Origin: an uncultured Bacteroidales bacterium
GTDB taxonomy: Bacteria > Bacteroidota > Bacteroidia > Bacteroidales > Paludibacteraceae
Length of the DNA: 64,000 nucleotides
Assembly (NCBI GenBank): GCA_902769535.1
Contig: CACXPH010000006.1
Coordinates: 87,507 to 151,506 of the forward strand
Direction: 5' to 3'
Position numbers and translations under genes: made by a program. This document shows positions 1-64,000 of the stretch, in pieces. Positions within the stretch are counted from its first letter, which is position 1. Every line of letters starts with the position of its first letter. The notes under the pieces were generated by a model that saw nothing but the letters and a program-made list of their open reading frames with translations, searched no databases and was not told the DNA's origin.

Positions 1-9
1 GAGTTTTGA

Positions 10-86
10 GGCGGGATAGCTCAGCTGGTTAGAGCGCATGATTCATAATCATGAGGTCCCCAGTTCAATCCTGGGTCCCGCTACCA
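10..86 (+). tRNA. tRNA with CAT anticodon (Met type)
   Basis: A 77-base cloverleaf with an encoded CCA end. The acceptor arms are GGCGGGA and TCCCGCT (first pair G-U). The D arm begins GCTC, the anticodon stem is CATGA/TCATG around the loop TTCATAA, and the T arm is CCCAG-TTCAATC-CTGGG. The anticodon is CAT. An elongator Met tRNA is most likely; an Ile tRNA with a modified C34 cannot be excluded from sequence alone. The first pair is a wobble pair, not the open 1-72 mismatch of an initiator. Confidence 0.93.
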
Positions 87-112
87 GAAACGTCCTTAGG
101 GGCGTTTCTTTG
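87..112 (+). terminator. Terminator of the tRNA gene
   Basis: Arms GAAACGTCC and GGGCGTTTC around TTA, followed by a short T run, directly after the CCA of the tRNA. Confidence 0.6.
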
Positions 113-193
113 ATTATGAATCATGAGGTCCCAAGTTCTTAGCCACAAGGGCACGATTATGGCAAGCCATTTTCAATCCTGGGTCCCGCTACT
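113..193 (+). pseudogene. Broken copy of the tRNA 3' half
   Basis: This stretch repeats the 3' half of the intact tRNA (AATCATGAGGTCCC, then TTCAATCCTGGGTCCCGCT), but the anticodon side is scrambled and a 38-base insert splits the T stem. It cannot fold as a tRNA. It looks like a tandem duplicate that decayed after a small repeat inserted. Confidence 0.75.
134..171 (+). repeat. Small two-hairpin repeat, copy 1
   Basis: An insert of about 38 bases starting AGTTCTTAGCC and containing GGGCACGATTAT. It carries two small hairpins, GCC-ACAA-GGGC-like and TGGCAAGCCA. Because it interrupts a tRNA copy, its ends can be read off by comparison with the intact tRNA. A second copy lies at 17139-17181. 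Confidence 0.7.
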
Positions 194-194
194 C

Positions 195-230
195 AAAGAG
201 AGACGTCTTTTGGACGCCTCTCTTCTTTTT
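195..230. terminator. Terminator hairpin between the tRNA region and the epimerase gene
   Basis: Arms AGAGAGACGTC and GACGCCTCTCT with loop TTTTG, then a T-rich run. It lies between convergent units, so it may serve both strands. The stem closely resembles the terminator at 20396-20426 (AGAGAGACGCC/GGCGCCTCTCT). Confidence 0.7.
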
Positions 231-238
231 TTGAGCAC

Positions 239-1225
239 TTAGCCGTTTTGCTGCTGGTTATGCCATTTTGTCGATAGATAGAGGCAGAGACGGGTGTTGT
301 GGTACGGGCATTTCCAGAAGGAGACCTTGTCTTTGGAGGGGTCGGGAGTGCCGTCGGATTGTAAGAGCCAGAACCATTCGCCGTGGGTGAAGTCGATATA
401 ACGGGAACAGATGAGTTGCCACGAACGGTCTGCTATAACACGCGCTGACTCGTCGTCGAACCGACGAAAGATATTTGTGAAGCCGATGACGGCTTCCGCC
501 TGCTTCCACCACTCGCGGTCATCGAGCGTACCGTCTGCATTAAAGCCCTGCATGGCTTCCTGTGCCAGTTGACGAACGAGGGTGTCTCTGTTCTCTCCGG
601 CTATCTCTGCCGCCTCGGATAAGAGCCACGAGCACTCGATACAATGCCCGGCATTGAAGCGCGTCGGTGACGGCCGATGCGCGAAGGTGTCGATGACGGT
701 GATGAGGGCTGATTGGAGTTCGGCGGAGGGGCATACACGGTAGAGGTTGGTGTAGGCTTCCATGACGTGCAGGTTGGTGTCCTCGTCATCGTGTGGGCAG
801 GACTGGAGCAAACGATAGAAAGAGAGGGCACGCTGCAGTGCATCGTCATCCCCCGTGGCACGCACATACTCACTGTAGGCATAGAGCATATAGGCCTGCA
901 CGACAGCCGGACGAGTGGTGTCCAACGGTTGACCGTCCGCCGTGACGGACCAATATGCCGCACCGTCGTCCGGGTCAAGCATATGGGCTTCAATAAACGC
1001 CTTTGCCGTATTCGCTCCGGCTAAGTACTCCGGGCGATGCAACACGCGGTAGGCTGCAGCAAAGGACCATAAGATACGTGCGTACAGAATGCCACCACGC
1101 GGAGCATCCTGTATAACCGTCTCATCGCTGCGAACCTGACTGTAAAAACCGCCATGCTCAGGATCGCGGAGCGCCAGCCAGTACGGCAAGATATTTTGTG
1201 TCAATATGTCCTGCGGCGAGGTCAT
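239..1225 (-). CDS. AGE-family epimerase, cellobiose 2-epimerase-like, compact
   Basis: 328 residues with no signal peptide, so cytoplasmic. Members of this family turn the reducing-end glucose of cellobiose into mannose. Family signatures are visible: APRGGILYARILWSF near residue 42, NLHVMEAYTNLYR near 150, GHCIECSWLL near 195, WWKQAEAVIGF near 240 and KVSFWKCPYHNTR near 300. These carry the three histidines expected in the active site. The protein is about 60-80 residues shorter than typical cellobiose 2-epimerases. The missing parts seem to lie just before NLHVMEAY and just before GHCIE, where relatives have loops over the active site. It starts inside the stop of the GH9 gene (ATGA overlap), so translation is probably coupled. 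It is the last gene of the locus. Family placement is secure; the substrate is inferred from context. Confidence 0.82.
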   Translation of the reverse strand: MTSPQDILTQNILPYWLALRDPEHGGFYSQVRSDETVIQDAPRGGILYARILWSFAAAYRVLHRPEYLAGANTAKAFIEAHMLDPDDGAAYWSVTADGQPLDTTRPAVVQAYMLYAYSEYVRATGDDDALQRALSFYRLLQSCPHDDEDTNLHVMEAYTNLYRVCPSAELQSALITVIDTFAHRPSPTRFNAGHCIECSWLLSEAAEIAGENRDTLVRQLAQEAMQGFNADGTLDDREWWKQAEAVIGFTNIFRRFDDESARVIADRSWQLICSRYIDFTHGEWFWLLQSDGTPDPSKDKVSFWKCPYHNTRLCLYLSTKWHNQQQNG

Positions 1226-3006
1226 GGCTGCGACAGGGCATCAAGGCCTGCAGAGAGCGCGAAGAGGGTGACGTTCCAGTTGATGGTCACCTCATTGGAG
1301 GCGTAACTGGGTTGATAGTCCAGATAACTCTCATCCGCCGGTACGTTCTTCGGGTACTTCACCCCATCCGTAGCGGCATCTTGTTTGTCAGGATTCGGTC
1401 CTCCGGCAAGGAAGCCCGGTAGTGTGCCCTTCGGATGCGAATAGGACAGACGATGGTGCGGATGGCTCGTCGGGTGAGCACCAAAGCCCGTGACGTAACA
1501 GAAACCAGTTGCGTTCTGACCAAGGATGTAGTTGAGGCAACGCTGTGCGTTCACCATATAGCGATTGTCACCCGTCAGACGATAAGCATACAGACATTCG
1601 ATTCCGCGCCAGCAACACCCTTCCGAGTTGCAACCCCAGAAGAAATCCGATTCGCGGTTGCCGTAAGGCGATTTATAGACCGAAACGGTTGTTGCCTCAT
1701 TCAGATAGGACTCTAAATGCGCCAACAATTGGTCATTGGTTATTTGTAATTGGTCATTGTGCATCAGGAGTTCCAGATACGCCAGTTCTGCCACGTTGCC
1801 CCATACGGCAGGCGTATAAACGCTGCCGATTTGTGATTTATGATTTATGATTTCAGATTTGTAGAAATCATCGCCGGTAAGCAGATACAACTCCGTAGCA
1901 GCCCAGAGAAACTCATCACGTACATCGAAGTCGTCGTAGGCGCCGGTATTGATGGTCGGTTGAAACTCCTCATTCATTTTCGGCTGGTCGTAATAGACAT
2001 CGGGGTGCTCGAGTGCCCATCCGTAGGCGCATAAGGCCGCTTCTTCCGCCTCGACACAGAACCGCCCAAGGGTATTCTTATACGGCGCATAGATGCGTGC
2101 AGCGAGCGCCATCGTAGCGGCAAAGTCCAGTGCGGCGGCTGTGGTCTTCATGACTACATATCGCTGCTGTTTGCACTGATCGGGACGGATGAACTTCTCG
2201 AAGTTCGGGGTGGTTAGTTTATGGTAGACACCGCCATCCAAATCCTGCATAGTCATCATCCAGCGGATGTTATACATAGCCTCGGCAAGCATGTCAGGGA
2301 GCCTACCCTCTGTCCCTCCCCGAAGGGAGGGAGGTATGTTCAGGCTAAGCGTATCAAAGTAGGCCTTATTCATCTCGTACGCCATGAGCCAGACGCCCAT
2401 GGTATAGCCGGAGTTGACGATGTACTTGTTATAATCGCCTGCATCATACCAACCGCCCGGACAAGAGATAACGGTTCCTTCGGGACGGAGGTCGGTGGCC
2501 GCAGAGGCATGCACGAGTACATGATCATCCGGGTGTCCGGCGGGACGCGCATAGCCTTCGGCATAGGGTTCTTCGGTCGCCATCGAGGCGCGCTGGTGAT
2601 AGAACGCGCGGAGGGCAGCACGAGTGAGCTCTTTATAAGGGCGCGGCTCGATTGTAAATCGAGATGACGTAATTTCGTTATTACGTACTATCGACAATGT
2701 GTAAACACCGGGCTCTCGAAGCTCCGAGAAATCGACAAGTTGACAGGGTTTGCCGGAAATGGGATTAAGGATGACGGGTGAGAGGTGAGAGGAGAGAGGA
2801 ATAGTATCTCCGTTTTCGGTAAGAACGAAAACCTCGCTAACCGCCAACCGTTCATCGCTTAACGTTATCGTGGCCGTTTTCTCCTGTTCAGGCGCAAAAC
2901 CAAGTTGGTTCAATCGTATTGGACCATTATCGGGGTTCGTATAGTGCGTGCAGCTACTTAAGACCGCTAGCGCTGACAGAATACAGAATACAGATATTTT
3001 TCTCAT
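1222..3006 (-). CDS. GH9 endoglucanase lipoprotein with N-terminal Ig-like domain
   Basis: 594 residues. A lipoprotein signal ends LAVLSSC at residue 19, so it is probably outer-membrane anchored. Residues 27-120 form the Ig-like CelD_N domain (GPIRLNQLGF start). The catalytic GH9 domain follows: DAGDYNKY near 188 (nucleophile and base aspartates), HHR near 517, and NEVTINWN with the likely proton-donor Glu572. It should cut internal beta-1,4-glucan bonds. It lies 1 base after the symporter gene and overlaps the epimerase gene by 4. The gene holds five in-frame repeat words (SSHLSPV, RNNEITSSRF, PPSLRGGTEG, SEIINHKSQIG, NDQLQITNDQL) that resemble intergenic repeats elsewhere in the window; all fall outside the catalytic motifs. 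Confidence 0.93.
   Translation of the reverse strand: MRKISVFCILSALAVLSSCTHYTNPDNGPIRLNQLGFAPEQEKTATITLSDERLAVSEVFVLTENGDTIPLSSHLSPVILNPISGKPCQLVDFSELREPGVYTLSIVRNNEITSSRFTIEPRPYKELTRAALRAFYHQRASMATEEPYAEGYARPAGHPDDHVLVHASAATDLRPEGTVISCPGGWYDAGDYNKYIVNSGYTMGVWLMAYEMNKAYFDTLSLNIPPSLRGGTEGRLPDMLAEAMYNIRWMMTMQDLDGGVYHKLTTPNFEKFIRPDQCKQQRYVVMKTTAAALDFAATMALAARIYAPYKNTLGRFCVEAEEAALCAYGWALEHPDVYYDQPKMNEEFQPTINTGAYDDFDVRDEFLWAATELYLLTGDDFYKSEIINHKSQIGSVYTPAVWGNVAELAYLELLMHNDQLQITNDQLLAHLESYLNEATTVSVYKSPYGNRESDFFWGCNSEGCCWRGIECLYAYRLTGDNRYMVNAQRCLNYILGQNATGFCYVTGFGAHPTSHPHHRLSYSHPKGTLPGFLAGGPNPDKQDAATDGVKYPKNVPADESYLDYQPSYASNEVTINWNVTLFALSAGLDALSQP
1727..1760. repeat. In-frame tandem word in GH9 (TTGGTCATTGGTT type)
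   Basis: Two close copies of AATTGGTCATTG around GTTATTTGT. They encode NDQLQITNDQL in a loop of the GH9 domain. Confidence 0.7.
1829..1862. repeat. In-frame tandem word in GH9 (GATTTATGATTT type)
   Basis: Four near copies of GATTTATGA or GATTTGTGA. The same A/T-rich word family is intergenic at 26891-26955, 57650-57690 and 60820-60850. Here it encodes SEIINHKSQIG. Confidence 0.7.
2308..2346. repeat. Palindromic CCTCCC/GGGAGG repeat inside GH9
   Basis: CCTCCC-CGAA-GGGAGG (2315-2330) plus a G-rich tail. Read on the minus strand, the order of arm, loop, arm and GGGTAGGCTC tail matches the copies at 49079-49118 and 61612-61650. It encodes PPSLRGGTEG. Confidence 0.75.
2667..2686. repeat. ACGTAAT...ATTACGT palindrome inside GH9
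   Basis: A 20-base inverted repeat with 7-base arms ACGTAAT/ATTACGT. It is the same word family as the intergenic stretches at 5596-5638 and 11876-11915. Confidence 0.6.
2776..2799. repeat. GGTGAGAGGTGAGAGG tandem word inside GH9
   Basis: A purine-rich direct repeat (GGTGAGA units) encoding SSHLSP on the minus strand. Confidence 0.55.
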
Positions 3007-3007
3007 A

Positions 3008-4351
3008 TTATTTCTTTAATGGGAATTTATAGGCAAGGAGGCTCATGATCGCGGCGATGGAAGCCGGGAAGAGGGAGAAGAGTGCCCAAACCATGGTTCG
3101 GACAGAGGCTTCGTCGGTGATGATGACGATGGTCTCGCCGGTGGTCATATCGGTATGTGAGACGAGTCCGGCTGCGCCCAAAAGTAAGGCAATGAGGCTA
3201 CCGGAGATAGCTCCGCCGAATTTCTGCGCCATCGTTCCGGAGGAGAAGATAAGACCGGTGGAACTCGTTCCGTTTTTCTCGGTCGCATAGTCCGACACGT
3301 CGGCGTACATCGACCAAAGGAGCGGCGAGTAGAGTCCGACGCCTATGGATGCCAGGACAGATACGGCCACCATGAGCCAGATGTACGATGCGTCCATCGG
3401 GATGAAGAAATAGCAGACGGAGAAGAGGCAGCAGATGATGGAAGCCCAGACGAACGCCATGCGCTTGGAACCGATCATGCGGGTGTACACAGGACTGAGT
3501 GCACCGAAGATCATACAGGTCACTTCACTGAAAGCCATAAAGGCCGTGTAGTTGATGATGAAGCGTCCTACGCTCACGTCGCCGCCCACACAATAGGTGA
3601 ACATATAGGCCACCACGGCATAGCGGAAGCCGTTGAAGAAGTTCGTGCAGAAAGCGATGGAAGTCATGTAGACCCAGGGCTTATTGCGGAACAAGTCCGC
3701 GAACTGCTTAAAGCTGAATTTCTCTGCGATGATGGGTTTGTGGCGTTCCTTGGTTAGCAGACCGCAGGTCAGGGTCATGACAGCAGCCAGCAGGCCGAAG
3801 AAAGCACCGAGGACGGCATACTGTTGTTGCTCCGTTCCACCGACGAGTTTCTGCAGATAGGGGAAGGCGAAGAGGGTGATAAATCCCATCGCATACGCTC
3901 CGACCATACGGAAGGCAGAGAACTGGTTTTTCTCGTCATCATCGGTAGTCATCACGCCGAGCAGCGAGCCATACGGTACGTTCACCGCCGTGTACACCGC
4001 CATCATGAGCAGGTACAGACTGTACGCCCATATACGCTTACCAGTCATGCCGAGATCGGGCGTGAAGAGCAGGAGTGCGAAGATGAGTCCGAAGGGTATA
4101 GAGCCGAAGATGAGCCACGGGCGGTATGTTCCCCAACGGGTCTTTGTACGGTCCGCGATGGAACCCATGAGGGGGTCTGTGAACACATCGAAGATACGCG
4201 CTGCGAGCATGAGTGCAGCGGCATCGGCGAAGGTAAGGCCGAACACATGGGTGAAGAACATCGGGAAGGCGATGGACATAATCTTCCAGGTGATGCCGCC
4301 GGAAGCGGCATCACCCAGAGCATATCCGATTTTTTCGCGGAGAGGTATCAT
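3008..4351 (-). CDS. GPH-family sugar:cation symporter
   Basis: 447 residues, inner-membrane protein with about 12 hydrophobic segments. The family signature is clear near residue 50: ARIFDVFTDPLMGSIADRT followed by TRWGTYRPWL. Glycoside-pentoside-hexuronide symporters bring small sugars in with H+ or Na+. Placed between the surface glycan-binding lipoprotein and GH9, it most likely imports cellobiose and short cello-oligosaccharides for the cytoplasmic GH94 phosphorylase and the epimerase. It lies 6 bases after the upstream gene and 1 base before GH9, so it is part of the operon. The substrate is inferred. Confidence 0.9.
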   Translation of the reverse strand: MIPLREKIGYALGDAASGGITWKIMSIAFPMFFTHVFGLTFADAAALMLAARIFDVFTDPLMGSIADRTKTRWGTYRPWLIFGSIPFGLIFALLLFTPDLGMTGKRIWAYSLYLLMMAVYTAVNVPYGSLLGVMTTDDDEKNQFSAFRMVGAYAMGFITLFAFPYLQKLVGGTEQQQYAVLGAFFGLLAAVMTLTCGLLTKERHKPIIAEKFSFKQFADLFRNKPWVYMTSIAFCTNFFNGFRYAVVAYMFTYCVGGDVSVGRFIINYTAFMAFSEVTCMIFGALSPVYTRMIGSKRMAFVWASIICCLFSVCYFFIPMDASYIWLMVAVSVLASIGVGLYSPLLWSMYADVSDYATEKNGTSSTGLIFSSGTMAQKFGGAISGSLIALLLGAAGLVSHTDMTTGETIVIITDEASVRTMVWALFSLFPASIAAIMSLLAYKFPLKK

Positions 4352-4357
4352 AGGTGC

Positions 4358-5590
4358 TTATTTGTAAGTTACAGATGTAATGGTAGCGCCAAATCCAACA
4401 ACGAGCATAGACCCTTCTTCCTCAACTTTAGCCTTACCTTCTGCGGTATAGGTAAATGTTATAGGGTTGTCTCCCTCATGGACATCTTTCTTCTCCATGA
4501 GATTCATCGACCACCAGTCTGTGGTAACTTGGATTTGATGATAGGTATCACCCGCCATATCGAAATAAATCGAGATAGTAGCACCAGCCGGCACATTCGC
4601 CATTGCCTCTTTGGTTACTTTCGCTGTCACTGGTGGATCTACTTCCCAGTTGATTGTAACTGAGCCACTCCAGATGGTCGTCTCTGCGCTGACAAAAGTA
4701 GTAGCCTGAGCCACCAGTCCTTCTGCCGTCGCGAAGAGAACATCCGAGCCATCAGCATTCTTCATGGAGACAGTGTGATTACCCGGTTCGGCTGCAGGAG
4801 CAGTGAAAGTAACGGAGGTAGCAGTAGCCGTCAGTTCGGTAATGACGGTCTCGTCAATCGTGACGGAAGCCACGTTCTCCAATTTAACACCGGAGATCGT
4901 CCATTCCTCGCCCGGTTTAAACACCTCAAAGCCACTGAGCACAACGGATGAGTTATGCACGTTCAGCACGTTCGCACCGTAGCGTTTGCCGGCCTCGTCT
5001 TTGAGGAAGACATAATACGCACCGTCTGCCATCTCCGGCAAAACGAACTCAAGACGGGTGTCGGTAGCGGATGTCGGGGTAATGGTTTGAACGACATTCA
5101 TACCTTCGACATCACTAGTCAGTTCGAACGCTGTCACCGCTGCCAGGTTCACTCCTTCGATGGCAGTAGGAATGTTCGGCACCATATGACGTCCGCCGGC
5201 AGGAGCTGCCGAATACGGATCAGTCAGATATGGGTTGGCGATGAACGTACCGGTACGAGAGGTCTTCTTGCCGGCTTGGGTAACGGCCTCGATAACGAGG
5301 TCATACTGTCCGGACGGGAAGCACTTATCCAGTTTGGTACCGGTGAAGACGAGTTGTCCGTCGAGATACCAGTTGACGGTCGTGTAAGCGGACGGGGTCA
5401 CAACAACCGAGTCTGCACACAGCGTCTCCGGGTTCGATTGCGTCATGGTGATGGTACCGGAAGTACTCTCATAGGGGATGAGGATCAGCGGCGCATCATC
5501 GGGCGACTGGGTATCAAAGGGCGTGTTATCCTCGCATGACGCGAAACATAACGCCAAGGCTGCAAGCAGCAAAATATAGTGATTTTTCAT
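4358..5590 (-). CDS. Surface glycan-binding lipoprotein (SGBP type) with IPT/TIG-like domains
   Basis: 410 residues with lipoprotein signal ALCFASC (Cys19). Directly after SusD, this is the usual place of the second surface glycan-binding protein. The N-terminal part (about 25-115) is a beta-sandwich of PKD/Ig type. Two IPT/TIG-like stretches follow (about 125-215 and 215-295; NVHNSSVVLSGFEVFKPGE is typical). The C-terminal 110 residues are aromatic-rich (TDWWSMNLMEKK) and could be the glycan-binding domain. No enzymatic motif is seen. The fold reading is moderately sure; glycan binding is inferred from position. Confidence 0.78.
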   Translation of the reverse strand: MKNHYILLLAALALCFASCEDNTPFDTQSPDDAPLILIPYESTSGTITMTQSNPETLCADSVVVTPSAYTTVNWYLDGQLVFTGTKLDKCFPSGQYDLVIEAVTQAGKKTSRTGTFIANPYLTDPYSAAPAGGRHMVPNIPTAIEGVNLAAVTAFELTSDVEGMNVVQTITPTSATDTRLEFVLPEMADGAYYVFLKDEAGKRYGANVLNVHNSSVVLSGFEVFKPGEEWTISGVKLENVASVTIDETVITELTATATSVTFTAPAAEPGNHTVSMKNADGSDVLFATAEGLVAQATTFVSAETTIWSGSVTINWEVDPPVTAKVTKEAMANVPAGATISIYFDMAGDTYHQIQVTTDWWSMNLMEKKDVHEGDNPITFTYTAEGKAKVEEEGSMLVVGFGATITSVTYK

Positions 5591-5638
5591 ATCTTTTTCG
5601 ATGTTACGTTAATACGGGATTACGTTATTACGAAGGGA

Positions 5639-7330
5639 TTACTTAGTATCCCACCACAGACGGGCATTCCATGAATAACCGCCTTCCACGCGAGCTCTAG
5701 CCGCATCATATTCGGCTTGGTTATCTTTGGCTTCCGACTGCGGATAGCACAGACGAACCGGGATCTCCGTACCGTTTATAAGGTTTTTCGGATCAGGCGG
5801 GGTCAATTTCGGGAAATCTGCACGACGAATATTTGCCCATGCCTCTGCCGGGTTATGGAAATGGAGGATCCAAGCCTGTGTGTTAATCTGGCTCTTCTGC
5901 TGTTCTTTGATAGCACCCCATGCCACCGTCGGTTCTGCCAGATAAGCAGCGAACTCACCATCTGTAACGGCCTCTACGCCATAGTGGTTAGACAGGAAAT
6001 CCATCGAAGCACGGATACCGAGTTCGTACATCTCTTTGGCATTATCGCCGGTCCAACCATTGATAGCTGCCTCTGCACGCAAGAAACATACTTCGGCATA
6101 GGTCATGAGCACGCCCGGATTGTCGGAGCGGAGGAAGTTGATCGCCAGTTTCGGCATGAGCCAGCGCGGGTTAGAAGCCGGATCATAGCCCGGGTGCGCA
6201 GCTTGCACTGCCTCGACAGCTGTCACGATTGGGCTACCTGCTACAGCAGCCTGCGAATAATCCGGCCAGTTATCCCACGAGAACATACCCGGAGCAATGA
6301 GCCAAATCACTTTCGCTGTCGGGTTCGCTTGCTGAGTAGCAACAACGGCATCCGTCATATCTATACGACCGTCACCCGTAGAAATGGAGATATAATCGTC
6401 GATATAGAAACGGCACAGACGCTTCGTACGAGGATCATTAGTCTTGTATAGTTGCTCCCACATGGTTTGGCAGATATAGGTCGGGTTGTTCGCCGGGTCA
6501 TTGCCGAAGAAATACTTAGCAAGGGCATTACCGCGGAAGTCTTTATAGGACTCCTGACCAAAGCTGTAGCTGATATTCATATGCTTCACGCAAGCATCGT
6601 CCGCCGCGCCACTCATCACACCGTCTTCCAATGCGGCTTGGAACTCCGCCTTAGCCAGATCCGGAAGCACATCGGAGATACGCATTGCATAACGCAGACG
6701 AAGTGAGTTAGCAAACAGTCTCCACGCTGCCAGATTACCTTCGAACAAGGGATCACTGCTAATAGCTGCAGCCTCGTTGTTAAACAACTTAACGGCATCT
6801 TTGAGTTCCTCAAAGAACGAGCGATAGATATCCTCCTGCTTGTCATACGCCGGTGCCACATTACCTGTGATATAACCCAGACCGGCCTCCGAATAAGGCA
6901 CATCGCCATAGACATCCGTCAGCAAGCCGCCGACATAGACGCGTAAGATACGCAATGCTGCATGAACGTTTGCCTGCTTGGCATCGTCTTTGGTGCTATT
7001 GATAGCATCCGTTAGGTTACGAATAGCACCCGGATAGAGGTTATTCCACGGACGAGCCATCTCATTGTTATCCATACGGTGCTGACCACCGTAGTTAGTG
7101 GTATTCCAGCAACCCATGAGGTGTTGCGTGAACGCGTAGGTATAGAGACGATGTACGTCTACATAGTTCATATCTCCGAACAGTTGCAGTTCAGCGAAAG
7201 TCAATTGTGCTGACGGGTTCGCCTCAGATACTTTCGTCGGGTCGGTATTGATCTCCTCGTAAATCTTGTCGGAGCAAGAAGCGAAGAAGATTGCAGCCAA
7301 GCATAAAGTACTAAATAATATCTTTTTCAT
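5639..7330 (-). CDS. SusD-like outer-membrane glycan-binding lipoprotein
   Basis: 563 residues with lipoprotein signal AIFFASC (Cys19). The N-terminus YEEINTDPTKVSEANPSAQL fits the SusD-like_2 subfamily (NTDP motif), and the helical TPR-like body and C-terminus (GGYSWNARLWWDTK) fit RagB/SusD proteins. It should form the lid of the SusC channel encoded just upstream and capture oligosaccharides at the cell surface. It is separated from susC by a 57-base gap made of TAAACAT repeats and lies 48 bases before the glycan-binding lipoprotein gene. Confidence 0.93.
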   Translation of the reverse strand: MKKILFSTLCLAAIFFASCSDKIYEEINTDPTKVSEANPSAQLTFAELQLFGDMNYVDVHRLYTYAFTQHLMGCWNTTNYGGQHRMDNNEMARPWNNLYPGAIRNLTDAINSTKDDAKQANVHAALRILRVYVGGLLTDVYGDVPYSEAGLGYITGNVAPAYDKQEDIYRSFFEELKDAVKLFNNEAAAISSDPLFEGNLAAWRLFANSLRLRYAMRISDVLPDLAKAEFQAALEDGVMSGAADDACVKHMNISYSFGQESYKDFRGNALAKYFFGNDPANNPTYICQTMWEQLYKTNDPRTKRLCRFYIDDYISISTGDGRIDMTDAVVATQQANPTAKVIWLIAPGMFSWDNWPDYSQAAVAGSPIVTAVEAVQAAHPGYDPASNPRWLMPKLAINFLRSDNPGVLMTYAEVCFLRAEAAINGWTGDNAKEMYELGIRASMDFLSNHYGVEAVTDGEFAAYLAEPTVAWGAIKEQQKSQINTQAWILHFHNPAEAWANIRRADFPKLTPPDPKNLINGTEIPVRLCYPQSEAKDNQAEYDAARARVEGGYSWNARLWWDTK

Positions 7331-7334
7331 AATC

Positions 7335-7386
7335 GTATTCTTTAAACATTAAACATTAAACATTAAACATTAAACTTTAAACATTA
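7335..7386. repeat. TTAAACA tandem repeat between SusC and SusD genes
   Basis: Five copies of a 7-base TAAACAT unit plus variants (TAAACTT). It fills the whole gap between the two genes. Confidence 0.85.
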
Positions 7387-7387
7387 T

Positions 7388-10300
7388 TTAGAACTTAATA
7401 TTAAAATTCAGACCGTAACTACGACGGCTCGGGAGTGAACCGTACTCGAGGCCGAGACCGGAGGTGTTATACTGCGCATCCGGGTCGATATCCTTGATGT
7501 TCTTCCAGATGATGAATGGGTTACGAGCGACGAAGCTGATACCTACGTGCTTTACGATACCCTTCTTGTCGAGCCACTCTCTCGGGAAATCAAGGGTGAG
7601 TGTCAACTCACGGCACTTGATATAGGAGTTGTCATAGATGAACAATTCCGGCGATTTACGGCTTACTTCATACCAGTAGTCTTCCGGGTTGATGTAGATA
7701 TCGTTTTCGCGGTATGTACCGTCACCGTTATCAATCACACCGTCCACAAGATAACCGCCGTACTGGCCGTTATTCACTTCAGCCTTCCGCCATTCGGTTA
7801 TGGACGTCACGCCGGCCGCCTTACGCGCCTCTTCGGAAGCGTACCATTCCGCACGACCCACGAGGGTCTCTTTGGCCTTACCGGTCTCATAGGAAGCACG
7901 CTCAGACATCGAGAAGATGTCGGCACCTACCTTCACATCGAACAGGGCCGTGAGGGTAACCATCTTATAGCGTAAGGTGGTGCTTAGACCGCCGGTCCAA
8001 TCCCACTGTGCGTTACCCAGTACTTTGTTCTCAGTGGTAAAGGTCGGCAGACCTGTAGCAGCGTCAACGATCACACGACCGTCTGCATTACGCGCCAGCG
8101 CCGGACCGCAGATAGAACCGTATTGTTCTCCCTCACGGGCTGACACATAGACGTTACACCATGTAGCCTTTGCTAACTCCAACTCGGGGTTTTCGTCTGT
8201 GAGTTTGAGCACCTTGTTGTTGTTCTTCGACCAGTTGATATTCAAGTCCCAGCTGAAGTCCTTGGTTTGCACGAGACGGGCACCAAAGGTGATCTCAAAA
8301 CCTTGGTTGAGAATAGCACCGGCATTGATCATACGGTAGTCATAACCAGAGGCAGCGGACGCAGCCATGCCGAGGATCTGGTCACGTGACACTTGGTGAT
8401 AGAACGTGAAGTCGAGGCTGATGCGCTGGTTGCACCATTTGGTCTCAAAACCGGTTTCCCACGAACGGGTACGTGTCGGCTTGAGATCCGCATTCGGCAT
8501 CGTGTTACCGTATACTGAACTGATAGAATAGCCCGGATAACCGAACTGCGATTTCGCATAACGCAGGCTCAGTTGGTACGGGTCGGTATCGCTACCTACC
8601 TCAGCCCAACTCAGGCGAACCTTACCGTAGGGCAGTACTTTGCGGTTAGACTTGATGAGTTCGGAGAAGACAAACGAACCACTGACAGAAGGATATACGT
8701 ACAGGTTCTTACCACTGCCTAAGGCCGACGACTTGTCGCCACGCACGGTAGCATCCAAGTACAACATGTGACGCCATCCGAGGTTAGCCGAAGCAAAGAC
8801 AGACACGATACGTTTATTGTAGGTCGATTCCTCTACGGATTGCTCCTCAAAACTACTCATCGCAACCACCTCGCGTATACTCATGTCGGTACCGGTATTA
8901 ACCACAGTCTGGTTGTGCACGTCATAGACGTTCGCACCGGCAGTAGCGGTAAAGTCGAAGTCACCCCATGTGTCGGTATAGATACCTAACAACTCGGCAT
9001 TGATCATGCGGTTGTTGAAATAGCTGTTCTGCAGGCGACCGGATTCATAACCCGGAGTCGTCGGATACTTGAAGTCCGAGAACTCAAAACGGTTAATCTC
9101 TGCACCCACCGTAGCCTGCACCTTCAACTGCGGAATGATATTATAGACGATCTTTCCGTTCATACGAAGCAGGTGCTTATAGGACTGGTTCTTGTTCTTA
9201 TTGATATCCCAATACGGGTTGACGTTATACGGATCCATGCCGTTCCAGTTCTGATACTCGCCATTCGCGTCTTCGTAGTTCTTGAGCCATTCCTGATTAT
9301 AGGTAGTGGACAAGGTCATAAGGTTCTTACCTACGTTTGAACGGTCGTCACCAAGAGCCGGACGGTTCTTCACATCCTCATGGGTGTAGTTCACATTGAA
9401 ATCCAAATCCACCGGACCGAGGGAAGTGTTGGCACGCAAGTTAATCGTGTTACGACTCATGTTCGAGTTCGGAAGGATGTCCTTGTTACGCATGTCGGTG
9501 TAGCTAAAACGAATACCGGTCTTGCCCGTGTTCATGGACACGATAGCGGTATTGGTAGCCGTCAGACCAAGTTCGAAGAAGTTAGCGGTGTTGTTCGGGA
9601 TGATGAGATACGGATGCTCCTGTCCGTCGAAATAACGCAATGTCAGTCCTCCATCCGCTTTCGGTCCCCATGACTTGTTCGTGTTGCTTACGGCATCGAC
9701 GTTATACATACCTTTGGAACCCATACCATATACCTGCTGGACGTTGTCCCATTTGCTGAGCTGGCTGTCGAAGGTCATCGTTCCGTTGTACTCAACCGAC
9801 CATTTGGCATCGCCTGTGTTGGCTTTCTTGGTAGTGATAAGGATCACACCGTGCGAAGCACGGCTACCGTATAGCGCAGCCGCTGCCGGGCCTTTGAGCA
9901 CCGACATCGACTCGATATCATCCGGGTTGATGGCGGAGATACCGTCACCGAGGTCATAACCTCCTTCTGTACCGGCCGAACCGAAGTTGGTGTTGTCCAT
10001 CGGCACACCGTCGATGACGTACAGCGGTTGGTTGTTACCGGTGATCTCGGTCGTACCACGCAGCATGACGCGTGTCGACCCCGATGCACCACCTGCCGTT
10101 CCTTGTACCACCAGACCGGCTACACGACCGGCAAGCGAGTTCGCTACATTAGTCTCTTTGGCTTTCGTCAGGTCCTCACCTTTGACTTCGCCTACTTCAT
10201 AACCCAGGGCCTTGCGGTCACGCTTGATACCCATAGCGGTTACTACAACTTCAGAGAGTACCTCCGTGTCCTCTGCCATCGTTACATCGATGGTGGTTCC

Positions 10301-10552
10301 GGTCACAGTAATGGTCTGCGACTTGTAACCCATGTACGAGAACTCCAGTTCATCACCGAGATTAGCCTCGATAATGTACTGTCCATCCATGTTGGTAATG
10401 GTACCTACAGTGGTTCCTTTTACAAGCACACTGGCGCCGATCAGCGGACCATCCGCATCTTCGACTGTACCTTTCACTTTGATTTGTGCGAAGGCAGCAG
10501 TACTCCACAAGAGCACCACTACACTCAACACCATTTTGAGATAGTACTTCAT
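7388..10552 (-). CDS. SusC/RagA-type TonB-dependent outer-membrane transporter
   Basis: 1054 residues with signal peptide ending WSTAAFAQ. The carboxypeptidase-regulatory-like domain follows (IKVKGTVEDADGPLIGASV, about 24-105), then a TonB-box-like stretch (LSEVVVTAMG near 98), the plug domain (NVANSLAGRVAGL, PLYVIDGVPMD, ALYGSRASHGVILITTKK, to about 245) and the beta-barrel, ending in NFNIKF with terminal Phe. This is the energised importer of surface glucan fragments, paired with the SusD-like lipoprotein. No anti-sigma-interaction extension is present between signal and plug, so it is not a trans-envelope signalling type. Confidence 0.95.
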   Translation of the reverse strand: MKYYLKMVLSVVVLLWSTAAFAQIKVKGTVEDADGPLIGASVLVKGTTVGTITNMDGQYIIEANLGDELEFSYMGYKSQTITVTGTTIDVTMAEDTEVLSEVVVTAMGIKRDRKALGYEVGEVKGEDLTKAKETNVANSLAGRVAGLVVQGTAGGASGSTRVMLRGTTEITGNNQPLYVIDGVPMDNTNFGSAGTEGGYDLGDGISAINPDDIESMSVLKGPAAAALYGSRASHGVILITTKKANTGDAKWSVEYNGTMTFDSQLSKWDNVQQVYGMGSKGMYNVDAVSNTNKSWGPKADGGLTLRYFDGQEHPYLIIPNNTANFFELGLTATNTAIVSMNTGKTGIRFSYTDMRNKDILPNSNMSRNTINLRANTSLGPVDLDFNVNYTHEDVKNRPALGDDRSNVGKNLMTLSTTYNQEWLKNYEDANGEYQNWNGMDPYNVNPYWDINKNKNQSYKHLLRMNGKIVYNIIPQLKVQATVGAEINRFEFSDFKYPTTPGYESGRLQNSYFNNRMINAELLGIYTDTWGDFDFTATAGANVYDVHNQTVVNTGTDMSIREVVAMSSFEEQSVEESTYNKRIVSVFASANLGWRHMLYLDATVRGDKSSALGSGKNLYVYPSVSGSFVFSELIKSNRKVLPYGKVRLSWAEVGSDTDPYQLSLRYAKSQFGYPGYSISSVYGNTMPNADLKPTRTRSWETGFETKWCNQRISLDFTFYHQVSRDQILGMAASAASGYDYRMINAGAILNQGFEITFGARLVQTKDFSWDLNINWSKNNNKVLKLTDENPELELAKATWCNVYVSAREGEQYGSICGPALARNADGRVIVDAATGLPTFTTENKVLGNAQWDWTGGLSTTLRYKMVTLTALFDVKVGADIFSMSERASYETGKAKETLVGRAEWYASEEARKAAGVTSITEWRKAEVNNGQYGGYLVDGVIDNGDGTYRENDIYINPEDYWYEVSRKSPELFIYDNSYIKCRELTLTLDFPREWLDKKGIVKHVGISFVARNPFIIWKNIKDIDPDAQYNTSGLGLEYGSLPSRRSYGLNFNIKF

Positions 10553-10574
10553 GATTGTTTGTTATTAATGTGAA

Positions 10575-11855
10575 TTAATAGTGATTGCCTGTATCCGGTT
10601 TCTGCTCCGCTGCCGTGCGGAAGGAAGTCGGAGCTGCGTCGTAGATTGACTGCAAGGTGTACTCGGGATCGTTATTCTCCCAACTGTCCACCATCGCGCG
10701 GACGGTCTGCTCGCCGCTACCGATGAACTTGCCCGTACGGTGGTCAATCACTCCGAAACCGTCATTACCGCCTTTGCTATTACCGTTATCCCAATAGATC
10801 GCCGGGATACGACGGTCACGCATGGCCTTGCATACATAACGGAAGTAATAGAGACGGAAAGGTTCATCGGTTGCCGACGCGCGACGAACGGCACCGAACT
10901 CACCGAAATAAACTGGTATTCCGCGACGCACATACATATTAAACAGGCGGTTGAGCATGCCTACATAGGCGTTCTCATCGCTGTTCGGCACGACATCCAC
11001 ACCGGTATGTCCCCATTCCTGATACTGGGCTGAACCAGCAAAATCCCATGGGTCGTAACTGTGCACGGCTACCATGATACGATTCGGTACGATATCTTCC
11101 GGCATTACAAGATTCTCTACCGTCAGGTCCGGATTGCACACATATCCCGGCACACCGATATAACGTGTCTGGTTCATGCCACCGGCTGCACGGATAGCGT
11201 TCACGCACACCTGATTCCATTCGTTAAGCACGCGGTACTGCGCACCACCGTCCGTACGGTTAGCGCCGCCACCCCATCCGCCGTCTTGGATCTCGTTGAG
11301 GGTTTCAAAGATGAGCCAATCACCGTAGTTGACAAAACGCTTACCAATCTGGAGCCACACCATCGTCAACTCCTGTTTGATGCGCTGGTTCTTCTCTTCA
11401 TCCGCTGCAGCACCCGGTAGGTCCAACCAGTGATACCCCTTGCTTGGCGTGTCCTGCGCACCATACCCGTCATGGTGGATATTGATAATAACCTTCAATC
11501 CGGCCTTGTGCGCCATATCGACCAACTCGGCCACACGGTCCATCCAACCCGCCTCAATGGTATAGGTCGGTGCGTTACCGATATGTCCCATCCATGTGAC
11601 AGGAATACGTACTGACTTAAAACCGGCTTTCGCCACACCGTTGAAGGTCTGTTGAGTGGCGGCCTTGTTGCCCCATCCTTCCTCGTACGAACAACCGTTG
11701 TAATGGGCGTCCATCTGGTTGCCGAGGTTCCAACCGATACCCATCGACATGGCGAACTGGATCGCCTCGTTGTCGATAGGACGAACTTTCTTTTCTTGCG
11801 CATAGACAGCAAGCACAGCCGTCAACGCCAATAATAATACCGAAATCTTTTTCAT
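10575..11855 (-). CDS. GH5 endo-beta-1,4-glucanase
   Basis: 426 residues with a plain signal peptide (cleavage near AVYAQ, residue 20), so periplasmic or secreted. GH5 motifs: GWNLGNQMDA (41-50), SVRIPVTWMGHIG (81-93), VIINIHHDG (122-130), FETLNEIQ with the acid/base Glu188, VAVHSYDPWDF (263-272), and YFGEFGAV with the nucleophile Glu319. The motif pattern resembles subfamily 4 (endoglucanase/xyloglucanase), but the subfamily is uncertain. It lies between GH94 (58-base gap) and susC (22-base gap) and probably acts with GH9 on cellulose or mixed-linkage glucan. The C-terminus past residue 400 (TAAEQKPDTGNHY) is a short polar tail. Confidence 0.92.
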   Translation of the reverse strand: MKKISVLLLALTAVLAVYAQEKKVRPIDNEAIQFAMSMGIGWNLGNQMDAHYNGCSYEEGWGNKAATQQTFNGVAKAGFKSVRIPVTWMGHIGNAPTYTIEAGWMDRVAELVDMAHKAGLKVIINIHHDGYGAQDTPSKGYHWLDLPGAAADEEKNQRIKQELTMVWLQIGKRFVNYGDWLIFETLNEIQDGGWGGGANRTDGGAQYRVLNEWNQVCVNAIRAAGGMNQTRYIGVPGYVCNPDLTVENLVMPEDIVPNRIMVAVHSYDPWDFAGSAQYQEWGHTGVDVVPNSDENAYVGMLNRLFNMYVRRGIPVYFGEFGAVRRASATDEPFRLYYFRYVCKAMRDRRIPAIYWDNGNSKGGNDGFGVIDHRTGKFIGSGEQTVRAMVDSWENNDPEYTLQSIYDAAPTSFRTAAEQKPDTGNHY

Positions 11856-11875
11856 GATATCATGATTTATTTTTT

Positions 11876-11915
11876 TTCGTAATTACGTAATTACGTAATA
11901 CCGTCATTACGAATT
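11876..11915. repeat. TAATTACG tandem word between GH94 and GH5
   Basis: Three overlapping units of CGTAATTACGTAAT followed by a diverged unit. The same word occurs between genes near 5600 and in coding sequence at 2667-2686 and 56776-56811. Confidence 0.7.
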
Positions 11916-14406
11916 ACAACGTTATTTCCACTTCATGTTTACCCGATTCGTACGGCAGTACGGTCGGTTCATCCGGACGCTGTTTGCCGTTCGGGTTCTT
12001 TACCGTGATGATATACTCGGCATCACGCCATTTGCGAGTCACTTTATACTCCTTGAGGTCAGACGGAATACACGGGTTGACCATCAAGCCTTCGTAGGTC
12101 GGACGGATACCGAGTATATGCTGACTGATCGTGAGCCAGTTCCACGCTGCCGTACCGGTGAGCCAACTGTTCTTCCCCTCGCCCGGTTTAGCTGCCTCTT
12201 TACCGGCTACCATCTGGCAATAGACATAAGGCTCTACCTTATGCAGATCTTGATCCGCTATCCATGCCGGTGCTATCTTCTTATAGAGCGCCCACGCGTC
12301 ATTACCCCGACCGGCTTCGGTCTGCGCAATAATGACCCATGGGTTGTTGTGACAGAAGATACCTCCATTCTCTTTGTACCCGGCAGGGTAGGTGGATTGT
12401 TCGCCAAGTTCGATATGATACGTGGTATATGCCGGCCAGTTGAGCACCATACCATGCTCGCTGTCCAGCAGTTTGGCTGCGCTGTCCAATGCGCGTTCTG
12501 GCATACCGAGTTCAGCACCGATACGTGCCATGCCGCACCATCCCTGACTCTCGATGAAGATCTTACCTTCCTTGTTCTCGTGCGAGCCAATCTTATTGCC
12601 GAAGAAATCATAGGCGCGCAAATACCATTCGCCGTCCCAACCGTATTGTTCTACCGCCTTGCACATCTTCTCTATCTCAGCCTCTATGCCTTTTGCCTCT
12701 AATCCTTCGCCTTTCGCCTTCAGCAATTCTACGAACTGCCGTCCGCAATAGACGAATAGACCGGCGATCATCAGACTCTCCGCCTTACTTCCTTCGGTTC
12801 GGTTGCCTGTTGTCTGGAACGACTCGTTCGGATCGTTCGAGAAGCAGTTGAGGTTGAGGCAGTCATTCCAATCCGCACGTCCGATGAGCGGCAGACCGTG
12901 AGGACCGAGATTGTTCACTACGTGGTTAAACGAGATGCGCAGGTGCTCCATGAGCGAAACCTCTGTTCCCGGTTCGTTGTCCCAAGGCACCATCTCATCC
13001 AGGATAGAGAAATCACCCGTTTCGCGGATATACGCGGTCGTACCGAAGATGAGCCACATAGGATCATCATTAAAGCCGCCGCCGATGTCGTTGTTGCCGC
13101 GCTTGGTGAGCGGCTGGTACTGGTGGTAACAACCGCCGTCCGGGAACTGGGTAGCCGCTATGTCGAGAATACGCTGACGGGCGCGCGAAGGGATCTGATG
13201 CACGAAGCCGACCAGGTCTTGGTTCGAATCGCGGAAACCCATGCCGCGGCCGACACCGCTCTCAAAGAACGATGCCGAACGGCTCATGCAGAACGTGATC
13301 ATACACTGGTATTGATTCCATATGTTCACCATGCGGTTCAAGCGCTCGTCGCTACTCTCTACGCGGTACTTGCTCAGCAACTCATCCCACAACGCCTTCA
13401 ACTCAGCAAACGCTGCTTCCACCGCCTCTACGGTTGCGAAACGCTTGATCACCTCGTGCGCACGCGTTTTATTAATAATGTGATGATCCTTCTCACCGAG
13501 ACTGGTTAATAGTTTTGTGGTCTCGTGATCACGTGATTCTGAGATCTCAAATTTCTCGTTTTCGGGATTCTCTTCATAACCGAGGACAAAGATGAAGTCG
13601 CGGCTCTCGCCGGGTTTGAGTTCCACCTCGATAAAATGGCTCGCGATCGGACTCCAGCCGTGCGCGAGACTGTCGGTCGCCTTGCCGTCAATGACCACTG
13701 AAGGCTCTGATAGCTCATTATACAGACCCACAAACGACTCACGATCCGTGTCATAGCCGTTTACCGGACAATTGACGCTGTAATACGCATAATGATTCCG
13801 ACGCTCCTTGTATTCGGTTTTATGATAAATAGCTGTCCAACTTTCGCCATTCGTCCCTTTGCCTTTCGCCCTTTCGATCTCCACTTCACCTGTGGATAAG
13901 TTTCGTTGGAAATTCTCGCCATCCGTAGCTGCATTCCACAAACACCACTCTGCATAACTGAAGAGTTTGAGACACTTCGTCTCATCGGATTCGTTGGTCA
14001 GGGTCAGACGTTGAATCTCCGCCTTGACACCCAGCGGAACAAAAAACAACACGCTCGCGCGTATCTTATTTTTTGCGCCTGTGATGCGCGTGTAGTTCAA
14101 TCCGTGACGACACTCGTACGCATCCAATGCCGTCTTACACGGTTTCCAACCCGGATTCCAGATCGTCTCGCCTTCTTTAATATAGAAATAGCGTCCAACC
14201 GAATCCATAGGTACACTGTTGTAACGATAACGGGTGATACGGCGGAATTTGGCGTCTTTATAGAAGTTATAACCGCCACCGGTGTTGGAAATTAATCCGA
14301 AGAAATCTTCGTTACCCAGATAGTTGATCCACGGGAATGGAGTTGCTGGATTCGTGATGACATACTCGCGATTTGCGTCGTCAAAATGGCCGTATTGCTT
14401 ACTCAT
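11914..14406 (-). CDS. GH94 cellobiose phosphorylase
   Basis: 830 residues, the usual family length, with no signal peptide. The start [20 protein letters not shown] and the [17 protein letters not shown] segment are typical of cellobiose phosphorylases. [11 protein letters not shown] near residue 510 holds the catalytic aspartate. The reaction is cellobiose + phosphate to glucose-1-phosphate + glucose, which saves ATP compared with hydrolysis. It is the first gene of the locus, directly behind a -7 promoter element. Two stretches of lysine/glycine-rich repeat coding (about residues 177-188 and 561-575, nucleotides 13842-13876 and 12681-12724) are made of a TTTCGCC/TTCGCC word, apparently added inside loops. 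The chemistry is confident; cellodextrin versus cellobiose preference is open. Confidence 0.94.
12681..12724. repeat. TTCGCCTTTCGCC word inside GH94
   Basis: A run of CTCTATGCC/TTTGCCTC/TTCGCC units encodes [17 protein letters not shown] second stretch of the same word lies at 13842-13876 ([12 protein letters not shown]). Both are in frame. Confidence 0.6.
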
Positions 14407-14430
14407 AAATACTATATTTCAAAATCCGCT

Positions 14431-14439
14431 GCAAAATTA
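14431..14439 (-). promoter_or_regulatory. -7 promoter element of the glucan-utilisation operon
   Basis: TAATTTTGC on the minus strand, 24 bases before the GH94 start, within AAAAATAGCAGTA + TAATTTTGC context. No good -33 TTTG is seen 20 bases upstream, which would fit a promoter that needs an activator such as the divergent AraC protein. Confidence 0.55.
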
Positions 14440-14500
14440 CTGCTATTTTTTGAACTACACTAATACTTTTCCGACCGAAAATATGCGTTTTCTGCAAAAA

Positions 14501-14520
14501 TTGTAAAGTAGAGTTTGCAA
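14501..14520. promoter_or_regulatory. Imperfect inverted repeat upstream of the AraC-type gene
   Basis: TTGTAAAGTAGAGTTTGCAA, a 20-base imperfect palindrome overlapping the -33 element of the regulator gene. It differs at five positions from the palindrome at 27424-27443, which has perfect 9-base arms. It could be an operator in the divergent control region. Confidence 0.4.
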
Positions 14521-14546
14521 ATCCCGAAAAATTGTCGTATCTTTGC
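14514..14546 (+). promoter_or_regulatory. Promoter of the AraC-type regulator gene
   Basis: -33 TTTG at 14514, 20 bases, then -7 TATCTTTGC at 14538-14546. The -7 element lies downstream of an in-frame ATG at 14515, so that ATG cannot be used from this promoter. Confidence 0.75.
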
Positions 14547-14562
14547 GGCAAATTTAGACATC

Positions 14563-15420
14563 ATGCGCGAATCATTTACTGAAATCACCCGTCTCGAACC
14601 GCTGGATATTTTCTATGTCGGCGAGCGTCACAAGACCTTCTTTGAGTACCCTGCGCACTGCCATGAAGTGTACGAACTCAACTTTGTGGAGAATGCCGCC
14701 GGTGCCACGCGTACCATCGGTGATAGCCATGAGACAATCGGTTCGCTTGACCTGGTGCTCATGACCGGAAGTAAACTTGTTCATGTGTGGGAACAAGGCA
14801 CTTGTCCGCGACAGGATATCTACGAGATTACGATTCACATTGACCCCGATGCATTTAACGGTTCGTTCATGGAAAAACGTGCATTTGTCTCCATCCGTCG
14901 CATGCTCGAACGGGCACAACGGGGACTCGCATTCCCTGAACCGGCCATACAAATCCTTCGGGAAGATATTATCAATCTGGCGCACAGCAATGAGAGTTTT
15001 GCGGCCGTAATACGTCTGTGGAACCTGCTGTATCGCCTTTCGCTGGTCGAAGATGTACGCGAACTCTCCTCCTCTTCTTTTATCGAGGCTAACGAAGAGA
15101 ACGAAGACGAACGGGTACATAAAGTAAGGGAGTACATAGCCGATAACTACATGCGCGATATAACCATTCAACAACTGGCGGATCTGTCCTGCATGAACGC
15201 GGATTCTTTTTCCCGTTTCTTCCGTAACAAAACCGGCCGAACACCTAATCGTTACCTCATTGACTACCGCCTTGGCATCGCGGCGCGTATGCTGCTGACA
15301 ACCCAACTGTCCGTAGCACAAATCGGCTATTCGTGCGGGTTCAACACTCTCAGCCATTTCAACCGTCTCTTCCGCGAGTCCAAAGGTTGTACTCCCTCCG
15401 AGTTCCGCGAACGTTTCTAA
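14563..15420 (+). CDS. AraC-family transcriptional regulator
   Basis: 285 residues from the ATG at 14563. An upstream ATG at 14515 was rejected because it lies inside the promoter. The N-terminal half (about 10-90, EYPAHCHEVYELNF) is a cupin-like sugar-sensing domain with the metal-site-like HCHEVYELN pattern. The C-terminal ~100 residues hold two helix-turn-helix units: DITIQQLADLSCMNADSFSRFF and LSVAQIGYSCGFNTLSHFNRLF, ending CTPSEFRERF. It is divergent from the glucan locus, with 156 bases between starts. It is the only regulator nearby and no hybrid two-component or SusR-type sensor is present, so it probably controls the locus in response to an intracellular sugar. That role is inference. 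Confidence 0.9.
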   Translation: MRESFTEITRLEPLDIFYVGERHKTFFEYPAHCHEVYELNFVENAAGATRTIGDSHETIGSLDLVLMTGSKLVHVWEQGTCPRQDIYEITIHIDPDAFNGSFMEKRAFVSIRRMLERAQRGLAFPEPAIQILREDIINLAHSNESFAAVIRLWNLLYRLSLVEDVRELSSSSFIEANEENEDERVHKVREYIADNYMRDITIQQLADLSCMNADSFSRFFRNKTGRTPNRYLIDYRLGIAARMLLTTQLSVAQIGYSCGFNTLSHFNRLFRESKGCTPSEFRERF

Positions 15421-15438
15421 ACGAAAAAAATGAAATTA

Positions 15439-15471
15439 TTTGCATATATCAAAAAAAAGCAGTAAATTTGC
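15439..15471 (+). promoter_or_regulatory. Promoter of the iorAB operon
   Basis: -33 TTTG at 15439-15442, 20 bases, -7 TAAATTTGC at 15463-15471, preceded by AAAAAAAAGCAG as at several other promoters in the window. Confidence 0.8.
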
Positions 15472-15497
15472 AGCGCAAATTATAACACACATATATC

Positions 15498-17123
15498 ATG
15501 AAACACTTATTGTTAGGTGATGAGGCGATAGCCCAAGGTGCCATTGATGCCGGATTGAGTGGCGTTTATGCGTATCCGGGTACCCCATCTACTGAGATTA
15601 CTGAGTACATTCAGATGGCGGAAGCCAAACAGCCTCGCGGTATCCATTGCCGCTGGGCAGCGAACGAGAAGACGGCTATGGAGGCTGCCTTAGGTATGTC
15701 GTATATGGGCAAGCGTGCGTTGGTCTGCATGAAGCATGTGGGCATGAACGTGTGCGCCGATGCGTTCATGAACGCAGCCATCACGGGTGTGAACGGTGGT
15801 CTGATCGTGCTGGCAGCCGATGATCCGTCGATGCACTCCAGCCAGAACGAGCAGGACAGCCGCTTCTATGCCAAGTTCGCGATGATCCCGTGCCTGGAAC
15901 CAAGTAACCAGCAGGAGGCCTATGACATGATGGCTTACGGGTATGAACTGAGTGAGCGGCTGAAGACGCCGATCTTGATGCGTGTCACAACGCGTATGGC
16001 GCACAGTCGTGCGGTGGTAGAGACGGTAGACACTCCGCGTGCGCAGAACAACATGTCCATGCCGGAGGATGAGAAGCACTTCATCTTACTGCCGGCTTAT
16101 GCGAAGAAGAACTACGCGGAGTTAGTCGATCTGCAACCTGCTTTCACCGCTGAGAGTAACACGGCAGGCCATAACACGTACCTGAAAGGAACCAAGCCGG
16201 AGAAGGCAATTTTGACGACCGGTATCGCGTATAACTACCTCATGGAAAATAAAGGGTTAGAGGTTAGAGGTGAGCGGTTAGAGTATGAGGGAGCGTCCAT
16301 CCTCAAAATCACGCAGTACCCCTTACCGACGGATCTGATCCAGCAGATGGTAGCCGACGGTTTGAAAGAGCTGTTGGTGATCGAAGAGGGTCAGCCGGTA
16401 GTAGAAGAGATGATCTGCGGTATGGTGCCTTCGAGCGTGGTTGTCAAAGGTCGTCTGACGGGTGACCTGCCGCGTATGGGTGAGTTGACGCCGGACAGCG
16501 TGCGTGCCGCCTTAGGTCTGAAAGCACTGCCAACTAACGAGAAAGAAGCGGTCGTAGTCGGTCGTCCGCCTGCATTGTGTCAGGGTTGCGGTCACCGCGA
16601 TATGTATGCCGCACTGAACGAAGTGGCACGTGAGTATGCTGCGCCGCGTATCTTCGGCGATATCGGTTGTTATACCTTAGGAGCGTTGTCGCCCTTCCAT
16701 GCTATCCACGCGTGCGTGGAGATGGGTGCATCGGTGACGATGGCCAAAGGTGCGGCCGACGCCGGTCAACATCCGGCGATAGCGGTCATCGGTGACAGTA
16801 CGTTCACCCACTCGGGCATGACGGGTCTACTGGACTGCGTGAATGCGAATGCGAACGTAGTGGTGCTCATCTCGGATAACCTCACGACGGGTATGACCGG
16901 AGGTCAGGACAGCGCCGGAACGGGTCGTCTCGAGCAGATATGTACCGGACTGGGTGTAGCGCCTGATCACGTGCGTGTGGTGGTTCCGCTGCCCAAGAAC
17001 ATGGAGGAGATTAAAGCCGTGCTGCGTGAGGAGATTGACTACCCGGGTACGTCTGTAGTCATCGCACGTCGCGAGTGTATTCAGACGCTTAAGCGACACC
17101 TGAAGGCCGCTAAGCGTAGTTGA
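15498..17123 (+). CDS. iorA: Indolepyruvate:ferredoxin oxidoreductase alpha subunit
   Basis: 541 residues. The pyrimidine-binding domain is at the N-terminus (GVYAYPGTPSTEITEYI, residues 22-38) and the thiamine diphosphate domain at the C-terminus (CQGCGHRDMYAAL near 360, FGDIGCYTLG near 387, GDSTFTHSGMTGLLDCVNAN near 432). The enzyme oxidatively decarboxylates aryl-pyruvates to aryl-acetyl-CoA and reduces ferredoxin. Many IorA proteins are longer and carry a C-terminal two-cluster ferredoxin domain. Here the chain stops at about that boundary with no CxxCxxC motifs, so electrons must leave by a separate ferredoxin. Nucleotides 16254-16286 are a GGTTAGAGG direct-repeat word encoding KGLEVRGERLEYEG. 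Confidence 0.93.
   Translation: MKHLLLGDEAIAQGAIDAGLSGVYAYPGTPSTEITEYIQMAEAKQPRGIHCRWAANEKTAMEAALGMSYMGKRALVCMKHVGMNVCADAFMNAAITGVNGGLIVLAADDPSMHSSQNEQDSRFYAKFAMIPCLEPSNQQEAYDMMAYGYELSERLKTPILMRVTTRMAHSRAVVETVDTPRAQNNMSMPEDEKHFILLPAYAKKNYAELVDLQPAFTAESNTAGHNTYLKGTKPEKAILTTGIAYNYLMENKGLEVRGERLEYEGASILKITQYPLPTDLIQQMVADGLKELLVIEEGQPVVEEMICGMVPSSVVVKGRLTGDLPRMGELTPDSVRAALGLKALPTNEKEAVVVGRPPALCQGCGHRDMYAALNEVAREYAAPRIFGDIGCYTLGALSPFHAIHACVEMGASVTMAKGAADAGQHPAIAVIGDSTFTHSGMTGLLDCVNANANVVVLISDNLTTGMTGGQDSAGTGRLEQICTGLGVAPDHVRVVVPLPKNMEEIKAVLREEIDYPGTSVVIARRECIQTLKRHLKAAKRS
16254..16286. repeat. GGTTAGAGGTTAGAGG word inside iorA
   Basis: Three to four GGTTAGAG/GGTGAGCG units in frame in a linker between the two large domains of IorA. 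Confidence 0.6.
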
Positions 17124-17138
17124 AAGTTTAAAGTTTAA

Positions 17139-17181
17139 AGTTCTTAGCCCTAAAGGGCACGATTATTTGACAAGTCAAATT
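17139..17181 (+). repeat. Small two-hairpin repeat, copy 2
   Basis: It shares AGTTCTTAGCC and GGGCACGATTAT with the insert at 134-171. Hairpin 1 is GCCCTAAAGGGC and hairpin 2 is TTTGACAAGTCAAA. Hairpin 2 differs in sequence from copy 1 but keeps its pairing. It fills most of the gap between iorA and iorB. Confidence 0.7.
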
Positions 17182-17190
17182 CTGAAAGGC

Positions 17191-17775
17191 ATGAAAAAAG
17201 ATATCATTTTGGCCGGAGTAGGAGGACAAGGAATCCTCTCCATTGCCACCGTCATTGGTGAAGCAGCCCTGCAAGAGGGTCTGTATCTCAAACAAGCCGA
17301 AGTACACGGTATGTCGCAACGCGGCGGTGACGTGCAGTCCAACCTGCGTCTGTCGTCCGAACCCATCATGAGTGACCTGATTGCCAAAGGTGGCGCTGAC
17401 CTCATCATCAGTCTCGAACCGATGGAGGCGCTGCGTTATGTGGAGTATCTCAAGCCCGACGGATGGATTGTGACGTCATGCGTGCCGTTCCTCAATATCC
17501 CGAATTATCCGGAATTGGAAGAGGTGCTAGCGCGCATCAAAGCGCACAAGAACCATGTGTTACTGGACGTGGAGGTGTTGGCTAAAGAAGCCGGAGCACC
17601 GGCACAGGCAGCGAATATGGTGCTGTTAGGCGCGGCCATTCCGATGCTCGGTATCGATCATGATAAGATGACAGCCGGTGTAGCACGTGTCTTTGCCCGC
17701 AAGGGAGAAGCGATTGTCAATACGAACTTAGCCGCCGTAGAGGCAGGATATAACTATGCAATTTCCGTTAGATAA
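17191..17775 (+). CDS. iorB: Indolepyruvate:ferredoxin oxidoreductase beta subunit
   Basis: 194 residues from the ATG at 17191. A longer reading from TTG at 17167 is rejected because that codon lies inside the hairpin repeat. The N-terminus MKKDIILAGVGGQGILSIATVIGEAA and AEVHGMSQRGGDVQSNLRLS are the signature of the gamma-type domain of 2-oxoacid:ferredoxin oxidoreductases, which binds CoA. It works with IorA. The last 20 bases overlap the aminotransferase gene, which indicates tight coupling. Confidence 0.93.
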   Translation: MKKDIILAGVGGQGILSIATVIGEAALQEGLYLKQAEVHGMSQRGGDVQSNLRLSSEPIMSDLIAKGGADLIISLEPMEALRYVEYLKPDGWIVTSCVPFLNIPNYPELEEVLARIKAHKNHVLLDVEVLAKEAGAPAQAANMVLLGAAIPMLGIDHDKMTAGVARVFARKGEAIVNTNLAAVEAGYNYAISVR

Positions 17776-19114
17776 ACACATCGTCGATTCGATCTGCCGC
17801 CAGTTCGGGTTGCGTAACTTCAACGAGTTGGGTAATGCCAGTATCCGTCAGTTGGCGGGCGTTGTGAAGAATATCGAGCAGGCGACGGGTGTCGAATACG
17901 TCAACATGGCTTTGGGTGAACCGGGTCTGCCGGCTGAGCAGATAGGTATCGAGGCAGAGCATCAGGCATTACTGAACGGTTGCGCCTCACATTATCCCGT
18001 GATCACCGGTATTCCGGAAGTGAAGAAATGGGGTTCGGAGTTTGTGCGTGCCTTCATCAACATCCCTCGTCCGCCGGAGTGTATCTTTCCGACGGTAGGT
18101 TCGATGCAGGCGGCTTTTGCGCTGAACTCCATGCTTATTCAATTGCAGCCCGGCAAAGATACGATTCTATTCCTGGATCCGTGTTTCCCGGTGCAGAAGA
18201 TGCAATGTAATGTCATCGGTAGTCGTATCGATGCCTTCGATATCGCTGATTTCCGTGGCGCTAAGCTGCATGACGAGTTGGAGCGTCATCTGAAGAGCGG
18301 CCGCATTGCCGGTATTCTCTACAGCAATCCCAATAACCCTACCTGGGCATGCCTGACGGACGATGAGTTGCGTACGATAGGTGAGTTGGCTACGCAGTAC
18401 GATGCGATCGTGCTGGAGGATCTGGCATACCTGAACATGGACTTCCGTGATCCGGATCGCGGTCAACCGTACTCGGAACCGTATCAACCTTCGGTTGGGC
18501 ATTATACGCATAACTGTATCCAACTCATCTCGTGCTCGAAGATGTTCAGTTACGCCGGTCAGCGTGCAGCCTTTGTGGCGATCGATCCGGTGCTGGCTAA
18601 ACGCGTGTACCCGGCTTTGGGTGAGCGCTTGCATAACAACGGCGAGTTGCTGCAGAGTTTTGCATACGTGTTCTTGTACGTGCTGTCAAGCGGTGTATGT
18701 CACTCGGTGCAATACGGTATGGCGGCCATGCTGCAGGCGGCTTGCGAAGGACGTATCCGTTATGTGGAGAACACACGTGAGTATGCGCGTCGCGCACATA
18801 AGATTAAGGAGATCATGGTGCGCAACGGTTTTCATATCGTCTATGACAAAGATGCCAATGGTCGCGAAGTAGGAGACGGGTTCTTCTTTACCTTCGGTTA
18901 TAAAGACTGGACGGGTAAGAAACTGGTGAACAAACTGATCTACTATGGTGTATCGGCTATCTCGCTGGAGAGCACCGGTGCCAAACGTGAGGGTATGCGC
19001 GGATGTGCGTCCTCGATCCGTGAAGACCAGTACGAACAGTTGGAAGAACGACTCCGTAAGTTCAACGAAGATTATTCTCAATACGATCCTTATGACCCCA
19101 GTGAAATACGTTAG
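17756..19114 (+). CDS. PLP-dependent class I aminotransferase
   Basis: 452 residues, fold-type I. Motifs: VNMALGEPGLPA near residue 60, SNPNNPTW near 191, EDLAYLNMDF near 221, and SCSKMFSYAGQR with the PLP-binding Lys near 261. Between iorB (20-base overlap) and a CoA-transferase gene (23-base overlap), it most likely makes aryl-pyruvates from phenylalanine, tyrosine or tryptophan for IorAB. No residues that fix the substrate can be read with certainty. The start follows directly inside the iorB end and no better start exists. Confidence 0.88.
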   Translation: MQFPLDKHIVDSICRQFGLRNFNELGNASIRQLAGVVKNIEQATGVEYVNMALGEPGLPAEQIGIEAEHQALLNGCASHYPVITGIPEVKKWGSEFVRAFINIPRPPECIFPTVGSMQAAFALNSMLIQLQPGKDTILFLDPCFPVQKMQCNVIGSRIDAFDIADFRGAKLHDELERHLKSGRIAGILYSNPNNPTWACLTDDELRTIGELATQYDAIVLEDLAYLNMDFRDPDRGQPYSEPYQPSVGHYTHNCIQLISCSKMFSYAGQRAAFVAIDPVLAKRVYPALGERLHNNGELLQSFAYVFLYVLSSGVCHSVQYGMAAMLQAACEGRIRYVENTREYARRAHKIKEIMVRNGFHIVYDKDANGREVGDGFFFTFGYKDWTGKKLVNKLIYYGVSAISLESTGAKREGMRGCASSIREDQYEQLEERLRKFNEDYSQYDPYDPSEIR

Positions 19115-20393
19115 TCCCGCTGAGGCGGTGAGTCATGTGCGATCGGGCGACACGATCGTCGTACAAGGAAGCACCAGTATCCCGACGGTGCTACTCAATG
19201 CGTTGACCGAACGCGCAGCCGAACTGCGTGACGTCAAACTTATCTCCGGTTTCGGTGTCCATCCGGACGATGCGCCGTATGCTAAAAAAGAACTCATGGA
19301 CTCCTTCCGCGCGCTGTCTATTTTCGTACCGAACACCTTGCGTAAGGCCATGCGCGAAGGCGTGGCGGATACCATTCCTGCTTTCTTGGGCGAAGTGCCG
19401 TTCCTATTCCGTAGCCGGCAGATACCCGTGGATGTGACCTTCCTGCAGGTGAGCGAACCCGACGAAGAAGGGTACTGCTCGTACGGTATCTCGGCCGACA
19501 TCGCGTTCTCGGGTGCCGAGTGCTCGCGCGATATCATAGCGCAGGTCAATAGATACATGCCGCGTACGTTTGGAGATCCCGTCATTCATGTGAGTAAGCT
19601 CACTGCCATGTGCCGCGGGGATATCCCGTTGGTGGAAGTGCCGACGCCAATACCGAATGAGATAGAGACGAAGATCGGTAATAACGTCGCCTCGCAGATA
19701 CCCGATGGCGCTACACTGCAGATAGGCGTAGGCGGTATCCCGAATGCGGTTATCAATGCGCTGCGTCACCACCAACATTTGGGTCTGCATACAGAGGCCA
19801 TCACGGACGGTGTACTGCCGTTAATTGAGAGCGGCGTCATTGATAACAGCCTTAAGAAAGTGCTACCGGGTAAATCGGTCGGCAGTCTAATATTAGGTTC
19901 ACGTCATCTGTATGATTATGTCGATGGAAATAGGGATTTTGTCATCCGCGACGTATCGTGGACCAACGACCCGCAGATCATTCGTCAGAACCCGAAAGCG
20001 ATGGCAATCAACTCAGCCGTGGAGGTGGATCTAACGGGACAGATATGCGCCGATTCCATCGGTGATACCATCATCTCCGGTGTAGGCGGTCAGCATGATT
20101 TTATGTATGGTGCGGCTTTGTCTGAAGGCGGTAAATGCTTCATTGCCTTGCCGAGTATGACCAATAAGGGTAAGTCGAAGATCGTGGCGCATCTTGCACC
20201 CGGTGCAGGTGTGGTGACGACACGTTTCCAAGCGCAGTATATCGCTACGGAGCACGGTATCGTTTACTTGCGTAACCTGCCCTTAGCCGACCGCGCCAAA
20301 GCACTCATCTCTATCGCTGATCCCTCGGTGCGCGAAGAACTGGAACGCGCGGCCGTCGAACGCTTCGGCATCGGATTCCTGAGACTCAAATAA
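19092..20393 (+). CDS. Acetyl-CoA hydrolase/transferase family CoA-transferase
   Basis: 433 residues from the ATG at 19092, giving MTPVKYVSPAEAVSHVRSG. A longer frame from 18945 would run through the aminotransferase gene and carries no family sequence. Motifs: TLQIGVGGIPNAV near 215, LHTEAITDGVLPLIESG near 234 (candidate catalytic Glu), and ISGVGGQHDFMYGAALS near 335. The family includes 4-hydroxybutyrate and butyryl-CoA:acetate CoA-transferases. Last in the ior operon, it could move CoA from aryl-acetyl-CoA to acetate, giving aryl-acetate and acetyl-CoA. Family sure; substrate inferred. Confidence 0.9.
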   Translation: MTPVKYVSPAEAVSHVRSGDTIVVQGSTSIPTVLLNALTERAAELRDVKLISGFGVHPDDAPYAKKELMDSFRALSIFVPNTLRKAMREGVADTIPAFLGEVPFLFRSRQIPVDVTFLQVSEPDEEGYCSYGISADIAFSGAECSRDIIAQVNRYMPRTFGDPVIHVSKLTAMCRGDIPLVEVPTPIPNEIETKIGNNVASQIPDGATLQIGVGGIPNAVINALRHHQHLGLHTEAITDGVLPLIESGVIDNSLKKVLPGKSVGSLILGSRHLYDYVDGNRDFVIRDVSWTNDPQIIRQNPKAMAINSAVEVDLTGQICADSIGDTIISGVGGQHDFMYGAALSEGGKCFIALPSMTNKGKSKIVAHLAPGAGVVTTRFQAQYIATEHGIVYLRNLPLADRAKALISIADPSVREELERAAVERFGIGFLRLK

Positions 20394-20395
20394 AA

Positions 20396-20426
20396 CAAAG
20401 AGAGACGCCAACCGGCGCCTCTCTTT
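20396..20426. terminator. Bidirectional terminator between the CoA-transferase gene and metG
   Basis: AGAGAGACGCC-AACC-GGCGCCTCTCT with A-run before and T-run after, between two convergent genes. Confidence 0.85.
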
Positions 20427-20447
20427 ATAATCGCTAATCGCTAAACG

Positions 20448-22523
20448 TTAACCCACGGCCACGCCGTTCTTTACGGCTGCGCTGACGGTGGTAACGACTA
20501 ACTTGCCGTCTGCATCGACTGCCGAGAGGATCATGCCTTGGCTCTCGATGCCCATCATCTTACGCGGCGGGAAATTAGCGATGAACAGCACCTGCTTACC
20601 TACCAATACCGACGGGTCCGGATAACTCTGTGCGATACCCGAGAGGATTGTGCGACCACCCATGCCGTCGTCCAGTTTGAACTGCAGCAGACGGTCGGAT
20701 TTCTTCACGTTCGTGCATTCAAGTACGGTAGCCACACGGATATCCGCCTTGTCGAACTCATCGATGGTAGTAGCCTCTTTGATAGGCTCCGGACGCCAGT
20801 TCTTGAGTGCCTCAGCCTTAGCTGCGGCTTCGTTCTCCGCTTTGATACGCTCGAGTTTGTCGAGTTGTGCCTGAATAGCCGCATCTTCGATCTTCTCGAA
20901 TAGGAGCGAAACCTCACCGAGCGCCTGACCTTCCGGCAGCAAGTCGATGCGACCGAGATCTTCCCATCCGATGGACGAATCGAGTCGGAGCATCTTCGCC
21001 AATTTCTCCGATGAATACGGGAGGAACGGCTCAAAAGCGATAGCCAGATTTGCGGCAATCTGCAGCGCTACATGCAGCACGGTTGCCGTGCGGTTCATGT
21101 CGGTCTTGGCGAGTTTCCAAGGCTCGGTGTCTGCCAGGTATTTATTTCCGATACGGGCGAGGTTCATCGCCTCTTTCTGCGCATCGCGGAAACGGAAGTT
21201 CTCTAACAACTGCTCGAGTGTAGCCTTCACATTCTTGAATTCCTCGATAGTCGCTTTGTCATAGTCCGTCAGTTCGCCGCATGCCGGTACTTTTCCCTCG
21301 AAATACTTACCGGTTAGCACCAATGCGCGGTTCACGAAGTTACCATAGATAGCAACCAACTCATTGTTGTTACGCGCTTGGAAATCTGCCCAAGTGAAGT
21401 CGTTATCCTTGGTCTCCGGTGCGTTGGCGGTCAGCACATAACGCAGTACGTCTTGCTTGCCCGGGAAATCCTCGAGGTACTCATTGAGCCAAACAGCCCA
21501 GTTACGACTCGTCGAGATCTTGTCACCTTCAAGGTTGAGGAACTCGTTGGACGGTACGTTATCCGGCAGGTTATAACCCTGCGCCTTGAGCATAGCAGGG
21601 AAGACAATGCAGTGGAAAACGATATTGTCTTTTCCGATGAAATGGATCATGCGGGTGTCATCCTGTTTCCACCATTTCTGCCAGTCGCCAAACTTCTCCG
21701 GCTGCGTTTTGCACAGCTCAATCGTGTTGGAAATATAGCCGATCGGCGCATCGAACCAGACGTAGAGCACTTTACCTTCTGCACCTTCTACCGGTACGGG
21801 GATACCCCAGTCCAGGTCACGCGTCACGGCACGCGGTTTAAGGCCGCTGTCGAGCCAGGATTTGCACTGACCATACACGTTCGGACGCCATTCTTTATGG
21901 TTGTTGAGGATCCAATCCTCCAGCCAACTCTGATACTGATCGAGCGGCAGATACCAGTGCTTGGTGGCCTTTTTTGCGAGCGCATTACCGGTCTCAGCGT
22001 TATAGGGATTGATCAACTCGTCCGGAGAGAGGGTAGCACCGCATTTCTCGCATTGGTCGCCATAGGCGCCAAGACTGTGACAGCGCGGACACTCACCGCG
22101 GATATTACGGTCGGTCAGGAAATGACCGGTCTGCGGGTCGTAGAACTGCTCGGAGGTCTCCTCTACAAACTGACCGGCGTCATACATCTTACGGAAATAA
22201 TCCGCTGCGAATGCATGATGGGTCTCCGAAGTAGTACGGGAGTAGATATCAAACGAAACACCGAACTCGGCAAACGAACGTTTGATTAGTTCATGATAAC
22301 GATCCACAACTTGTTGGGTGGTGATGCCTTCCTTGCGTGCACGAATGGTCACGGGCACACCGTGTTCGTCGCTTCCGCAAACGAACAGCACCTCTTTACC
22401 TTTGAGACGCAGATAACGGGCATAAATGTCCGCAGGAACATACACTCCGGCGAGGTGTCCGATATGCACCGGACCGTTCGCATAAGGAAGTGCAGCTGTG
22501 ATTAATGTGCGATTAAATGCCAT
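20448..22523 (-). CDS. metG: Methionyl-tRNA synthetase
   Basis: 691 residues from the ATG at 22523, giving [26 protein letters not shown]. The longer frame to 22694 adds 57 residues without family similarity and crosses the neighbouring promoter. The class I HIGH motif is HIGH itself (PVHIGHLAG, residues 18-26). A zinc-binding insert follows ([18 protein letters not shown] near 145), and the KMSKS loop is the variant DKISTSRNW, as in related bacteria. The C-terminal ~105 residues ([15 protein letters not shown]) form the Trbp111-type tRNA-binding domain that dimerises the enzyme. It is monocistronic. Confidence 0.96.
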
Positions 22524-22570
22524 ATTTTGTGTATTTTTTGTACAAAATGTAAAAAAATCATTGATTTTTC

Positions 22571-22602
22571 TTGTATATTTCGAAAAAAAGCAGTACTTTT
22601 GC
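22571..22602 (+). promoter_or_regulatory. Promoter of the outer-membrane barrel gene
   Basis: -33 TTG at 22571, 20 bases, -7 TACTTTTGC at 22594-22602, with AAAAAAAGCAG directly before. Confidence 0.75.
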
Positions 22603-22675
22603 CGTCGCAATGTTGTCTTCGTTCTCGAAATCGGGTGCAAAGGTACTACAAAAAATCCGAATACGCAAGAAAATC

Positions 22676-23728
22676 GTGAAAAATCATCAATCATATTGGG
22701 TTTTGCTACTCGCAGTGCTCATTAGCGGCACAATGAATGCGAAGGTAAACAGTTATATGGGTGTTTATGCCGCTGCCGGAGAGTGGAGTTTGATTCCGAC
22801 CCAGAGTGAGTACAGCGTCAGTCTTGGCGCTGCCGGTGGGTTGGGTTTTCTGTATGAGATGCAGGTGGGTCCGACGTATGGTAAGACGCGTTTCCTGTTC
22901 GATGTCGGTTTAGGTGCGGATTATGGATTGACGGCATTCAATGTGACGAAGGACCAAACTCAGATTATTTCAGACGCGAACGGGAATCCTGTTCTTCAGG
23001 AGGACCTGCAATACGATGAGTTCTATTATGTCTATCAACTCAACGGCCGTAAGGACCAATATACGAACTTAGCAGTACGGGTGCCGATCATGGTCGGTCT
23101 GCAGCATAAGCAGTTCTATATGTTGGCCGGTGTGAAGTTGGGCGTCAATTTATTGCCTACAGTACATACGAAAGCTTCTCTTACTACGTATGGCGACTAC
23201 GTAGAGTTCGATAACTACCGCAACATGCCGGAGTATCAGTTCTTTGAAGGACTGCCGTTTGAGAGAAAAACAAAGGCAGGTTTTGACTTTAAGAATCTGG
23301 ATGTAAGCTTTGAGATAGGTGGTCGTTTGGGACTAATCACGGATGCCACGGGTTTTGATGTCCCGAAAAGTAAGGTGGAGTACCGTTTGGCGGCGTATGT
23401 GGACTACGGAGTGCTGGATATGCACAAAGCTGGCGACAAAGATGCGATGAAGACACCTCAAGCATACGATGCGGCAGCGGCATACAACCCCTATAAAGCG
23501 GACGGATCTATTGGTGACAACCGCTCCATGGTGGATGCTTTAGAGACCAACGATATCCTGTCCACGAAGTATTTCGCCAACTCGACGGTGCATAACTTCA
23601 TGGTGGGTTTGAAATTCACGGTACTCTTCCAGTTGCCGGAACCGGGTAAGTGTGTGGTTTGCCAGGATGCTTATCGCAGCTCGGCTTCACGCGGTGGCGG
23701 TCGCAGAGGAATGAAGTACGAGGAATAA
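22676..23728 (+). CDS. Outer-membrane beta-barrel protein
   Basis: 350 residues from a GTG at 22676, which gives a normal signal peptide ([21 protein letters not shown]). An ATG at 22610 would add 22 basic residues and would be almost leaderless relative to the promoter. The body alternates hydrophobic and polar residues as in porins ([31 protein letters not shown]). The motif [15 protein letters not shown] is shared with the barrels at 37998-38966 (AAYVDFGVLDMYKSY) and 38970-41219 (SLFADYGILNTLKYA), so the three are paralogues. Function unknown. Its last 42 bases overlap the cdaA end on the other strand. Confidence 0.75.
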
Positions 23729-24466
23729 CTCGTCTTCTTTCACTTCGCGAATATTTCCGCCTTCAGCTACGGATATATGACCATTCTCTTCGGACACTAC
23801 GATACACGTAGCGTCCGATTTTTCTGTTAAGCCCAATGCGGCGCGGTGACGCAAACCGTACTGACGCGGGATATCCTGGTTCTTGGAAACGGGCAGGATA
23901 CATGCTGCGGCTACCATCTTTCCGTCGCGGATAACGAGTGCGCCGTCATGTAATGGTGTATTCTTAAAAAATATATTCTCTATTAATCGCGCGGACACCT
24001 GCGCGTCCAGGCGCTCGCCCGTGTCAACGATCTCTTTGAGACTACCGCCTCCGGCCAGCACAATGAGTGCACCGGTCTTCGTGGATGCCATGTGACGGCA
24101 TGCCTGCGTGATCTCGAGAATCTGCTGACGGGCACGCGGATCCTCCTTGTCTGCACGCGGACGGAACAGTTTCCAACTCGAGAAACGCGAACCGACACGG
24201 TAGAAGAACATACGTATCTCTTCTTGGAAGATGACGATGAGCGCAATCGCACCGACGGAGATAATCCGGTCGAAGAGCGCACCGGTCAGTTCGAGTTGGA
24301 ACACGAAACTGACAAGAAACCAAACGAGCACGAAGGCCAGGATACCCCAGAACAGGTTCGAAGCACCGGTCTTTCGAAGCAAGCGGTAGGTATAGTACAG
24401 GATGACTGCGACCAGCAGAATGTCTATCGCATCTTTGAATCCGAAGTTAAAAGCAAGGAGTTGCAT
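23687..24466 (-). CDS. cdaA: Diadenylate cyclase (c-di-AMP synthase), membrane type
   Basis: 259 residues. Three N-terminal transmembrane helices (about 12-30, 36-56 and 66-84) precede a DisA_N catalytic domain with LHDGALVI (DGA 174-176) and GLRHRAALG (RHR 206-208). It makes c-di-AMP from two ATP. The start lies 43 bases inside the folP end, so the two are translated as a pair, an order common in Bacteroidales. The 3' end overlaps the converging barrel gene by 42 bases. Confidence 0.95.
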   Translation of the reverse strand: MQLLAFNFGFKDAIDILLVAVILYYTYRLLRKTGASNLFWGILAFVLVWFLVSFVFQLELTGALFDRIISVGAIALIVIFQEEIRMFFYRVGSRFSSWKLFRPRADKEDPRARQQILEITQACRHMASTKTGALIVLAGGGSLKEIVDTGERLDAQVSARLIENIFFKNTPLHDGALVIRDGKMVAAACILPVSKNQDIPRQYGLRHRAALGLTEKSDATCIVVSEENGHISVAEGGNIREVKEDELFLVLHSSATATA

Positions 24467-25164
24467 ATGTCTATGGTTTGTTTTGTTTCTTTTACGTCAT
24501 GTGTCCGTAGAATGGTGGCGCCGTGTTGGATGGCGTAGAGGTGAAGCACCTGGGTGGCACTGAGGCTCTCTTCTGGCGTGATACCGAGCGTTTTCCAGAT
24601 CATCGATTTGCGGCTTACACCTATTAATATCGGGCGTTGAAAAGCCTGCAACCGATCCATCTGACGCATGCATGCATAGTCCGCTTCCGGACTGCCGATA
24701 AAGCCGAATCCCGGATCGAGAAAGAGATCTATATCCTTCCATTCCGGACGCCGGTTCGGTAGGTCCAAATCCCCGCGTAGCGTCCATATATAAGGCACTT
24801 TAAATTCCCGTACCACCGATATCATCTCTTCGCTCCCGCCGGAGATGTCGTTGATAATCATTGGACCGAACTGAGTCAAAGCTCGTCTGGCTATTTCCGG
24901 ACGAAAGGTGTCCAGCGAGAGGCTCGCATCCGGTAGGGCTTCGCGAATCGCCGTCAGCGCCGGTTCGAGCCGAGTCCATTCGGTCTGCTCATCCGCAAAA
25001 ACACTGTTCGGCCGCGTCGAGCATCCGCCGATGTCCAGCAGGTCGGCTCCATCGGCAAGAGCCGCACGAGCCCAAGCTACGACGTGGTCTGTGTTCGCTA
25101 TGCGTGACGAGGCGTAAAAACTGTCCGGCGTCACGTTGCCTATGGCCATTATTTGCACTTTCAC
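24424..25164 (-). CDS. folP: Dihydropteroate synthase
   Basis: 246 residues, a little short for the family (about 270-280). Motifs: IMAIGNVTPDSFYASSR (N-terminus), DGADLLDIGGCSTRP near 40, SLDTFRPEIARRAL, MIINDISGG, LDPGFGF, LIGVSRKSMI near 175 and ILRTHDVKET near 225. It joins p-aminobenzoate to the pterin in folate synthesis. First gene of a folP-cdaA unit. Confidence 0.95.
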   Translation of the reverse strand: MKVQIMAIGNVTPDSFYASSRIANTDHVVAWARAALADGADLLDIGGCSTRPNSVFADEQTEWTRLEPALTAIREALPDASLSLDTFRPEIARRALTQFGPMIINDISGGSEEMISVVREFKVPYIWTLRGDLDLPNRRPEWKDIDLFLDPGFGFIGSPEADYACMRQMDRLQAFQRPILIGVSRKSMIWKTLGITPEESLSATQVLHLYAIQHGATILRTHDVKETKQTIDICNSLLLTSDSKMR

Positions 25165-25167
25165 GCT

Positions 25168-25200
25168 GCAAAATTAGTAAAAATATCGCAAATATGCAAA
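25168..25200 (-). promoter_or_regulatory. Promoter of folP-cdaA
   Basis: Minus strand: -33 TTTG at 25200-25197, 20 bases, -7 TAATTTTGC at 25176-25168. The -7 ends 3 bases before the ATG, so the leader is very short or absent. Confidence 0.65.
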
Positions 25201-25225
25201 AAAATCGAACAAAAAGCCACAAAAA

Positions 25226-25258
25226 TTTGCGCAAATCAAAAAAAAGCAGTACATTTGC
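25226..25258 (+). promoter_or_regulatory. Promoter of the GldJ/GldK-like gene
   Basis: -33 TTTG at 25226, 20 bases, -7 TACATTTGC at 25250-25258, preceded by AAAAAAAGCAG. Confidence 0.8.
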
Positions 25259-25300
25259 AGGCTGATTTATGTACGCATGCACAAAAATAAACATAAAAGT

Positions 25301-26890
25301 ATGAAAAAGTATCTTTTAATCGTATTGGTGGCCATGACGGCTGTAGCTTGTAATCAACGCGAGCTGAACACCCGTGTAAGTAACACCACCGGTTGGAATT
25401 ATTTTGATCAAAAGACCACGAATTTCGAGGCCAATGAAGGCGTGGGTAATGTGCACCCGGTAGGTATGCTGCCTATTCAGGGTGGTTCGTTCACGGTAGG
25501 TGAGAAGGACGAGTTCCTTACCGCTCCGCGTAACAACGAGACCCGTACGCTGACCGTCAGCTCGTTCTATATGGACAAGTATGAGGTGACGAACCTGAAC
25601 TGGAATGAGTATCTGCATTGGTTGGACTTTGTCTTCGGTGCATTGGCTCCGGAGTTGGTTGACCAGGCTCGTCCGGATCATACGGTATGGCGTGAGGATT
25701 TGGCTTACAACGATCCGTATGAGGACAACTATTTCGATCACCCGGCTTTCTCTTTCTACCCGATCGTGGGTGTGACCTGGGAGCAGGCTATGAAGTACTG
25801 CCAGTGGCGTACGGACCGTGTGAACGAGATGGCGCTCATTAATGCCGGCGCGATTGTCGTTCCGCCGTTTGGCGATCTGCAGCCGACGGACGACGAGGCA
25901 TACAAGGATGAGTGGGAGCAAGAGACCGGCTACGAAATGTATGCATACGAGGAGGTTAGCCCGGAGGATCCGGAGCAGACCGTAACGATGTATCGTCCGA
26001 GCTACGAGTGGATTCGTGATAAGTTTGTATTCAATACCGAGAAATATCTCATGGATGACAGTTATGTACCTGAGTACGGTCGTCGTCCGAAATTCGATAG
26101 CTACGGCGCAGAGCGTAAAGTCACTCGTGCCGATGGTATTTTCGTGACGGGTTATCGTCTGCCGACGGAGGCTGAGTGGGAGTTTGCCGCGTATGCTCCG
26201 GTTGCCGGTGAGGACGGTCTGACCATCGAGGGTAAGGTGTATCCGTGGAGCGGTTATCATCCGCGTGACATGAGTAAGAAGAACCTCGGTCAGTTGCAGG
26301 CTAACTTCGTTCGCGGTCGCGGCGATATGATGGGTGTGAGCGGTGCGCTCAACGACCGTCATGTGATCACCAACCCGGTAGATGAGTTCGCTCCGAATGA
26401 TTTCGGTTTGTATAACATGGCCGGAAACGTGAACGAGTGGGTAATGGATGTATATCGTGAGACAACATTCCAGGAGACCAGCGAGTACAACTCATACCGT
26501 GGTAACATCTACAGCCATCCGGTATTGGATGAGAATGGTAAGTATGTGATTGACTCGGTAGGTTGTGTCAAGATCAGTTGGGGTAAAGAGGATGATAAGC
26601 GTGACGCGAAGGATGGTGATTTTGCCAGTCTGATCGATACCGATTATCCGCTGGACACCGTAGGTGTAGCTAACCTGAGTGAGGTGAAGACAGATCCGAC
26701 GGACATCCTGGCTCCGCGTATCACGAAGAAGAGCCGCGTGTACAAAGGTGGTTCGTGGGCTGACCGTATCTACTGGCTTAATCCGTCCACTCGTCGTTAT
26801 CTCGACCAGGATCAGGCTTCGTCTAAGATCGGTTTCCGCTGCGCAATGTCAACGCTCGGTGATCAGATCCCCGGCACTCCGGTAAAGTAA
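25301..26890 (+). CDS. GldJ/GldK-like lipoprotein with FGE-sulfatase fold (T9SS)
   Basis: 529 residues from the ATG at 25301 (an upstream ATG at 25277 is possible). Lipoprotein signal VAMTAVAC. An FGE-sulfatase domain follows: MLPIQGGSFTVGEKDEF near 55, SFYMDKYEVTNLNWNEYL near 85, PIVGVTWEQAMKYCQWRTDRVNE near 155, GYRLPTEAEWEFAAYA near 285, NMAGNVNEWVMDVYRE near 375, and YKGGSWADR...RCAMS at the end. GldK/PorK and GldJ ring lipoproteins of type IX secretion share this fold; the WRTDRVNE pattern and isolated position fit GldJ better. No porL, porM or porN follows. It fits the T9SS cargo downstream. Confidence 0.82.
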   Translation: MKKYLLIVLVAMTAVACNQRELNTRVSNTTGWNYFDQKTTNFEANEGVGNVHPVGMLPIQGGSFTVGEKDEFLTAPRNNETRTLTVSSFYMDKYEVTNLNWNEYLHWLDFVFGALAPELVDQARPDHTVWREDLAYNDPYEDNYFDHPAFSFYPIVGVTWEQAMKYCQWRTDRVNEMALINAGAIVVPPFGDLQPTDDEAYKDEWEQETGYEMYAYEEVSPEDPEQTVTMYRPSYEWIRDKFVFNTEKYLMDDSYVPEYGRRPKFDSYGAERKVTRADGIFVTGYRLPTEAEWEFAAYAPVAGEDGLTIEGKVYPWSGYHPRDMSKKNLGQLQANFVRGRGDMMGVSGALNDRHVITNPVDEFAPNDFGLYNMAGNVNEWVMDVYRETTFQETSEYNSYRGNIYSHPVLDENGKYVIDSVGCVKISWGKEDDKRDAKDGDFASLIDTDYPLDTVGVANLSEVKTDPTDILAPRITKKSRVYKGGSWADRIYWLNPSTRRYLDQDQASSKIGFRCAMSTLGDQIPGTPVK

Positions 26891-26955
26891 ATCATAAATT
26901 TGCAATCATAAATCATAAATTTGCAATCATAAATCATAAATCATAAATTATAATT
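26891..26955. repeat. AATCATAAATTTGC tandem word between the GldJ-like gene and gcvH
   Basis: Repeated AATCATAAAT units, two with a TTTGC extension, fill the gap. The TTTGC-containing units resemble -7 elements and could act as promoters for gcvH. Confidence 0.75.
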
Positions 26956-27330
26956 ATGAATTTTCCTGGAAATATCAAATATACCAGCGAGCATGAATGG
27001 ATTCGCGTAGAAGGCGATGAGGCTTACGTAGGTATCACGGATTATGCACAGTCTGAGTTGGGTGAGATCGTGTTCATCGACGTTCCGACGGAGGGTGAAA
27101 CGGTAGCACAAGGCGAGGTCTTCGGTTCGATCGAAGCCGTTAAGACGGTGAGCGACCTTAACATGCCTGTTACAGGCGAAGTGCTGGAGATCAACGGTGC
27201 GCTGGATGCCCAGCCGGAGTTGGTTAACAACGACCCGTACGGCGAAGGTTGGATCATCAAGATCAGCGTCAAGGATCCGGCTGAACTCGACAACCTGATG
27301 GACGCTTCAGCATACGAGGCTAGCCTCTAA
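26956..27330 (+). CDS. gcvH: Glycine cleavage system H protein
   Basis: 124 residues, usual length. [24 protein letters not shown] (9-32) is the family start; [11 protein letters not shown] holds the lipoyl-lysine Lys63; [12 protein letters not shown] closes the domain. It shuttles the aminomethyl group between the P, T and L proteins. It stands alone here with its own terminator. Confidence 0.96.
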
Positions 27331-27350
27331 AATAGCCATCAGATGGCAAG

Positions 27351-27379
27351 AAAAAGCGACCTTTGGGCCGCTTTTTTTT
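27351..27379 (+). terminator. Terminator of gcvH
   Basis: AAAAAGCGACC-TTTG-GGCCGCTTTTT hairpin with one mismatch and an eight-base T run. Confidence 0.85.
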
Positions 27380-27423
27380 GTGCCCAAATGCAACATTTAG
27401 TGTTTTATCACTCTGTAGGAAAA

Positions 27424-27443
27424 TTGTAAAGTGAACTTTACAA
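27424..27443. promoter_or_regulatory. Perfect 9-bp-arm palindrome upstream of the giant adhesin gene
   Basis: TTGTAAAGTGAACTTTACAA: arms TTGTAAAGT and ACTTTACAA around GA. It ends 34 bases before the -33 element, a normal place for an operator. A related 20-mer lies at 14501-14520. The binding protein is unknown. Confidence 0.55.
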
Positions 27444-27477
27444 AAGTAAGAAAAATTTCACTTTTTCTAACAAATTG

Positions 27478-27509
27478 TTGTACAATTTGAATATTTTATG
27501 TATCTTTGC
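27478..27509 (+). promoter_or_regulatory. Promoter of the giant adhesin-like gene
   Basis: -33 TTG at 27478, 20 bases, -7 TATCTTTGC at 27501-27509. This excludes the ATG at 27498 and supports the ATG at 27570. Confidence 0.75.
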
Positions 27510-27569
27510 GCCCGAATTTTCGTTTATTTAGAAGCGACAAACAATCAACATTTATTAACAATAAAGCTT

Positions 27570-30500
27570 ATGAAGAAACATTTACTCATGTTGTTTGCGG
27601 TCATAGTGGCTGCAACAATGAGCCTCAAAGCGCAGACAATCGTTATCAACGATGGCTTTGAGAATGGTATTCAGGACAGCGTTTGGACTCAAGAGTTCGT
27701 CCTCGGTAATCATCCGTGGGCGGTAGAGGGTGCTGATGAAGATCTTCAGTGGCCGGCTACGGTACTCGAGGGTTCGAAGCGTGCGTATCTGCGTAACACT
27801 TCAGGCGAGACTCAGGGCTATATCACCCGCCTTGTCAGCAAGGTGATGGATTTGCGTCCTGAGGTAGTGTACCAGGCGGAATTGACCTTCTGGTATGCGA
27901 ACCCGAAGTGGACGGCAGACCGCGATACGCTGCGTGTGCTCTATCGCACTAGCGCAAAGGCTGCCTGGAAGAAGTTAGCTGAGTACAGTACGGCATCCGC
28001 CAACTGGCAGAAGGTGAAACTGGAACTGCCGGAGGTGAATGAGACCTACCAGATCGCGTTCGAAGGAACCGATAACTTAGGTCGCGGTATCGTACTGGAC
28101 GGAGTGCTTGTGCGTTCGGCACCTGAGTGTACCGTTCCGCATGACATCGCTATTACCAACAAGGGAGCAGGTGTTGTCAACATTGCGTGGAACGCAAGTT
28201 GGGATGCTAACTTCTTTGACCTGGTAGTATCGAAGAATGTGATCAACCCTGACACGGTGGACATGATCCCGGATTCGACGGGCGTCATCGCTTTCCACCA
28301 GCAGGTAAGTGGTCTGCAGCAGAACTACGATGTAGAGCTGGTTTCCGGTGAGTATTACTACATCTATCTGCGTTCGATCTGCGAGATGGAGAACTCTTTG
28401 TGGAATAGCGAGGATCCGAACCAGGGTCAGTATCGCTTCCGTGTGAAGGCCACGAAGAATATCCCGTACAGCTACGGCTTTGATATGCCGTATGAGCCGG
28501 GTACTCTCCGTCGTGACTTGGAGTGGACTTGGGGAAACAACACAGGTAATTTCAATCCGTTCATCAATGTGAACACGGAGAAGAAAGATCTGGGTACGTA
28601 CTCGCACAGTGCAACGACTTGCGCTGTCTTTACGGGTGCTAACAACCTGACGACCGCTATTCCGGCGCACAAGTATGCGTATGTAGCTACTCCTGCTTTG
28701 GCTGACACGACGAATGCGAACTTTGCGCTCAACCAATGCCGCGTTCGTTTCTGGGGCACTGTTGCCGGTTATCAGGGTCGTTCGTATGCGCACAGCCTGA
28801 TTGTCGGTGCGATGACTGATCCGGAGGATATCACTACCTTCGTTGCTATTGACACCGTAAGCGTATGGGGTACATCTACCTTTGAGGAGTTTGTAGTTGA
28901 CCTCAGTTCGTACCAGGGCACAGGAAATTATCTGGCCTTTATGAGTGCGTTTGAGACGCAGAACATCTTCTATCTGGATGACATCACGGTTGAGTACAAC
29001 AATGACGGTCTGCAGAAACCGACCGCTATCAGCGTTAACCCTCGTGATAACAAGAGTGTGATCATCTCGTGGAAGGGCAACTCGCCGACGTACAACGTGT
29101 TGATCACGAATGCGGAAGTAGATCCTGCTAATCCGGAGAAGAGTGCTATCGTGGAGACCATGACGGTGTTCACTAACCGTTATATCTCCGACGTGCTCGA
29201 GGCGGACCACAGTTGGAATCGTCCGTACTATGTTTACGTACAGGCTGTGAACGAGGATAAGACCTCGGCATGGAGCTATCGTTATCCGTTTGTAACGATT
29301 GCAAATAAGAAGGCCGTTCCGTTCACGATTGACTTCGAGCAGAAGAGCGGTAAGACCTATACGATTGGTGATTTAGGTGTTCAGTATCCGGTTGAGATCG
29401 GTATCTTCTCGAACGATCCGGAATATCCGCACTTGGTATCAGCCAATCCGCATGCAGGTTCGTCTTGTATGACGCTGACCAAGGATTGGGGTAATGACTC
29501 TTGGATTACTCTGCCGCCGGTTGACTCGCTGCAGACCAAGCAGGTTACGTTCTATCTGAGCGGTTCTTCCACTCCGACCCAGGCATTCGCTACGATCGGT
29601 GTGATGACCAACCCGATGGATATCAATACCTTCATTCCGGTAGCAGATTGTAAGGTGGCTTCGTCCGGTTATACGACCGCATATGCCAACTTCGCTAACT
29701 ACAACGGTCCGCAAGGCGTTATTGCTATCGTATGGAGCGATGTGGATGGTGGTAAGCAGACGATTAACTATATCGACGATATCACGGTGGATAAGATCGC
29801 TCAATGTCTGCCGCCGGTGAATATCCAAACCGCAGCGGAGTCTGACACGGTAACTGTTAGCTGGGACAAGTCGAATGCTTCTACATGGGAGTTCGTTCTT
29901 TCTGCAAACCAGATTGATAACAACAAGTTGGAGAAACTGACCTTCGATTCGATCAGTCGTCTGGATGGTGTTGTCTATGCAGATACGATCGAGTGGATGG
30001 ATCCGTTTAATGACCCGACCTTCGGTTTCGGTGAATTGACCTATAATACTCCTTATTATATATACGTACGCACGTTATGCGGCGAGGAGAAGACCTGGTG
30101 GGTTCAAGGTTCGTTCACAACTCCGTGTCCGAACGAATTCCAGATTCCGTTCAGTGAGAACTTCGAGTCTTACTCGACGGGCGACTACTCGGCAGGTTTT
30201 GCATGCTGGCAAGTGGCTGAATACGGTACAGGTACTGGTTATCCGAAGATCCTGAAACCGAGTAGCGGTGCGCAGGATGGTAACATGCTTGAGTTGTGGT
30301 CTACTTCGACAACGCACCGCAACGTGGCTGTTTTGCCGAATCTGGCGGGAGATATGACGAAGATGATGCTATCGTTCGACGCTCGTTCGTACGGTACTTC
30401 CACTAAGAGTGTACTGTATGTCGGCTCGATGGGTAACATTAACGACTGGACGTCGTTCGTAGCTATCGACACCATTTACATGGATGGTGGTAACGAGTTC

Positions 30501-33500
30501 ACGAAGGTTCGTCTGGACTTGGCTGACTACACTTTGGCATACAACAATATCGCCTTTAGTTCCGGTCTGGGTGACAATCTGGAGATGAATAGCGATATCT
30601 ATATTGATAATATCGTTGTTAAGCCGAATACTTGTATTGAGGCATGGAACTTCGAGGCAACGGATATTCAGATGAGCTCGATTGATATCAAGTGGAGCGG
30701 TAAATCGACCGGTGATCAATGGAATGTGAAAGTAATGCAAGACACTATTGTTGTGATTGCTGACACACTCGTTACCGGCAAGGCATTCCATGCAGAGGGT
30801 CTGAAGGCTGTTACGAATTACACCTTCTACGTACAACCGGTTTGCGACACCATTTGGAACAGCGCAAGCTATCGTACCTCTTGTGTGAAACTCGATCCGA
30901 CTAAGCCGAACAAGGAAGACTTCGAAGGCATTACGACTGGAACAAGCTACAACGCAGCTTATCAGATTCCTTGCTGGACTAGCGGTAACCGCGTTGCTAA
31001 TGCATCGACTTCGTATCTGCCGTACGTTTACAAGGGCGCAACTTATGCAAGTTCGGGTACGAACACCTATCGTGTAAACGAGTCGAGTTCGTATGCTCCT
31101 GCTTACGTAGCTTCGCCGGAGATCGATATTGAGAACATGAAGGATCTGGCCGTAACGTTCAACGTTCACTCGAGCACCTCGTACTACTTCGTATTCGGTG
31201 TGATGAGTGATCCGGAAGATCTGAGCACGTTCGTAGCTATCGACTCTGTGAAGGGTACTGGTAAGAGCGTTCAGTTCACCTATGACCTGAGCGAGTACGA
31301 GAGTATCATTCCTGCTTCCGCTAAATATTGCGCATGGCGTGGACGTTATGCAGCTGCTGACTTGTTCTATCTGGATGATGTTTCGATCCTCAAGATGACT
31401 TGTCCGCTGCCGAAGCCGAGTTACTCGGGCTTGACGGCTGAGCAAGTACGTATCAGTGGTGGTCTGCGTACCGATGACGACTGGATCTTGTTGGCTGTTG
31501 ATACGGCTACCTTTACGGCGGATCAGTTGTCTCTGCTCAATGTAGATTCTCTCGTACATAACGATAGTCTGTGGCAAGCACATGTCGTTTATTACGATAC
31601 GATTGACATACGTAACCAACTGGTTACCGGCCTCAAGGAGCAAACCGACTACTATGTAGCAGTTGCTACCGTATGTGAAGACGGTCTCTCTGCTTGGCAG
31701 ATTATTACCTTCAAGACGCCGTGTCTGGCTATCACGCCGGAGGCTATGGGTACCATCACGTTTGCTAAGGAAGACGGTTATGTAACCGGTTCGGGCGCAA
31801 CGCGTTATCTGCCTTGCTGGACGACGGGTAACAAGTCTGGAAATGCAAGTGCAACCTCGACTTACATCCCGTATGTAACGGCTGGTTCGGCTACCAGTGC
31901 TTATTCGCACAACGGTAAGAACTATCTGTATCTCTATTCCTACGTTCCGTCTTCTGGAACGGCTTATGATGGATCCTATGCGATCATGCCGGAGTTGAAC
32001 GTAGATGATATTGCGAAGTACCAGGTTAATTTCTGGGCACGTACTACATCTTCTACGACTGCTGCTTATCGTGACGAGTTGATTGTCGGTATCGTAACGG
32101 ATCCGTCTGACCTGAACACCTTCGTAGTGGTTGATACGGTTAAACTGAGCCACAAGGCTTACGAACCGTTCACCGTTTCGATTGAGAATTATCAGGGTGA
32201 CTATATGGGCCGTAAGGGACGTTATATCATGTTCATGACAGAGACAGGTTCATCGGTAGGTACATTGGCTTATGGCTATGCTTATCTGTCTGAGATCTCG
32301 GTAGAGAAGATCCCGACCTGCCGTCCTGTGAAAGCGTTTGCTGTTGACAGCGTTACTGAAAATTCGGCAATAATAAGCTGGACGGGTTATACGGACAGCT
32401 ACCGCATGTTGGTATCCGACACGGAGGTAGAAGATGCGGATAAGGCAACGTATGAATGGCTGATGGACTCTGTTGTAAATCACGCTGACTCTGTCCTGAT
32501 TGAAGGTCTGAAGCCTGCAACCAGCTACTATGTATATGTACAGGGTATTTGCGGCGTAGGCGACAGTACTTCTATCTCAATGTCATATGCCGGCTTCATG
32601 ACGGAGTGTCCGTTGACGACAGGTTATCCGGTACCGTTGAAGGAAGACTTCAACAAATACACTGCTTCTGTCAAGGCATGGACTTGTTGGGACTTTGGCG
32701 AGTATGCTACTGGTACAGGATACCCGATGACCTACAAACCGACATCGGGAGCACAAGACGGCTATATGCTGGAATTGTGGTCTACCAGTACGACCCACAG
32801 AAACGCTGTAATTATGCCGAAGGTACAAGGCAATCTGTCTGACTATATGTTAAGCTTTGACTGTCGTCCATATAACGCTACAGTAACAGCTGTGCTGTTT
32901 GTAGGTACGATGAGCGATATTGAAAATGATTCAACTTTTGTACCTTTCGATACGATTATGATTGCCACCGGTCAAGAGTTTACTCATAGAGATTACCTCT
33001 TGGCAGATTATAATTTAGCGCACGATCGTATAGCATTCTCTTCCGGTTTGGGCGAGACGTTGATACAAGCGAGCGATGTATGTATAGACAACGTACGTAT
33101 CGGAATGCCGCCGTCATGCTATGCTCCGACACTTGAAGCAGGTGCTACGACGATTACCACCGCAGAGGTTATCATCACTCCGGCTAAGGAGGGTAACAAC
33201 AAGTGGGAGTTGGCTGTTATCGCAGATTCGATTTACTCGAAGACAGGTTTCGATGCAGAGGCTTATCTGGATAGCTTGGATAATCCTATTCTGGCTGATT
33301 CGGTTAACTTTATTATCTCCGGTCTGGACACGGCTACTGTTTATTACGTCTATGCTCGTACGATTTGTGGCGGCGAGGACGGTAATAGCGAATGGTCAGC
33401 TCAACCGGTTAAGGCACGTACAAAGTACTACTATGCTGACAACTACTTCTTCGGCTTCGAGCAAGAGGAAGGATGGGAGCGCAGTCCGCTCTCCACTTCG

Positions 33501-36500
33501 GATAGCTATATCATGCACCCGGCTGTTGAGGCAGGTTATGTACAATTGGGTTCGGCTATTACGAGCTACTCGTATCTGCCTCACGCGCTTATCACTACTT
33601 CGTCCGGCTACAACTACGGTTACGGTCCGAGTGACTGGAGTCAGGGTAAGACGGGTATTCGTTGGAACGCAACTTCTTCGTACTACGGCCAGTATGTGAT
33701 CATGCCGGCTTTGAATGAAGCGAAAGATCGTTCGTTCGAGTTCAAGTTCCGTAACGGATATACATACCCGAAGGGTGATTCTCTGGTTATCTCAACGCCA
33801 TCAGACATCAGTATTGAGATAGGTACAGTAGATAAGTTCAAAGGTATGGAGACCTACCAGAAACTGGCTACTATTAGCATGGCGAAATTGCCGACCGATG
33901 TGGCATTGAAGGAATCGAATGACTGGTTGTGGCGTAGTTACACGCTCGATCTTGACTCGGCTACCATCGCTGACAAGCAGATCGTATTCTTCCAGGCAGA
34001 GAAACCGACGGCATCTAACTATCCGTACATCGATAATGTGAAGATGGATGCTCCGAAGGGCTTCGGTCTTGTATCGCTTGACAAGATTCAGGCTGAGGCT
34101 ACCAAGGCTACTGTTTCGTGGGAGAATCTCGGCGGTCCGTGGAACCTCTATATCTTGAATGCTAACGGCGATACGCTGAAGCGTTACGAGAACCTCACCG
34201 CCACTTCGCAAGAGGTAACCGGTCTGAGTCCGAAGACGAAGTACAAAGCTGTTCTGACGGCTGCTAATGCACCGAAGGGCACGAAGTACTACACAGCTGA
34301 TTCTCGCGAGTTCAACACACCGTGTATGCCGATGGAGGCAGACGTAAACGGTGAGTTCTTCTGGAACTTCGATGATCCGTATGATTGGGAGCAAAACGAT
34401 GTACTGGGCAATGTAGCAGCGGATACGGCTTATATGAAGCCGAGCTGCTTCACGGTGGGTACTACCTACGTAGGCACGCAGTCGAACGGTTATCAGTGGC
34501 TCCTCCAGTGGAAGGGTTACGACTACTACTCGACGCTGGCTACCTACACGACGACTGGTACCTATGCACACCACGAGATCGGTTATGGTGATAGCCGTGG
34601 TTCGCTGCGAGTTTACACTTCGAGTACCTATTGTAACGATGATGTTAAGAACTACATCGTTCTGCCGGAACTCAACTGTGACCTCGATACGATGATGATC
34701 GAGTTCTACGGTCGTCCGTTCGCTAACCGCGATGAAACGTATTCGACGGCTACGCAACGTGGTCAGGTAATCAGTACTTCTTATCTCGGTTCTCACTCGC
34801 TGGTAATCGGTACTTTGACCGACCCGAAAGACTTCTCGACATTGGAAGTTATTGATACCTTAGTGTATGCTGTTCCTGCTGGTTTGAGCACCTCTACCAA
34901 GGTTAGTACAGACCCGACGGGTAACCGCTACTGGCAGAAGATGCAGTTGCCGTTGGCAGGTACGAACGGTAAGTATATCGTAATGTTCCAGCCGGCTTGC
35001 AACGCTACTGCAATATTCTTCGTGGATAACCTGAAAGTGGCACCGGTGGGTGATAACCTCTTCGCTCCTTCGGGTACAAGCACCAGCAACGTAACCGCTA
35101 CCTCGGCTACCTTCAACTGGACGGCTAAACATCCGGCAATCCAGACTATAGTAGTTGTTACCGATCAGGACGGCGCAGAGGAAATCCTCCGAGATACCGT
35201 TGCCGGCAACGTAATGACCTACACGGTGGATACACTGCAACCGGCTACCGGTTATGTATGGTATGTATATCAAACGAACGGAAGTGTTGAGACCTCGCAT
35301 GCAGGCAACGTTCAGTTCTATACCGAGTGTGTAGCTATTGCTTCGGATTATGCAACGGGCTTCGAGTTGACCGATGGTTGGAAAGTCGTTCCGGGCGCAT
35401 CCTCCGATACCTACAAGCAGACGATGTGTTGGACCTATGGTAATGCCGGAACAACGACCTCTTGGTCTTCTTCGTTCCCGTACAACTATGTGAACGGTAC
35501 CACTCTGTATGCTCATAAGGGCGCATATGCGGCTAAGCTGTATGCTTATACCACGACGCTGCAGACCTATATCGCTATGCCGGCTATCGACGACGTAACT
35601 GCATACGATACGCTCCAGGTTAACTTCTGGATCCGTCCGGCTTATGCAAGCGCTTCGACAGGTAAGATCTCGATGCAGTACACCTTAGGAAGCACCGCTG
35701 CTACCAAGGAGTACTACTACTCGAAGGCTGTCATCGTGGGTACGATGACCGATCCGAACGATGCATCGACCTTCGTGGCTATCGATACCGTTAATTACAA
35801 TGGTACGCTGGCTACTACCGATGTAGTCAACGAGGCAAATGACTTCCTCTTCCAGCCGAAGAAAGTCGTTCTCGCTGGTGCTCAAGGTAAGTACATCGCC
35901 TTCATGGCTACGCTCTATGCGAAGGGTGAGACACGTAAGTCAACCTATGATCATATCTGGATTGATGACATCTCGCTCACACCGGTTCAGCGTTGTGAGG
36001 CTCCGGTTCAAGAGACGATGACCGCAACGGAAGTAGGCGCACACAAGGCTACCCTCAATTGGGCGGCTAAAGAAAGTGCTGCAAGCTATGTTCTCCAAGT
36101 TTCGACCGACTATACCTTCACAGAGGATACGGCATTCGTTTACAACGATACCGTTAAGTCCAACACGTTCACGGTAACCGGTCTGAAGGCTTATGAGGAT
36201 TATGTATGGCGTGTACGTACGATCTGTGCAGACGACCTCGGAGAGAGTGAGTTCTCGATGAACGCGAACTTCACGACTGCTCGTGAGCCGTTCTTCGTTG
36301 AGACCTTCGGCGCAGCTAACCTGGATGCGGATTGGCTGTTCGCTACCAACCCGGCTATCACGGTTATTGACAGCACGGATGTAGAGTTGACGGGTGCTAA
36401 TAGCACATCGTACGGTTGGCGTCGTACGAATGTAGGTACGAACAACTACCACTACGCTGCACTGTTCTATTCCAGCTCGTCCACAACGACGGTTGACTAC

Positions 36501-37745
36501 GATTACTACTGGATGATTACTCCGACTATCTCGCTCGACGAGACCAAGCCGGCTCACCTCACCTTCGACATGTTCTTGACAGGTGCTTCGGCTACTTCTA
36601 CCGTGGCTGCTATTCCGGCTTCGGAGGCAAGTATGGCCGATGACTACATCTTCATGATTGCCCTGTCTGAGGATGGCGGTAAGACCTGGAAGAAGGAGAA
36701 CATCCTCGGTATCTGGAACAATACGCTGCCGGAAGGCAACCAGCTCCGTGACATTCCGTTTGCTCCGGCGAACATGCGTTACGATCTGAGCAAGTATGCC
36801 GGCAAGAACATCCGTATTGCGTTCTACCGCGAGGCAGATACCTATAAGGGTACGTCGCCGTATAGCTGTGCAGTACACTTGGATGACATCCGTGTCAACT
36901 ACTTCGATGTAGTTGAGGGTGAAGCTCAGGCTTGCCAGTACGAGGATGTTGATAAACTCGGCTTCTATATCGATGGTGATAAGGCTGAGGCCGGTGAGCA
37001 GACGCTCAAACGTATTGAGAAGGCATATGACTTCGATGCGAATACCAAGGGCTATCGTGATAGCATCTTCGTGCTGAACGTTGAGTACATGCCGGTAGAG
37101 GAGACCTTCGTAACAGATACTATCTGCGAGGGTGAGACCTATACGGACATCAACTTCAACGGCAAGGATCGTACGGGTGTTTACCGTCGTAAACTCCAGT
37201 CGGTTGAGCACTGCGATAGTTTGGTAACCCTCAACCTGTATGTCATCCCGCGTGCATATGCAGAGGATATGATTGTTACCATCTGTCAAGGCGAAACCTA
37301 CACGTGGAATGGTGTTGAGTACAATCGTGCCGGTCTCTACGGCGACACTGCGGTTTCTGCAGCAGGTTGCGATAGTATCACGCAACTGATCATCCGCTAC
37401 TATGCGGACGAAGATACGCTGTATGATGCGATTCGCGTTGCGCTTGACGAGCTGCCGTACACCTATCAGAATGAGGCTCATCCGTATGTAAAGAACCAGG
37501 CTCCGATCGTATTCGAAGCGGGTACTGCGAAGGGTGAGTACGTAGTAAAAGCATGGGTAGAGGGTGAGAACTGCGCAGCAGTACTCGTTCTTACGGCCGA
37601 GATCTACGACTCGCACGAGGGTATCGATAACGTTACGTTCGGCGAAGGTGCTCGCAAGATTATCTTCCGCGACAACCTGTACATCATCTGTAACGATGAG
37701 TGGTACAACGCTGCCGGTCAGAAGGTAAGCGATCCCCGCAAATAA
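27570..37745 (+). CDS. Giant modular surface protein: repeated jelly-roll and fibronectin III modules, T9SS-type tail
   Basis: 3391 residues from the ATG at 27570 with signal peptide MKKHLLMLFAVIVAATMSLKAQ. About eleven modules of 200-280 residues follow. Each has a MAM or cleaved-adhesin-like jelly-roll (ends such as LFYLDDVSI, IYIDNIVV, IWIDDISLTPV) joined to an FN3 domain (e.g. VNIAWNASWDANFFDLVVS). Modules 4 and 7 are close duplicates, sharing GTGYP, SGAQDG, MLELWSTSTTHRN and IAFSSGLG. Near the C-terminus are two TICxGExY...GCDS repeats, common in T9SS cargo. The end (ARKIIFRDNLYIICNDEWYNAAGQKV) looks like a short T9SS-associated tail. No catalytic motif is visible, so adhesion or glycan binding is likely. 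Long opposite-strand frames inside it are shadows. Confidence 0.88.
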   Translation: MKKHLLMLFAVIVAATMSLKAQTIVINDGFENGIQDSVWTQEFVLGNHPWAVEGADEDLQWPATVLEGSKRAYLRNTSGETQGYITRLVSKVMDLRPEVVYQAELTFWYANPKWTADRDTLRVLYRTSAKAAWKKLAEYSTASANWQKVKLELPEVNETYQIAFEGTDNLGRGIVLDGVLVRSAPECTVPHDIAITNKGAGVVNIAWNASWDANFFDLVVSKNVINPDTVDMIPDSTGVIAFHQQVSGLQQNYDVELVSGEYYYIYLRSICEMENSLWNSEDPNQGQYRFRVKATKNIPYSYGFDMPYEPGTLRRDLEWTWGNNTGNFNPFINVNTEKKDLGTYSHSATTCAVFTGANNLTTAIPAHKYAYVATPALADTTNANFALNQCRVRFWGTVAGYQGRSYAHSLIVGAMTDPEDITTFVAIDTVSVWGTSTFEEFVVDLSSYQGTGNYLAFMSAFETQNIFYLDDITVEYNNDGLQKPTAISVNPRDNKSVIISWKGNSPTYNVLITNAEVDPANPEKSAIVETMTVFTNRYISDVLEADHSWNRPYYVYVQAVNEDKTSAWSYRYPFVTIANKKAVPFTIDFEQKSGKTYTIGDLGVQYPVEIGIFSNDPEYPHLVSANPHAGSSCMTLTKDWGNDSWITLPPVDSLQTKQVTFYLSGSSTPTQAFATIGVMTNPMDINTFIPVADCKVASSGYTTAYANFANYNGPQGVIAIVWSDVDGGKQTINYIDDITVDKIAQCLPPVNIQTAAESDTVTVSWDKSNASTWEFVLSANQIDNNKLEKLTFDSISRLDGVVYADTIEWMDPFNDPTFGFGELTYNTPYYIYVRTLCGEEKTWWVQGSFTTPCPNEFQIPFSENFESYSTGDYSAGFACWQVAEYGTGTGYPKILKPSSGAQDGNMLELWSTSTTHRNVAVLPNLAGDMTKMMLSFDARSYGTSTKSVLYVGSMGNINDWTSFVAIDTIYMDGGNEFTKVRLDLADYTLAYNNIAFSSGLGDNLEMNSDIYIDNIVVKPNTCIEAWNFEATDIQMSSIDIKWSGKSTGDQWNVKVMQDTIVVIADTLVTGKAFHAEGLKAVTNYTFYVQPVCDTIWNSASYRTSCVKLDPTKPNKEDFEGITTGTSYNAAYQIPCWTSGNRVANASTSYLPYVYKGATYASSGTNTYRVNESSSYAPAYVASPEIDIENMKDLAVTFNVHSSTSYYFVFGVMSDPEDLSTFVAIDSVKGTGKSVQFTYDLSEYESIIPASAKYCAWRGRYAAADLFYLDDVSILKMTCPLPKPSYSGLTAEQVRISGGLRTDDDWILLAVDTATFTADQLSLLNVDSLVHNDSLWQAHVVYYDTIDIRNQLVTGLKEQTDYYVAVATVCEDGLSAWQIITFKTPCLAITPEAMGTITFAKEDGYVTGSGATRYLPCWTTGNKSGNASATSTYIPYVTAGSATSAYSHNGKNYLYLYSYVPSSGTAYDGSYAIMPELNVDDIAKYQVNFWARTTSSTTAAYRDELIVGIVTDPSDLNTFVVVDTVKLSHKAYEPFTVSIENYQGDYMGRKGRYIMFMTETGSSVGTLAYGYAYLSEISVEKIPTCRPVKAFAVDSVTENSAIISWTGYTDSYRMLVSDTEVEDADKATYEWLMDSVVNHADSVLIEGLKPATSYYVYVQGICGVGDSTSISMSYAGFMTECPLTTGYPVPLKEDFNKYTASVKAWTCWDFGEYATGTGYPMTYKPTSGAQDGYMLELWSTSTTHRNAVIMPKVQGNLSDYMLSFDCRPYNATVTAVLFVGTMSDIENDSTFVPFDTIMIATGQEFTHRDYLLADYNLAHDRIAFSSGLGETLIQASDVCIDNVRIGMPPSCYAPTLEAGATTITTAEVIITPAKEGNNKWELAVIADSIYSKTGFDAEAYLDSLDNPILADSVNFIISGLDTATVYYVYARTICGGEDGNSEWSAQPVKARTKYYYADNYFFGFEQEEGWERSPLSTSDSYIMHPAVEAGYVQLGSAITSYSYLPHALITTSSGYNYGYGPSDWSQGKTGIRWNATSSYYGQYVIMPALNEAKDRSFEFKFRNGYTYPKGDSLVISTPSDISIEIGTVDKFKGMETYQKLATISMAKLPTDVALKESNDWLWRSYTLDLDSATIADKQIVFFQAEKPTASNYPYIDNVKMDAPKGFGLVSLDKIQAEATKATVSWENLGGPWNLYILNANGDTLKRYENLTATSQEVTGLSPKTKYKAVLTAANAPKGTKYYTADSREFNTPCMPMEADVNGEFFWNFDDPYDWEQNDVLGNVAADTAYMKPSCFTVGTTYVGTQSNGYQWLLQWKGYDYYSTLATYTTTGTYAHHEIGYGDSRGSLRVYTSSTYCNDDVKNYIVLPELNCDLDTMMIEFYGRPFANRDETYSTATQRGQVISTSYLGSHSLVIGTLTDPKDFSTLEVIDTLVYAVPAGLSTSTKVSTDPTGNRYWQKMQLPLAGTNGKYIVMFQPACNATAIFFVDNLKVAPVGDNLFAPSGTSTSNVTATSATFNWTAKHPAIQTIVVVTDQDGAEEILRDTVAGNVMTYTVDTLQPATGYVWYVYQTNGSVETSHAGNVQFYTECVAIASDYATGFELTDGWKVVPGASSDTYKQTMCWTYGNAGTTTSWSSSFPYNYVNGTTLYAHKGAYAAKLYAYTTTLQTYIAMPAIDDVTAYDTLQVNFWIRPAYASASTGKISMQYTLGSTAATKEYYYSKAVIVGTMTDPNDASTFVAIDTVNYNGTLATTDVVNEANDFLFQPKKVVLAGAQGKYIAFMATLYAKGETRKSTYDHIWIDDISLTPVQRCEAPVQETMTATEVGAHKATLNWAAKESAASYVLQVSTDYTFTEDTAFVYNDTVKSNTFTVTGLKAYEDYVWRVRTICADDLGESEFSMNANFTTAREPFFVETFGAANLDADWLFATNPAITVIDSTDVELTGANSTSYGWRRTNVGTNNYHYAALFYSSSSTTTVDYDYYWMITPTISLDETKPAHLTFDMFLTGASATSTVAAIPASEASMADDYIFMIALSEDGGKTWKKENILGIWNNTLPEGNQLRDIPFAPANMRYDLSKYAGKNIRIAFYREADTYKGTSPYSCAVHLDDIRVNYFDVVEGEAQACQYEDVDKLGFYIDGDKAEAGEQTLKRIEKAYDFDANTKGYRDSIFVLNVEYMPVEETFVTDTICEGETYTDINFNGKDRTGVYRRKLQSVEHCDSLVTLNLYVIPRAYAEDMIVTICQGETYTWNGVEYNRAGLYGDTAVSAAGCDSITQLIIRYYADEDTLYDAIRVALDELPYTYQNEAHPYVKNQAPIVFEAGTAKGEYVVKAWVEGENCAAVLVLTAEIYDSHEGIDNVTFGEGARKIIFRDNLYIICNDEWYNAAGQKVSDPRK

Positions 37746-37746
37746 G

Positions 37747-37762
37747 TTCTGATTAATCAGAA
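37747..37762. promoter_or_regulatory. 16-bp perfect palindrome after the giant gene
   Basis: TTCTGATTAATCAGAA directly behind the stop codon and before the terminator. It could be an mRNA-end hairpin or a protein site; nothing more can be said. Confidence 0.4.
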
Positions 37763-37770
37763 TAATTCAC

Positions 37771-37802
37771 AGAAAGGGCTGCCTTCGGGTAGCCCTTTCT
37801 GT
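37771..37802 (+). terminator. Terminator of the giant adhesin-like gene
   Basis: AGAAAGGGCTGCC-TTCG-GGTAGCCCTTTCT, a 13-pair stem closed by a stable TTCG loop and followed by a weak T-rich stretch. Confidence 0.8.
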
Positions 37803-37810
37803 TGATACCT

Positions 37811-37854
37811 TATCGTATGTTTATCGTATGTATATCGTATGTTTATCGTATGTT
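37811..37854. repeat. 11-bp tandem repeat TATCGTATGTT x4
   Basis: Four units with one substitution. The same unit occurs twice at 47768-47790, again just behind a T9SS cargo gene. Confidence 0.85.
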
Positions 37855-37932
37855 TGTCCTTATCAGAAATTGGACAAAAAGAAAGAAATCCGTTGCAAAA
37901 AGAAGAAAAAAAGACGAAAAAGGCGCAAAAAC

Positions 37933-37964
37933 TTGCACAAATGGGATTTTTTTTGTACCTTTGC
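37933..37964 (+). promoter_or_regulatory. Promoter of the barrel/OmpA/cargo gene run
   Basis: -33 TTG at 37933, 20 bases, -7 TACCTTTGC at 37956-37964, 34 bases before the GTG start. Confidence 0.75.
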
Positions 37965-37997
37965 CGCCCGAATGTAATATTATATCATAGTTAGTCT

Positions 37998-38966
37998 GTG
38001 AAAAGAACTATCACTATAGGATTATTGGCGCTTGTATGCCTATGCGCGAGCGCACATACCAAACTCACTCCGGAGTTGGTTTCGTTCATATCGCTGCATG
38101 GCGATGTAGGTTATTCTGCCTTGCTTCATACGATGCCGGATCAGAAGACGGCTTCCGGCTTCACTCCTACGATTGGAGCAGACTACCGTGTGTATTATAA
38201 CAATTTCCTTTTCTCCTTCGGTGTAGAGGCGATGTACCAGGTCAATACCTTTGCTGTCAGTCCGTTTAATGACACGATCCCTATGCTCGATACGGAGGGG
38301 AATGAATTCCGGATGATCGCGCAGGTGGACAAGCCTCGTGATTTGACGCATATGCTCAATATCAATATTCCTATTCTGTTCGGAGGAGAGTGGGGGCGGT
38401 TCTATTTCATGGTCGGACCGAAAGTGTCGCTCAATATCTACGGTGCCGGCTCTTCAACCGCTACCTTTGAGACCTATGCGGATTATACCCGCGCTTATGA
38501 CGATTTCCATGAGATGCCGAACCATCTGTTGGCCAGTGGCCTGCAAATGAGCAGTAACACCGTTCCGGTGAAATGGGAGAGGTTGAATATCATGGCGCAC
38601 GCGGAGATCGGAGCTCGCTTCAATCATATGTTTAAGCATAAGCAGTTCCGTATCAATCCGGACAAGGTGCGTATGTACCTTGCGGCGTATGTGGATTTTG
38701 GAGTACTCGATATGTACAAATCGTATTCAGGTAAGAACTGGTATGGCTATGACGATCAAGGGAAAGGACTCCAATTCTCTATCCGACCGATCATCACCAG
38801 TAAGTTCGCAGACAACGCGCAATTCCGCAACCTGAATGTAGGTATCAAATATACGGTTGCGTTCGAATTCCCGCAACACGGCAAATCCTTCTTGTATGAC
38901 GAATATAGTTCCGAGCGCGACTATCGTAAGCGCGGCGGTAACCAAGGATATAAACAACCCTATTAA
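37998..38966 (+). CDS. Outer-membrane beta-barrel protein, paralogue of the 22676 gene
   Basis: 322 residues from a GTG start with signal peptide KRTITIGLLALVCLCASAHT. No ATG near the start keeps the signal. The barrel strands and the motif MYLAAYVDFGVLDMYKSY match the barrel at 22676-23728, as does the C-terminal stretch NLNVGIKYTVAFEFPQHGKSF. Located 3 bases before the OmpA-family gene, so probably one transcript. Function unknown; a structural or assembly role for the neighbouring surface proteins is possible. Confidence 0.75.
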   Translation: MKRTITIGLLALVCLCASAHTKLTPELVSFISLHGDVGYSALLHTMPDQKTASGFTPTIGADYRVYYNNFLFSFGVEAMYQVNTFAVSPFNDTIPMLDTEGNEFRMIAQVDKPRDLTHMLNINIPILFGGEWGRFYFMVGPKVSLNIYGAGSSTATFETYADYTRAYDDFHEMPNHLLASGLQMSSNTVPVKWERLNIMAHAEIGARFNHMFKHKQFRINPDKVRMYLAAYVDFGVLDMYKSYSGKNWYGYDDQGKGLQFSIRPIITSKFADNAQFRNLNVGIKYTVAFEFPQHGKSFLYDEYSSERDYRKRGGNQGYKQPY

Positions 38967-38969
38967 CGC

Positions 38970-41219
38970 ATGAAACGAATCATCTCTATACTTCTTATCG
39001 CAATGGGTATGGCTACCGTCGCTCCGATGGTATCCATAGTAGATAACCGCGTAGCGGCTGTTTATGCCGTGGATGCGAAGGCGAAAGCCAAGGCGCAGCG
39101 CGAGAAAGAGAAAGCTAAACAGGCAAAGGAACGCGAAAAAGCAAAGGCTAAAGCCGCTAAAGAGCGCGAGAAAGCAGCTGCCCAGAAGAAGAAAGAGCAG
39201 GCCAAAGCCGCTGCCCAAAAGCAAAAGCAGATGGAGCAGGCCAAAGCTGCACGCGAGAAACAGAAAGCACAGCAGGCTAAAGCGAAGCAATCGAAATCGT
39301 CTTCGAGCAAGCAAGTGGCTTCCGCTAAAACGGCTACTCCGAAAATCAACCCGAACCTGTCGGCTGCCGAAGAGAAAGCGCAATACATGGCAATAGTTGC
39401 GGATATTGAGAAGGCGAACGCTAAAGCGGTCGCTTATAACGAACGCGATATCGCACATCGCCTCGGTTTCTGGGGACAGATCGGTTATAGCAATCTCTTC
39501 ACTTCCGGTATTGCTTTTGATCCTACTACGGTGAACCCGACCGGTTTCCGCAACAAGGATAAGGGATTTGTCGGCGGAGGTTTCGGCCTCGGTTATCAGA
39601 TGCGTTATAAACAATTCTTGATGACCGTCGGTGCGGAGTTCAATTTCTATAACTCCGTCATGGGTATCGTCAATCAGGACGATGGTACCTACCTGCTCTC
39701 CTACGGCATGATGCCGTATGGCGATAAGATGACCTATAATTACCTCTTCGATCCTCTGAAGGACAGGTTGATTGGCGGATATGTACAGATGCCGCTCCTC
39801 TTCGGTATGGAGCTCAAGAAACTGCCGCTCTTCTGGCAGGCAGGTCTCAAGGTAGGCATGGGTCTGATGGGACAATCTACTATCGGCGGCAAACTGACCA
39901 CGTATATAGAGGATAAAGAGCTGATTGGCGGTCTGACCGATATGTACAACCATGCCTTGGTTAACGAGGATCCGATAGAGCGTCCTTCTAACGCCGTGAA
40001 GTTCGGTCTCAACCTGGCAGCAAGCGCAGAGGTGGGCGTGAACCTTGACCAATGGGTGAATGCACTGCCGAAATTGCGTTTATCGCTCTTTGCTGATTAC
40101 GGAATCCTCAATACGCTGAAGTATGCACAAGCACCTGGAGCACAGGATGGTCCTACGCAAATGCTCGTGGATGCCAATCCTTTGAATTTCCCCACTAATT
40201 CGGCGTTGGCTACTACCTCTGCTGCGAAGGCACAGGTACATCCGTTCCTTATTGGTGCCAAACTGGCGGTATGGTTCGAACTGCCGCGTAAGCAGAAAGC
40301 GACTCAGAAACTGCCGAAGGCTCCGACACCACGTATGGGTGTTTATATGTATGACGAGAATACAGCCCTTGCGTTGGGTGGTGCGGCGGTAGAGATTACG
40401 AATGTCGAGACCGGCAAAACCATGCAGAAGAATACCAACCGTCAAGGTCTGTTGCAGGGTCGTTTCGCTGCCGGTACCTATCGTATTTCGGCTACCAAGA
40501 ACGGCTATTATCCTTCGGATACCGTGCTTCAGACCGTGGAGGAGTTCACGTTTGATACGCTGCGTCTGTCGCTCGAGCGTATTCCGGCGCCGATCGTCTA
40601 TACGCTCTGTATGAATGTGTTTGACGCGGAGACCAAAGAGCCGATCGAGGCGTCCGTTCGTCTCACATCCACTACGGATACGACAGCGCTTTATGCAGCG
40701 CAGTCTTCGGATGACGGCTTTATCGAGACTCCGCTGACCGAAGGCGATTATATCGCCCACTTGAGCGGACAGGGTTACATGTCAAAGGTTGATACGCTCC
40801 ATTTCGTACGCGACACCTTCGACATCTATCTGCAGCACATCAAGGAGGGTATCAAGGTGAAGATCGAGAACCTCTTCTTCGCAACCAACCAAACCACTAT
40901 CCTGCCGCAGTCTGAGCCGGCGATGTCTGAGCTTGCGAACTTCCTCCTCGAGAACCGCACCGTAACCATTCGTATCACGGGTCACACCGATGCAGTCGGT
41001 ACGGATGAGGCGAACCAGATCCTGTCGGAAGGCCGTGCGAACGCTGTACGTGCTGACCTCATCAAGCGTGGCGTAGAGGCAGAGCGTATAGAGGCCGAAG
41101 GTAAGGGCGAGAAAGAACCGGTGGCTGATAACGATACCGAAGAGGGACGTCAGCTCAACCGCCGCGTAGAGTTTACCATCACCGGTACCGCCGGAGAAGA
41201 TATTGAACAGATTTTCTAA
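38970..41219 (+). CDS. OmpA-family protein: Lys/Ala-rich stalk, barrel, two Ig-like domains, peptidoglycan-binding domain
   Basis: 749 residues with an N-terminal signal (ISILLIAMGMATVAP). Residues 36-112 are almost only Lys, Ala, Gln, Glu and Arg, a likely charged helix. About 160-440 is an outer-membrane barrel related to its two barrel paralogues (LRLSLFADYGILNTLKYA). Two carboxypeptidase-regulatory or CnaB-like domains follow (about 450-535 and 545-620). The C-terminal OmpA domain (about 625-745) contains NLFFATNQTTILPQSEPAMSEL, ITGHTDAVGTDEANQILSEGRA and NRRVEFTI, which bind peptidoglycan. It probably anchors outer membrane to wall near the surface proteins of this cluster. The architecture is unusual in having the charged segment before the barrel. 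Confidence 0.87.
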   Translation: MKRIISILLIAMGMATVAPMVSIVDNRVAAVYAVDAKAKAKAQREKEKAKQAKEREKAKAKAAKEREKAAAQKKKEQAKAAAQKQKQMEQAKAAREKQKAQQAKAKQSKSSSSKQVASAKTATPKINPNLSAAEEKAQYMAIVADIEKANAKAVAYNERDIAHRLGFWGQIGYSNLFTSGIAFDPTTVNPTGFRNKDKGFVGGGFGLGYQMRYKQFLMTVGAEFNFYNSVMGIVNQDDGTYLLSYGMMPYGDKMTYNYLFDPLKDRLIGGYVQMPLLFGMELKKLPLFWQAGLKVGMGLMGQSTIGGKLTTYIEDKELIGGLTDMYNHALVNEDPIERPSNAVKFGLNLAASAEVGVNLDQWVNALPKLRLSLFADYGILNTLKYAQAPGAQDGPTQMLVDANPLNFPTNSALATTSAAKAQVHPFLIGAKLAVWFELPRKQKATQKLPKAPTPRMGVYMYDENTALALGGAAVEITNVETGKTMQKNTNRQGLLQGRFAAGTYRISATKNGYYPSDTVLQTVEEFTFDTLRLSLERIPAPIVYTLCMNVFDAETKEPIEASVRLTSTTDTTALYAAQSSDDGFIETPLTEGDYIAHLSGQGYMSKVDTLHFVRDTFDIYLQHIKEGIKVKIENLFFATNQTTILPQSEPAMSELANFLLENRTVTIRITGHTDAVGTDEANQILSEGRANAVRADLIKRGVEAERIEAEGKGEKEPVADNDTEEGRQLNRRVEFTITGTAGEDIEQIF

Positions 41220-41231
41220 ATCCCGAAACGT

Positions 41232-44200
41232 ATGAAACAGAAATATCTATATAGCCTATTACTGCTTTTCGGCTTGCTGACCTCGGTATCTCTCCATGCA
41301 GATCAGAATTACTCATGTGATTTTGAGAATAAAGCCGATCGCGACCGCTGGGTGATGAACCTTATGGCGGTAGAAGGAACGAATTTGGGCAACAAGTGGT
41401 ACATCGGCGCTCCAGGTAATAATGGTCAAGGCGGAAGATATGGTCTGTACGTGTCCGATGACGACGGTCTCACAGCTCACTATACCAGCGATGACGGTTG
41501 GATTGTAGCTTTCGATACGGTTACGCTTGATCGTTTGTCCACTAACGATGACTACGTGCTTAGTTTCGACTACTGCGGTATGGGTAATGTGGCGAGCGGA
41601 AAAGACGGTATCTACCTCATGTGGATTCCCGTCGAAGACAATTTGCCTCCTTATTCGAGCACTTCCTTTAATTCCGTGCTTGCGGAGTATGAGAATTATA
41701 TTATCCAACTGCAACCGAAAGCAGGTTTAGATTACTTAAACGGTACGCAGACCTGGAAAACCTATGTAGGAACGATTAAGAATCCGAAACCGGCAGAAAG
41801 TGGTAAGCCGTACTTATTGGCTTTCGTCTGGGCGAATACCGCCGCGCAGGAACAGCAACCGGGCGGTATGATCGATAACATCATGATCCTCGATACCCGT
41901 CCTTGCGATGAGCCGAAGGATCTGACGTTGACTATTCAGGGAACAACATCTACTATTTCTTGGACGGGAGACGCTACGGCGCAGTACGAAGCCAGCGCCT
42001 ATTCCTATGAGACGGATACTTGGTATGGTCCGAAGTTGGTAACCGGAACCACTACTTCTTTCTCCAACCTGCCGATTGGTCAGACCGATTTCATCGTTCG
42101 TACAAAGTGCGCAGAGGGACTATACAGCCTCAAAACTAGCATCTCCAAGCTCGTCTATTATCCCGACCAGATGTGTGTGGATTACCTCAACTTAGAGAAT
42201 GCTAAGTGCTATGTAGCTAGAACTCAACCGAAAGATACACGTACATTCAAAGATTTTGTGCAGGTGCCCGCTGTGGATAACGGACCTACGCAGTCCAGTA
42301 GTCGACATACTATTCACTTCGACCGAAGAGAACGGGATCCGCGAACGGGTGGTGTGGCAACAACGATTCCGGAAGGTGAACTGGCTTCGGTTCGTTTGGG
42401 CAACTGGGAACATGCAACCGGCGAAGGAGCAGAGCAGATTGAGTTCTCCTTTGAGGTAGATACCATCAACTATCCTGTGCTGCTGCTTAAGTATCTACCA
42501 ATCATTGAAGCACCGAAGCATGAACCTAAGGAAAACTCGCGCTTCACGCTGGATATCCTTATTGGAAACTCTTCTATTGGTGAATGCGGTCAGGCCGACT
42601 TCAACGCCAATGATGCCTATGATAAGAATGCCGGTGTGTTGCTACCCGGTGCCGCCGAACAAGGATGGCATCTCGTGCCGCCTGGATCAGTAGCCGGAGG
42701 TGGTACTACGCCTGTAGTATGGAAAGACTGGACTACGGTAGGTGTGAACCTTAAGAACCCGGCCTATCAAGGAAAGAAATTGACGGTGCGTTTGGCTACC
42801 TACGATTGTATTTATAACGCCCACTACGGTTATGCGTACTTCACCCTCGGTTGTTCAGATGGTAACTTCAAAGGAATGAAGTGCGGCACAATCAACCCCG
42901 TCTTCGAAGCACCGGATGGTTTCTTATATCGTTGGGCGCTGGCTTCCAGCGAGCAATACCGCGATCCGGCTACGGGCGCATTCCCCGAGAATCTTGTGCG
43001 TGGTCGTGAGCAAACATTTGAGGCCGGTATGAGTGATGATAACCTGTATGTGGTGGATTGTATGTTCGTCCAAGACACAACCTGTTACTTCTCGCTCTAC
43101 GCTTCCACCTTGGCCGCGAATCCTGTAGCCATAATCGGAGATAAACCGGAAATTAAGAAAAGTTGTACCAATGGTAAATATAGCGTTACCTTCGATGGTT
43201 CTCAATCTTGGGTGCAGGAGATAGATCACTTGACGAATGATACCGCTCCTAGCCGTTTCCGTCATATAGATCGTTTCGAATGGACTGTAGAAGGCGCTCT
43301 TCCTTCAGGATGGTACAGATGGTCTGATGAGAAAAAACCGACATTCGATTTCCCGTCTTCCGGTGGCAACTGGGAGGTGAAATTGACGGTTACCAGCGGT
43401 ACATGTGATTCTACAATCACCTATAATCTGCATCTGGACGAGCTTAAAGAGACGCGCGATACAATGACCGTCTTCCTCTGCGATGATGTCCGCAAAACAA
43501 CCGGATACACATGGGAAGAGAAGAATAAGGCAATTGGAAAGGATACGTTGTATCATACATACGGCTTGGATTCGATTAAATATTATAATGAGGCAACTTC
43601 TTGCGATAGTTTCTTGTATCTCAATTTGGTAGAGCCTGTGCGTATTCCGGTGAATAAAGTGTCGATGCCGGAGAACTTGCCGTTCGTATACCGCGGACGT
43701 TCCTATACCGTGGATATGATCGATACGATTCCGAATGAGGCGTGTGATACAACGTGGGTATTGAATTTCGTCGTATATAAGAACCTTGAGGTAGAAATGC
43801 CGGAGGTATTCCTCATATGCGGAAATGAGAAGGCATTAAGTTTAGACTTTGCGATTACCCAGGGTTACAGCAAAGGCTATGCCTATAGTTTCGCCGACCC
43901 GACTTTGCCGGCCGATACGGTAGATACGATCATGCTCCATGGCCCGCACTCAATCGTGATTCCGTTTGACCCGACGCCCAAGCCGAATATCTATGAAGGT
44001 ACATTGAAACTGGTTGACTCCATTCCTTGGTGGAGCGTGACGCTGCCGTTCAAACTCGTAGTCCGCTATGATGCGGCTATCGTGGAGCAGAAATGGAATG
44101 ATGTGCTCTATGTGCTTGCGCCCGAGTATAACGGTGGATATGAGTTCTCCGCCTTCCAGTGGTATCGCAATGATACCTTGTTAGAGGGAGAAACGCGCTC

Positions 44201-44552
44201 GTATCTCTATCAGCCTTTGCATTTCGACGCAGAGTATTTCGTGATGCTCACGCGTGCTGAGGATAGCGTCATGATGGCCTCTTGCCCGATTATACCGGCA
44301 GAGCGTCAGCAAAAGACCGACTACCCGACACTCATTGTGCCTACTTCCGCTAAGCCGGCACAGCAAATACCTGTTTATCTGTCGGAGCCGGCGAAAATGT
44401 GGGTATTTACAACAAGCGGTCAGATCTATGCTTATTACACCTTGTCCGAAGGCGCCTCAACGATTACCGCACCTTCCCAGCCGGGTATGTATATAGTCAA
44501 AATGATAGACCAACAGGGTCAAGTAACTGCCCAGCGCTTGCTGGTTCGATAA
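41232..44552 (+). CDS. Large secreted protein with PKD-like region and T9SS type A tail
   Basis: 1106 residues, signal peptide LLLLFGLLTSVSLHA. N-terminal jelly-roll (YSCDFENKADRDRWVMN), an FN3-like domain near 235-320, then SSRHTIHFDRRERDPRTG near 355 and GELASVRLGNWEHATG near 380. WKDWTTVGVNLKN and YGYAYFTLGC (about 495-540) are found in many T9SS cargo proteins. A PKD-like domain is near 650-735. The end (SQPGMYIVKMIDQQGQVTAQ, then RLLVR) is a typical type A sorting domain, so it is probably exported and attached to the surface. It is a paralogue of the next gene, 12 bases after the OmpA-family gene. No enzyme motif seen. Confidence 0.85.
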   Translation: MKQKYLYSLLLLFGLLTSVSLHADQNYSCDFENKADRDRWVMNLMAVEGTNLGNKWYIGAPGNNGQGGRYGLYVSDDDGLTAHYTSDDGWIVAFDTVTLDRLSTNDDYVLSFDYCGMGNVASGKDGIYLMWIPVEDNLPPYSSTSFNSVLAEYENYIIQLQPKAGLDYLNGTQTWKTYVGTIKNPKPAESGKPYLLAFVWANTAAQEQQPGGMIDNIMILDTRPCDEPKDLTLTIQGTTSTISWTGDATAQYEASAYSYETDTWYGPKLVTGTTTSFSNLPIGQTDFIVRTKCAEGLYSLKTSISKLVYYPDQMCVDYLNLENAKCYVARTQPKDTRTFKDFVQVPAVDNGPTQSSSRHTIHFDRRERDPRTGGVATTIPEGELASVRLGNWEHATGEGAEQIEFSFEVDTINYPVLLLKYLPIIEAPKHEPKENSRFTLDILIGNSSIGECGQADFNANDAYDKNAGVLLPGAAEQGWHLVPPGSVAGGGTTPVVWKDWTTVGVNLKNPAYQGKKLTVRLATYDCIYNAHYGYAYFTLGCSDGNFKGMKCGTINPVFEAPDGFLYRWALASSEQYRDPATGAFPENLVRGREQTFEAGMSDDNLYVVDCMFVQDTTCYFSLYASTLAANPVAIIGDKPEIKKSCTNGKYSVTFDGSQSWVQEIDHLTNDTAPSRFRHIDRFEWTVEGALPSGWYRWSDEKKPTFDFPSSGGNWEVKLTVTSGTCDSTITYNLHLDELKETRDTMTVFLCDDVRKTTGYTWEEKNKAIGKDTLYHTYGLDSIKYYNEATSCDSFLYLNLVEPVRIPVNKVSMPENLPFVYRGRSYTVDMIDTIPNEACDTTWVLNFVVYKNLEVEMPEVFLICGNEKALSLDFAITQGYSKGYAYSFADPTLPADTVDTIMLHGPHSIVIPFDPTPKPNIYEGTLKLVDSIPWWSVTLPFKLVVRYDAAIVEQKWNDVLYVLAPEYNGGYEFSAFQWYRNDTLLEGETRSYLYQPLHFDAEYFVMLTRAEDSVMMASCPIIPAERQQKTDYPTLIVPTSAKPAQQIPVYLSEPAKMWVFTTSGQIYAYYTLSEGASTITAPSQPGMYIVKMIDQQGQVTAQRLLVR

Positions 44553-44563
44553 TATAAATCCGA

Positions 44564-47500
44564 ATGATGAATATGAAACGATTGTTTAGTATATATGTGT
44601 GGGTGGTAATGCTGACAGTATTACCTCTGCGCGCCGCTATTCCTTTCTCTTGCAGTTTTGAGGAGAATGAGGACTTGTCGAACTGGGTAATGAACAACCC
44701 CTCTACCGCTACGGATAAATGGATGTTCGGAACGGTAGTGCATAGCGAGGGGAAGCGTAGTATGTATATCTCGTCGGATGGCAAAAATCCGCTGTATGGT
44801 GCTCATCCCAATATCGTGGTATCGTACATGCGCTTTAAGTTCCCGGAGACCGGTAAGCAGCAGAACTACGACATTAGTTTTGACTGGAAAGGAATCGGCA
44901 ACGCCGATAATGCCAAGTTATACGTTATGGTCTGCCGTGAAGACCTGTTGACTAACAGCCAGAGTAACAACCCGTACTATCTGGGTCGTATTGCTTCCGC
45001 TACCAGCGGTATCCTTTCGCCGACTGTGGTGAATGCATGCCAGCAGATTGGCCCGAATGGAGACCGTTTCTTGTGCGGTTCGGAGGTATGGCAGAACGTG
45101 TCGTTGACCAATGAGTTGCGTATTAACACCACCAACTCAACCATGCCTTTTGCCATCGTCTTTATATGGGTGAACAATAATATTGATCCGAATGTGCGCC
45201 AATCGGGTATCTGTATCGATAACCTCCAGATAGGTGACGCGACGATCAAGAAACCGAAGAACGTACAGGTAGAGCCTGTCTGCGAGGACTCGTCTATTCT
45301 GGTTAACTGGGAGAGCGGATTGAAGGAGTTTGAAGTTCAGTATCGCAAGGTAGGAACGAACACTTGGCGTCGTCAGGACGGTATTACCGATGGCGTGGAA
45401 GGTTTCACGCGTAACGGTACACAGTGCTCGTATGCGCTCCAGCGTATCGGTGAAGCTACCTATGACGTACGTGTGCTCGGTATAGCCGGTGATCTGCGTT
45501 CGAACTACAGCTATAAGAACCAAGTACTCGTTTACTGCCCGGATAACCACTGTGTGGCATACCTCGATCTGTATGGACAGAATGTAGAGTGTACCTATGG
45601 TAAAAACCCGTTTGTGAGCGGTTCCGGAGGAGGTACTCCGTTTGATTACCATGGCGTGATGGACTACGGTTCGGACGCGAAGGAGAGTCGTCATACCATT
45701 CACACCGATCCGACGGAGACAGACCCGCGTACGGATGACCAGTTGTTGACCGTACCCAAGGGAGCCTTGGCTTCCGTGCGTCTCGGTAACTGGGCTACTG
45801 GTGCGGAAGCGGAAGCTATCACCTATCATATTACGGTCGATTCGGCGAACCAAGGATTGCTCATCGTGCACTATGCCGTCGTGCTCGAGAACCCGGGTAA
45901 CCACCCTCATGACCAAGAGCCATTCTTCCAAATGGTAGTGTTGGATGAACACGATAATGTCATTGATGAGTCCTGCGGTCAGGCTGAGTTCTCTTATTCC
46001 GATGGTGTAGAAGCCGGATGGAATATGACCAAGGACAACACGGCGGCTTGGAAAGACTGGACGACGATTGGTGTGAACCTCCAGCCGTATCACGGTCAGA
46101 ATATCAAGGTGCGTTTCGTTACCTATGACTGTGCGCAGACCGGACACTACGGCTATGCGTACTTCACGGTCGATTGCGTCTCGGCGCGGCTCGAGACAGA
46201 GAACTGCGGTAACGACTCCAAGATCGAGTGCTACGCGCCGGAAGGCTTTGCGTATAAGTGGTTTAATGAGCTCGGTCAGGTGGTGGGAACTGACCGCGAA
46301 CTTGTTGTGGATGCGGGACGTCACGAATATACCTGCCGCGTGAGCTTCGTCGAGGATCCGGAATGTTGGTTCGAGGTCAAGACGGTTTCCGCACCGCGTT
46401 TCCCGGTTCCGGAATATACCGTAGAGCCGATCTACGACCAATGCACCAGCAAACTGAGATTCCACAACACCTCGCACGTCATGAATAAGTACGACGGAAC
46501 CGAAACCCATACGCATGAGTCTGTGCAGGATTGCCATTGGTATTTCACGCGCCTCTCCGACCATACGACAACCGAATCGTACAACTGGAATCCGGTTTAT
46601 ACTTGTCCGGAAGGCGGCGATACCATCGTGGTGAACTATATCTGCTATATCGGCGAGAATAACGCCTGCGATAGTTCGCGCGTAGATACGATTGTGGTAC
46701 CGAATATCGTACCGAAGAATACGGAGTTCCATATATCCACCTGCTACAGCGATCCTGTTCAGTTTGGCGGGCAGTGGTTTGACAAGGATACCGTCTTCGT
46801 AGGAATCTATCCTAACTTTGCCGGTTGTGACTCTGTTTCTACCTTGTATTTGGAGGTCTTTGAGCGTCCGGACGACATCTATCGCCATGACTCGATCTGC
46901 TCGGATAGCAGCATTATGATTGACGGTCTGACGTTCAATGAGCCGATGACCAATAGGCCGTTCATTCTCAAGACTGTTAACGGATGCGATAGTGTGGTGT
47001 ATGTCACGCTAACCGTCAATGAGCGTATTGATGTCGATGTAGATGCTCTCGCGTATGCGTGTGCAGATGGCTTGTCGTTCCTCATCCCGTATGATGTGAC
47101 GGTTGGACAGTACGATAGCTTGCAGATCCGCTTCAATACACCGGAATTGCGCGATACTACCATCTATGATCCGAGCGTGACCAGCGTACTCATTCCGTAT
47201 CCTGCAGATATTCTGCCGGGTCATTATACCGCTACCATGCGCTTCCATCAATTCTGCTGCGGTATCCGTACCGAAAAGCGGCCGTTCGATATCCGCTATA
47301 GCAATGTAGTCATTACCCAGCGTTGGAATGACGTGCTGGCTATCCGTAATGCGGATTATAACGGCGGTTTCACCTTCGATTCCGTACAATGGTACCTCGA
47401 CGATAAACCGATCAGCGGCGCAACGGACTTTAACTACTATGCAGGAGCAGGCAATAAACTGCAGTTCGGTCAGGAGTATACTGCGTTGCTCGTCCGTAGA

Positions 47501-47764
47501 GACGGAGTCAAACTCTTCACCTGTCCGTTCATTCCGGTAGAAGTACCGTCGGATATAGTCGATGTGCCGACGCTCGTGAACCTCACCTCGCAGATTCCGA
47601 TGAAGGGCAAGGGTGTGGCATACTGGTACGACATGCTCGGCCGTTGCTTCTCGCGCGAGGACTACAACGACTCTGCCATCACCGCGCCGGGCATAGCAGG
47701 CTATTACCTGCTCGTCCTCCAAACGGACGAAGAACGCTCCGCACACCGCATGATGGTTCGATAG
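44564..47764 (+). CDS. Large secreted protein, paralogue of the preceding gene, T9SS type A tail
   Basis: 1066 residues; ATGs at 44564, 44567 and 44573 are all possible. Signal peptide ends LTVLPLRAA. It shares the layout of the previous protein: PFSCSFEENEDLSNWVMNN, an FN3-like region, ESRHTIHTDPTETDPRT, GALASVRLGNWATG, WKDWTTIGVNLQPYHGQ and YGYAYFTVDC. It adds cysteine motifs of the form C-N-GCDSVxxLxLxV (near 745 and 810) that are common in T9SS cargo. The tail ITAPGIAGYYLLVLQTDEER plus HRMMVR is a sorting domain. The pair probably arose by tandem duplication. Likely surface structural or binding proteins. Confidence 0.85.
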   Translation: MMNMKRLFSIYVWVVMLTVLPLRAAIPFSCSFEENEDLSNWVMNNPSTATDKWMFGTVVHSEGKRSMYISSDGKNPLYGAHPNIVVSYMRFKFPETGKQQNYDISFDWKGIGNADNAKLYVMVCREDLLTNSQSNNPYYLGRIASATSGILSPTVVNACQQIGPNGDRFLCGSEVWQNVSLTNELRINTTNSTMPFAIVFIWVNNNIDPNVRQSGICIDNLQIGDATIKKPKNVQVEPVCEDSSILVNWESGLKEFEVQYRKVGTNTWRRQDGITDGVEGFTRNGTQCSYALQRIGEATYDVRVLGIAGDLRSNYSYKNQVLVYCPDNHCVAYLDLYGQNVECTYGKNPFVSGSGGGTPFDYHGVMDYGSDAKESRHTIHTDPTETDPRTDDQLLTVPKGALASVRLGNWATGAEAEAITYHITVDSANQGLLIVHYAVVLENPGNHPHDQEPFFQMVVLDEHDNVIDESCGQAEFSYSDGVEAGWNMTKDNTAAWKDWTTIGVNLQPYHGQNIKVRFVTYDCAQTGHYGYAYFTVDCVSARLETENCGNDSKIECYAPEGFAYKWFNELGQVVGTDRELVVDAGRHEYTCRVSFVEDPECWFEVKTVSAPRFPVPEYTVEPIYDQCTSKLRFHNTSHVMNKYDGTETHTHESVQDCHWYFTRLSDHTTTESYNWNPVYTCPEGGDTIVVNYICYIGENNACDSSRVDTIVVPNIVPKNTEFHISTCYSDPVQFGGQWFDKDTVFVGIYPNFAGCDSVSTLYLEVFERPDDIYRHDSICSDSSIMIDGLTFNEPMTNRPFILKTVNGCDSVVYVTLTVNERIDVDVDALAYACADGLSFLIPYDVTVGQYDSLQIRFNTPELRDTTIYDPSVTSVLIPYPADILPGHYTATMRFHQFCCGIRTEKRPFDIRYSNVVITQRWNDVLAIRNADYNGGFTFDSVQWYLDDKPISGATDFNYYAGAGNKLQFGQEYTALLVRRDGVKLFTCPFIPVEVPSDIVDVPTLVNLTSQIPMKGKGVAYWYDMLGRCFSREDYNDSAITAPGIAGYYLLVLQTDEERSAHRMMVR

Positions 47765-47767
47765 GGT

Positions 47768-47790
47768 GATCGTATGTTTATCGTATGTTT
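47768..47790. repeat. 11-bp tandem repeat TATCGTATGTT x2
   Basis: Two units of the repeat seen four times at 37811-37854, in the short gap before the GH105-like gene. Confidence 0.8.
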
Positions 47791-47795
47791 GACCT

Positions 47796-49283
47796 ATGTA
47801 TAACCTTAGGTTCTGTATATTGGTTTTAGCCATTTGGATGGCAAGTTGCACGGTGCAAAAAGAGGGTGCCAAACCTTCTAAAAGCACCGTGTGCTATTCC
47901 CGTGAGATGATTAACGCGCGCATGAGTGCGTGGTATAATAAGGACAATCAAGTCGGTTTTGCCAATGCCAACAGTACGAACGGCATCACCGAACCTGCCG
48001 TGCAAGCGAGTTGGGATTACGTACCGGGCGTCGTAGCCAAAGGTATTTTGGATGTGTGGGAATACTATCAAGATTCCGCGTGGGCGGATGCTTGGTACAA
48101 AGGCCTCTGTACATGGGCTTTGCAGCAGACGGCAACCAATCAAGGTGGTATCCTGGATGATTTGAATTGCACCAAAGTGTTCATCGGTCTCTATAATGGA
48201 GCCAAACCCGGCGGACGTTTTGAGAACGCCGACCATGCCGCCTATTTCATGGAGCAGATGAAGCGCGGAGCCAAAGGTCTCGACGAACATAAACGCCTCT
48301 ATACCATCGCAGGTGGAGGTGCAGCAGGCGGATGGATGCATAAGGCCACGGACAACCCTGCGCAGAGTTATTGGGGGCAGATGTGGTGTGACGGCGCGTA
48401 CATGGGGCAGGCGCTCTTGGCGCAACTCTTAGTGGCCGGCGCGTGCGAAGGAACGTCTCTCGGATGGAATGATGTCTATGACCAGTTCGAGGTCTCATGG
48501 CCTTATCTCTGGGATGAAGAGCAGCAGCTACTTTACCACGTCCTGTTCACCGACGTTACTACCAATCAAAATGCGAAAGCCATCTATGATGCCGGGCATC
48601 TCTATCCTTGTGCGCTCGATTCGACCATCTATCACTCCGAAGAGTATTGGGGGCGGGCTGCAGGATGGTATATGCTGGCGTTGGTCGATGTGCTGGAAGC
48701 GTATCTGATTAGCTTAGAGCAGAGCGGCGAGCGCATGGCGGGAGACCCACTGCCTTCTGCGCAACATTTCGATACCTTACGCGATTACCTGACCCTGCTC
48801 GCAGACGGCCTCGTAGCGCGTCAGGATCCTCAGACCGGCTGTTGGTATCAGTTGCTCCAATACGGTTCCGAGAAATGCGCTACGCAGGGAATAGACGATA
48901 CCGGTTCAGCTAAATACACCAATGTTGCCGAAGGCGGTACGCAGTGTAACTACCTCGAGTCTTCGGCCTCTTGCCTGATCACAGCTGCGTTACTCAAAGG
49001 TTCACGCCTCGGCCTCATCCGTCATACCGAAGCCGGCAAGAAAGGCTACGAAGGAATCTTGCGTACGTTTGTGAAAAATACTCCCTCCCTTTCAGGGGAG
49101 GGCTGGGGAGAGGCTCTTACCATTACTTCCAGTTGCCAGTCTGCCGGACTAAGCAAAGACCGTAACGGCACAGCCGCCTATTACCTCATCGGTAAGGACG
49201 TTCCTATTCAGGATAACACCGAAGGAAAAGTATTGGGTCCTTTTTTGATGGCCGCTGTAGAATACGAAAAACTCGCCCGTTAA
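47796..49283 (+). CDS. GH105-like (unsaturated glucuronyl/rhamnogalacturonyl hydrolase-type) lipoprotein
   Basis: 495 residues with lipoprotein signal AIWMASC. An alpha/alpha six-barrel of the GH105/GH88 group: SWDYVPGVVAKGILDVWEYY near 70, SYWGQMWCDGAYMGQALL near 190, EEYWGRAAGWYMLALVDVLE near 290 and NYLESSASCLITAALLKGSR near 390. GH105 enzymes remove unsaturated uronic acids left by pectin lyases. No lyase is nearby, so the substrate is open. Residues about 428-440 (TPSLSGEGWGEA) are encoded by a palindromic repeat shared with GH9 and mrp. The stop codon lies inside the terminator hairpin. Confidence 0.85.
   Translation: MYNLRFCILVLAIWMASCTVQKEGAKPSKSTVCYSREMINARMSAWYNKDNQVGFANANSTNGITEPAVQASWDYVPGVVAKGILDVWEYYQDSAWADAWYKGLCTWALQQTATNQGGILDDLNCTKVFIGLYNGAKPGGRFENADHAAYFMEQMKRGAKGLDEHKRLYTIAGGGAAGGWMHKATDNPAQSYWGQMWCDGAYMGQALLAQLLVAGACEGTSLGWNDVYDQFEVSWPYLWDEEQQLLYHVLFTDVTTNQNAKAIYDAGHLYPCALDSTIYHSEEYWGRAAGWYMLALVDVLEAYLISLEQSGERMAGDPLPSAQHFDTLRDYLTLLADGLVARQDPQTGCWYQLLQYGSEKCATQGIDDTGSAKYTNVAEGGTQCNYLESSASCLITAALLKGSRLGLIRHTEAGKKGYEGILRTFVKNTPSLSGEGWGEALTITSSCQSAGLSKDRNGTAAYYLIGKDVPIQDNTEGKVLGPFLMAAVEYEKLAR
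49079..49118. repeat. CCCTCCC/GGGAGGG palindromic repeat inside the GH105-like gene
   Basis: Arms CCCTCCC and GGGAGGG (49083-49102) followed by CTGGGGAGAGGCTC. The same arrangement, with tail, is found at 2308-2346 (minus) and 61612-61650. Confidence 0.8.
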
Positions 49284-49295
49284 GGCGAGTCTTTT
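49270..49295 (+). terminator. Terminator overlapping the GH105-like stop codon
   Basis: ACTCGCC-CGTTAA-GGCGAGT with CTTTT after it; the loop contains the TAA stop. Confidence 0.8.
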
Positions 49296-49388
49296 GTATT
49301 AGCGAAGCCAATACATTTTATGCCGTTAAGGCGAGTCTTTTGTATTAGCGAAGCCAATACATTTTATGCCGTTAAGGCGAGTCTTTCA
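49279..49388. repeat. 46-bp tandem repeat built from the terminator right arm and a second hairpin
   Basis: GTTAAGGCGAGTC recurs at 49279, 49325 and 49371, a 46-base period with two full units and a partial third. Each full unit also has the hairpin TGTATTAGCGAAGCCAATACA (stem TGTATT/AATACA). Only the first unit has the left arm of the terminator. Confidence 0.9.
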
Positions 49389-49412
49389 TTCTATAGGATT
49401 CTAGTGTCCGTC

Positions 49413-51254
49413 TTAGAATCGGTACGTAGCACCGAGCAGGAAATTGATACCTTGGCTGCGGTAACCGTAGAAATATTCGTTCTTGTAATGCAACCAGTTG
49501 TTGAGCTGGAGGAACAGTGCTAAGTTCGGTTTCTGTACCGGACGAAGCGTCGTCGTTTCGCTCTTCACCTTCTTACCCACAACCATCTCGTATTGTACAC
49601 CCGCATTGAGTTCGATGATCGGCTTGAGCGTCACTTCGTTTCCGTCCGAACAAAGTGCATTACGCTTGCCGGCGAAATAGTTATCCGAATACAACGACCA
49701 ATGCTCATCGATTCTGCCGTCCACACGTAGATCTACTTCCCAGTTCGGGCGATCGTAAACCGTCGTACTGCCTTTCCAGAAATAGTAATCGCCATTCAGG
49801 TTGATGCGCACTACATCCTGCAGGTGATAATTGAGTTGACCGCCTATCTTACCGCGCTGGTAGTCTGTGTGCTCGTGTATGAATTCACCTACCGGACGTT
49901 TCATCGTCGTCAGACTGTGTACACCTACTGCGTTGGTATCCACCGTAGCAATCATATAGTCCTCATCTAACATATAGGCATAGCCTCCGTGAATCTCGAT
50001 AAGCAGGTCGCGGTACGGACGGATATGGAAACCCAGTTCGGCATCTACCGGCGTGTACGATGCGCACGGATGCACAATGCCCGCGTGGATGAGACTGTAG
50101 CGGTTCTCCTCCATATAATGCTGCAGCGTACCCATGCCCAGTTCGCCTGTTACGTCCGCATAGATAGTCAGCCATTGTTTGGCAATCTGTGCCTCGAGGT
50201 TGATATGCGGCGACGGTGCAAAATTGAGATTCTCCTTTTTCAGCAAAGGACTGTGAGGCGTTTTGCCGATATTCAGATCCAAGTTTACGCCTACATGCAC
50301 GCGCACGCGCTTTCCTTCATACGCGTAGTACGGCTCGATGCGGAAGTTATGGCGGTTGCTATACAACGAATCCGGAATAGCCGCTGCCAACGTACCGAGT
50401 TGCAGGAAGTTATTCTGCACATATATGTTCGTACCTACATGGTGCTCGTCTGAACTCCTCCAGTCAAACCCGCCTTTCGTGCGGAGTTGGTGCTCGGCTA
50501 CTGCATCCGGCTTGGCAAAGATCATATAGCCCGTCTGCACTTGCCACTGCACGTCTTGCTTGGCATTCGCTTTCACGCCCAGATACGCCTCTGCCGTCCA
50601 TAAGGATGTCTTGTCTTTGTCTCCAAGTGTTGCCGGACGATTGGCATACGCTACCTCATTCTTCTCCCAACAGCCGAAAGTCTGCGTATAGTCGTAGAAA
50701 TGACCGTATTTATAGTAGAAGATATTTCCGCCGTTGAGACCGAAATAGAGGTCGCAATTCGAGAAATTATGCGTGAAATCCAGTCCTACTTTGGTCTTAC
50801 TGAGTGTAGCCAAACCCCACTCGGCATGATGGTGTGCATACACATCCAGGATGGACTTCTTGCCGTCGTCCAGATGATATCCGAAATCGAACAAGGTGTT
50901 CGGATGACCAATCGCTCCGCGTACATACCCGTTGTACGTGCGACCCGCCTCAAAGCGCGTCGGTTGTGAGAGTAGGGGATGGAAAGTCGTACCCGGTTGT
51001 ACATGCGTCGTGTAGTCCGAATACTCCACCGGCGCCGGTTCTATCGTCGTTTCCACAATAGCCGGCTTGGTCGAAACCTTACCTGCTGCCTGAATAACCG
51101 GTTGAAAATCCCGCTCTACCGTTACCGAACGGTTCAACGCACTGTCCTGCTGCGCAAAAAGCGTAGCGCAGACGAGCAGCGCTATTCCCATAATCGGTAA
51201 CCGATAACCGATAACCGATAACCGATAACCCATATTATTAGTCTTCATCTTCAT
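49413..51254 (-). CDS. Outer-membrane beta-barrel protein, partner of the TPR protein
   Basis: 613 residues with a signal region (IMGIALLVCATLFAQ) preceded by a repeat-coded MGYRLSVIGYRLP stretch. No plug domain is seen. The rest alternates like a large barrel (VGVNLDLNIGK, LRVDGRIDEHWSLYSDNYF) and ends in GATYRF with terminal Phe, an outer-membrane assembly signal. It starts inside the last 17 bases of the TPR gene, so the two are coupled. Such proteins are often annotated as TonB-dependent receptors, but nothing here supports TonB dependence. Function unknown; with the TPR protein it may form an outer-membrane export or assembly unit. Confidence 0.75.
   Translation of the reverse strand: MKMKTNNMGYRLSVIGYRLPIMGIALLVCATLFAQQDSALNRSVTVERDFQPVIQAAGKVSTKPAIVETTIEPAPVEYSDYTTHVQPGTTFHPLLSQPTRFEAGRTYNGYVRGAIGHPNTLFDFGYHLDDGKKSILDVYAHHHAEWGLATLSKTKVGLDFTHNFSNCDLYFGLNGGNIFYYKYGHFYDYTQTFGCWEKNEVAYANRPATLGDKDKTSLWTAEAYLGVKANAKQDVQWQVQTGYMIFAKPDAVAEHQLRTKGGFDWRSSDEHHVGTNIYVQNNFLQLGTLAAAIPDSLYSNRHNFRIEPYYAYEGKRVRVHVGVNLDLNIGKTPHSPLLKKENLNFAPSPHINLEAQIAKQWLTIYADVTGELGMGTLQHYMEENRYSLIHAGIVHPCASYTPVDAELGFHIRPYRDLLIEIHGGYAYMLDEDYMIATVDTNAVGVHSLTTMKRPVGEFIHEHTDYQRGKIGGQLNYHLQDVVRINLNGDYYFWKGSTTVYDRPNWEVDLRVDGRIDEHWSLYSDNYFAGKRNALCSDGNEVTLKPIIELNAGVQYEMVVGKKVKSETTTLRPVQKPNLALFLQLNNWLHYKNEYFYGYRSQGINFLLGATYRF
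51195..51232. repeat. CGATAACCGATAACC word in the barrel gene start
   Basis: Four units of an 8-base CGATAACC repeat encode GYRLSVIGYRLP just before the hydrophobic core of the signal peptide. Confidence 0.85.
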
Positions 51255-54168
51255 TTCCCTCCTCTTTTACTTCCGGTTGTTCTAATTGATCCAGCGTCGC
51301 TAAGCGTGAGTTAATGATCGACGGTATATCGTCGCCTTTGATCATGTAGTTCTGCTGCAGTACGAGCAAGTACTGACGCGCTTGGAACAGTTCTCCGCGC
51401 TCGCGGTTGATATCACTCAGCAGCACCAACGCACGCGCCAACCAGTACTGCTGTTGGGTGTTCATCTGCGTGAACTCCATCACTTGCGCCTCTGCCGCAT
51501 CATAGTCCTTCAGCTCGTAATAACTCTGCGCCAACAGGTACTTCGCCTCTGCGCCCTGCGCTGTACGAACCTCTGCGGACAACGCTTTGAGATCAGCTTG
51601 CGCTTTGCTCCATTGCTTGAGTGCCACATACGCTTTCGCACGTCCGTAACGAGCTTCCAAACGGGTCTCTTCGTCCACCGGTGTATCACTCAGTATCTGC
51701 TCTGAGATGTCAATAGCCGCCTGATGACGACCGAGCGCTTGGCTGCAACGCAGGATACCCAGACGCGCCACCGTCAAGTTCTCACGCGTGGAAGCCAAGG
51801 CATGCATGCGGTAGAACGCATCCAACGCACACGAGTAGTCCGACTTGTCGTAACAGATCTCCGCTACGCGGGTAGCCGCCTCCTCCTGATATGGGTTGGC
51901 ATTCATCTCCGCGAGGATCACATACTGCGCCAAAGCCTCCGAACTCTTACCTAAACGGTAATACGAATCAGCCAGGTAATACCTTGCAGTCGTGCAGTAA
52001 CGTCCGCCTGCGCAGTACTGCGTCAGGTAGTTAGACAGCGAGACGGTTGCTTTCTGATAAGCCGCCTGCATGTACTGCATCTCGGCTGCTGCATAGAGCA
52101 GCGAGTCCTCTGCCGTCGTGACGTTCATGTTGATCTTCGATAGGTTCTTCGTGTACTTCAGATATTCATCTACATTACCTGCCTCCACATACAGCGCCTG
52201 CAGTGCATCCAAAGCCGTATAAGCCTCTTCCGTTGCCGGGTATTTCTCGATCGTCTGACGGTAAGCAGCAATAGCCTCTTGGTTCTGTCTTAAGTTACGA
52301 TAGAGCATCGCGCGCTCGAGGGACGCCTTACGTGCCAGTGTCGAGTGCGGGTACGAAGCCAATAACTGCTCATACGTACCAATCGCTCCGCGCTCATCGT
52401 CTTTCTGTAACTGCGCACGCGCAATCTCATACACCGCGTCGTCCGCATAATCCGACTTCGGATAGCGCTTCACGAGCTCACGCAGCACGCTGATCTTATC
52501 CGTGTATTTATGCTGGAGTCCCAAGGCGTAGCCTTTTTGGAACAACGCATAGTCCGCACCCGAAGCCTGCAACTTAGCCACCTGCGAATAGTACGTAATG
52601 GCCTGCGCGAACTGACGGGCATTGAAATAGCAATCACCTATACGGTTCAGCGCATCGGCATACGTCGGCTCAGTTGCCAAGGCGGCATCGATATAGACGG
52701 AGAACGCCTCACGTGCCTTGTCGTATTTGTTCTGCGAGAAATAGGTATAACCCTGCAGATACCGCGCAATGCGGTAGTTATCCGAGCGCTTGGCATCCGG
52801 ACGACCGAAGAAACTGGTCAGATCCTGCTCGCAGGCCTTGTAGTTACGCAGACGGTAGTTCGCCTCTGCGCGTACGTAGTACGCCTCTGTCGTGTAGATA
52901 TCCGACTCATCCTTATGCGCGATCACTTCCGTCATCCAATCTACCGACTGCTGCATCTTGCCTTGCAGGAAGTTATCCGCGCCTAACTGGTAGCGCAGAT
53001 ACTGCTTGGTCTGACGCATCTTCGGACTCGGGTTGTTGATCGAATCCAGCGTGGCAATAGCGGCTGCATAGTTCTTACTCTGCATCAAGGCGTCGCTCAA
53101 CAACTGATAGATACGACCCTCGTATTTGGATTCCGGGAAATCGCGTAGGAAATCATTGAACGCCCGAACGGACTCACCTAACGCACTCGAACTCTGATAG
53201 GTACAGAGCGCGTAGTTATACGCCGCCTCCTCCTTGATCGCCGGTGTGATATCGATGCTCACTGCGGCTTGGTATGACAACTTAGCCTGTTCCGGTTGAC
53301 CTAACTGCACATACGCATTTCCCATCGTTAGACAGGCTGCCTCCGAGATCGTGTCCTTCTCTTGCTTGACCTGCTTGAGCGCCTTCACTGCCTCTTCATA
53401 CTGTCCCAAACGGTAGTTCGCTGCACCTAACATATATAGGTCGTTGCGCAGTATCTCCTCTTTCTGCTCGGCTGCTGCTGCCGTATATTGCTTCAGATGG
53501 TTCACCGCCTCGGTATAATCCTCCTTTTGATAGGAGATCTCACCTAAGATACGATGTAACTCACCGTTATTGAGGTTGTCCGGTCGCTCTTGCAGCAAGG
53601 CCTTGGCACGTGCCTCTACCTCCTCGTTTTTGCCCATCGCATACTCGATCTGAACGAGGTAGTAGGGAACAGTCTTGGAGTAACTCGATTCGTTCTCCAC
53701 CAGCTTCAAGGCCGGTAAGGCTTTGTCGTATTTCTCTAACTTGTACATACAGTACGCATAGTAATACGCTCCGCGTACCGTATAGCGGTTGGAGGACTTG
53801 GACAGGTAATGGAAATAGATAGAAGCCCGTTGATACTCCTGCTGCATCAAGTACGCATACCCGCGATAGAAGGAATAATCCAACTGATGCGGACGCGTCA
53901 GTGCATCGACATCAATCGGTTCCAGCAGTTTCAGCGCATGTTTGTATCGACCTTTCTCCACCAGCAGCACGCCTTGCATGAAGTTCACTTCATCGGCGAA
54001 GGTAGTATAGGGATACTGCTGCAGGTAGGTCTTCAGGTCGCGCGCTAAGAGCTTGTCCCTACCGTCAAAACGTTCGGACAAAGCATTGAACTGCTGCTCC
54101 ATCTCCGTTGTCTGAGCACTCACACCAAGCGTCACAAGACAAATTAGAATTAAAATGAGTTTTCTCAT
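51238..54168 (-). CDS. TPR-rich periplasmic or outer-membrane protein
   Basis: 976 residues with signal peptide LILILICLVTLGVSAQ. Nearly the whole length consists of tetratricopeptide repeats (about 20; e.g. AAYNRLGQYEEAVKALKQV-like units, LNRIGDCYFNARQFAQAITYY, SYYRLGKSSEALAQYVILAE). The C-terminus is acidic (KEEGNEDED). BamD- and YbgF-like periplasmic scaffolds have similar repeats but are far shorter. It is followed by the barrel gene with a 17-base overlap and lies 53 bases after potD. A scaffold that works with that barrel is the best guess. Confidence 0.85.
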   Translation of the reverse strand: MRKLILILICLVTLGVSAQTTEMEQQFNALSERFDGRDKLLARDLKTYLQQYPYTTFADEVNFMQGVLLVEKGRYKHALKLLEPIDVDALTRPHQLDYSFYRGYAYLMQQEYQRASIYFHYLSKSSNRYTVRGAYYYAYCMYKLEKYDKALPALKLVENESSYSKTVPYYLVQIEYAMGKNEEVEARAKALLQERPDNLNNGELHRILGEISYQKEDYTEAVNHLKQYTAAAAEQKEEILRNDLYMLGAANYRLGQYEEAVKALKQVKQEKDTISEAACLTMGNAYVQLGQPEQAKLSYQAAVSIDITPAIKEEAAYNYALCTYQSSSALGESVRAFNDFLRDFPESKYEGRIYQLLSDALMQSKNYAAAIATLDSINNPSPKMRQTKQYLRYQLGADNFLQGKMQQSVDWMTEVIAHKDESDIYTTEAYYVRAEANYRLRNYKACEQDLTSFFGRPDAKRSDNYRIARYLQGYTYFSQNKYDKAREAFSVYIDAALATEPTYADALNRIGDCYFNARQFAQAITYYSQVAKLQASGADYALFQKGYALGLQHKYTDKISVLRELVKRYPKSDYADDAVYEIARAQLQKDDERGAIGTYEQLLASYPHSTLARKASLERAMLYRNLRQNQEAIAAYRQTIEKYPATEEAYTALDALQALYVEAGNVDEYLKYTKNLSKINMNVTTAEDSLLYAAAEMQYMQAAYQKATVSLSNYLTQYCAGGRYCTTARYYLADSYYRLGKSSEALAQYVILAEMNANPYQEEAATRVAEICYDKSDYSCALDAFYRMHALASTRENLTVARLGILRCSQALGRHQAAIDISEQILSDTPVDEETRLEARYGRAKAYVALKQWSKAQADLKALSAEVRTAQGAEAKYLLAQSYYELKDYDAAEAQVMEFTQMNTQQQYWLARALVLLSDINRERGELFQARQYLLVLQQNYMIKGDDIPSIINSRLATLDQLEQPEVKEEGNEDED

Positions 54169-54221
54169 TCGTACTTTCTAATTTTTAATTCGTAATTTTT
54201 AATTCTTAATTTCTCTAAAAG

Positions 54222-55466
54222 TTAGCGTGCTAACTTAATCTCATTCCACATCTCAAGTAACATCTCCTGTGCGTCACCCGCGTCATGCATGAGCGCGCAG
54301 CGGTCGATGATACTCTTGTCGGCATAATAAACCGGATTCAGGTGCAACATATGCGGATCCAGCATCTCGCCTTCTACCTCTATCGGTGCGTCGCCGAAGA
54401 AATAACTTGCGTCCACTGTCTCCGGCCACTCCTCTTCGTCGTTCATCTCCTCCAGCATTGTAGCGGCTGCATTCGGACCGCCGGCACAAGATACATAACC
54501 GATCTCGTCCATGTTCGCCAACGCGTTCTCTGCCTTGCACATATAGTCGATGAAATAGGTAGCGGCTTTCACGTTCTTTGCGTACTTCGGAATAACCCAA
54601 CCGTCGAACCATACGTTCGATCCTTCCTGCGGAACGATATAATCAAGCATCACACCCATCTCGGCTGCCTCTTCGATAGCGAACTGCGCATCACCCGACC
54701 AACTGAGGTTGAGCCATGCCTTACCTTTCGTCATCTCTTCCTTACCGAAATCGACTTCCCAACCGCAGATCTGCTTCTTGGCCTGCAGTAAGATCTCCTT
54801 CACGGCGTCTACACGCGCTTGGGTGATGTCACGTACCAACTCGTCGCGGGTAACCGTACCGGCAGCCAATTCCTCGCGGAAAGCGTAGAGAACCAGCACC
54901 GAATATACATCGCGGAAAGCGTCTTTCATCAGGATCTTGTTCTCGAACTTCGGATCCAGAATAGCAGCCCAACTCTGCAAGTCCTCGCGGTTAACAAACT
55001 GCGGATTATAGATGAATCCGGTCGTTCCCCACATATAACCGGCCGTGTAATCGCTCACCTGCACGTCATGACGCGGTGCCATCTGCTGGAATTTCTCCTT
55101 TACGAACGGCGAGATGTTGTCGAAATAATAAATGCTGTCCGCGATCAACTCTTTCTGGATCGGCAGCAGCAGATCTTTCTTCAACATGCGCTCGATGATG
55201 TACTCCGACGGACAGAACACGTCATAATCCTCATGACCCACCTCGATCTTCGTCAACGCGGTCTCGTTGATGTCGAAGGTCTCATAGACGAGTTGCACTT
55301 TCTCACCCGTCTGCTCGAAGTACCATTGCTCGAAGTTCTCCTTAACATCCTCGTTGATGTAGTCAGCCCAGTTGAGCACTTTCAGTTGATGTGCGCGGTC
55401 CACACGGCCGCAGGAACTCAGCACGATAGCGGCAATAGCCAGTACTGAAACAAGAATCTTTTTCAT
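54222..55466 (-). CDS. potD: Polyamine ABC importer, substrate-binding lipoprotein
   Basis: 414 residues with lipoprotein signal AIVLSSC. LKVLNWADYINEDVKENFE (29-47), VGHEDYDVFCPSEYIIERM and YMWGTTGFIYNP are PotD/PotF signatures. It should bind spermidine or putrescine in the periplasm. It begins inside the potC stop (ATGA overlap). It is somewhat longer than usual PotD (about 350), with an insert in the C-terminal lobe. Confidence 0.93.
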   Translation of the reverse strand: MKKILVSVLAIAAIVLSSCGRVDRAHQLKVLNWADYINEDVKENFEQWYFEQTGEKVQLVYETFDINETALTKIEVGHEDYDVFCPSEYIIERMLKKDLLLPIQKELIADSIYYFDNISPFVKEKFQQMAPRHDVQVSDYTAGYMWGTTGFIYNPQFVNREDLQSWAAILDPKFENKILMKDAFRDVYSVLVLYAFREELAAGTVTRDELVRDITQARVDAVKEILLQAKKQICGWEVDFGKEEMTKGKAWLNLSWSGDAQFAIEEAAEMGVMLDYIVPQEGSNVWFDGWVIPKYAKNVKAATYFIDYMCKAENALANMDEIGYVSCAGGPNAAATMLEEMNDEEEWPETVDASYFFGDAPIEVEGEMLDPHMLHLNPVYYADKSIIDRCALMHDAGDAQEMLLEMWNEIKLAR

Positions 55467-56836
55467 TTTTCTTCTTTTTTATTACGGAAATTGATATATA
55501 TAAGCACAGCTAACATTACGATTAATATGATCGTAAACAACGGACGTAACTCCGGCGTCAATCCGCCTTTGCGTGCGTCCGAATAGATGAACGTACTCAG
55601 CGTCTCCAGTCCGCCGCTACCCTTCGTAAAGAACGTCACACCGAAATCATCTACGGACAAAGTCAGCGCCAAGATAAACCCGCTCAGCATACCCGGCCAT
55701 AACTCCGGCAGCATTACCATGCGCAAGGCCTGCGCAGGCGTGGCACCTAAGTCCAGCGCCGCCTCGTATGTGTTCGGATTCATCCTGCTCAGTCGCGGCA
55801 ACACACTCAGCACCACATACGGCGTACAGAATACCACATGCGCGATACAAACGGTCGCTAGTCCTTGACTCACTCCCATCGCTACGAATAGCAGGAACAG
55901 CGAGATACCCGTGATGATATCCGGGTTAATCATCGGCACGGAGTTCAAGAAACTAACCATCTTGCGATGCCTTGCACGCATGTTGTAGATACCGATTGCG
56001 GCCAGTGTTCCGAGTATCGTCGAGCAGACGGCAGCTATCAAGGCAATAATCACCGTGTACATGATAGCACTGTTCAGACCCGCATCGGCCTTGCCGGTGA
56101 ACAGGTTCACATACAAGTCCATCGAGAAACCTGTCCAGTTACCGAGGATCTTACTCTTCGTGAACGAGAATACGGCAATCAGCGCAATCGGTGCGTAGAG
56201 AACCAGCAGCAATAACCATAGGTACAACTGCGAACCGTAATGACGACGCAACCCCATGCGTTTACGGCGGAGTGTCTCTTGTTCTACCGAGCTGAGGCGC
56301 TTCTCCTTGCGTCGGCTATAGAAGAGATATCCGCCATAAATGGCGGTGCCTACGAACAACAAGCCTGCGAACACCCACCAGATCCAACCACGGCTGCGTT
56401 TTTGTGCGGCGGTGTGGCTGACTATGTAGTCCGTAAAAGTCTTGTAGGCGTTGCTCACTTTCACGCGCTGCGCACGGTTCTTGATCTCCTTCTTGTTCTG
56501 CCAAACAGTCCAAAAAGTGCCGATTTCATCGGTAAAACTATATACACTGTCTCCCCATGCTGCTATCCCCGCTACCGGTACATCCGTGAACGCAAAATCC
56601 AATGAGTCTAACCCCGTAACCGGTAACCGGTAACCCGTAACCGTTATATTGATCTTCTCCCCCGCGTAGCTCTCCGGGAACTCCTGCAGCACCTTCACCT
56701 CTCCCGTCGAGCCTACCTTCAGTTCATACGTCAGGTTCGACTGCGCCGAAAGAGCAGCGCTGCACAGCAAGAGGGTCGTGATTACGTAGTTACGTAATCC
56801 CGTAATCCCGAATTTATATAAACCTTCACCTTTCAT
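55463..56836 (-). CDS. potC: Polyamine ABC importer permease PotC with an added N-terminal periplasmic domain
   Basis: 457 residues; ordinary PotC is about 260. Residues 200-457 are a normal permease (LYLWLLLLVLYAPIALIAVFSF; EAA loop EAALDLGATPAQALRMVMLPELW near 370). Before it comes an extra ~195 residues: a signal-like helix (19-31), a soluble stretch (32-149) with an FN3/Ig-like feel (LTYELKVGSTGEVKVLQEFPE), a transmembrane helix (151-173) and a basic linker. Nucleotides 56776-56852 and 56606-56645, inside this extension, consist of repeat words also found between genes. The added domain may sense ligand or wrap the binding protein, or be a fusion with a neighbouring gene. Overlaps potD by 4 bases. 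Confidence 0.88.
   Translation of the reverse strand: MKGEGLYKFGITGLRNYVITTLLLCSAALSAQSNLTYELKVGSTGEVKVLQEFPESYAGEKINITVTGYRLPVTGLDSLDFAFTDVPVAGIAAWGDSVYSFTDEIGTFWTVWQNKKEIKNRAQRVKVSNAYKTFTDYIVSHTAAQKRSRGWIWWVFAGLLFVGTAIYGGYLFYSRRKEKRLSSVEQETLRRKRMGLRRHYGSQLYLWLLLLVLYAPIALIAVFSFTKSKILGNWTGFSMDLYVNLFTGKADAGLNSAIMYTVIIALIAAVCSTILGTLAAIGIYNMRARHRKMVSFLNSVPMINPDIITGISLFLLFVAMGVSQGLATVCIAHVVFCTPYVVLSVLPRLSRMNPNTYEAALDLGATPAQALRMVMLPELWPGMLSGFILALTLSVDDFGVTFFTKGSGGLETLSTFIYSDARKGGLTPELRPLFTIILIVMLAVLIYINFRNKKEEK
56606..56645. repeat. GGTAACCGGTAACC word inside potC
   Basis: Direct units of CGGTAACC/CCGTAACC encode TVTGYRLPVTG. The peptide resembles that encoded at 51195-51232 (GYRLP). Confidence 0.75.
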
Positions 56837-56852
56837 CTTTCACCTTTCCCCT
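56776..56852. repeat. Repeat words forming the potC start region
   Basis: GTAGTTACGTAATCCCGTAATCCCG (same family as 11876-11915, split here as GTAGTTACGTAAT plus CCCGTAATCCCG) and CTTTCACCTTTC units around the proposed start codon. The true start of the extension is therefore uncertain. Confidence 0.6.
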
Positions 56853-57644
56853 TTAAACGATGGCTTCGCCATCCTTGCTGTCATGGTCGCCGAAGAACGA
56901 CGTCAGACCGATGATGATTAATAATACGAGCGACAGTACTGCGCCGTAGTTGAGCAGGTCAGTCGTGGTGATATAATCCTGAATGAGACTACCGAACAAC
57001 TTAATGTTGTTATGCGTCAATAACTCGGCAATAGCGAAGGTCGAGACAGTCGGCATGAACACCATCACGATACCGCTGTACACGCCCGGCATACTCAGCG
57101 GCACGATGATCTTCCAGAAACTCTGCCACCGGTTCGCGCCTAAGTCCTGAGCCGCTTCTACCAGCGAGTTATCCATCTTCTGGAGCGTGTTATAGATCGG
57201 GTAGATCATGAACGGCAGATAGTCGTAGCACAGACCGAAAAGCAACGCGCCTTCACCTAACGGCAGACCGCACATGTTAAACAACTCTACCGTGGCTACC
57301 GTGCGCAGCAGGAAGTTGATCCACATCGGCAGAATGAACAACATCGCCATCACTTTCGGTGTCTTGAAATCTTCCTGCGCCATGATATATGCCGCCGGAT
57401 AACCGATCAACAGACAGATAACCGTGTTGAACACCGCGATCATTACCGAATATAGGAAGGTCTGGATAGCTTCGCTATGCGTGAAGAACTTCGCGAAATT
57501 ACGCACCGTGAACTGGCCGTTGATATCCGTGAACGCATACACGCCCACCAAGATCAGCGGTAGTATCACAAACAGCGCCATGAACAGCACATACGGCCAT
57601 GCCCACGTCCGTCGCGAAGAGAATATTTGTATGAGTTTACTCAT
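56853..57644 (-). CDS. potB: Polyamine ABC importer permease PotB
   Basis: 263 residues, the usual size. Six transmembrane helices; N-terminus WAWPYVLFMALFVILPLILVGVYAF; the EAA loop is EAAQDLGANRWQSFWKIIVPL near 170. With PotC it forms the inner-membrane channel. Located 27 bases after potA and 16 before potC. Confidence 0.94.
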   Translation of the reverse strand: MSKLIQIFSSRRTWAWPYVLFMALFVILPLILVGVYAFTDINGQFTVRNFAKFFTHSEAIQTFLYSVMIAVFNTVICLLIGYPAAYIMAQEDFKTPKVMAMLFILPMWINFLLRTVATVELFNMCGLPLGEGALLFGLCYDYLPFMIYPIYNTLQKMDNSLVEAAQDLGANRWQSFWKIIVPLSMPGVYSGIVMVFMPTVSTFAIAELLTHNNIKLFGSLIQDYITTTDLLNYGAVLSLVLLIIIGLTSFFGDHDSKDGEAIV

Positions 57645-57671
57645 CTCAAATCTAAAATCTCAAATTTGCAA

Positions 57672-59228
57672 TCATAAATTAGGAATTTTATCCAGAAGAA
57701 TCTTCTTCTTCGGGATAATAATTCCAACCCTATCGCCGTCGTCCCAAACGTCATTCGTGTTCACATACAGGTCGTTCCCTTCGTCCGTACGGATGGTCAG
57801 GTGGTAGTGGTTACCCTTGAACAAGATGAAATGCACCTCACCGCTCAACGTACCTTCTTCCTCATAGTCCTGCAGGTCAATATCGCGGAACTTCACGCGC
57901 ACTTGTACCTTGTCACCGACCTCAAAGCCCTCTAACTGCTTCTCATCCACTTCCCACTCGGCATCCAGGAACCATACCTTACCGTTCTTCAGCACTTCGC
58001 CTTCGAAATAGTTGTAGATATAGTGCTCTTTCTTCATAATCTGGATATCCTCCGGCCGAACCAGCATACCTACTTCCGTGCCCGGCAAGTACTCATGGTA
58101 GTCCTGGATGAGGAACTCATAGTTATCCGGCGTCAACACACGCATCTCATAGTGCACACCTTTGAAGATACAACTCTGCACCTCGCCGTACCATTTGGTG
58201 AATTTCCCCTTCGGCACGCGATCCTCCGGATCATCCTCCGGATGGTTCATCATTTCATCATTGAGCGACGAAGTCGCGCTCATTCCATCATTCTTTTTGG
58301 GCACCGCCCAAATATAGATATCCTCCGGACGAATGACCACATCCACCGGGTTGTTCTCGCCAAAACCGGTATCGATACAGTCGAACTCCTGGCCGCAGAA
58401 CTCTACGCGTTTGTCGCGAATCATGGTTCCGCTTAAGATGTTACTTTCTCCGATGAAATCGGCCACAAAGCAGTTTTGCGGCTCGTTGTAAATATCCGTT
58501 GGAGTACCGATCTGCTGGATCTTACCTTCGCTCATTACCACCACGCGGTCGCTCAGCGTCAGCGCCTCTTCCTGATCGTGCGTGACGTAGATAAACGTGA
58601 TACCGAGTTTCTCGTGCAACTCCTTCAACTCGATCTGCATATCGTGCCTCATCTTGAGGTCCAACGCACTCAGTGGTTCGTCGAGCAGCAGTACTTCCGG
58701 CTTGTTCACAATAGCGCGCGCGATAGCAACACGTTGCTGCTGACCACCACTAAGCGTATCTACTTTACGCTCCTCATAGCCCGTCAGGTTCGCCATCTTC
58801 AGCGCCTGACGCACTTTCTTCTTGATCGTTTCCGGATCCTCTTTCTTCAACTTAAGACCGAAAGCGACATTATGGAATACATTCAAATGGGGGAATAAGG
58901 CGTATTTCTGGAATACGGTATTCACAGGACGTTTATACGGCGGGGTCTTCGTTACATCCTCACCTTTCAGCAGGATAACACCCGAAGAAGCGACCTGAAA
59001 ACCTGCGATACATCGCAGTAAGGTTGTCTTACCGCAGCCCGAAGGACCTAAGATGGTGACGAACTCGCCTTTCTTCACCTGAAGGCTTACGTCATTCAAC
59101 GCAAACTTACCGTCTTCAAACTGCTTGGAGACGTGGTTGACCTCAATAATAAAATCCGATTTTGCCCGGAGCGTCTTCCCATCGGATTGGGAAGAGCGGC
59201 TTCCGCCTAGAAGGGTTTCTTGCTTCAT
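57672..59228 (-). CDS. potA: Polyamine ABC importer ATPase PotA, enlarged
   Basis: 518 residues; typical PotA is 370-460. Walker [10 protein letters not shown] (61-69), signature LSGGQQQR (159-166), Walker B LLLDEP (180-185), then the TOBE-type regulatory region. Two additions are coded by palindromic repeats: residues 4-24 ([18 protein letters not shown], hairpin TCTTCCC/GGGAAGA) and about 312-330 ([15 protein letters not shown]). The catalytic parts are untouched. It has its own promoter 40 bases upstream and is first gene of the pot operon. Confidence 0.93.
58248..58296. repeat. Palindromic repeat inside potA
   Basis: Hairpin TGAGCGAC-GAA-GTCGCGCTCA (one bulge; 58263-58283) flanked by TCATTTCATCATT units, encoding [15 protein letters not shown] in frame. 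Confidence 0.7.
59166..59215. repeat. Palindromic repeat in the potA N-terminal codons
   Basis: TCTTCCC-ATCGGATT-GGGAAGA (59174-59195) followed by GCGG-CTT-CCGC (59196-59206). It encodes residues 4-22 of PotA, outside the ATPase fold. Confidence 0.65.
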
Positions 59229-59267
59229 TTTAATCTTATTGCTCGCGCATGTGAGCGCAATTTGGGC

Positions 59268-59299
59268 ACAAAATTACTACAAAAAAATGGAATGTGCAA
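59268..59299 (-). promoter_or_regulatory. Promoter of the pot operon
   Basis: Minus strand: -33 TTG at 59299-59297, 20 bases, -7 TAATTTTGT at 59276-59268. Confidence 0.65.
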
Positions 59300-59362
59300 G
59301 TTTTTATGCATAAAAATGCAGTCTGTGCGTGCACAAGCGTAATTTTTGGCATAAAAAATTGG

Positions 59363-59465
59363 CGTTCGCTCAGTTAAGCGAACGGAATTTCGAGGTGGGA
59401 CGGCAAAGCCGTGTCGGTGCCCTCGAAATTACTACAATTCCGTCAAGGCGGAGTCCGAAAGTACT
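59363..59465. repeat. Nested hairpin element between the MATE gene and potA
   Basis: CGTTCGCT-CAGTTA-AGCGAACG (59363-59384), then an outer stem AATTTCGAGG/CCTCGAAATT (59386-59430) enclosing ACGGC-AAA-GCCGT. Two ACTACAATT copies follow. The 59229-59473 gap otherwise contains only the pot promoter. It may include the terminator for the MATE gene. Confidence 0.65.
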
Positions 59466-59473
59466 ACAATTTA

Positions 59474-60814
59474 CTATTCCTGCAGACTTTTGCGAGCAGA
59501 AAGCAGTACAATAACAGCCGTGAAGGCTGAAAGGGTGTCGCTGACCGGAATAGACCACCATACGCCATCCAGCGGATCCGCGAAGGCTAAGGGCAGTAAC
59601 AACGCTAAAGGAATGAGGTACAGCACTTGGCGTGTCAGACTCAGGAATATAGCCTTGCCGGCTTTGCCGATAGAGGTGAACAGGTTACCCGTCACCATCT
59701 GGAATCCGATGATGAGCATCGTGCTGCAGATGATACGCATCGGCTTGATCGTCAGGTCAATCAGCATCGGATCATGCGTGAACATCTTCGTTACGACCTC
59801 CGGACAACACTCGCCTAACAGGAACACGATACCCATGACCCCCGTCGCATAGGCGCAAGTGGTGTAGAAAACCTTCAGCACGCGGTCGAACTGCTTGGCG
59901 CCGTAGTTATAGCCCGCGATCGGTTGCATGCCCTGGTTCAGACCCATCACCATCATCGCAAAAACGAACGTCAATCGGTTGATCACACCGTACGATGCGA
60001 TCGCCAAGTCTCCTCCGAAATGCTTCAATTGGTTATTGATGATGATCACTACAAAACAATGCGCGATATTGTACAAAAACGGCGACATACCGATGGCTAA
60101 AGCACGGCTCGTGATGTGCTTGTTAAGGCGCCAAATTCCCCGATGAAATCGAACTAATTCGTTCTTGTCCATGAATTTGGTGAACTGCCAAACAACGGCG
60201 ACAGCTTGACTGATAACCGTCGCCAAAGCAGCGCCCCTTACACCCATCTCCATGCCGAAAATGAACAGCGGATCTAAGATGATATTCACCACCACCGCCA
60301 CGATCGTAGCCGTCATCGAGAATCGCGGGTGACCGGCGGAACGAAGCATGGCATTCAAACCGAAATAGATATGCGTCAGGATGTTTCCGTACAGGATGAT
60401 CTCCATGTAGTCATGGGCAAAGCCCAAGGTGTCTTCGCTCGCGCCGAAAGCCAGCAGGATCGGGTCAAGCCAGATCAGACCCACCGCCATCACGATGGCA
60501 GACAGGATGATATTCATCACGATCACGTTACCTAACACGCGGTTGGCACGGTCGTAATCTTTCTCTCCTAAATATATCGCCAGCAACGACGAAGCACCGA
60601 CTCCTACCAGACTGCCGAAGGCAGCGCAGATGTCCATGAACGGTTTAGCTACCGTCAACGCACCTAACGCCAACGCTCCGCATCCGTGACCGATATAGAT
60701 ACTATCCACGATATTATACATCGAGGTTGCGGTCATCGCTATGATGGCCGGCATCGCATATCGGAATAGCAATTTATGTATCGGCGCGGTGCCGAGTTCG
60801 GCAGTTCTTGACAC
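59474..60814 (-). CDS. MATE-family multidrug or cation exporter
   Basis: 446 residues, twelve transmembrane segments in two similar halves. IGHGCGALALGALTVAKPFMDI (near 48), GYNYGAKQFDRVLKVFYTT (near 290) and GMQPIAGYNYG are MatE features. It exports organic cations or drugs using Na+ or H+. It lies 31 bases after mrp and is probably co-transcribed. The closest subgroup is NorM/DinF-like; substrate unknown. Confidence 0.92.
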   Translation of the reverse strand: MSRTAELGTAPIHKLLFRYAMPAIIAMTATSMYNIVDSIYIGHGCGALALGALTVAKPFMDICAAFGSLVGVGASSLLAIYLGEKDYDRANRVLGNVIVMNIILSAIVMAVGLIWLDPILLAFGASEDTLGFAHDYMEIILYGNILTHIYFGLNAMLRSAGHPRFSMTATIVAVVVNIILDPLFIFGMEMGVRGAALATVISQAVAVVWQFTKFMDKNELVRFHRGIWRLNKHITSRALAIGMSPFLYNIAHCFVVIIINNQLKHFGGDLAIASYGVINRLTFVFAMMVMGLNQGMQPIAGYNYGAKQFDRVLKVFYTTCAYATGVMGIVFLLGECCPEVVTKMFTHDPMLIDLTIKPMRIICSTMLIIGFQMVTGNLFTSIGKAGKAIFLSLTRQVLYLIPLALLLPLAFADPLDGVWWSIPVSDTLSAFTAVIVLLSARKSLQE

Positions 60815-60845
60815 TTCTAAATCATCAATTATAAATCATAAATCA

Positions 60846-61886
60846 TCAATCATCTATCGCTTTGGCGATTTCCGCAAATGCGATAGATGCAGGGTGCCCT
60901 GCTTGCAGCACAATCGGAGTACCCTCATCGCCACCCTCGCGGATGGACTGCACGAGCGGTATCTGACCGAGCAACGGTATATCTAATTCTTCCGCCAGTT
61001 TTTTACCTCCGTCTTTGCCGAAAATGTAGTACTTGTTATTCGGCAATTCCGCCGGTGTGAACCACGCCATATTCTCGATGAAACCGAGGATTTTTACATT
61101 CACCTTCTCGTTTCGGAACATCTCCACACCCTTCCGTGCATCGACTAATGCCACCGGTTGCGGAGTAGTTACTACAATGACGCCCGTCAACTGCAATTCC
61201 GAGATCAGCGTCAGGTGAATATCGCTCGTTCCGGGAGGCAGGTCAATCAAGAAATAATCCAACTCACCCCAGTGTGCGTCTTCGATCAATTGCTTAATCG
61301 CATTCGATGCCATTCCTCCGCGCCAGATAACGGCACTTTCCGGATTGACGAAGAATCCGATGGACAGCATCTTAACCCCATACTGCTCGATGGGCTCGAT
61401 CAGCGTCCGTCCGTCTTCTTCCACCGACACCGGTCGACAGTCTTCCGTATGAAACATCTTCGGCATTGACGGACCGTGAATATCCGCGTCCAATAGGCCT
61501 ACGCGGTATCCCTGTTGTGCCAATGCTACCGCCAGGTTTGCCGTTACGGTCGATTTACCGACTCCGCCTTTTCCGCTGTGAATGGCGATAATATGCTTGG
61601 CGTGGATTTTACTCTCCCCTCCTTTCATGGAGGGGGCGGGGGTAGGCTTCTTTATATGAATCTTCGCGGCCACATTCGGATCGATATACGTCTGAAGAGC
61701 CACTTCCGCAGCCTTCACCACCGACTTCTGGAACGGGTCATTCTCTTTCTGGAATATCAGCGAGAACGACACCTCATAACCTGAGATGCGTATATCGTCC
61801 TCGAGCATTCCGCTCTCTATCAGATCCTTTCCCGTTCCCGGGTACCGCACATGCCTCAACGCATCAATTACCTGTTGTGGATACAT
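60846..61886 (-). CDS. mrp: Mrp/ApbC-type iron-sulphur carrier P-loop ATPase
   Basis: 346 residues. The N-terminal DUF59/MIP18-like domain (1-75) leads to a P-loop domain with the deviant Walker A SGKGGVGKST (104-113), LLDADIHGPSMP and YFLIDLPPGTSDIHLTL. The usual CxxC pair that bridges a shared cluster is missing: the stretch reads ENMAWFTPAELPNNKYYIFG. Either the cluster is held otherwise or the protein has drifted in function; this form may be normal for the phylum. Residues 80-92 (KPTPAPSMKGGES), in the linker between domains, are coded by the palindromic repeat shared with GH9 and GH105. Confidence 0.93.
   Translation of the reverse strand: MYPQQVIDALRHVRYPGTGKDLIESGMLEDDIRISGYEVSFSLIFQKENDPFQKSVVKAAEVALQTYIDPNVAAKIHIKKPTPAPSMKGGESKIHAKHIIAIHSGKGGVGKSTVTANLAVALAQQGYRVGLLDADIHGPSMPKMFHTEDCRPVSVEEDGRTLIEPIEQYGVKMLSIGFFVNPESAVIWRGGMASNAIKQLIEDAHWGELDYFLIDLPPGTSDIHLTLISELQLTGVIVVTTPQPVALVDARKGVEMFRNEKVNVKILGFIENMAWFTPAELPNNKYYIFGKDGGKKLAEELDIPLLGQIPLVQSIREGGDEGTPIVLQAGHPASIAFAEIAKAIDD
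61612..61650. repeat. CCCCTCC/GGAGGGG palindromic repeat inside mrp
   Basis: Arms CCCCTCC and GGAGGGG (61616-61635), then GGGGGTAGGCTTC. Relative to its gene it lies in the opposite orientation to the copies in GH9 and GH105. Confidence 0.8.
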
Positions 61887-61915
61887 CTTCTGTGTTTGTT
61901 TTCAATTTTGCGCCG

Positions 61916-61948
61916 GCAAAATTACTGCTTTTTTTTGACATGTGCAAA
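61916..61948 (-). promoter_or_regulatory. Promoter of mrp-MATE
   Basis: Minus strand: -33 TTTG at 61948-61945, 20 bases, -7 TAATTTTGC at 61924-61916, with AAAAAAAAGCAG directly before the -7. Confidence 0.75.
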
Positions 61949-62008
61949 TATATTCGCCATTTTGTTCCGTGCTCCTAACGTTAGTTGCGCGTTTTTTTCG
62001 TTTTTCTC

Positions 62009-62040
62009 TTGCGTATCTCGCAAAAATGTTGTACCTTTGC
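62009..62040 (+). promoter_or_regulatory. Promoter before the mini-ORF and transposase gene
   Basis: -33 TTG at 62009, 20 bases, -7 TACCTTTGC at 62032-62040. Confidence 0.75.
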
Positions 62041-62067
62041 CCCCGCAAAGGTTAAACATATAGTATC

Positions 62068-62130
62068 ATGAAAAAGATTCTCATTCTCGTATTTTTATTT
62101 ATAGCTAGATCTATAACAACCTATGCCTAA
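62068..62130 (+). CDS. 20-codon signal-peptide-like mini-ORF
   Basis: The ORF reads MKKILILVFLFIARSITTYA and stops. It has the form of a complete signal peptide (basic start, hydrophobic core, A at the end) with no mature protein. It has a good promoter and overlaps the transposase start by 8 bases. It may be a leader peptide, or the remains of a secreted-protein gene cut by insertion of the transposase gene. Confidence 0.55.
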   Translation: MKKILILVFLFIARSITTYA

Positions 62131-63118
62131 CGATCATGACATATGGCATTGGCAAGAGCCCGGTTTGGCATGGAAAGGCATCGGTATCTACCATGTGACG
62201 TTGACCGTTCCCTCTCGCGAGCCCTTGTTAGGAGAACTCATCATCCCCAACAAAGATCCGAAACAGGCATGGGTGCAACGCACAGAACTCGGGAATGCTC
62301 TGGTGGATGAGTTAACCCATCTTCATAACTTCTACCCCGAGACGCGCATTCTCCAATATTGCCTCATGCCGGATCATTTGCATGCTATCATCCATGTAAC
62401 AAAACCGTTGAAGACAACTTTCAATATGGTCGTACGCGGATTCTGGCAAGGTGCGAAGAAACAGAGCAGAGCATTTCCTTCGTCAATTAGTCCCGAATTT
62501 AATTCGGGGTTAACGAACGAAGGGGGAAACACACGAAGTTCCTCTATTTTCACGGAACGTCCCTTTGTTCGCCCCATGTCAAGACGAGGACAATTGAAGA
62601 CTATGATTCGCTATGTGCAGTTGAACCCCCAGCGCCTCGCCACAAAGCGTCTCATGCCGGACTTATTTTGGGTACAGGATAACATCGAAATAGCCGGCCG
62701 CATTTACAAAGGTGTCGGCTATGCCGACTTACTCCAGCGTTCACACTATATGCCTGTCCATGTGCGTCGCACGATGATGGATGAGGCAGCACATGGCGAC
62801 GACAAGCGCTTGCGCGATTATATGAACCGTTGCGTTCTCGCTGCACGCCAAGGCACCGTCATGGTCTCTCCTTTTATCTCCGAGTACGAACAATCCGTGA
62901 TGGAGGTCCTTCTTAAAGAAGGACTGCCATTCATCTACATCGCCGACAACGGCTTCCGTGATTACTACAAACCCAAAGGCAGCCTCTTTGATGCTGTTGC
63001 ACGCAAACAAGTTCTCATCCTCTCTCCGTGGGAATACGACCCCAAAATAACCCGCATCAGCCGCGATAGATGCGTGCAGATGAACAAAATGGCCGAAGAG
63101 ATAGCCAACATCGCATAA
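62123..63118 (+). CDS. REP-associated (HUH/Y1) transposase-like protein with extra C-terminal domain
   Basis: 331 residues. Residues 20-175 are a Y1-type transposase domain: GIYHVTLTVPSREPLLGEL, the HUH pair in LMPDHLHAIIHV (His85 and His87), and MIRYVQLNPQRLATKRL with candidate nucleophile Tyr164. Such proteins nick and join single strands and in some bacteria move palindromic REP elements. The C-terminal ~130 residues (VSPFISEYEQSVMEVLLKEG, PFIYIADNGFRDYYKP) resemble no transposase part; a Rossmann-like, DprA-like fold is possible. A palindrome CCCGAATT/AATTCGGG lies inside the gene (SPEFNSGL). No IS ends were found. Confidence 0.8.
   Translation: MPNDHDIWHWQEPGLAWKGIGIYHVTLTVPSREPLLGELIIPNKDPKQAWVQRTELGNALVDELTHLHNFYPETRILQYCLMPDHLHAIIHVTKPLKTTFNMVVRGFWQGAKKQSRAFPSSISPEFNSGLTNEGGNTRSSSIFTERPFVRPMSRRGQLKTMIRYVQLNPQRLATKRLMPDLFWVQDNIEIAGRIYKGVGYADLLQRSHYMPVHVRRTMMDEAAHGDDKRLRDYMNRCVLAARQGTVMVSPFISEYEQSVMEVLLKEGLPFIYIADNGFRDYYKPKGSLFDAVARKQVLILSPWEYDPKITRISRDRCVQMNKMAEEIANIA
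62493..62509. repeat. CCCGAATT/AATTCGGG palindrome inside the transposase gene
   Basis: A 17-base perfect palindrome with one central base, in frame, encoding PEFNSG between the HUH and Tyr motifs. Family-like proteins need no such loop. Confidence 0.6.
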
Positions 63119-63136
63119 ATCAATATTTTGTCAATT

Positions 63137-63191
63137 ACGCCGAATGTCATTCGGCATCATAAGACATCATCTATGATGGTGTCTTTTTTTT
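63137..63191 (+). terminator. Double hairpin terminator after the transposase gene
   Basis: GCCGAAT-GTC-ATTCGGC followed by AGACATCAT-CT-ATGATGGTGTCT and a nine-base T run. Confidence 0.85.
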
Positions 63192-63214
63192 TGTTTAATT
63201 TAATATCTAATCGT

Positions 63215-63493
63215 ATGGTTCTAAACCAAGAGAAAAGGGTTAAGGTGTGCCTTAACCTCGATGAAGAACTGCTGGAATTTGCCGAAAAACGTCTGTCGCA
63301 GTTCCGAAATGAGCACCCGCAATGTGCCGAAAATGTGCTCTGTGATTTACCCTCATTAAGCCGCAATTTATGCGGTGCTGTAACCAACCATCTCAACACC
63401 CTTCATTGCTATGGCATGAAGAAAAAAGCAGCAGAAATTTGCTGTATTTCTCCTAAAACGCAATACAATTACGAGCATTATATACCTCCCTGA
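63215..63493 (+). CDS. Small hypothetical protein
   Basis: 92 residues from the ATG at 63215; the longer frame from 63128 runs through the preceding terminator and is rejected. The sequence MVLNQEKRVKVCLNLDEELLEFAEKR-like start is charged and helical. The middle has several cysteines (HPQCAENVLCD, NLCGAV), and the end (AAEICCISPKTQYNYEHY) has the rhythm of a helix-turn-helix. No family recognised. Position beside the transposase suggests accessory DNA. Confidence 0.5.
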   Translation: MVLNQEKRVKVCLNLDEELLEFAEKRLSQFRNEHPQCAENVLCDLPSLSRNLCGAVTNHLNTLHCYGMKKKAAEICCISPKTQYNYEHYIPP

Positions 63494-63536
63494 TCAGTTC
63501 ATGTAAATTTTACCGACCTTTCCCTTTCTAAACCCC

Positions 63537-63545
63537 TACCTTTGC
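63537..63545 (+). promoter_or_regulatory. -7 promoter element before the small membrane protein gene
   Basis: TACCTTTGC with no clear -33 TTTG at the usual distance. The structured leader begins just behind it. Confidence 0.5.
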
Positions 63546-63609
63546 ACCGCCAATTCGGTCCAAGACACCTCGCGTTGAGGCGCTCTATTCCCTCCGGACT
63601 GGCGGTCAA
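63546..63609 (+). other. Structured 5' leader RNA of the small membrane protein gene
   Basis: ACCGCCA and TGGCGGT, plus GTCC and GGAC, form a closing stem with one side bulge. Inside is CCTC-GCGTT-GAGG. The stem ends at the start codon of the next gene, so folding could affect translation. No known riboswitch class is recognised. Confidence 0.45.
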
Positions 63610-63822
63610 ATGATTTATATAATTTTATTTTCGGTGTGTATCACCTGCTTCCTCATCTTGGGAGCGCTATCCGTTTACGGATTTTGGGAGTTGAAGCGTG
63701 ACAAATACCCTGTCGGGTGGACGTGCTATCAGCATGTAATTGTCTTGGCGATTATCGCCGTAGTATGTCTAATCGCTGCCATATTCTTTGGCTACCAAAT
63801 CCCCGTGAGCTATGTCATCTAA
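63610..63822 (+). CDS. Small two-helix membrane protein
   Basis: 70 residues: helix 1 about 3-26 (IILFSVCITCFLILGALSVYG), a short polar loop with ELKRDKYPVGW, helix 2 about 42-64 (HVIVLAIIAVVCLIAAIFFGY). No family recognised. Overlaps the next start by 11 bases, so the two are translated together. Confidence 0.6.
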   Translation: MIYIILFSVCITCFLILGALSVYGFWELKRDKYPVGWTCYQHVIVLAIIAVVCLIAAIFFGYQIPVSYVI

Positions 63823-64000
63823 ACTTCCTACATTCCCGCATTTCGAACCGGAACCCGGTTGCACAGGCGTATTCCGCTTATTTCCCGAAGAGGGTGACTC
63901 CTTCTTGGTCTATCAAGGCCGACGAAAAGACGGTTCTATCACGCCGGATTGGTATGCCTCGAGGGATGGCAAAGCCTACCATCGTACACGCACAGGCTTT
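63812..64000 (+). CDS. Unknown protein, cut by the window end
   Basis: 63 codons from the ATG at 63812 with no stop before the end. The start reads MSSKLPTFPHFEPEPGC and later DSFLVYQGRRKDGSITPDWY. No signal peptide; no family recognised. The reading frame is open and the codon use resembles the neighbours. Confidence 0.55.
   Translation, partial: MSSKLPTFPHFEPEPGCTGVFRLFPEEGDSFLVYQGRRKDGSITPDWYASRDGKAYHRTRTGF

Follow-up and report, generated by a model that had tools for sequence, protein, structure and literature searches.

How does a single palindrome of about 35 nucleotides come to lie in frame within three unrelated genes of one bacterium? Palindromic repeats read in frame are familiar chiefly from Rickettsia and a minority of REPs. 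The window analysed here, a stretch of 64,000 nucleotides from an uncultured member of the Paludibacteraceae (Bacteroidales), contains three such copies, whose host genes were taken from its ORF list. The first, on the + strand at 2299..2336, is read as IPPSLRGGTEGRL in a gene on the - strand for a GH9 glycoside hydrolase of 594 aa (1222..3006; PF00759, E 1.6e-74). The second (49079..49116, - strand) is read as NTPSLSGEGWGEAL in a + strand gene for a GH88/GH105-type hydrolase of 495 aa (47796..49283), which an earlier note on this DNA had called GH105-like and which matches PF07470 Glyco_hydro_88 (E 1.2e-33). The third (61612..61649, - strand) is read as KPTPAPSMKGGES in a - strand gene for an mrp-type P-loop NTPase of 346 aa (60846..61886; PF10609, E 6.8e-92). 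Relative to its host gene, the element is inverted in the GH9 and GH105-like genes and codirectional in mrp, where it occupies approximately residues 80-92, between a FeS_assembly_P match (4-66) and a ParA match (96-344), in the inter-domain linker to which it had been assigned. The shared repeat and its in-frame reading at all three sites had likewise been recognised correctly. The starts at 49079 and 61612 stand, with the ends now at 49116 and 61649, while the GH9 copy had been misplaced to 2308-2346; the order proposed for all three copies, of C-rich arm, loop, G-rich arm and tail, applies to the GH9 copy on the gene's own strand, and on the + strand the hairpin has the AGCCT end to its left.

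A covariance model of the element, R1, was built from 10 seed copies including the three in the window. R1 scores the GH9, GH105-like and mrp copies at 50.7, 53.8 and 54.8 bits (E 4.4e-10, 8.3e-11 and 5e-11), with the next match in the window at E 1.8; these scores are not independent, since all three copies were seeds. Searched against the whole draft genome of the source organism (84.85% complete), the model returned 35 copies at E<0.01, of which 25 were not seeds, and the next match lay at E 1.09. The repeat had been expected to recur elsewhere in the genome, and it does. A plain palindrome pattern in the window alone was rejected as not significant, since 23 of 100 shuffles also reached its 3 matches (≤3 mismatches); genome-wide, a similar pattern matched 24 and 25 times, as against 14 and 10 for the reversed control.

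This family, designated family A, has the core AGCCTACCCCC-NN-CCCCTCCCTRAARGGARGGGAG and runs from a conserved end, AGCCT, through a C-rich spacer into a CCCCTCC-loop-GGAGGGG hairpin. The single hairpin lies near one end of the element, and no terminal inverted repeats were seen in family A. In flank profiles from three genomes, conservation ceases ~3 bases past the element ends, and each base of AGCCT is 87-100% conserved although it is read in different frames, a pattern that protein-level selection cannot explain. At profile position 8, which corresponds to the C of CTAC, only 63% of the 30 own-genome copies profiled have C. Many copies carry GTAG in the G-rich strand, separated from the stem by a C/G-rich spacer, and this motif is lost in GTGAG and GAGAG variants. 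Folded as single-stranded DNA, the hairpin is modestly stable (z -2.96 to -0.32 for 7 copies), the best fold differing from the model hairpin in 2 of the 7. Hairpin pair 18/31 was assessed in 87 copies, comprising 30 of the 35 own copies (five with a different length were dropped) and 57 of 60 matches from other genomes; it is a C-A mismatch in 37, T-A in 25 and C-G in 22, and covariation support for this pair is therefore partial. The profiles contain no conserved T run 3' of the hairpin, and an Rfam scan of the window at the gathering threshold returned only a tRNA, with no family matching the element. In a separate repeat, family B, CGTC precedes the stem and there is no AT start.

In the source genome, 33 of the 35 copies lie wholly within an ORF without introducing a stop, in several frames and, as had been claimed, in both orientations; the other two fall outside called genes. 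Family A hosts include ArgS, RsmH, DusB, MnmE, Mfd, Lpd and thioredoxin reductase, all recognised enzymes, and half of the 10 hosts scanned (RsmH, MnmE, Lpd, ArgS and Mfd) still pass an NCBIfam cut-off with the insert present. At least five different peptides are encoded, from different frames and both strands, several of them proline- or glycine-rich and located in linkers; no mention of five encoded peptide strings was found in the openly licensed PMC literature. Among examined copies in two further genomes, 30 of 31 in G167 lie within genes, and the 29 in G155 are divided between 14 within genes, 14 outside called genes and one partly inside. A preference for genes was considered and rejected: the in-gene fractions of the source genome and G167 match those of random positions (0.939 and 0.938 for the latter; p = 1.0 each), which indicates no positive preference, and the G155 copies are depleted in genes (14/29 versus 0.827 for random positions, p = 2.4e-5). 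No orientation bias was seen among 77 in-gene copies (32 same, 45 opposite, p 0.17). Nor is the element specially open in all frames: its copies average 3.56 open frames, below both shuffles (4.33) and random 38-mers drawn from the window (3.94), and two of the frames are closed in most of the 87 copies (83 and 71, respectively). Inverted pairs with their conserved ends outward occur in Mfd of the source genome and in G167. A search with one 101-base query found no plasmid relatives of the element.

R1 copy number ranges from 0, in eight genomes, to 76 among 41 genomes of the genus. Four near relatives were chosen for site comparison as both near and low-copy (0-4 copies), and R1 finds the element in only one of 87 of their loci. 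The orthologous site is empty in 4/4 near relatives for thioredoxin reductase, 3/3 for Lpd and 4/4 for a DPP-like gene, and in 3/4 for each of RsmH, ArgS and a thioesterase. At the window's own hosts, R1 detects the element in one of 30 mrp loci and one of 8 GH9 loci, and among 10 GH105-like loci in one at this position; every one of these hits is the window's own copy, and the orthologues lack the element, as predicted. Some sites in near relatives hold other, unrelated repeats in the same linker. With several orthologous sites empty and others filled by different repeats, we conclude that the element copies are insertions.

The earlier note had anticipated a clean block of 36-45 bases with a flanking duplication. 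The block is seen at some sites: RsmH and ArgS each differ by 13 codons from 3/4 near relatives, and clear sites gain 7-13 residues with the look of a plain block. At others it is not, the mrp site showing zero net length change, as in a replacement, and GH9 gaining only 5 codons over its two shortest orthologues, yet remaining shorter than two others. Across 25 aligned sites, length differs from that in relatives by anything between -13 and +18 residues, with many linkers too variable to judge. The flanking duplication did not materialise, neither a target-site duplication nor a preferred target being visible in flank profiles (three genomes) or codon alignments (11 host genes), although a short duplication could be missed because the relatives' flanking DNA has diverged (~70-90% in shared pairs). 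At three shared sites, in hand-picked pairs, element identity is 105/114 nt compared to 678/893 for the flanks (Fisher p 3.6e-5), and this lower divergence of the shared element is not predicted by one-time insertion alone.

We consider it probable, with good confidence, that family A is a non-autonomous, REP-like mobile palindrome that is moved in trans and filtered by selection to in-frame copies in tolerant loops. The element would multiply within genomes of this Paludibacteraceae-like genus through a mover acting in trans, and would insert largely irrespective of genes. Selection would then purge insertions that disrupt a protein, leaving those with a stop-free frame and a net whole-codon change where they can be tolerated, in a loop, an inter-domain linker, a signal peptide or a tail. 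We infer that the element moves as DNA, driven by a protein in trans; the translated peptide would be a by-product, varying with frame and orientation, and would do nothing useful. Against this reading stand a transposase that was not found, a target-site duplication that was not seen, and the observation that only some sites are plain blocks. Further points against it are the lack of a positive preference for genes, the modest stability of the hairpin and the smaller divergence of the element than of its flanks at shared sites.

The variable net length change, the replacement-like mrp site and the lack of a visible target duplication would also be expected if no dedicated enzyme were involved, and replication template switching or gene conversion at hairpins and short shared sequences copied the palindrome into low-constraint linkers and kept the copies alike. 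This is possible, though on balance improbable. It is favoured by the unrelated repeats occupying the same linkers in relatives, by the lower divergence of the element than of its flanks at the three shared sites, and by 8 of the 14 genomes with at least 17 copies having no Y1 transposase match. Conversely, the consistent ends, including the near-invariant AGCCT, suggest a recognised terminus, and a spread from 0 to 76 copies within one genus looks like bursts of an active mover. More tentatively still, and with some doubt, several unrelated short repeats may be continually entering the loops of essential proteins, moved by something other than a known transposase and homogenised once inserted, so that linkers are rewritten again and again by DNA-level parasites. 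If true, linker sequence evolution in this genus would be driven by repeat exchange rather than by point mutation.

It is unlikely that family A is a GTAG-type REP of the classical kind, mobilised by a RAYT (TnpA-REP, a Y1 HUH transposase) encoded in the same genome. The size and hairpin of family A are REP-like, the outward-facing inverted pairs and the GTAG of many copies fit such a system, and a RAYT subclass with atypical structures is found mostly in Bacteroidetes according to excerpts of PMC6006769. Weak, partial PF01797 (Y1/RAYT) matches also occur in six of the 14 genomes with at least 17 copies (G134, G155, G163, G167, G170 and G178; E 1.3e-5 to 4.1e-4, ORFs of 330-416 aa). However, a spacer separates the GTAG from the stem, the variants no longer have the motif, and no PF01797 match at E<=0.001 was found in the source genome (84.85% complete), in G138, G177 and G184 (36, 39 and 53 copies; 97-98% complete), or in G166, G171, G175 and G179. 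The sole strong match in 42 genomes (E 2.9e-25) belongs to G172, which has 8 copies. Two further explanations are highly improbable: a proline- and glycine-rich peptide linker selected for itself is already contradicted by the unrelated frames and at least five different peptides, by the copies outside called genes in the source genome and G155 and by DNA ends conserved whatever the frame, and a regulatory hairpin (a terminator or attenuator, for example), for which the GC-rich inverted repeat and the roughly half of examined G155 copies outside genes might speak, is opposed by the 33 own-genome copies within ORFs, the missing T run and the lack of an Rfam match.

The mobile-palindrome reading, which we favour, raises the question of which agent mobilises a palindrome of 35 nt where searches reveal no RAYT. 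In this gut-associated genus, two of the three genomes examined have nearly all their family A copies in genes, several in housekeeping enzymes. They offer a naturally occurring collection of insertion sites that conserved enzymes tolerate, with relatives available for presence/absence comparison. Annotators should also be warned that such peptides represent insertions and not conserved motifs.

A search of the openly licensed PMC literature turned up no comparable family described from Bacteroidales. In behaviour, the likeness to Rickettsia palindromic elements drawn in the earlier note holds. Excerpts of PMC3767692 describe these as palindromic repeats of 100-150 bp within genes of unrelated proteins, with the frame left intact, and report that orthologues of an insert-bearing gene also carry inserts. 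Family A palindromes similarly lie in frame in genes of unrelated proteins, resembling RPE-4, -6 and -7 especially, and different repeat groups occur near one another in orthologues both in Rickettsia and here. With the Rickettsia elements, family A shares the in-frame, in-gene insertion but not the 100-150 bp length, its conserved core being ~35 nt; many of its sites are empty in relatives, and its host is a gut-associated member of the Bacteroidota.

In-frame palindromic repeats within genes also occur outside Rickettsia. The portions of PMC3733652 (Di Nocera et al. 2013) on intragenic GTAG/CGTC REPs place most REPs between genes and some wholly within ORFs, where they are translated, and list Bacteroidetes among phyla with the CGTC class. 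Like these, family A elements are short stem-loops that can lie wholly within ORFs and be translated, and that can occur as dimers, with repair and tRNA genes among the hosts; unlike them, family A has neither GTAG nor CGTC adjoining the stem, and nearly all own-genome copies are in genes. It lacks the stem-flanking GTAG and, in the 84.85% complete source genome, the RAYT association of GTAG REPs, and it ends in AGCCT, in contrast to CGTC REPs, which are defined by CGTC at one end, a stem of 8-9 bp with AT in its first two positions and a loop of 4-5. The TnpA-Y1 subclass 2.6 RAYT/REP systems of Bacteroidetes, as partially described in PMC6006769, occur in the same phylum as family A and likewise have atypical palindromic repeats that recur at other places in the genome, but for family A no Y1 transposase was matched in the source genome or in three high-copy genomes that are nearly complete. 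Bacterial MITEs with coding potential, characterised in extracts of PMC2229807 as ~100-200 bp in length and mostly bearing terminal inverted repeats and target duplications, are likewise non-autonomous repeats in frame with genes, whereas family A has no visible terminal inverted repeats or target-site duplication, the latter judged against diverged flanks in relatives. Family A thus behaves like the Rickettsia palindromic elements and the intragenic REPs, yet falls outside the tested definitions of each.

The three stretches that the earlier note took for one palindromic repeat are present in the window, in a GH9 gene (2299-2336), a GH88/GH105-like gene (49079-49116) and mrp (61612-61649), and each reads in frame. 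An initial pattern search of the source draft genome (1.887 Mb, 39 contigs; completeness 84.85%, contamination 2.49%) yielded 24 matches on one strand and 25 on the other, versus 14 and 10 with the reversed pattern, and many of the matches were palindromes within genes. A covariance model, R1, built from an ungapped alignment of ten copies (38 positions, 7 base pairs), returned 43 matches at E<=10 and 35 at E<0.01, with the next match at E 1.09; the 35 rest on the 150 of 417 first-look candidates that were scored, and include the ten seed copies. A whole-genome search, the check proposed earlier, reveals further copies of this repeat, here called family A. It is probably a mobile palindrome filtered by selection; this is the most likely reading, and it leaves the mover unspecified.

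Profiles of 87 copies from three genomes (30 of the 35 in the source genome, 30 from the related genome G167 and 27 from a second relative, G155) define a core of ~35 nt, AGCCT(A/C)(C/A)CCCC-NN-CCCCTCCCTRAARGGARGGGAG. Every base of AGCCT is conserved at 87-100% in each of the three sets despite differing reading frames, and conservation is near background about three bases beyond the element on both sides. On the G-rich strand the AGCCT end reads GGTAGGCT in the majority of copies, the remainder carrying GTGAGGCT, GAGAGGCT or a few other variants. Hairpin pair 18/31 is C-G in 22 of the 87 copies, T-A in 25 and a C-A mismatch in 37. Single-strand DNA folding of seven copies gave -4.6 to -9.5 kcal/mol (z -2.96 to -0.32), the best fold differing from the model hairpin in two. 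Elements also occur as inverted pairs with AGCCT ends outward (Mfd in the source genome; G167 loci L259 and L260) and, in G155, as direct pairs.

R1 matched 33 of 41 genomes of the genus, at 0 to 76 copies each, and 41 of 150 genomes sampled from the taxonomic family, in 17 of 33 genera; counts outside the genus were mostly 1-9, with weak matches, and two genomes had 15 and 22. Two viral contigs gave an exact pattern match. On one of the two, an IMG/VR contig (L385, 3310-3347), the element lies in frame close to the C-terminus of a 213-aa ORF, for which no Pfam match was found. Weaker R1 matches on contigs labelled Mediterranea sp. and Prevotella sp. (L215, 1956-1992 and 2029-2065; L214, 2497-2533; E 1.9e-5, 5e-4 and 0.0029) indicate that related elements may exist elsewhere in Bacteroidales. 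GC-rich repeats of this sort may be widespread among Bacteroidota genomes.

Within the genus, R1 detected a copy in a single locus out of 30 for mrp and out of 8 for GH9; of 10 GH105-like loci, one has it at the site itself, and L106 has an additional match away from that site. One internal TAG was reported in each match to the GH105-like genes of G152 (L100) and G167 (L102). Among 30 RsmH loci (L109-L138) the element is present in the source gene and, as two copies, in L121 (G175); three other loci match less strongly (E 5e-4 to 0.018), and the linker is shorter in many. Among 30 ArgS loci (L139-L168) it occupies a common site in the source gene, L140 and L151, with one off-site match in L153 and a weak pair, also off-site, in L160. 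The L153 match (2808-2844, E 4.1e-5) falls within the G184 ArgS match span, away from the common site.

Twenty-five host sites were compared, by chimeric query and then alignments, with four relatives picked as near and copy-poor (G152, G153, G180 and G174; 4, 0, 2 and 2 copies), whose loci gave an R1 match in 1 of 87. Clearly empty sites were seen for thioredoxin reductase (source protein 10 residues longer than in 4/4 relatives), Lpd (8 residues, 3/3), the DPP-like protein (7 residues, 4/4) and RsmH (13 residues, 3/4). The same holds for ArgS, 13 residues longer than in three relatives and 8 longer than in the fourth, and for the thioesterase, 11 longer than in three and equal to the fourth. 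The GldG-like copy is common to the source genome and G152, with near-identical flanks, and the other three relatives are 7-9 residues shorter. Source GH9 is shorter than both near relatives aligned and, in another alignment, five residues longer than the two shortest orthologues. Length differences over the 25 sites ran from -13 to +18 residues, and many linkers, e.g. those of CaCA, FtsK, ABC-F, GldA-like, HU-like and ApbE-like proteins, are too variable for judgement. The earlier note had anticipated a clean inserted block with flanking duplication. Empty, shorter sites such as those in RsmH and ArgS partly bear out the block, whereas mrp, with a net gain of 0 against three relatives and -1 against the fourth, counts against simple insertion, as do GH9 and the spread of length differences, and target duplication was not visible in codon alignments with these diverged relatives.

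In the source genome 33 of 35 copies lie entirely within a stop-free ORF (>=100 aa) and two immediately upstream of a gene, a split that a greedy gene caller reproduced exactly. Copies from stretches around the better-scoring R1 matches lie within genes in 30 of 31 cases examined in G167 (genome total 76); the 29 examined in G155 (total 39) comprise 14 within genes, 14 outside and one partial. Random positions in the same stretches fell within genes at fractions of 0.939 (source), 0.938 (G167) and 0.827 (G155). The in-gene fraction is thus about that of chance in the first two, which is notable because most in-gene insertions should be lost, and in G155 genes hold fewer copies than expected (p 2.4e-5). 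With frames named by element orientation relative to the host gene, same-2 is closed in 83 of 87 copies and opposite-2 in 71. All 13 copies read in opposite-2 (5 source, 6 G167, 2 G155) lack GTAG, the motif that closes it, and two copies scored as same-2 (L039 and L268) are short, with an indel. Mean open frames were 3.56 per copy versus 3.94 for random window 38-mers, so the element is not built for openness and the observed copies are survivors.

An NCBIfam scan of ten host proteins placed RsmH, MnmE, Lpd, ArgS and Mfd above cut-off, DusB and thioredoxin reductase just below it (283 bits against a cut-off of 293, and 341 against 343, respectively), and a GldA-like ABC ATPase, a PcrA/UvrD-type helicase and FtsK further below, the last two genes being incomplete in their loci. 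Pfam assigned GH9, GH88-type, mrp, acyl-ACP thioesterase and ABC-F type ATPase hosts and an EPSP synthase/glycosyltransferase fusion; others, named by eye, are probably an NtrC-type regulator and ApbE-like, DPP-like, TPR, CaCA and GldG-like proteins. Three copies (L020, L050, L051) sit in signal-peptide-like N-terminal stretches, and three (L042, L044, L048) precede a similar C-terminal tail. The thioredoxin reductase insert is a gap relative to the best solved homologues in a phmmer alignment. The AlphaFold model of RsmH (mean pLDDT 87.5) predicts the insert at residues ~192-204, with helix 186-193 on one side and helix 210-227 on the other; block mean pLDDT drops there from 96 to 83.

In related species the ArgS and DusB sites are occupied by the element in a different frame or as a different variant. 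RsmH sites of other species hold other GC-rich peptides, or repeats that are AT-rich or purine-rich, and by our reading some of these inserts may be repeats in their own right. G152 has a repeat of its own, with GGTCTTACAGCG units, in DusB-like (L373) and GldA-like (L371) linkers, the same two that hold the palindrome in the source genome. Relatives also show, in their RsmH linkers, peptides resembling translated AT-rich repeats.

A second palindromic repeat, CGTCCTCCCGACAAACGGGAGGAG, encodes in-frame SSRQTGG in source-genome genes with BatD-like, NadD-like and DnaX-like Pfam matches (position 1501-1521 in each of L003, L016 and L053; contig positions C1:93397, C8:54624 and C25:28724), to be read as at least this many copies because the pattern used was designed for the other family. 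In the window, a 46-bp unit, CCGTTAAGGCGAGTCTTTTG..., forms two full head-to-tail copies and the start of a third right after the GH105-like gene (49277-49386); 11-bp tandem units, TCGTATGTTTA, occur ~10 kb apart (37794-37873 and 47751-47819); and a AAATCATAAATC-type AT-rich repeat lies mostly near gene ends and starts (1824-1860, 26874-26956, 57640-57701 and 60804-60858). A near-repeat of 40-56 nt containing AAAAAAAAGCAGTA..TTTGC, at or before four ORF starts on both strands (15424-15471, 22555-22602, 25211-25258 and 61912-61967), looks like a common promoter or operator.

Shared copies diverge slowly. Across the Lpd and TPR genes (source/G167) and RsmH (source/G175), the element is identical at 105 of 114 nt versus 678 of 893 in the 150-nt flanks (Fisher p 3.6e-5; 1.5e-6 with ArgS G167/G177 added), a test that is only indicative because the pairs were hand-picked. 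Where variants differ at a shared site the element is less alike (source/G167: ArgS 28/34 plus 8 gaps, DusB 30/38). The GldG-like pair of source and G152 has an identical element and flanks identical at 265 of 300 nt. In that pair (L039, L309) ~90 nt around the copy are almost identical and the outer flanks more different, which suggests recent exchange. Slow divergence could reflect inter-copy conversion, interspecies gene exchange or a constraint acting on the DNA itself. The main rival explanation, which we consider possible but doubtful, is spread by template switching or conversion, needing no dedicated enzyme, and it overlaps the core statement of a mobile palindrome. The Y1/RAYT transposase profile PF01797 matched nothing at E<=0.001 in the source genome or in three relatives that are 97-98% complete (G138, G177 and G184; 36, 39 and 53 copies); of 14 genomes with >=17 copies, eight lacked a match and six had a weak partial one. 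The ORFs of these six exceed the usual length for the PF01797 family. A mobile palindrome under selection remains our preferred reading.

Intragenic, translated GTAG and CGTC REPs have already been described (Di Nocera et al. 2013, PMC3733652), so the kind of element is already known, and family A appears to be a variant without the REP motif: those REPs carry their defining motif beside the stem, where family A lacks it. The parallel with Rickettsia palindromic elements drawn in the earlier note extends to behaviour, which is alike, but not to length. Rickettsia orthologues hold different repeat groups at neighbouring positions (PMC3767692), which resembles the re-use of family A sites by other repeats here.

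Follow-up and report, generated by a model that had tools for sequence, protein, structure and literature searches.

A C-rich palindromic element of about 35 bases is dispersed through the genome analysed here and through its genus, and nearly all of its copies in that genome lie in frame within unrelated protein-coding genes. Three copies fall in the window, i.e., the whole 64-kb stretch of DNA that was analysed (Table 1). On balance we favour a dispersed, non-autonomous element like the REPs and the Rickettsia palindromic elements (RPEs), kept where proteins tolerate it; its likeliest way of spread is REP-style, in trans, possibly by a RAYT-type Y1/HUH transposase.

Table 1. Element copies, host genes and candidate mobiliser in the window.
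Feature	Position	Strand	Support and remarks
GH9 host gene	1222..3006	-	PF00759, E 1.6e-74
Element copy in GH9 gene	2300..2334	+	antisense to gene; model R2, E 6.8e-11
GH88/105-type host gene	47796..49283	+	PF07470, E 1.2e-33
Element copy near end of GH88/105-type gene	49081..49115	-	antisense to gene; model R2, E 3.8e-14
mrp host gene (P-loop NTPase, iron-sulphur carrier)	60846..61886	-	PF10609, E 6.8e-92
Element copy in mrp linker	61614..61648	-	sense of gene; model R2, E 2.5e-13
Divergent RAYT-like (Y1/HUH) gene beside mrp, candidate mobiliser	62123..63118	+	NCBIfam NF047646, E 3.6e-8; family A3, E 1.9e-44

Sequence and structure of the element

Two covariance models were built from the window's genome. 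R1 came from 10 copies located by a genome-wide hairpin pattern, three of them in the window; R2 came from 25 copies, all outside the window, which avoids circularity. R2 unites the three window copies in one repeat family (E 3.8e-14 to 6.8e-11; match spans 2295-2339, 49076-49120, and 61609-61653), and the next-best match in the window has an E-value of 0.52. The original prediction was right that the three stretches are one repeat, in frame in three unrelated genes, in both orientations (against the gene in the two glycoside hydrolases, with it in mrp), and in the linker in mrp. Its intervals (2308-2346, 49079-49118, and 61612-61650) cut the element, as the arm at one end was missed.

Read with the arm first, the element has a conserved 5′ arm, AGCCTACCCC, followed by a variable spacer of a few bases, a hairpin, and GGGAG. 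DNA folding of the window copies gives a C-rich/G-rich hairpin of 7-8 bp with a loop of 4-6 bases. The ends of the A4 consensus are AGCC and GGGAG, and its hairpin foot reads CCGn with the arm first and CT on the opposite strand. Folding z-scores are -2.28 for the GH9 copy, -1.16 for the GH105 copy, and -2.71 for the mrp copy; the stability of the GH105 copy is not unusual (30 of 200 shuffles are as stable).

The hairpin pairs are mostly conserved and in part covarying, though not without exception. For 35 of the 37 matches in the window's genome the hairpins were compared. Two pairs change from C-G to T-A in five copies each, and at these pairs one-sided change is absent. The covariation score is 0.201 vs. 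0.123 for shuffled data (as high in 0 of 500 shuffles), and 87.1% of hairpin cells are paired vs. 82.4%. Two of five covariation measures were no better than shuffles, and two of the eight pairs are open in 15 and 13 of the 35 copies.

The start of the element is sharp. Purine-rich sequence adjoins the copies, with purines at positions -4 and -3 in 100 and 121 of 131 copies. On the 3′ side of GGGAG, C is scarce over five positions and nothing more was seen (based on the 89 copies whose end is recognised). Some copies form close pairs, inverted or tandem, as in REP dimers, and the Mfd gene holds an inverted pair. The purine-preceded start, the kept hairpin and the paired copies are REP-type features.

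Distribution in the genome, genus, and order

The draft assembly of the window's genome totals 1.89 Mb over 39 contigs, with a completeness of 84.85%. Among the 150 of 318 candidates that were scored, R1 gave at least 37 matches at E<=1 and 32 at E<=0.001. The weakest (E 0.53, close to a contig end) was discounted because the hairpin is absent, which leaves about 36 copies. The further copies that the prediction called for in the genome and its relatives are thus present: element matches (E<=0.001) were found in 49 of the 61 genomes of the genus examined, the window's genome included. They number at least 587, from 0 to at least 60 per genome, with up to 61 candidates scored in each. Outside the genus, three of 40 genomes had matches (7, 1, and 1). 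Of 295 genomes sampled from the order, four outside the genus had one or two matches at E<=1e-5; this survey has low sensitivity, with 21 candidates scored per genome, and the window's genome itself gave just 21 matches in it. The family is genus-wide and rare outside the genus. Judged by Mrp, the closest named relatives are genomes of Paludibacteraceae and of uncultured Bacteroidales, many of them sampled from rumen or gut, at identities of up to 87%.

Host genes and reading frames

In the window's genome, 34 of the 36 copies (E<=0.04) are in frame and read through, within frames of at least 150 codons. They occupy 32 host genes, with two copies each in Mfd and FtsK; the remaining two copies lie just upstream of genes. 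All 23 hosts submitted to Pfam, out of the 32, match known families. By our interpretation of the Pfam labels, these are GH9, GH88, Mrp, a Na/Ca exchanger, RsmH/MraW, two pyridine nucleotide-disulphide oxidoreductases, an ABC transporter, an acyl-ACP thioesterase, a 4Fe-4S protein, ApbE, Dus, MnmE, an NtrC-type regulator, GH3, an HU-like protein, ArgS, Mfd, UvrD/PcrA, a Wzi-like protein, FtsK, DPP-IV, and EPSP synthase with a glycosyltransferase within one frame. Some copies, judged by eye, sit in signal peptides or just ahead of C-terminal sorting-like regions. Genic copies pooled over the genomes compared run in the sense (48) and antisense (57) direction and use five of the six frames; therefore, no single peptide is selected.

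The genic share differs among genomes. In the window's genome 35 of 37 matches (the discounted one included) are genic, vs. 91% of random positions, and in G021 the figures are 24 of 26 copies vs. 90%. Since these shares are close to those of random positions, the element is not depleted from genes in either genome, although most genic insertions should be harmful. Only 8 of 21 copies are genic in G006, vs. 79% of random positions, and there the element behaves as an ordinary extragenic REP. The shares are 5 of 7 copies in G040 (92% of random positions) and 33 of 44 in a mixed set of the remaining genomes (83%). All sets pooled give 105 of 135, the sets from other genomes being mostly the best-scoring copies rather than a random draw. 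A preference of the element for genes was rejected, as the window's genome matches its own coding density and G006 shows depletion.

Comparison with orthologous genes

Orthologues were aligned for RsmH (30 of 59 genomes with a match), the NtrC-type regulator (30 of 61), GH9 (11 of 14), the GH105-type gene (12 of 27), and Mrp (38 of 80 loci). Presence and absence of the element differ between species. In RsmH, many species have a short baseline, ELVAASRIPAEMSKELARLF; the window's genome and G030 have the element and are 12 codons longer, and several other species have degenerate C-rich palindromes at the site. In the NtrC-type receiver domain, G029, G036, and G058 have a short loop, and the element is present in the window's genome and in G025; the net gain counted on the alignment is about 6 codons. 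GH9 gains about 5 codons over short-loop orthologues, while others hold different filler, and the GH105-type gene gains 8-9 codons over its nearest orthologues. The GH105-type gene of G030 has a 12-base stretch that agrees at 11 positions with the 3′ half of the element, suggestive of what is perhaps a remnant.

In mrp there is no net gain: the linker is about as long as in orthologues, and clean presence/absence was rejected for this gene. Among the 80 named Mrp loci, five element matches (E<=0.1) all lie outside mrp and none inside it. As a separate observation by eye, loci L025 and L028 have other C-rich/G-rich palindromes at the same linker, which R2 does not match.

The expected contrast with orthologues therefore holds in part: shorter-loop forms without the element exist for GH9, GH105, RsmH, and the NtrC-type regulator, but the length of the mrp linker is unchanged. 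The clean insertion of a 36-45 base block with a flanking duplication that had been proposed did not emerge; the net gains are about 5-12 codons, with none in mrp. A target-site duplication, which together with terminal inverted repeats would mark a MITE, was not seen at the aligned loci, where exact junctions are not placeable because the relatives are too diverged (best Mrp identity 87%).

RAYT-like genes and a second palindrome

The RAYT-like gene beside mrp scores 33.4 bits with NF047646 (REP-associated tyrosine transposase), under the cut-off of 80. Its protein has MPDHLH followed by MIRYVQLNPQR, which we take to be candidates for the HUH motif and the catalytic tyrosine. The meaning given to these motifs agrees with a table of PMC6006769. 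RAYT-like genes of this family, A3, are found in 41 of the 61 genus genomes, with open frames of mostly 330-430 codons, and the window's genome has a second one on contig 10. In all but one genome, the matches to the RAYT model are under the curated cut-off.

Copy number of the element is higher in genomes with RAYT-like genes (p = 0.021 at >=90% completeness, 19 vs. 9 genomes; p = 0.034 at 85%; p = 0.072 over all 61), in tests uncorrected for kinship. Copy number shows no correlation with how many RAYT-like genes a genome has (Spearman p 0.47, 0.16, and 0.11 at three limits of completeness). Genome G035, 73% complete, has at least 52 copies yet no RAYT-like match. A clade test (p 0.024 overall, 0.0056 at 85% completeness) was given no weight, being post hoc to the tree and based on a hand-made list of fetched loci only.

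The element does not flank the RAYT-like genes. Two matches were found around 70 loci, and a set of 39 Y1 loci, partly the same, had one, the mrp copy itself. A3 is not accepted as a proven mobiliser, owing to this absence from the flanks and to the one clade with another palindrome. Other candidates were rejected. The Pfam Y1 transposase PF01797 is unmatched in the window's genome and has no link with copy number (p = 0.80), and no element lies in the stretches fetched around the IS200-type gene of G026 or the better RAYT matches in G008, G043, G044, G054, and G055.

The second palindrome, CCCGAATnnnATTCGGG, is in or beside 24 of the 70 RAYT-like loci, which by tree form one clade, and some of its copies are in frame. 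It occurs 48 times in 270 kb of RAYT-like loci vs. 5 times in 324 kb of other loci of the genus. In the form CCGAATnnnATTCGG it is found in the window at 62493-62507, in frame within the RAYT-like gene, and at 63140-63154, and in locus L267 at 2142 and 2541. Contig 2 of G003 and contig 34 of G021 each carry the GH105-type orthologue adjoining a RAYT-like gene.

At a scale of 2.8 kb, the arm-first strand is the locally G-rich strand in 103 of 134 copies, a bias that persists after allowing for gene direction (t = 5.8), and copies sharing a contig tend to agree in direction (p = 0.024). At 20 kb the bias is weaker, with 21 of 32 copies in the window's genome (Wilcoxon 0.027, sign test 0.11) and 17 of 24 in G021 (Wilcoxon 0.17, sign test 0.064). 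Strong at the one scale and weak at the other, replication-strand bias was not accepted as proof of single-strand transposition and is treated as a hint.

Relation to known palindromic repeats

RPEs are described as palindromic repeats that have entered numerous unrelated genes of a single genus in frame (PMC10969869). The parallel drawn in the original prediction is apt, as the Bacteroidales element is likewise a palindromic repeat, in frame in unrelated protein genes of one genus. Unlike RPEs, it is about 35 rather than about 150 bases long, belongs to a different phylum, and uses several frames rather than encoding one conserved peptide. A CGTC terminus is described for RPE-4/6 (PMC3733652), whereas the element ends in AGCC and GGGAG.

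The element resembles REPs of the GTAG and CGTC superfamilies in its size, its hairpin with a one-sided conserved stretch, its dimers, its tens of copies, and its intragenic members. It differs in that the foot of its hairpin has no GTAG or CGTC tag (the 5′ GT[AG]G tetranucleotide of GTAG-superfamily REPs is absent there in the A4 consensus), in not being mainly extragenic in the window's genome, and in not flanking a cognate RAYT gene. Intragenic REPs are reported in several species (PMC3733652), and PMC6006769 describes in-frame REP insertions inside subclass 2.4 tnpAREP genes, also in Bacteroidetes. Those insertions are also in-frame palindromes inside protein genes; the host in that case is the transposase gene itself, a pattern shown here by the second palindrome and not by the C-rich element.

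With intragenic REPs, RPEs, and in-frame tnpAREP REPs already in print, we place the element with the REP/RPE kind and do not regard it as wholly novel. The claim that no family of this kind is described in Bacteroidales was too strong, since descriptions exist of RAYT genes and their associated repeats in Bacteroidetes, and of coding-region REPs in several other groups (PMC6006769, PMC3733652). The titles and abstract starts of the open-licence papers searched name no such element for Bacteroidales, which is no proof of absence.

Origin and spread of the element

The element appears to be mobile. A Y1/HUH transposase of the RAYT type would act in trans on its single-stranded hairpin, and coding copies would persist only if they leave the frame open and add their residues to a loop, linker, or signal-peptide region, and would thus be translated as harmless segments of the protein. 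Movement by a RAYT-type single-strand transposase is possible; that the RAYT-like enzyme is the element's mobiliser we regard as evenly balanced. The main competing account, which we think rather unlikely, is another enzyme or host repair, i.e., template switching or copying driven by microhomology into loops that tolerate it, perhaps through the process that also fills loops with tandem repeats. It would fit the RsmH, NtrC-type, GH9, and Mrp loops, which are occupied by the element in some species and by tandem repeats in others, as well as the finding that no transposase gene at the Y1 loci fetched has the element on its flanks, and net length gains that are at most about the length of the element and nil in mrp. 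However, slippage does not yield the same sharply starting sequence, with covariation in its hairpin, at loci that are unrelated, and shared loops may merely reflect tolerance of anything.

Retention for a function, e.g., as a hairpin in the mRNA or as a flexible stretch of protein rich in Pro and Gly, is improbable. Some copies are each shared at the same site by a pair of species, in RsmH (G000, the window's genome, and G030) and, by eye, in the Na/Ca exchanger (G000 and G044), as such a role would lead one to expect; against it stand the unrelated host genes, the use of five frames and both directions, and the range from 0 to at least 60 matches per genome inside one genus. Chance likeness of C-rich stretches is already refuted. 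The bare hairpin by itself is weakly significant in the window (three matches vs. 0.35 expected; three reached in 1 of 100 shuffles), but the model built without the three copies gives E < 1e-10, and the pattern CCCTCCN{3,12}GGAGGG occurs at nine places in the whole genome vs. 0 for the reversed control.

The copies in core enzymes, e.g., arginyl-tRNA synthetase, are natural insertion experiments. Together with element-free sister species, they open to study the route from short mobile DNA to protein sequence and the non-avoidance of genes. Alongside Rickettsia, the genus offers a second system, one in which many genomes and a candidate enzyme are available. The results also suggest that odd loop insertions in proteins of such metagenome-assembled genomes need not be assembly errors.

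Tandem repeats in the same loops

The tandem units over the RsmH, NtrC-type, GH9, and Mrp loops of sister species are AATTCAC, AAAATGG, GTCGAAA, and CCAATCA. At the site of the element itself, other species have, for instance, AATTCAC units in RsmH, AAAATGG units in the NtrC-type regulator, CCAATCA units in the Mrp linker, and imperfect CGTCAAT units in GH9. As the same loops are filled by unlike repeats across species, they accept many kinds of repeat DNA. Tentatively, tolerant loops of core proteins could serve several families of palindromic and tandem repeats as common landing sites. Housekeeping proteins would thus keep receiving loop sequence from mobile-repeat DNA, and the C-rich element would in some species be mobile without bias away from genes.

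The window has short-period tandem runs of its own (ATAAATC, TACGTAAT, CCGATAA, ATCGTATGTTT), many between genes and some inside frames, which resemble the repeats filling protein loops of sister species. They lie at 1824-1860 (within the GH9 gene), 5598-5636, 11866-11915, 26874-26956, 37794-37873, 47751-47819, 51182-51234, 56608-56646, 56776-56822, 57640-57701, and 60804-60858. A perfect 46-base tandem duplication at 49277-49368 spans the end of the GH105-type gene, and a frame of 3415 codons at 27498-37745 has internal repeats of about 55 bases.
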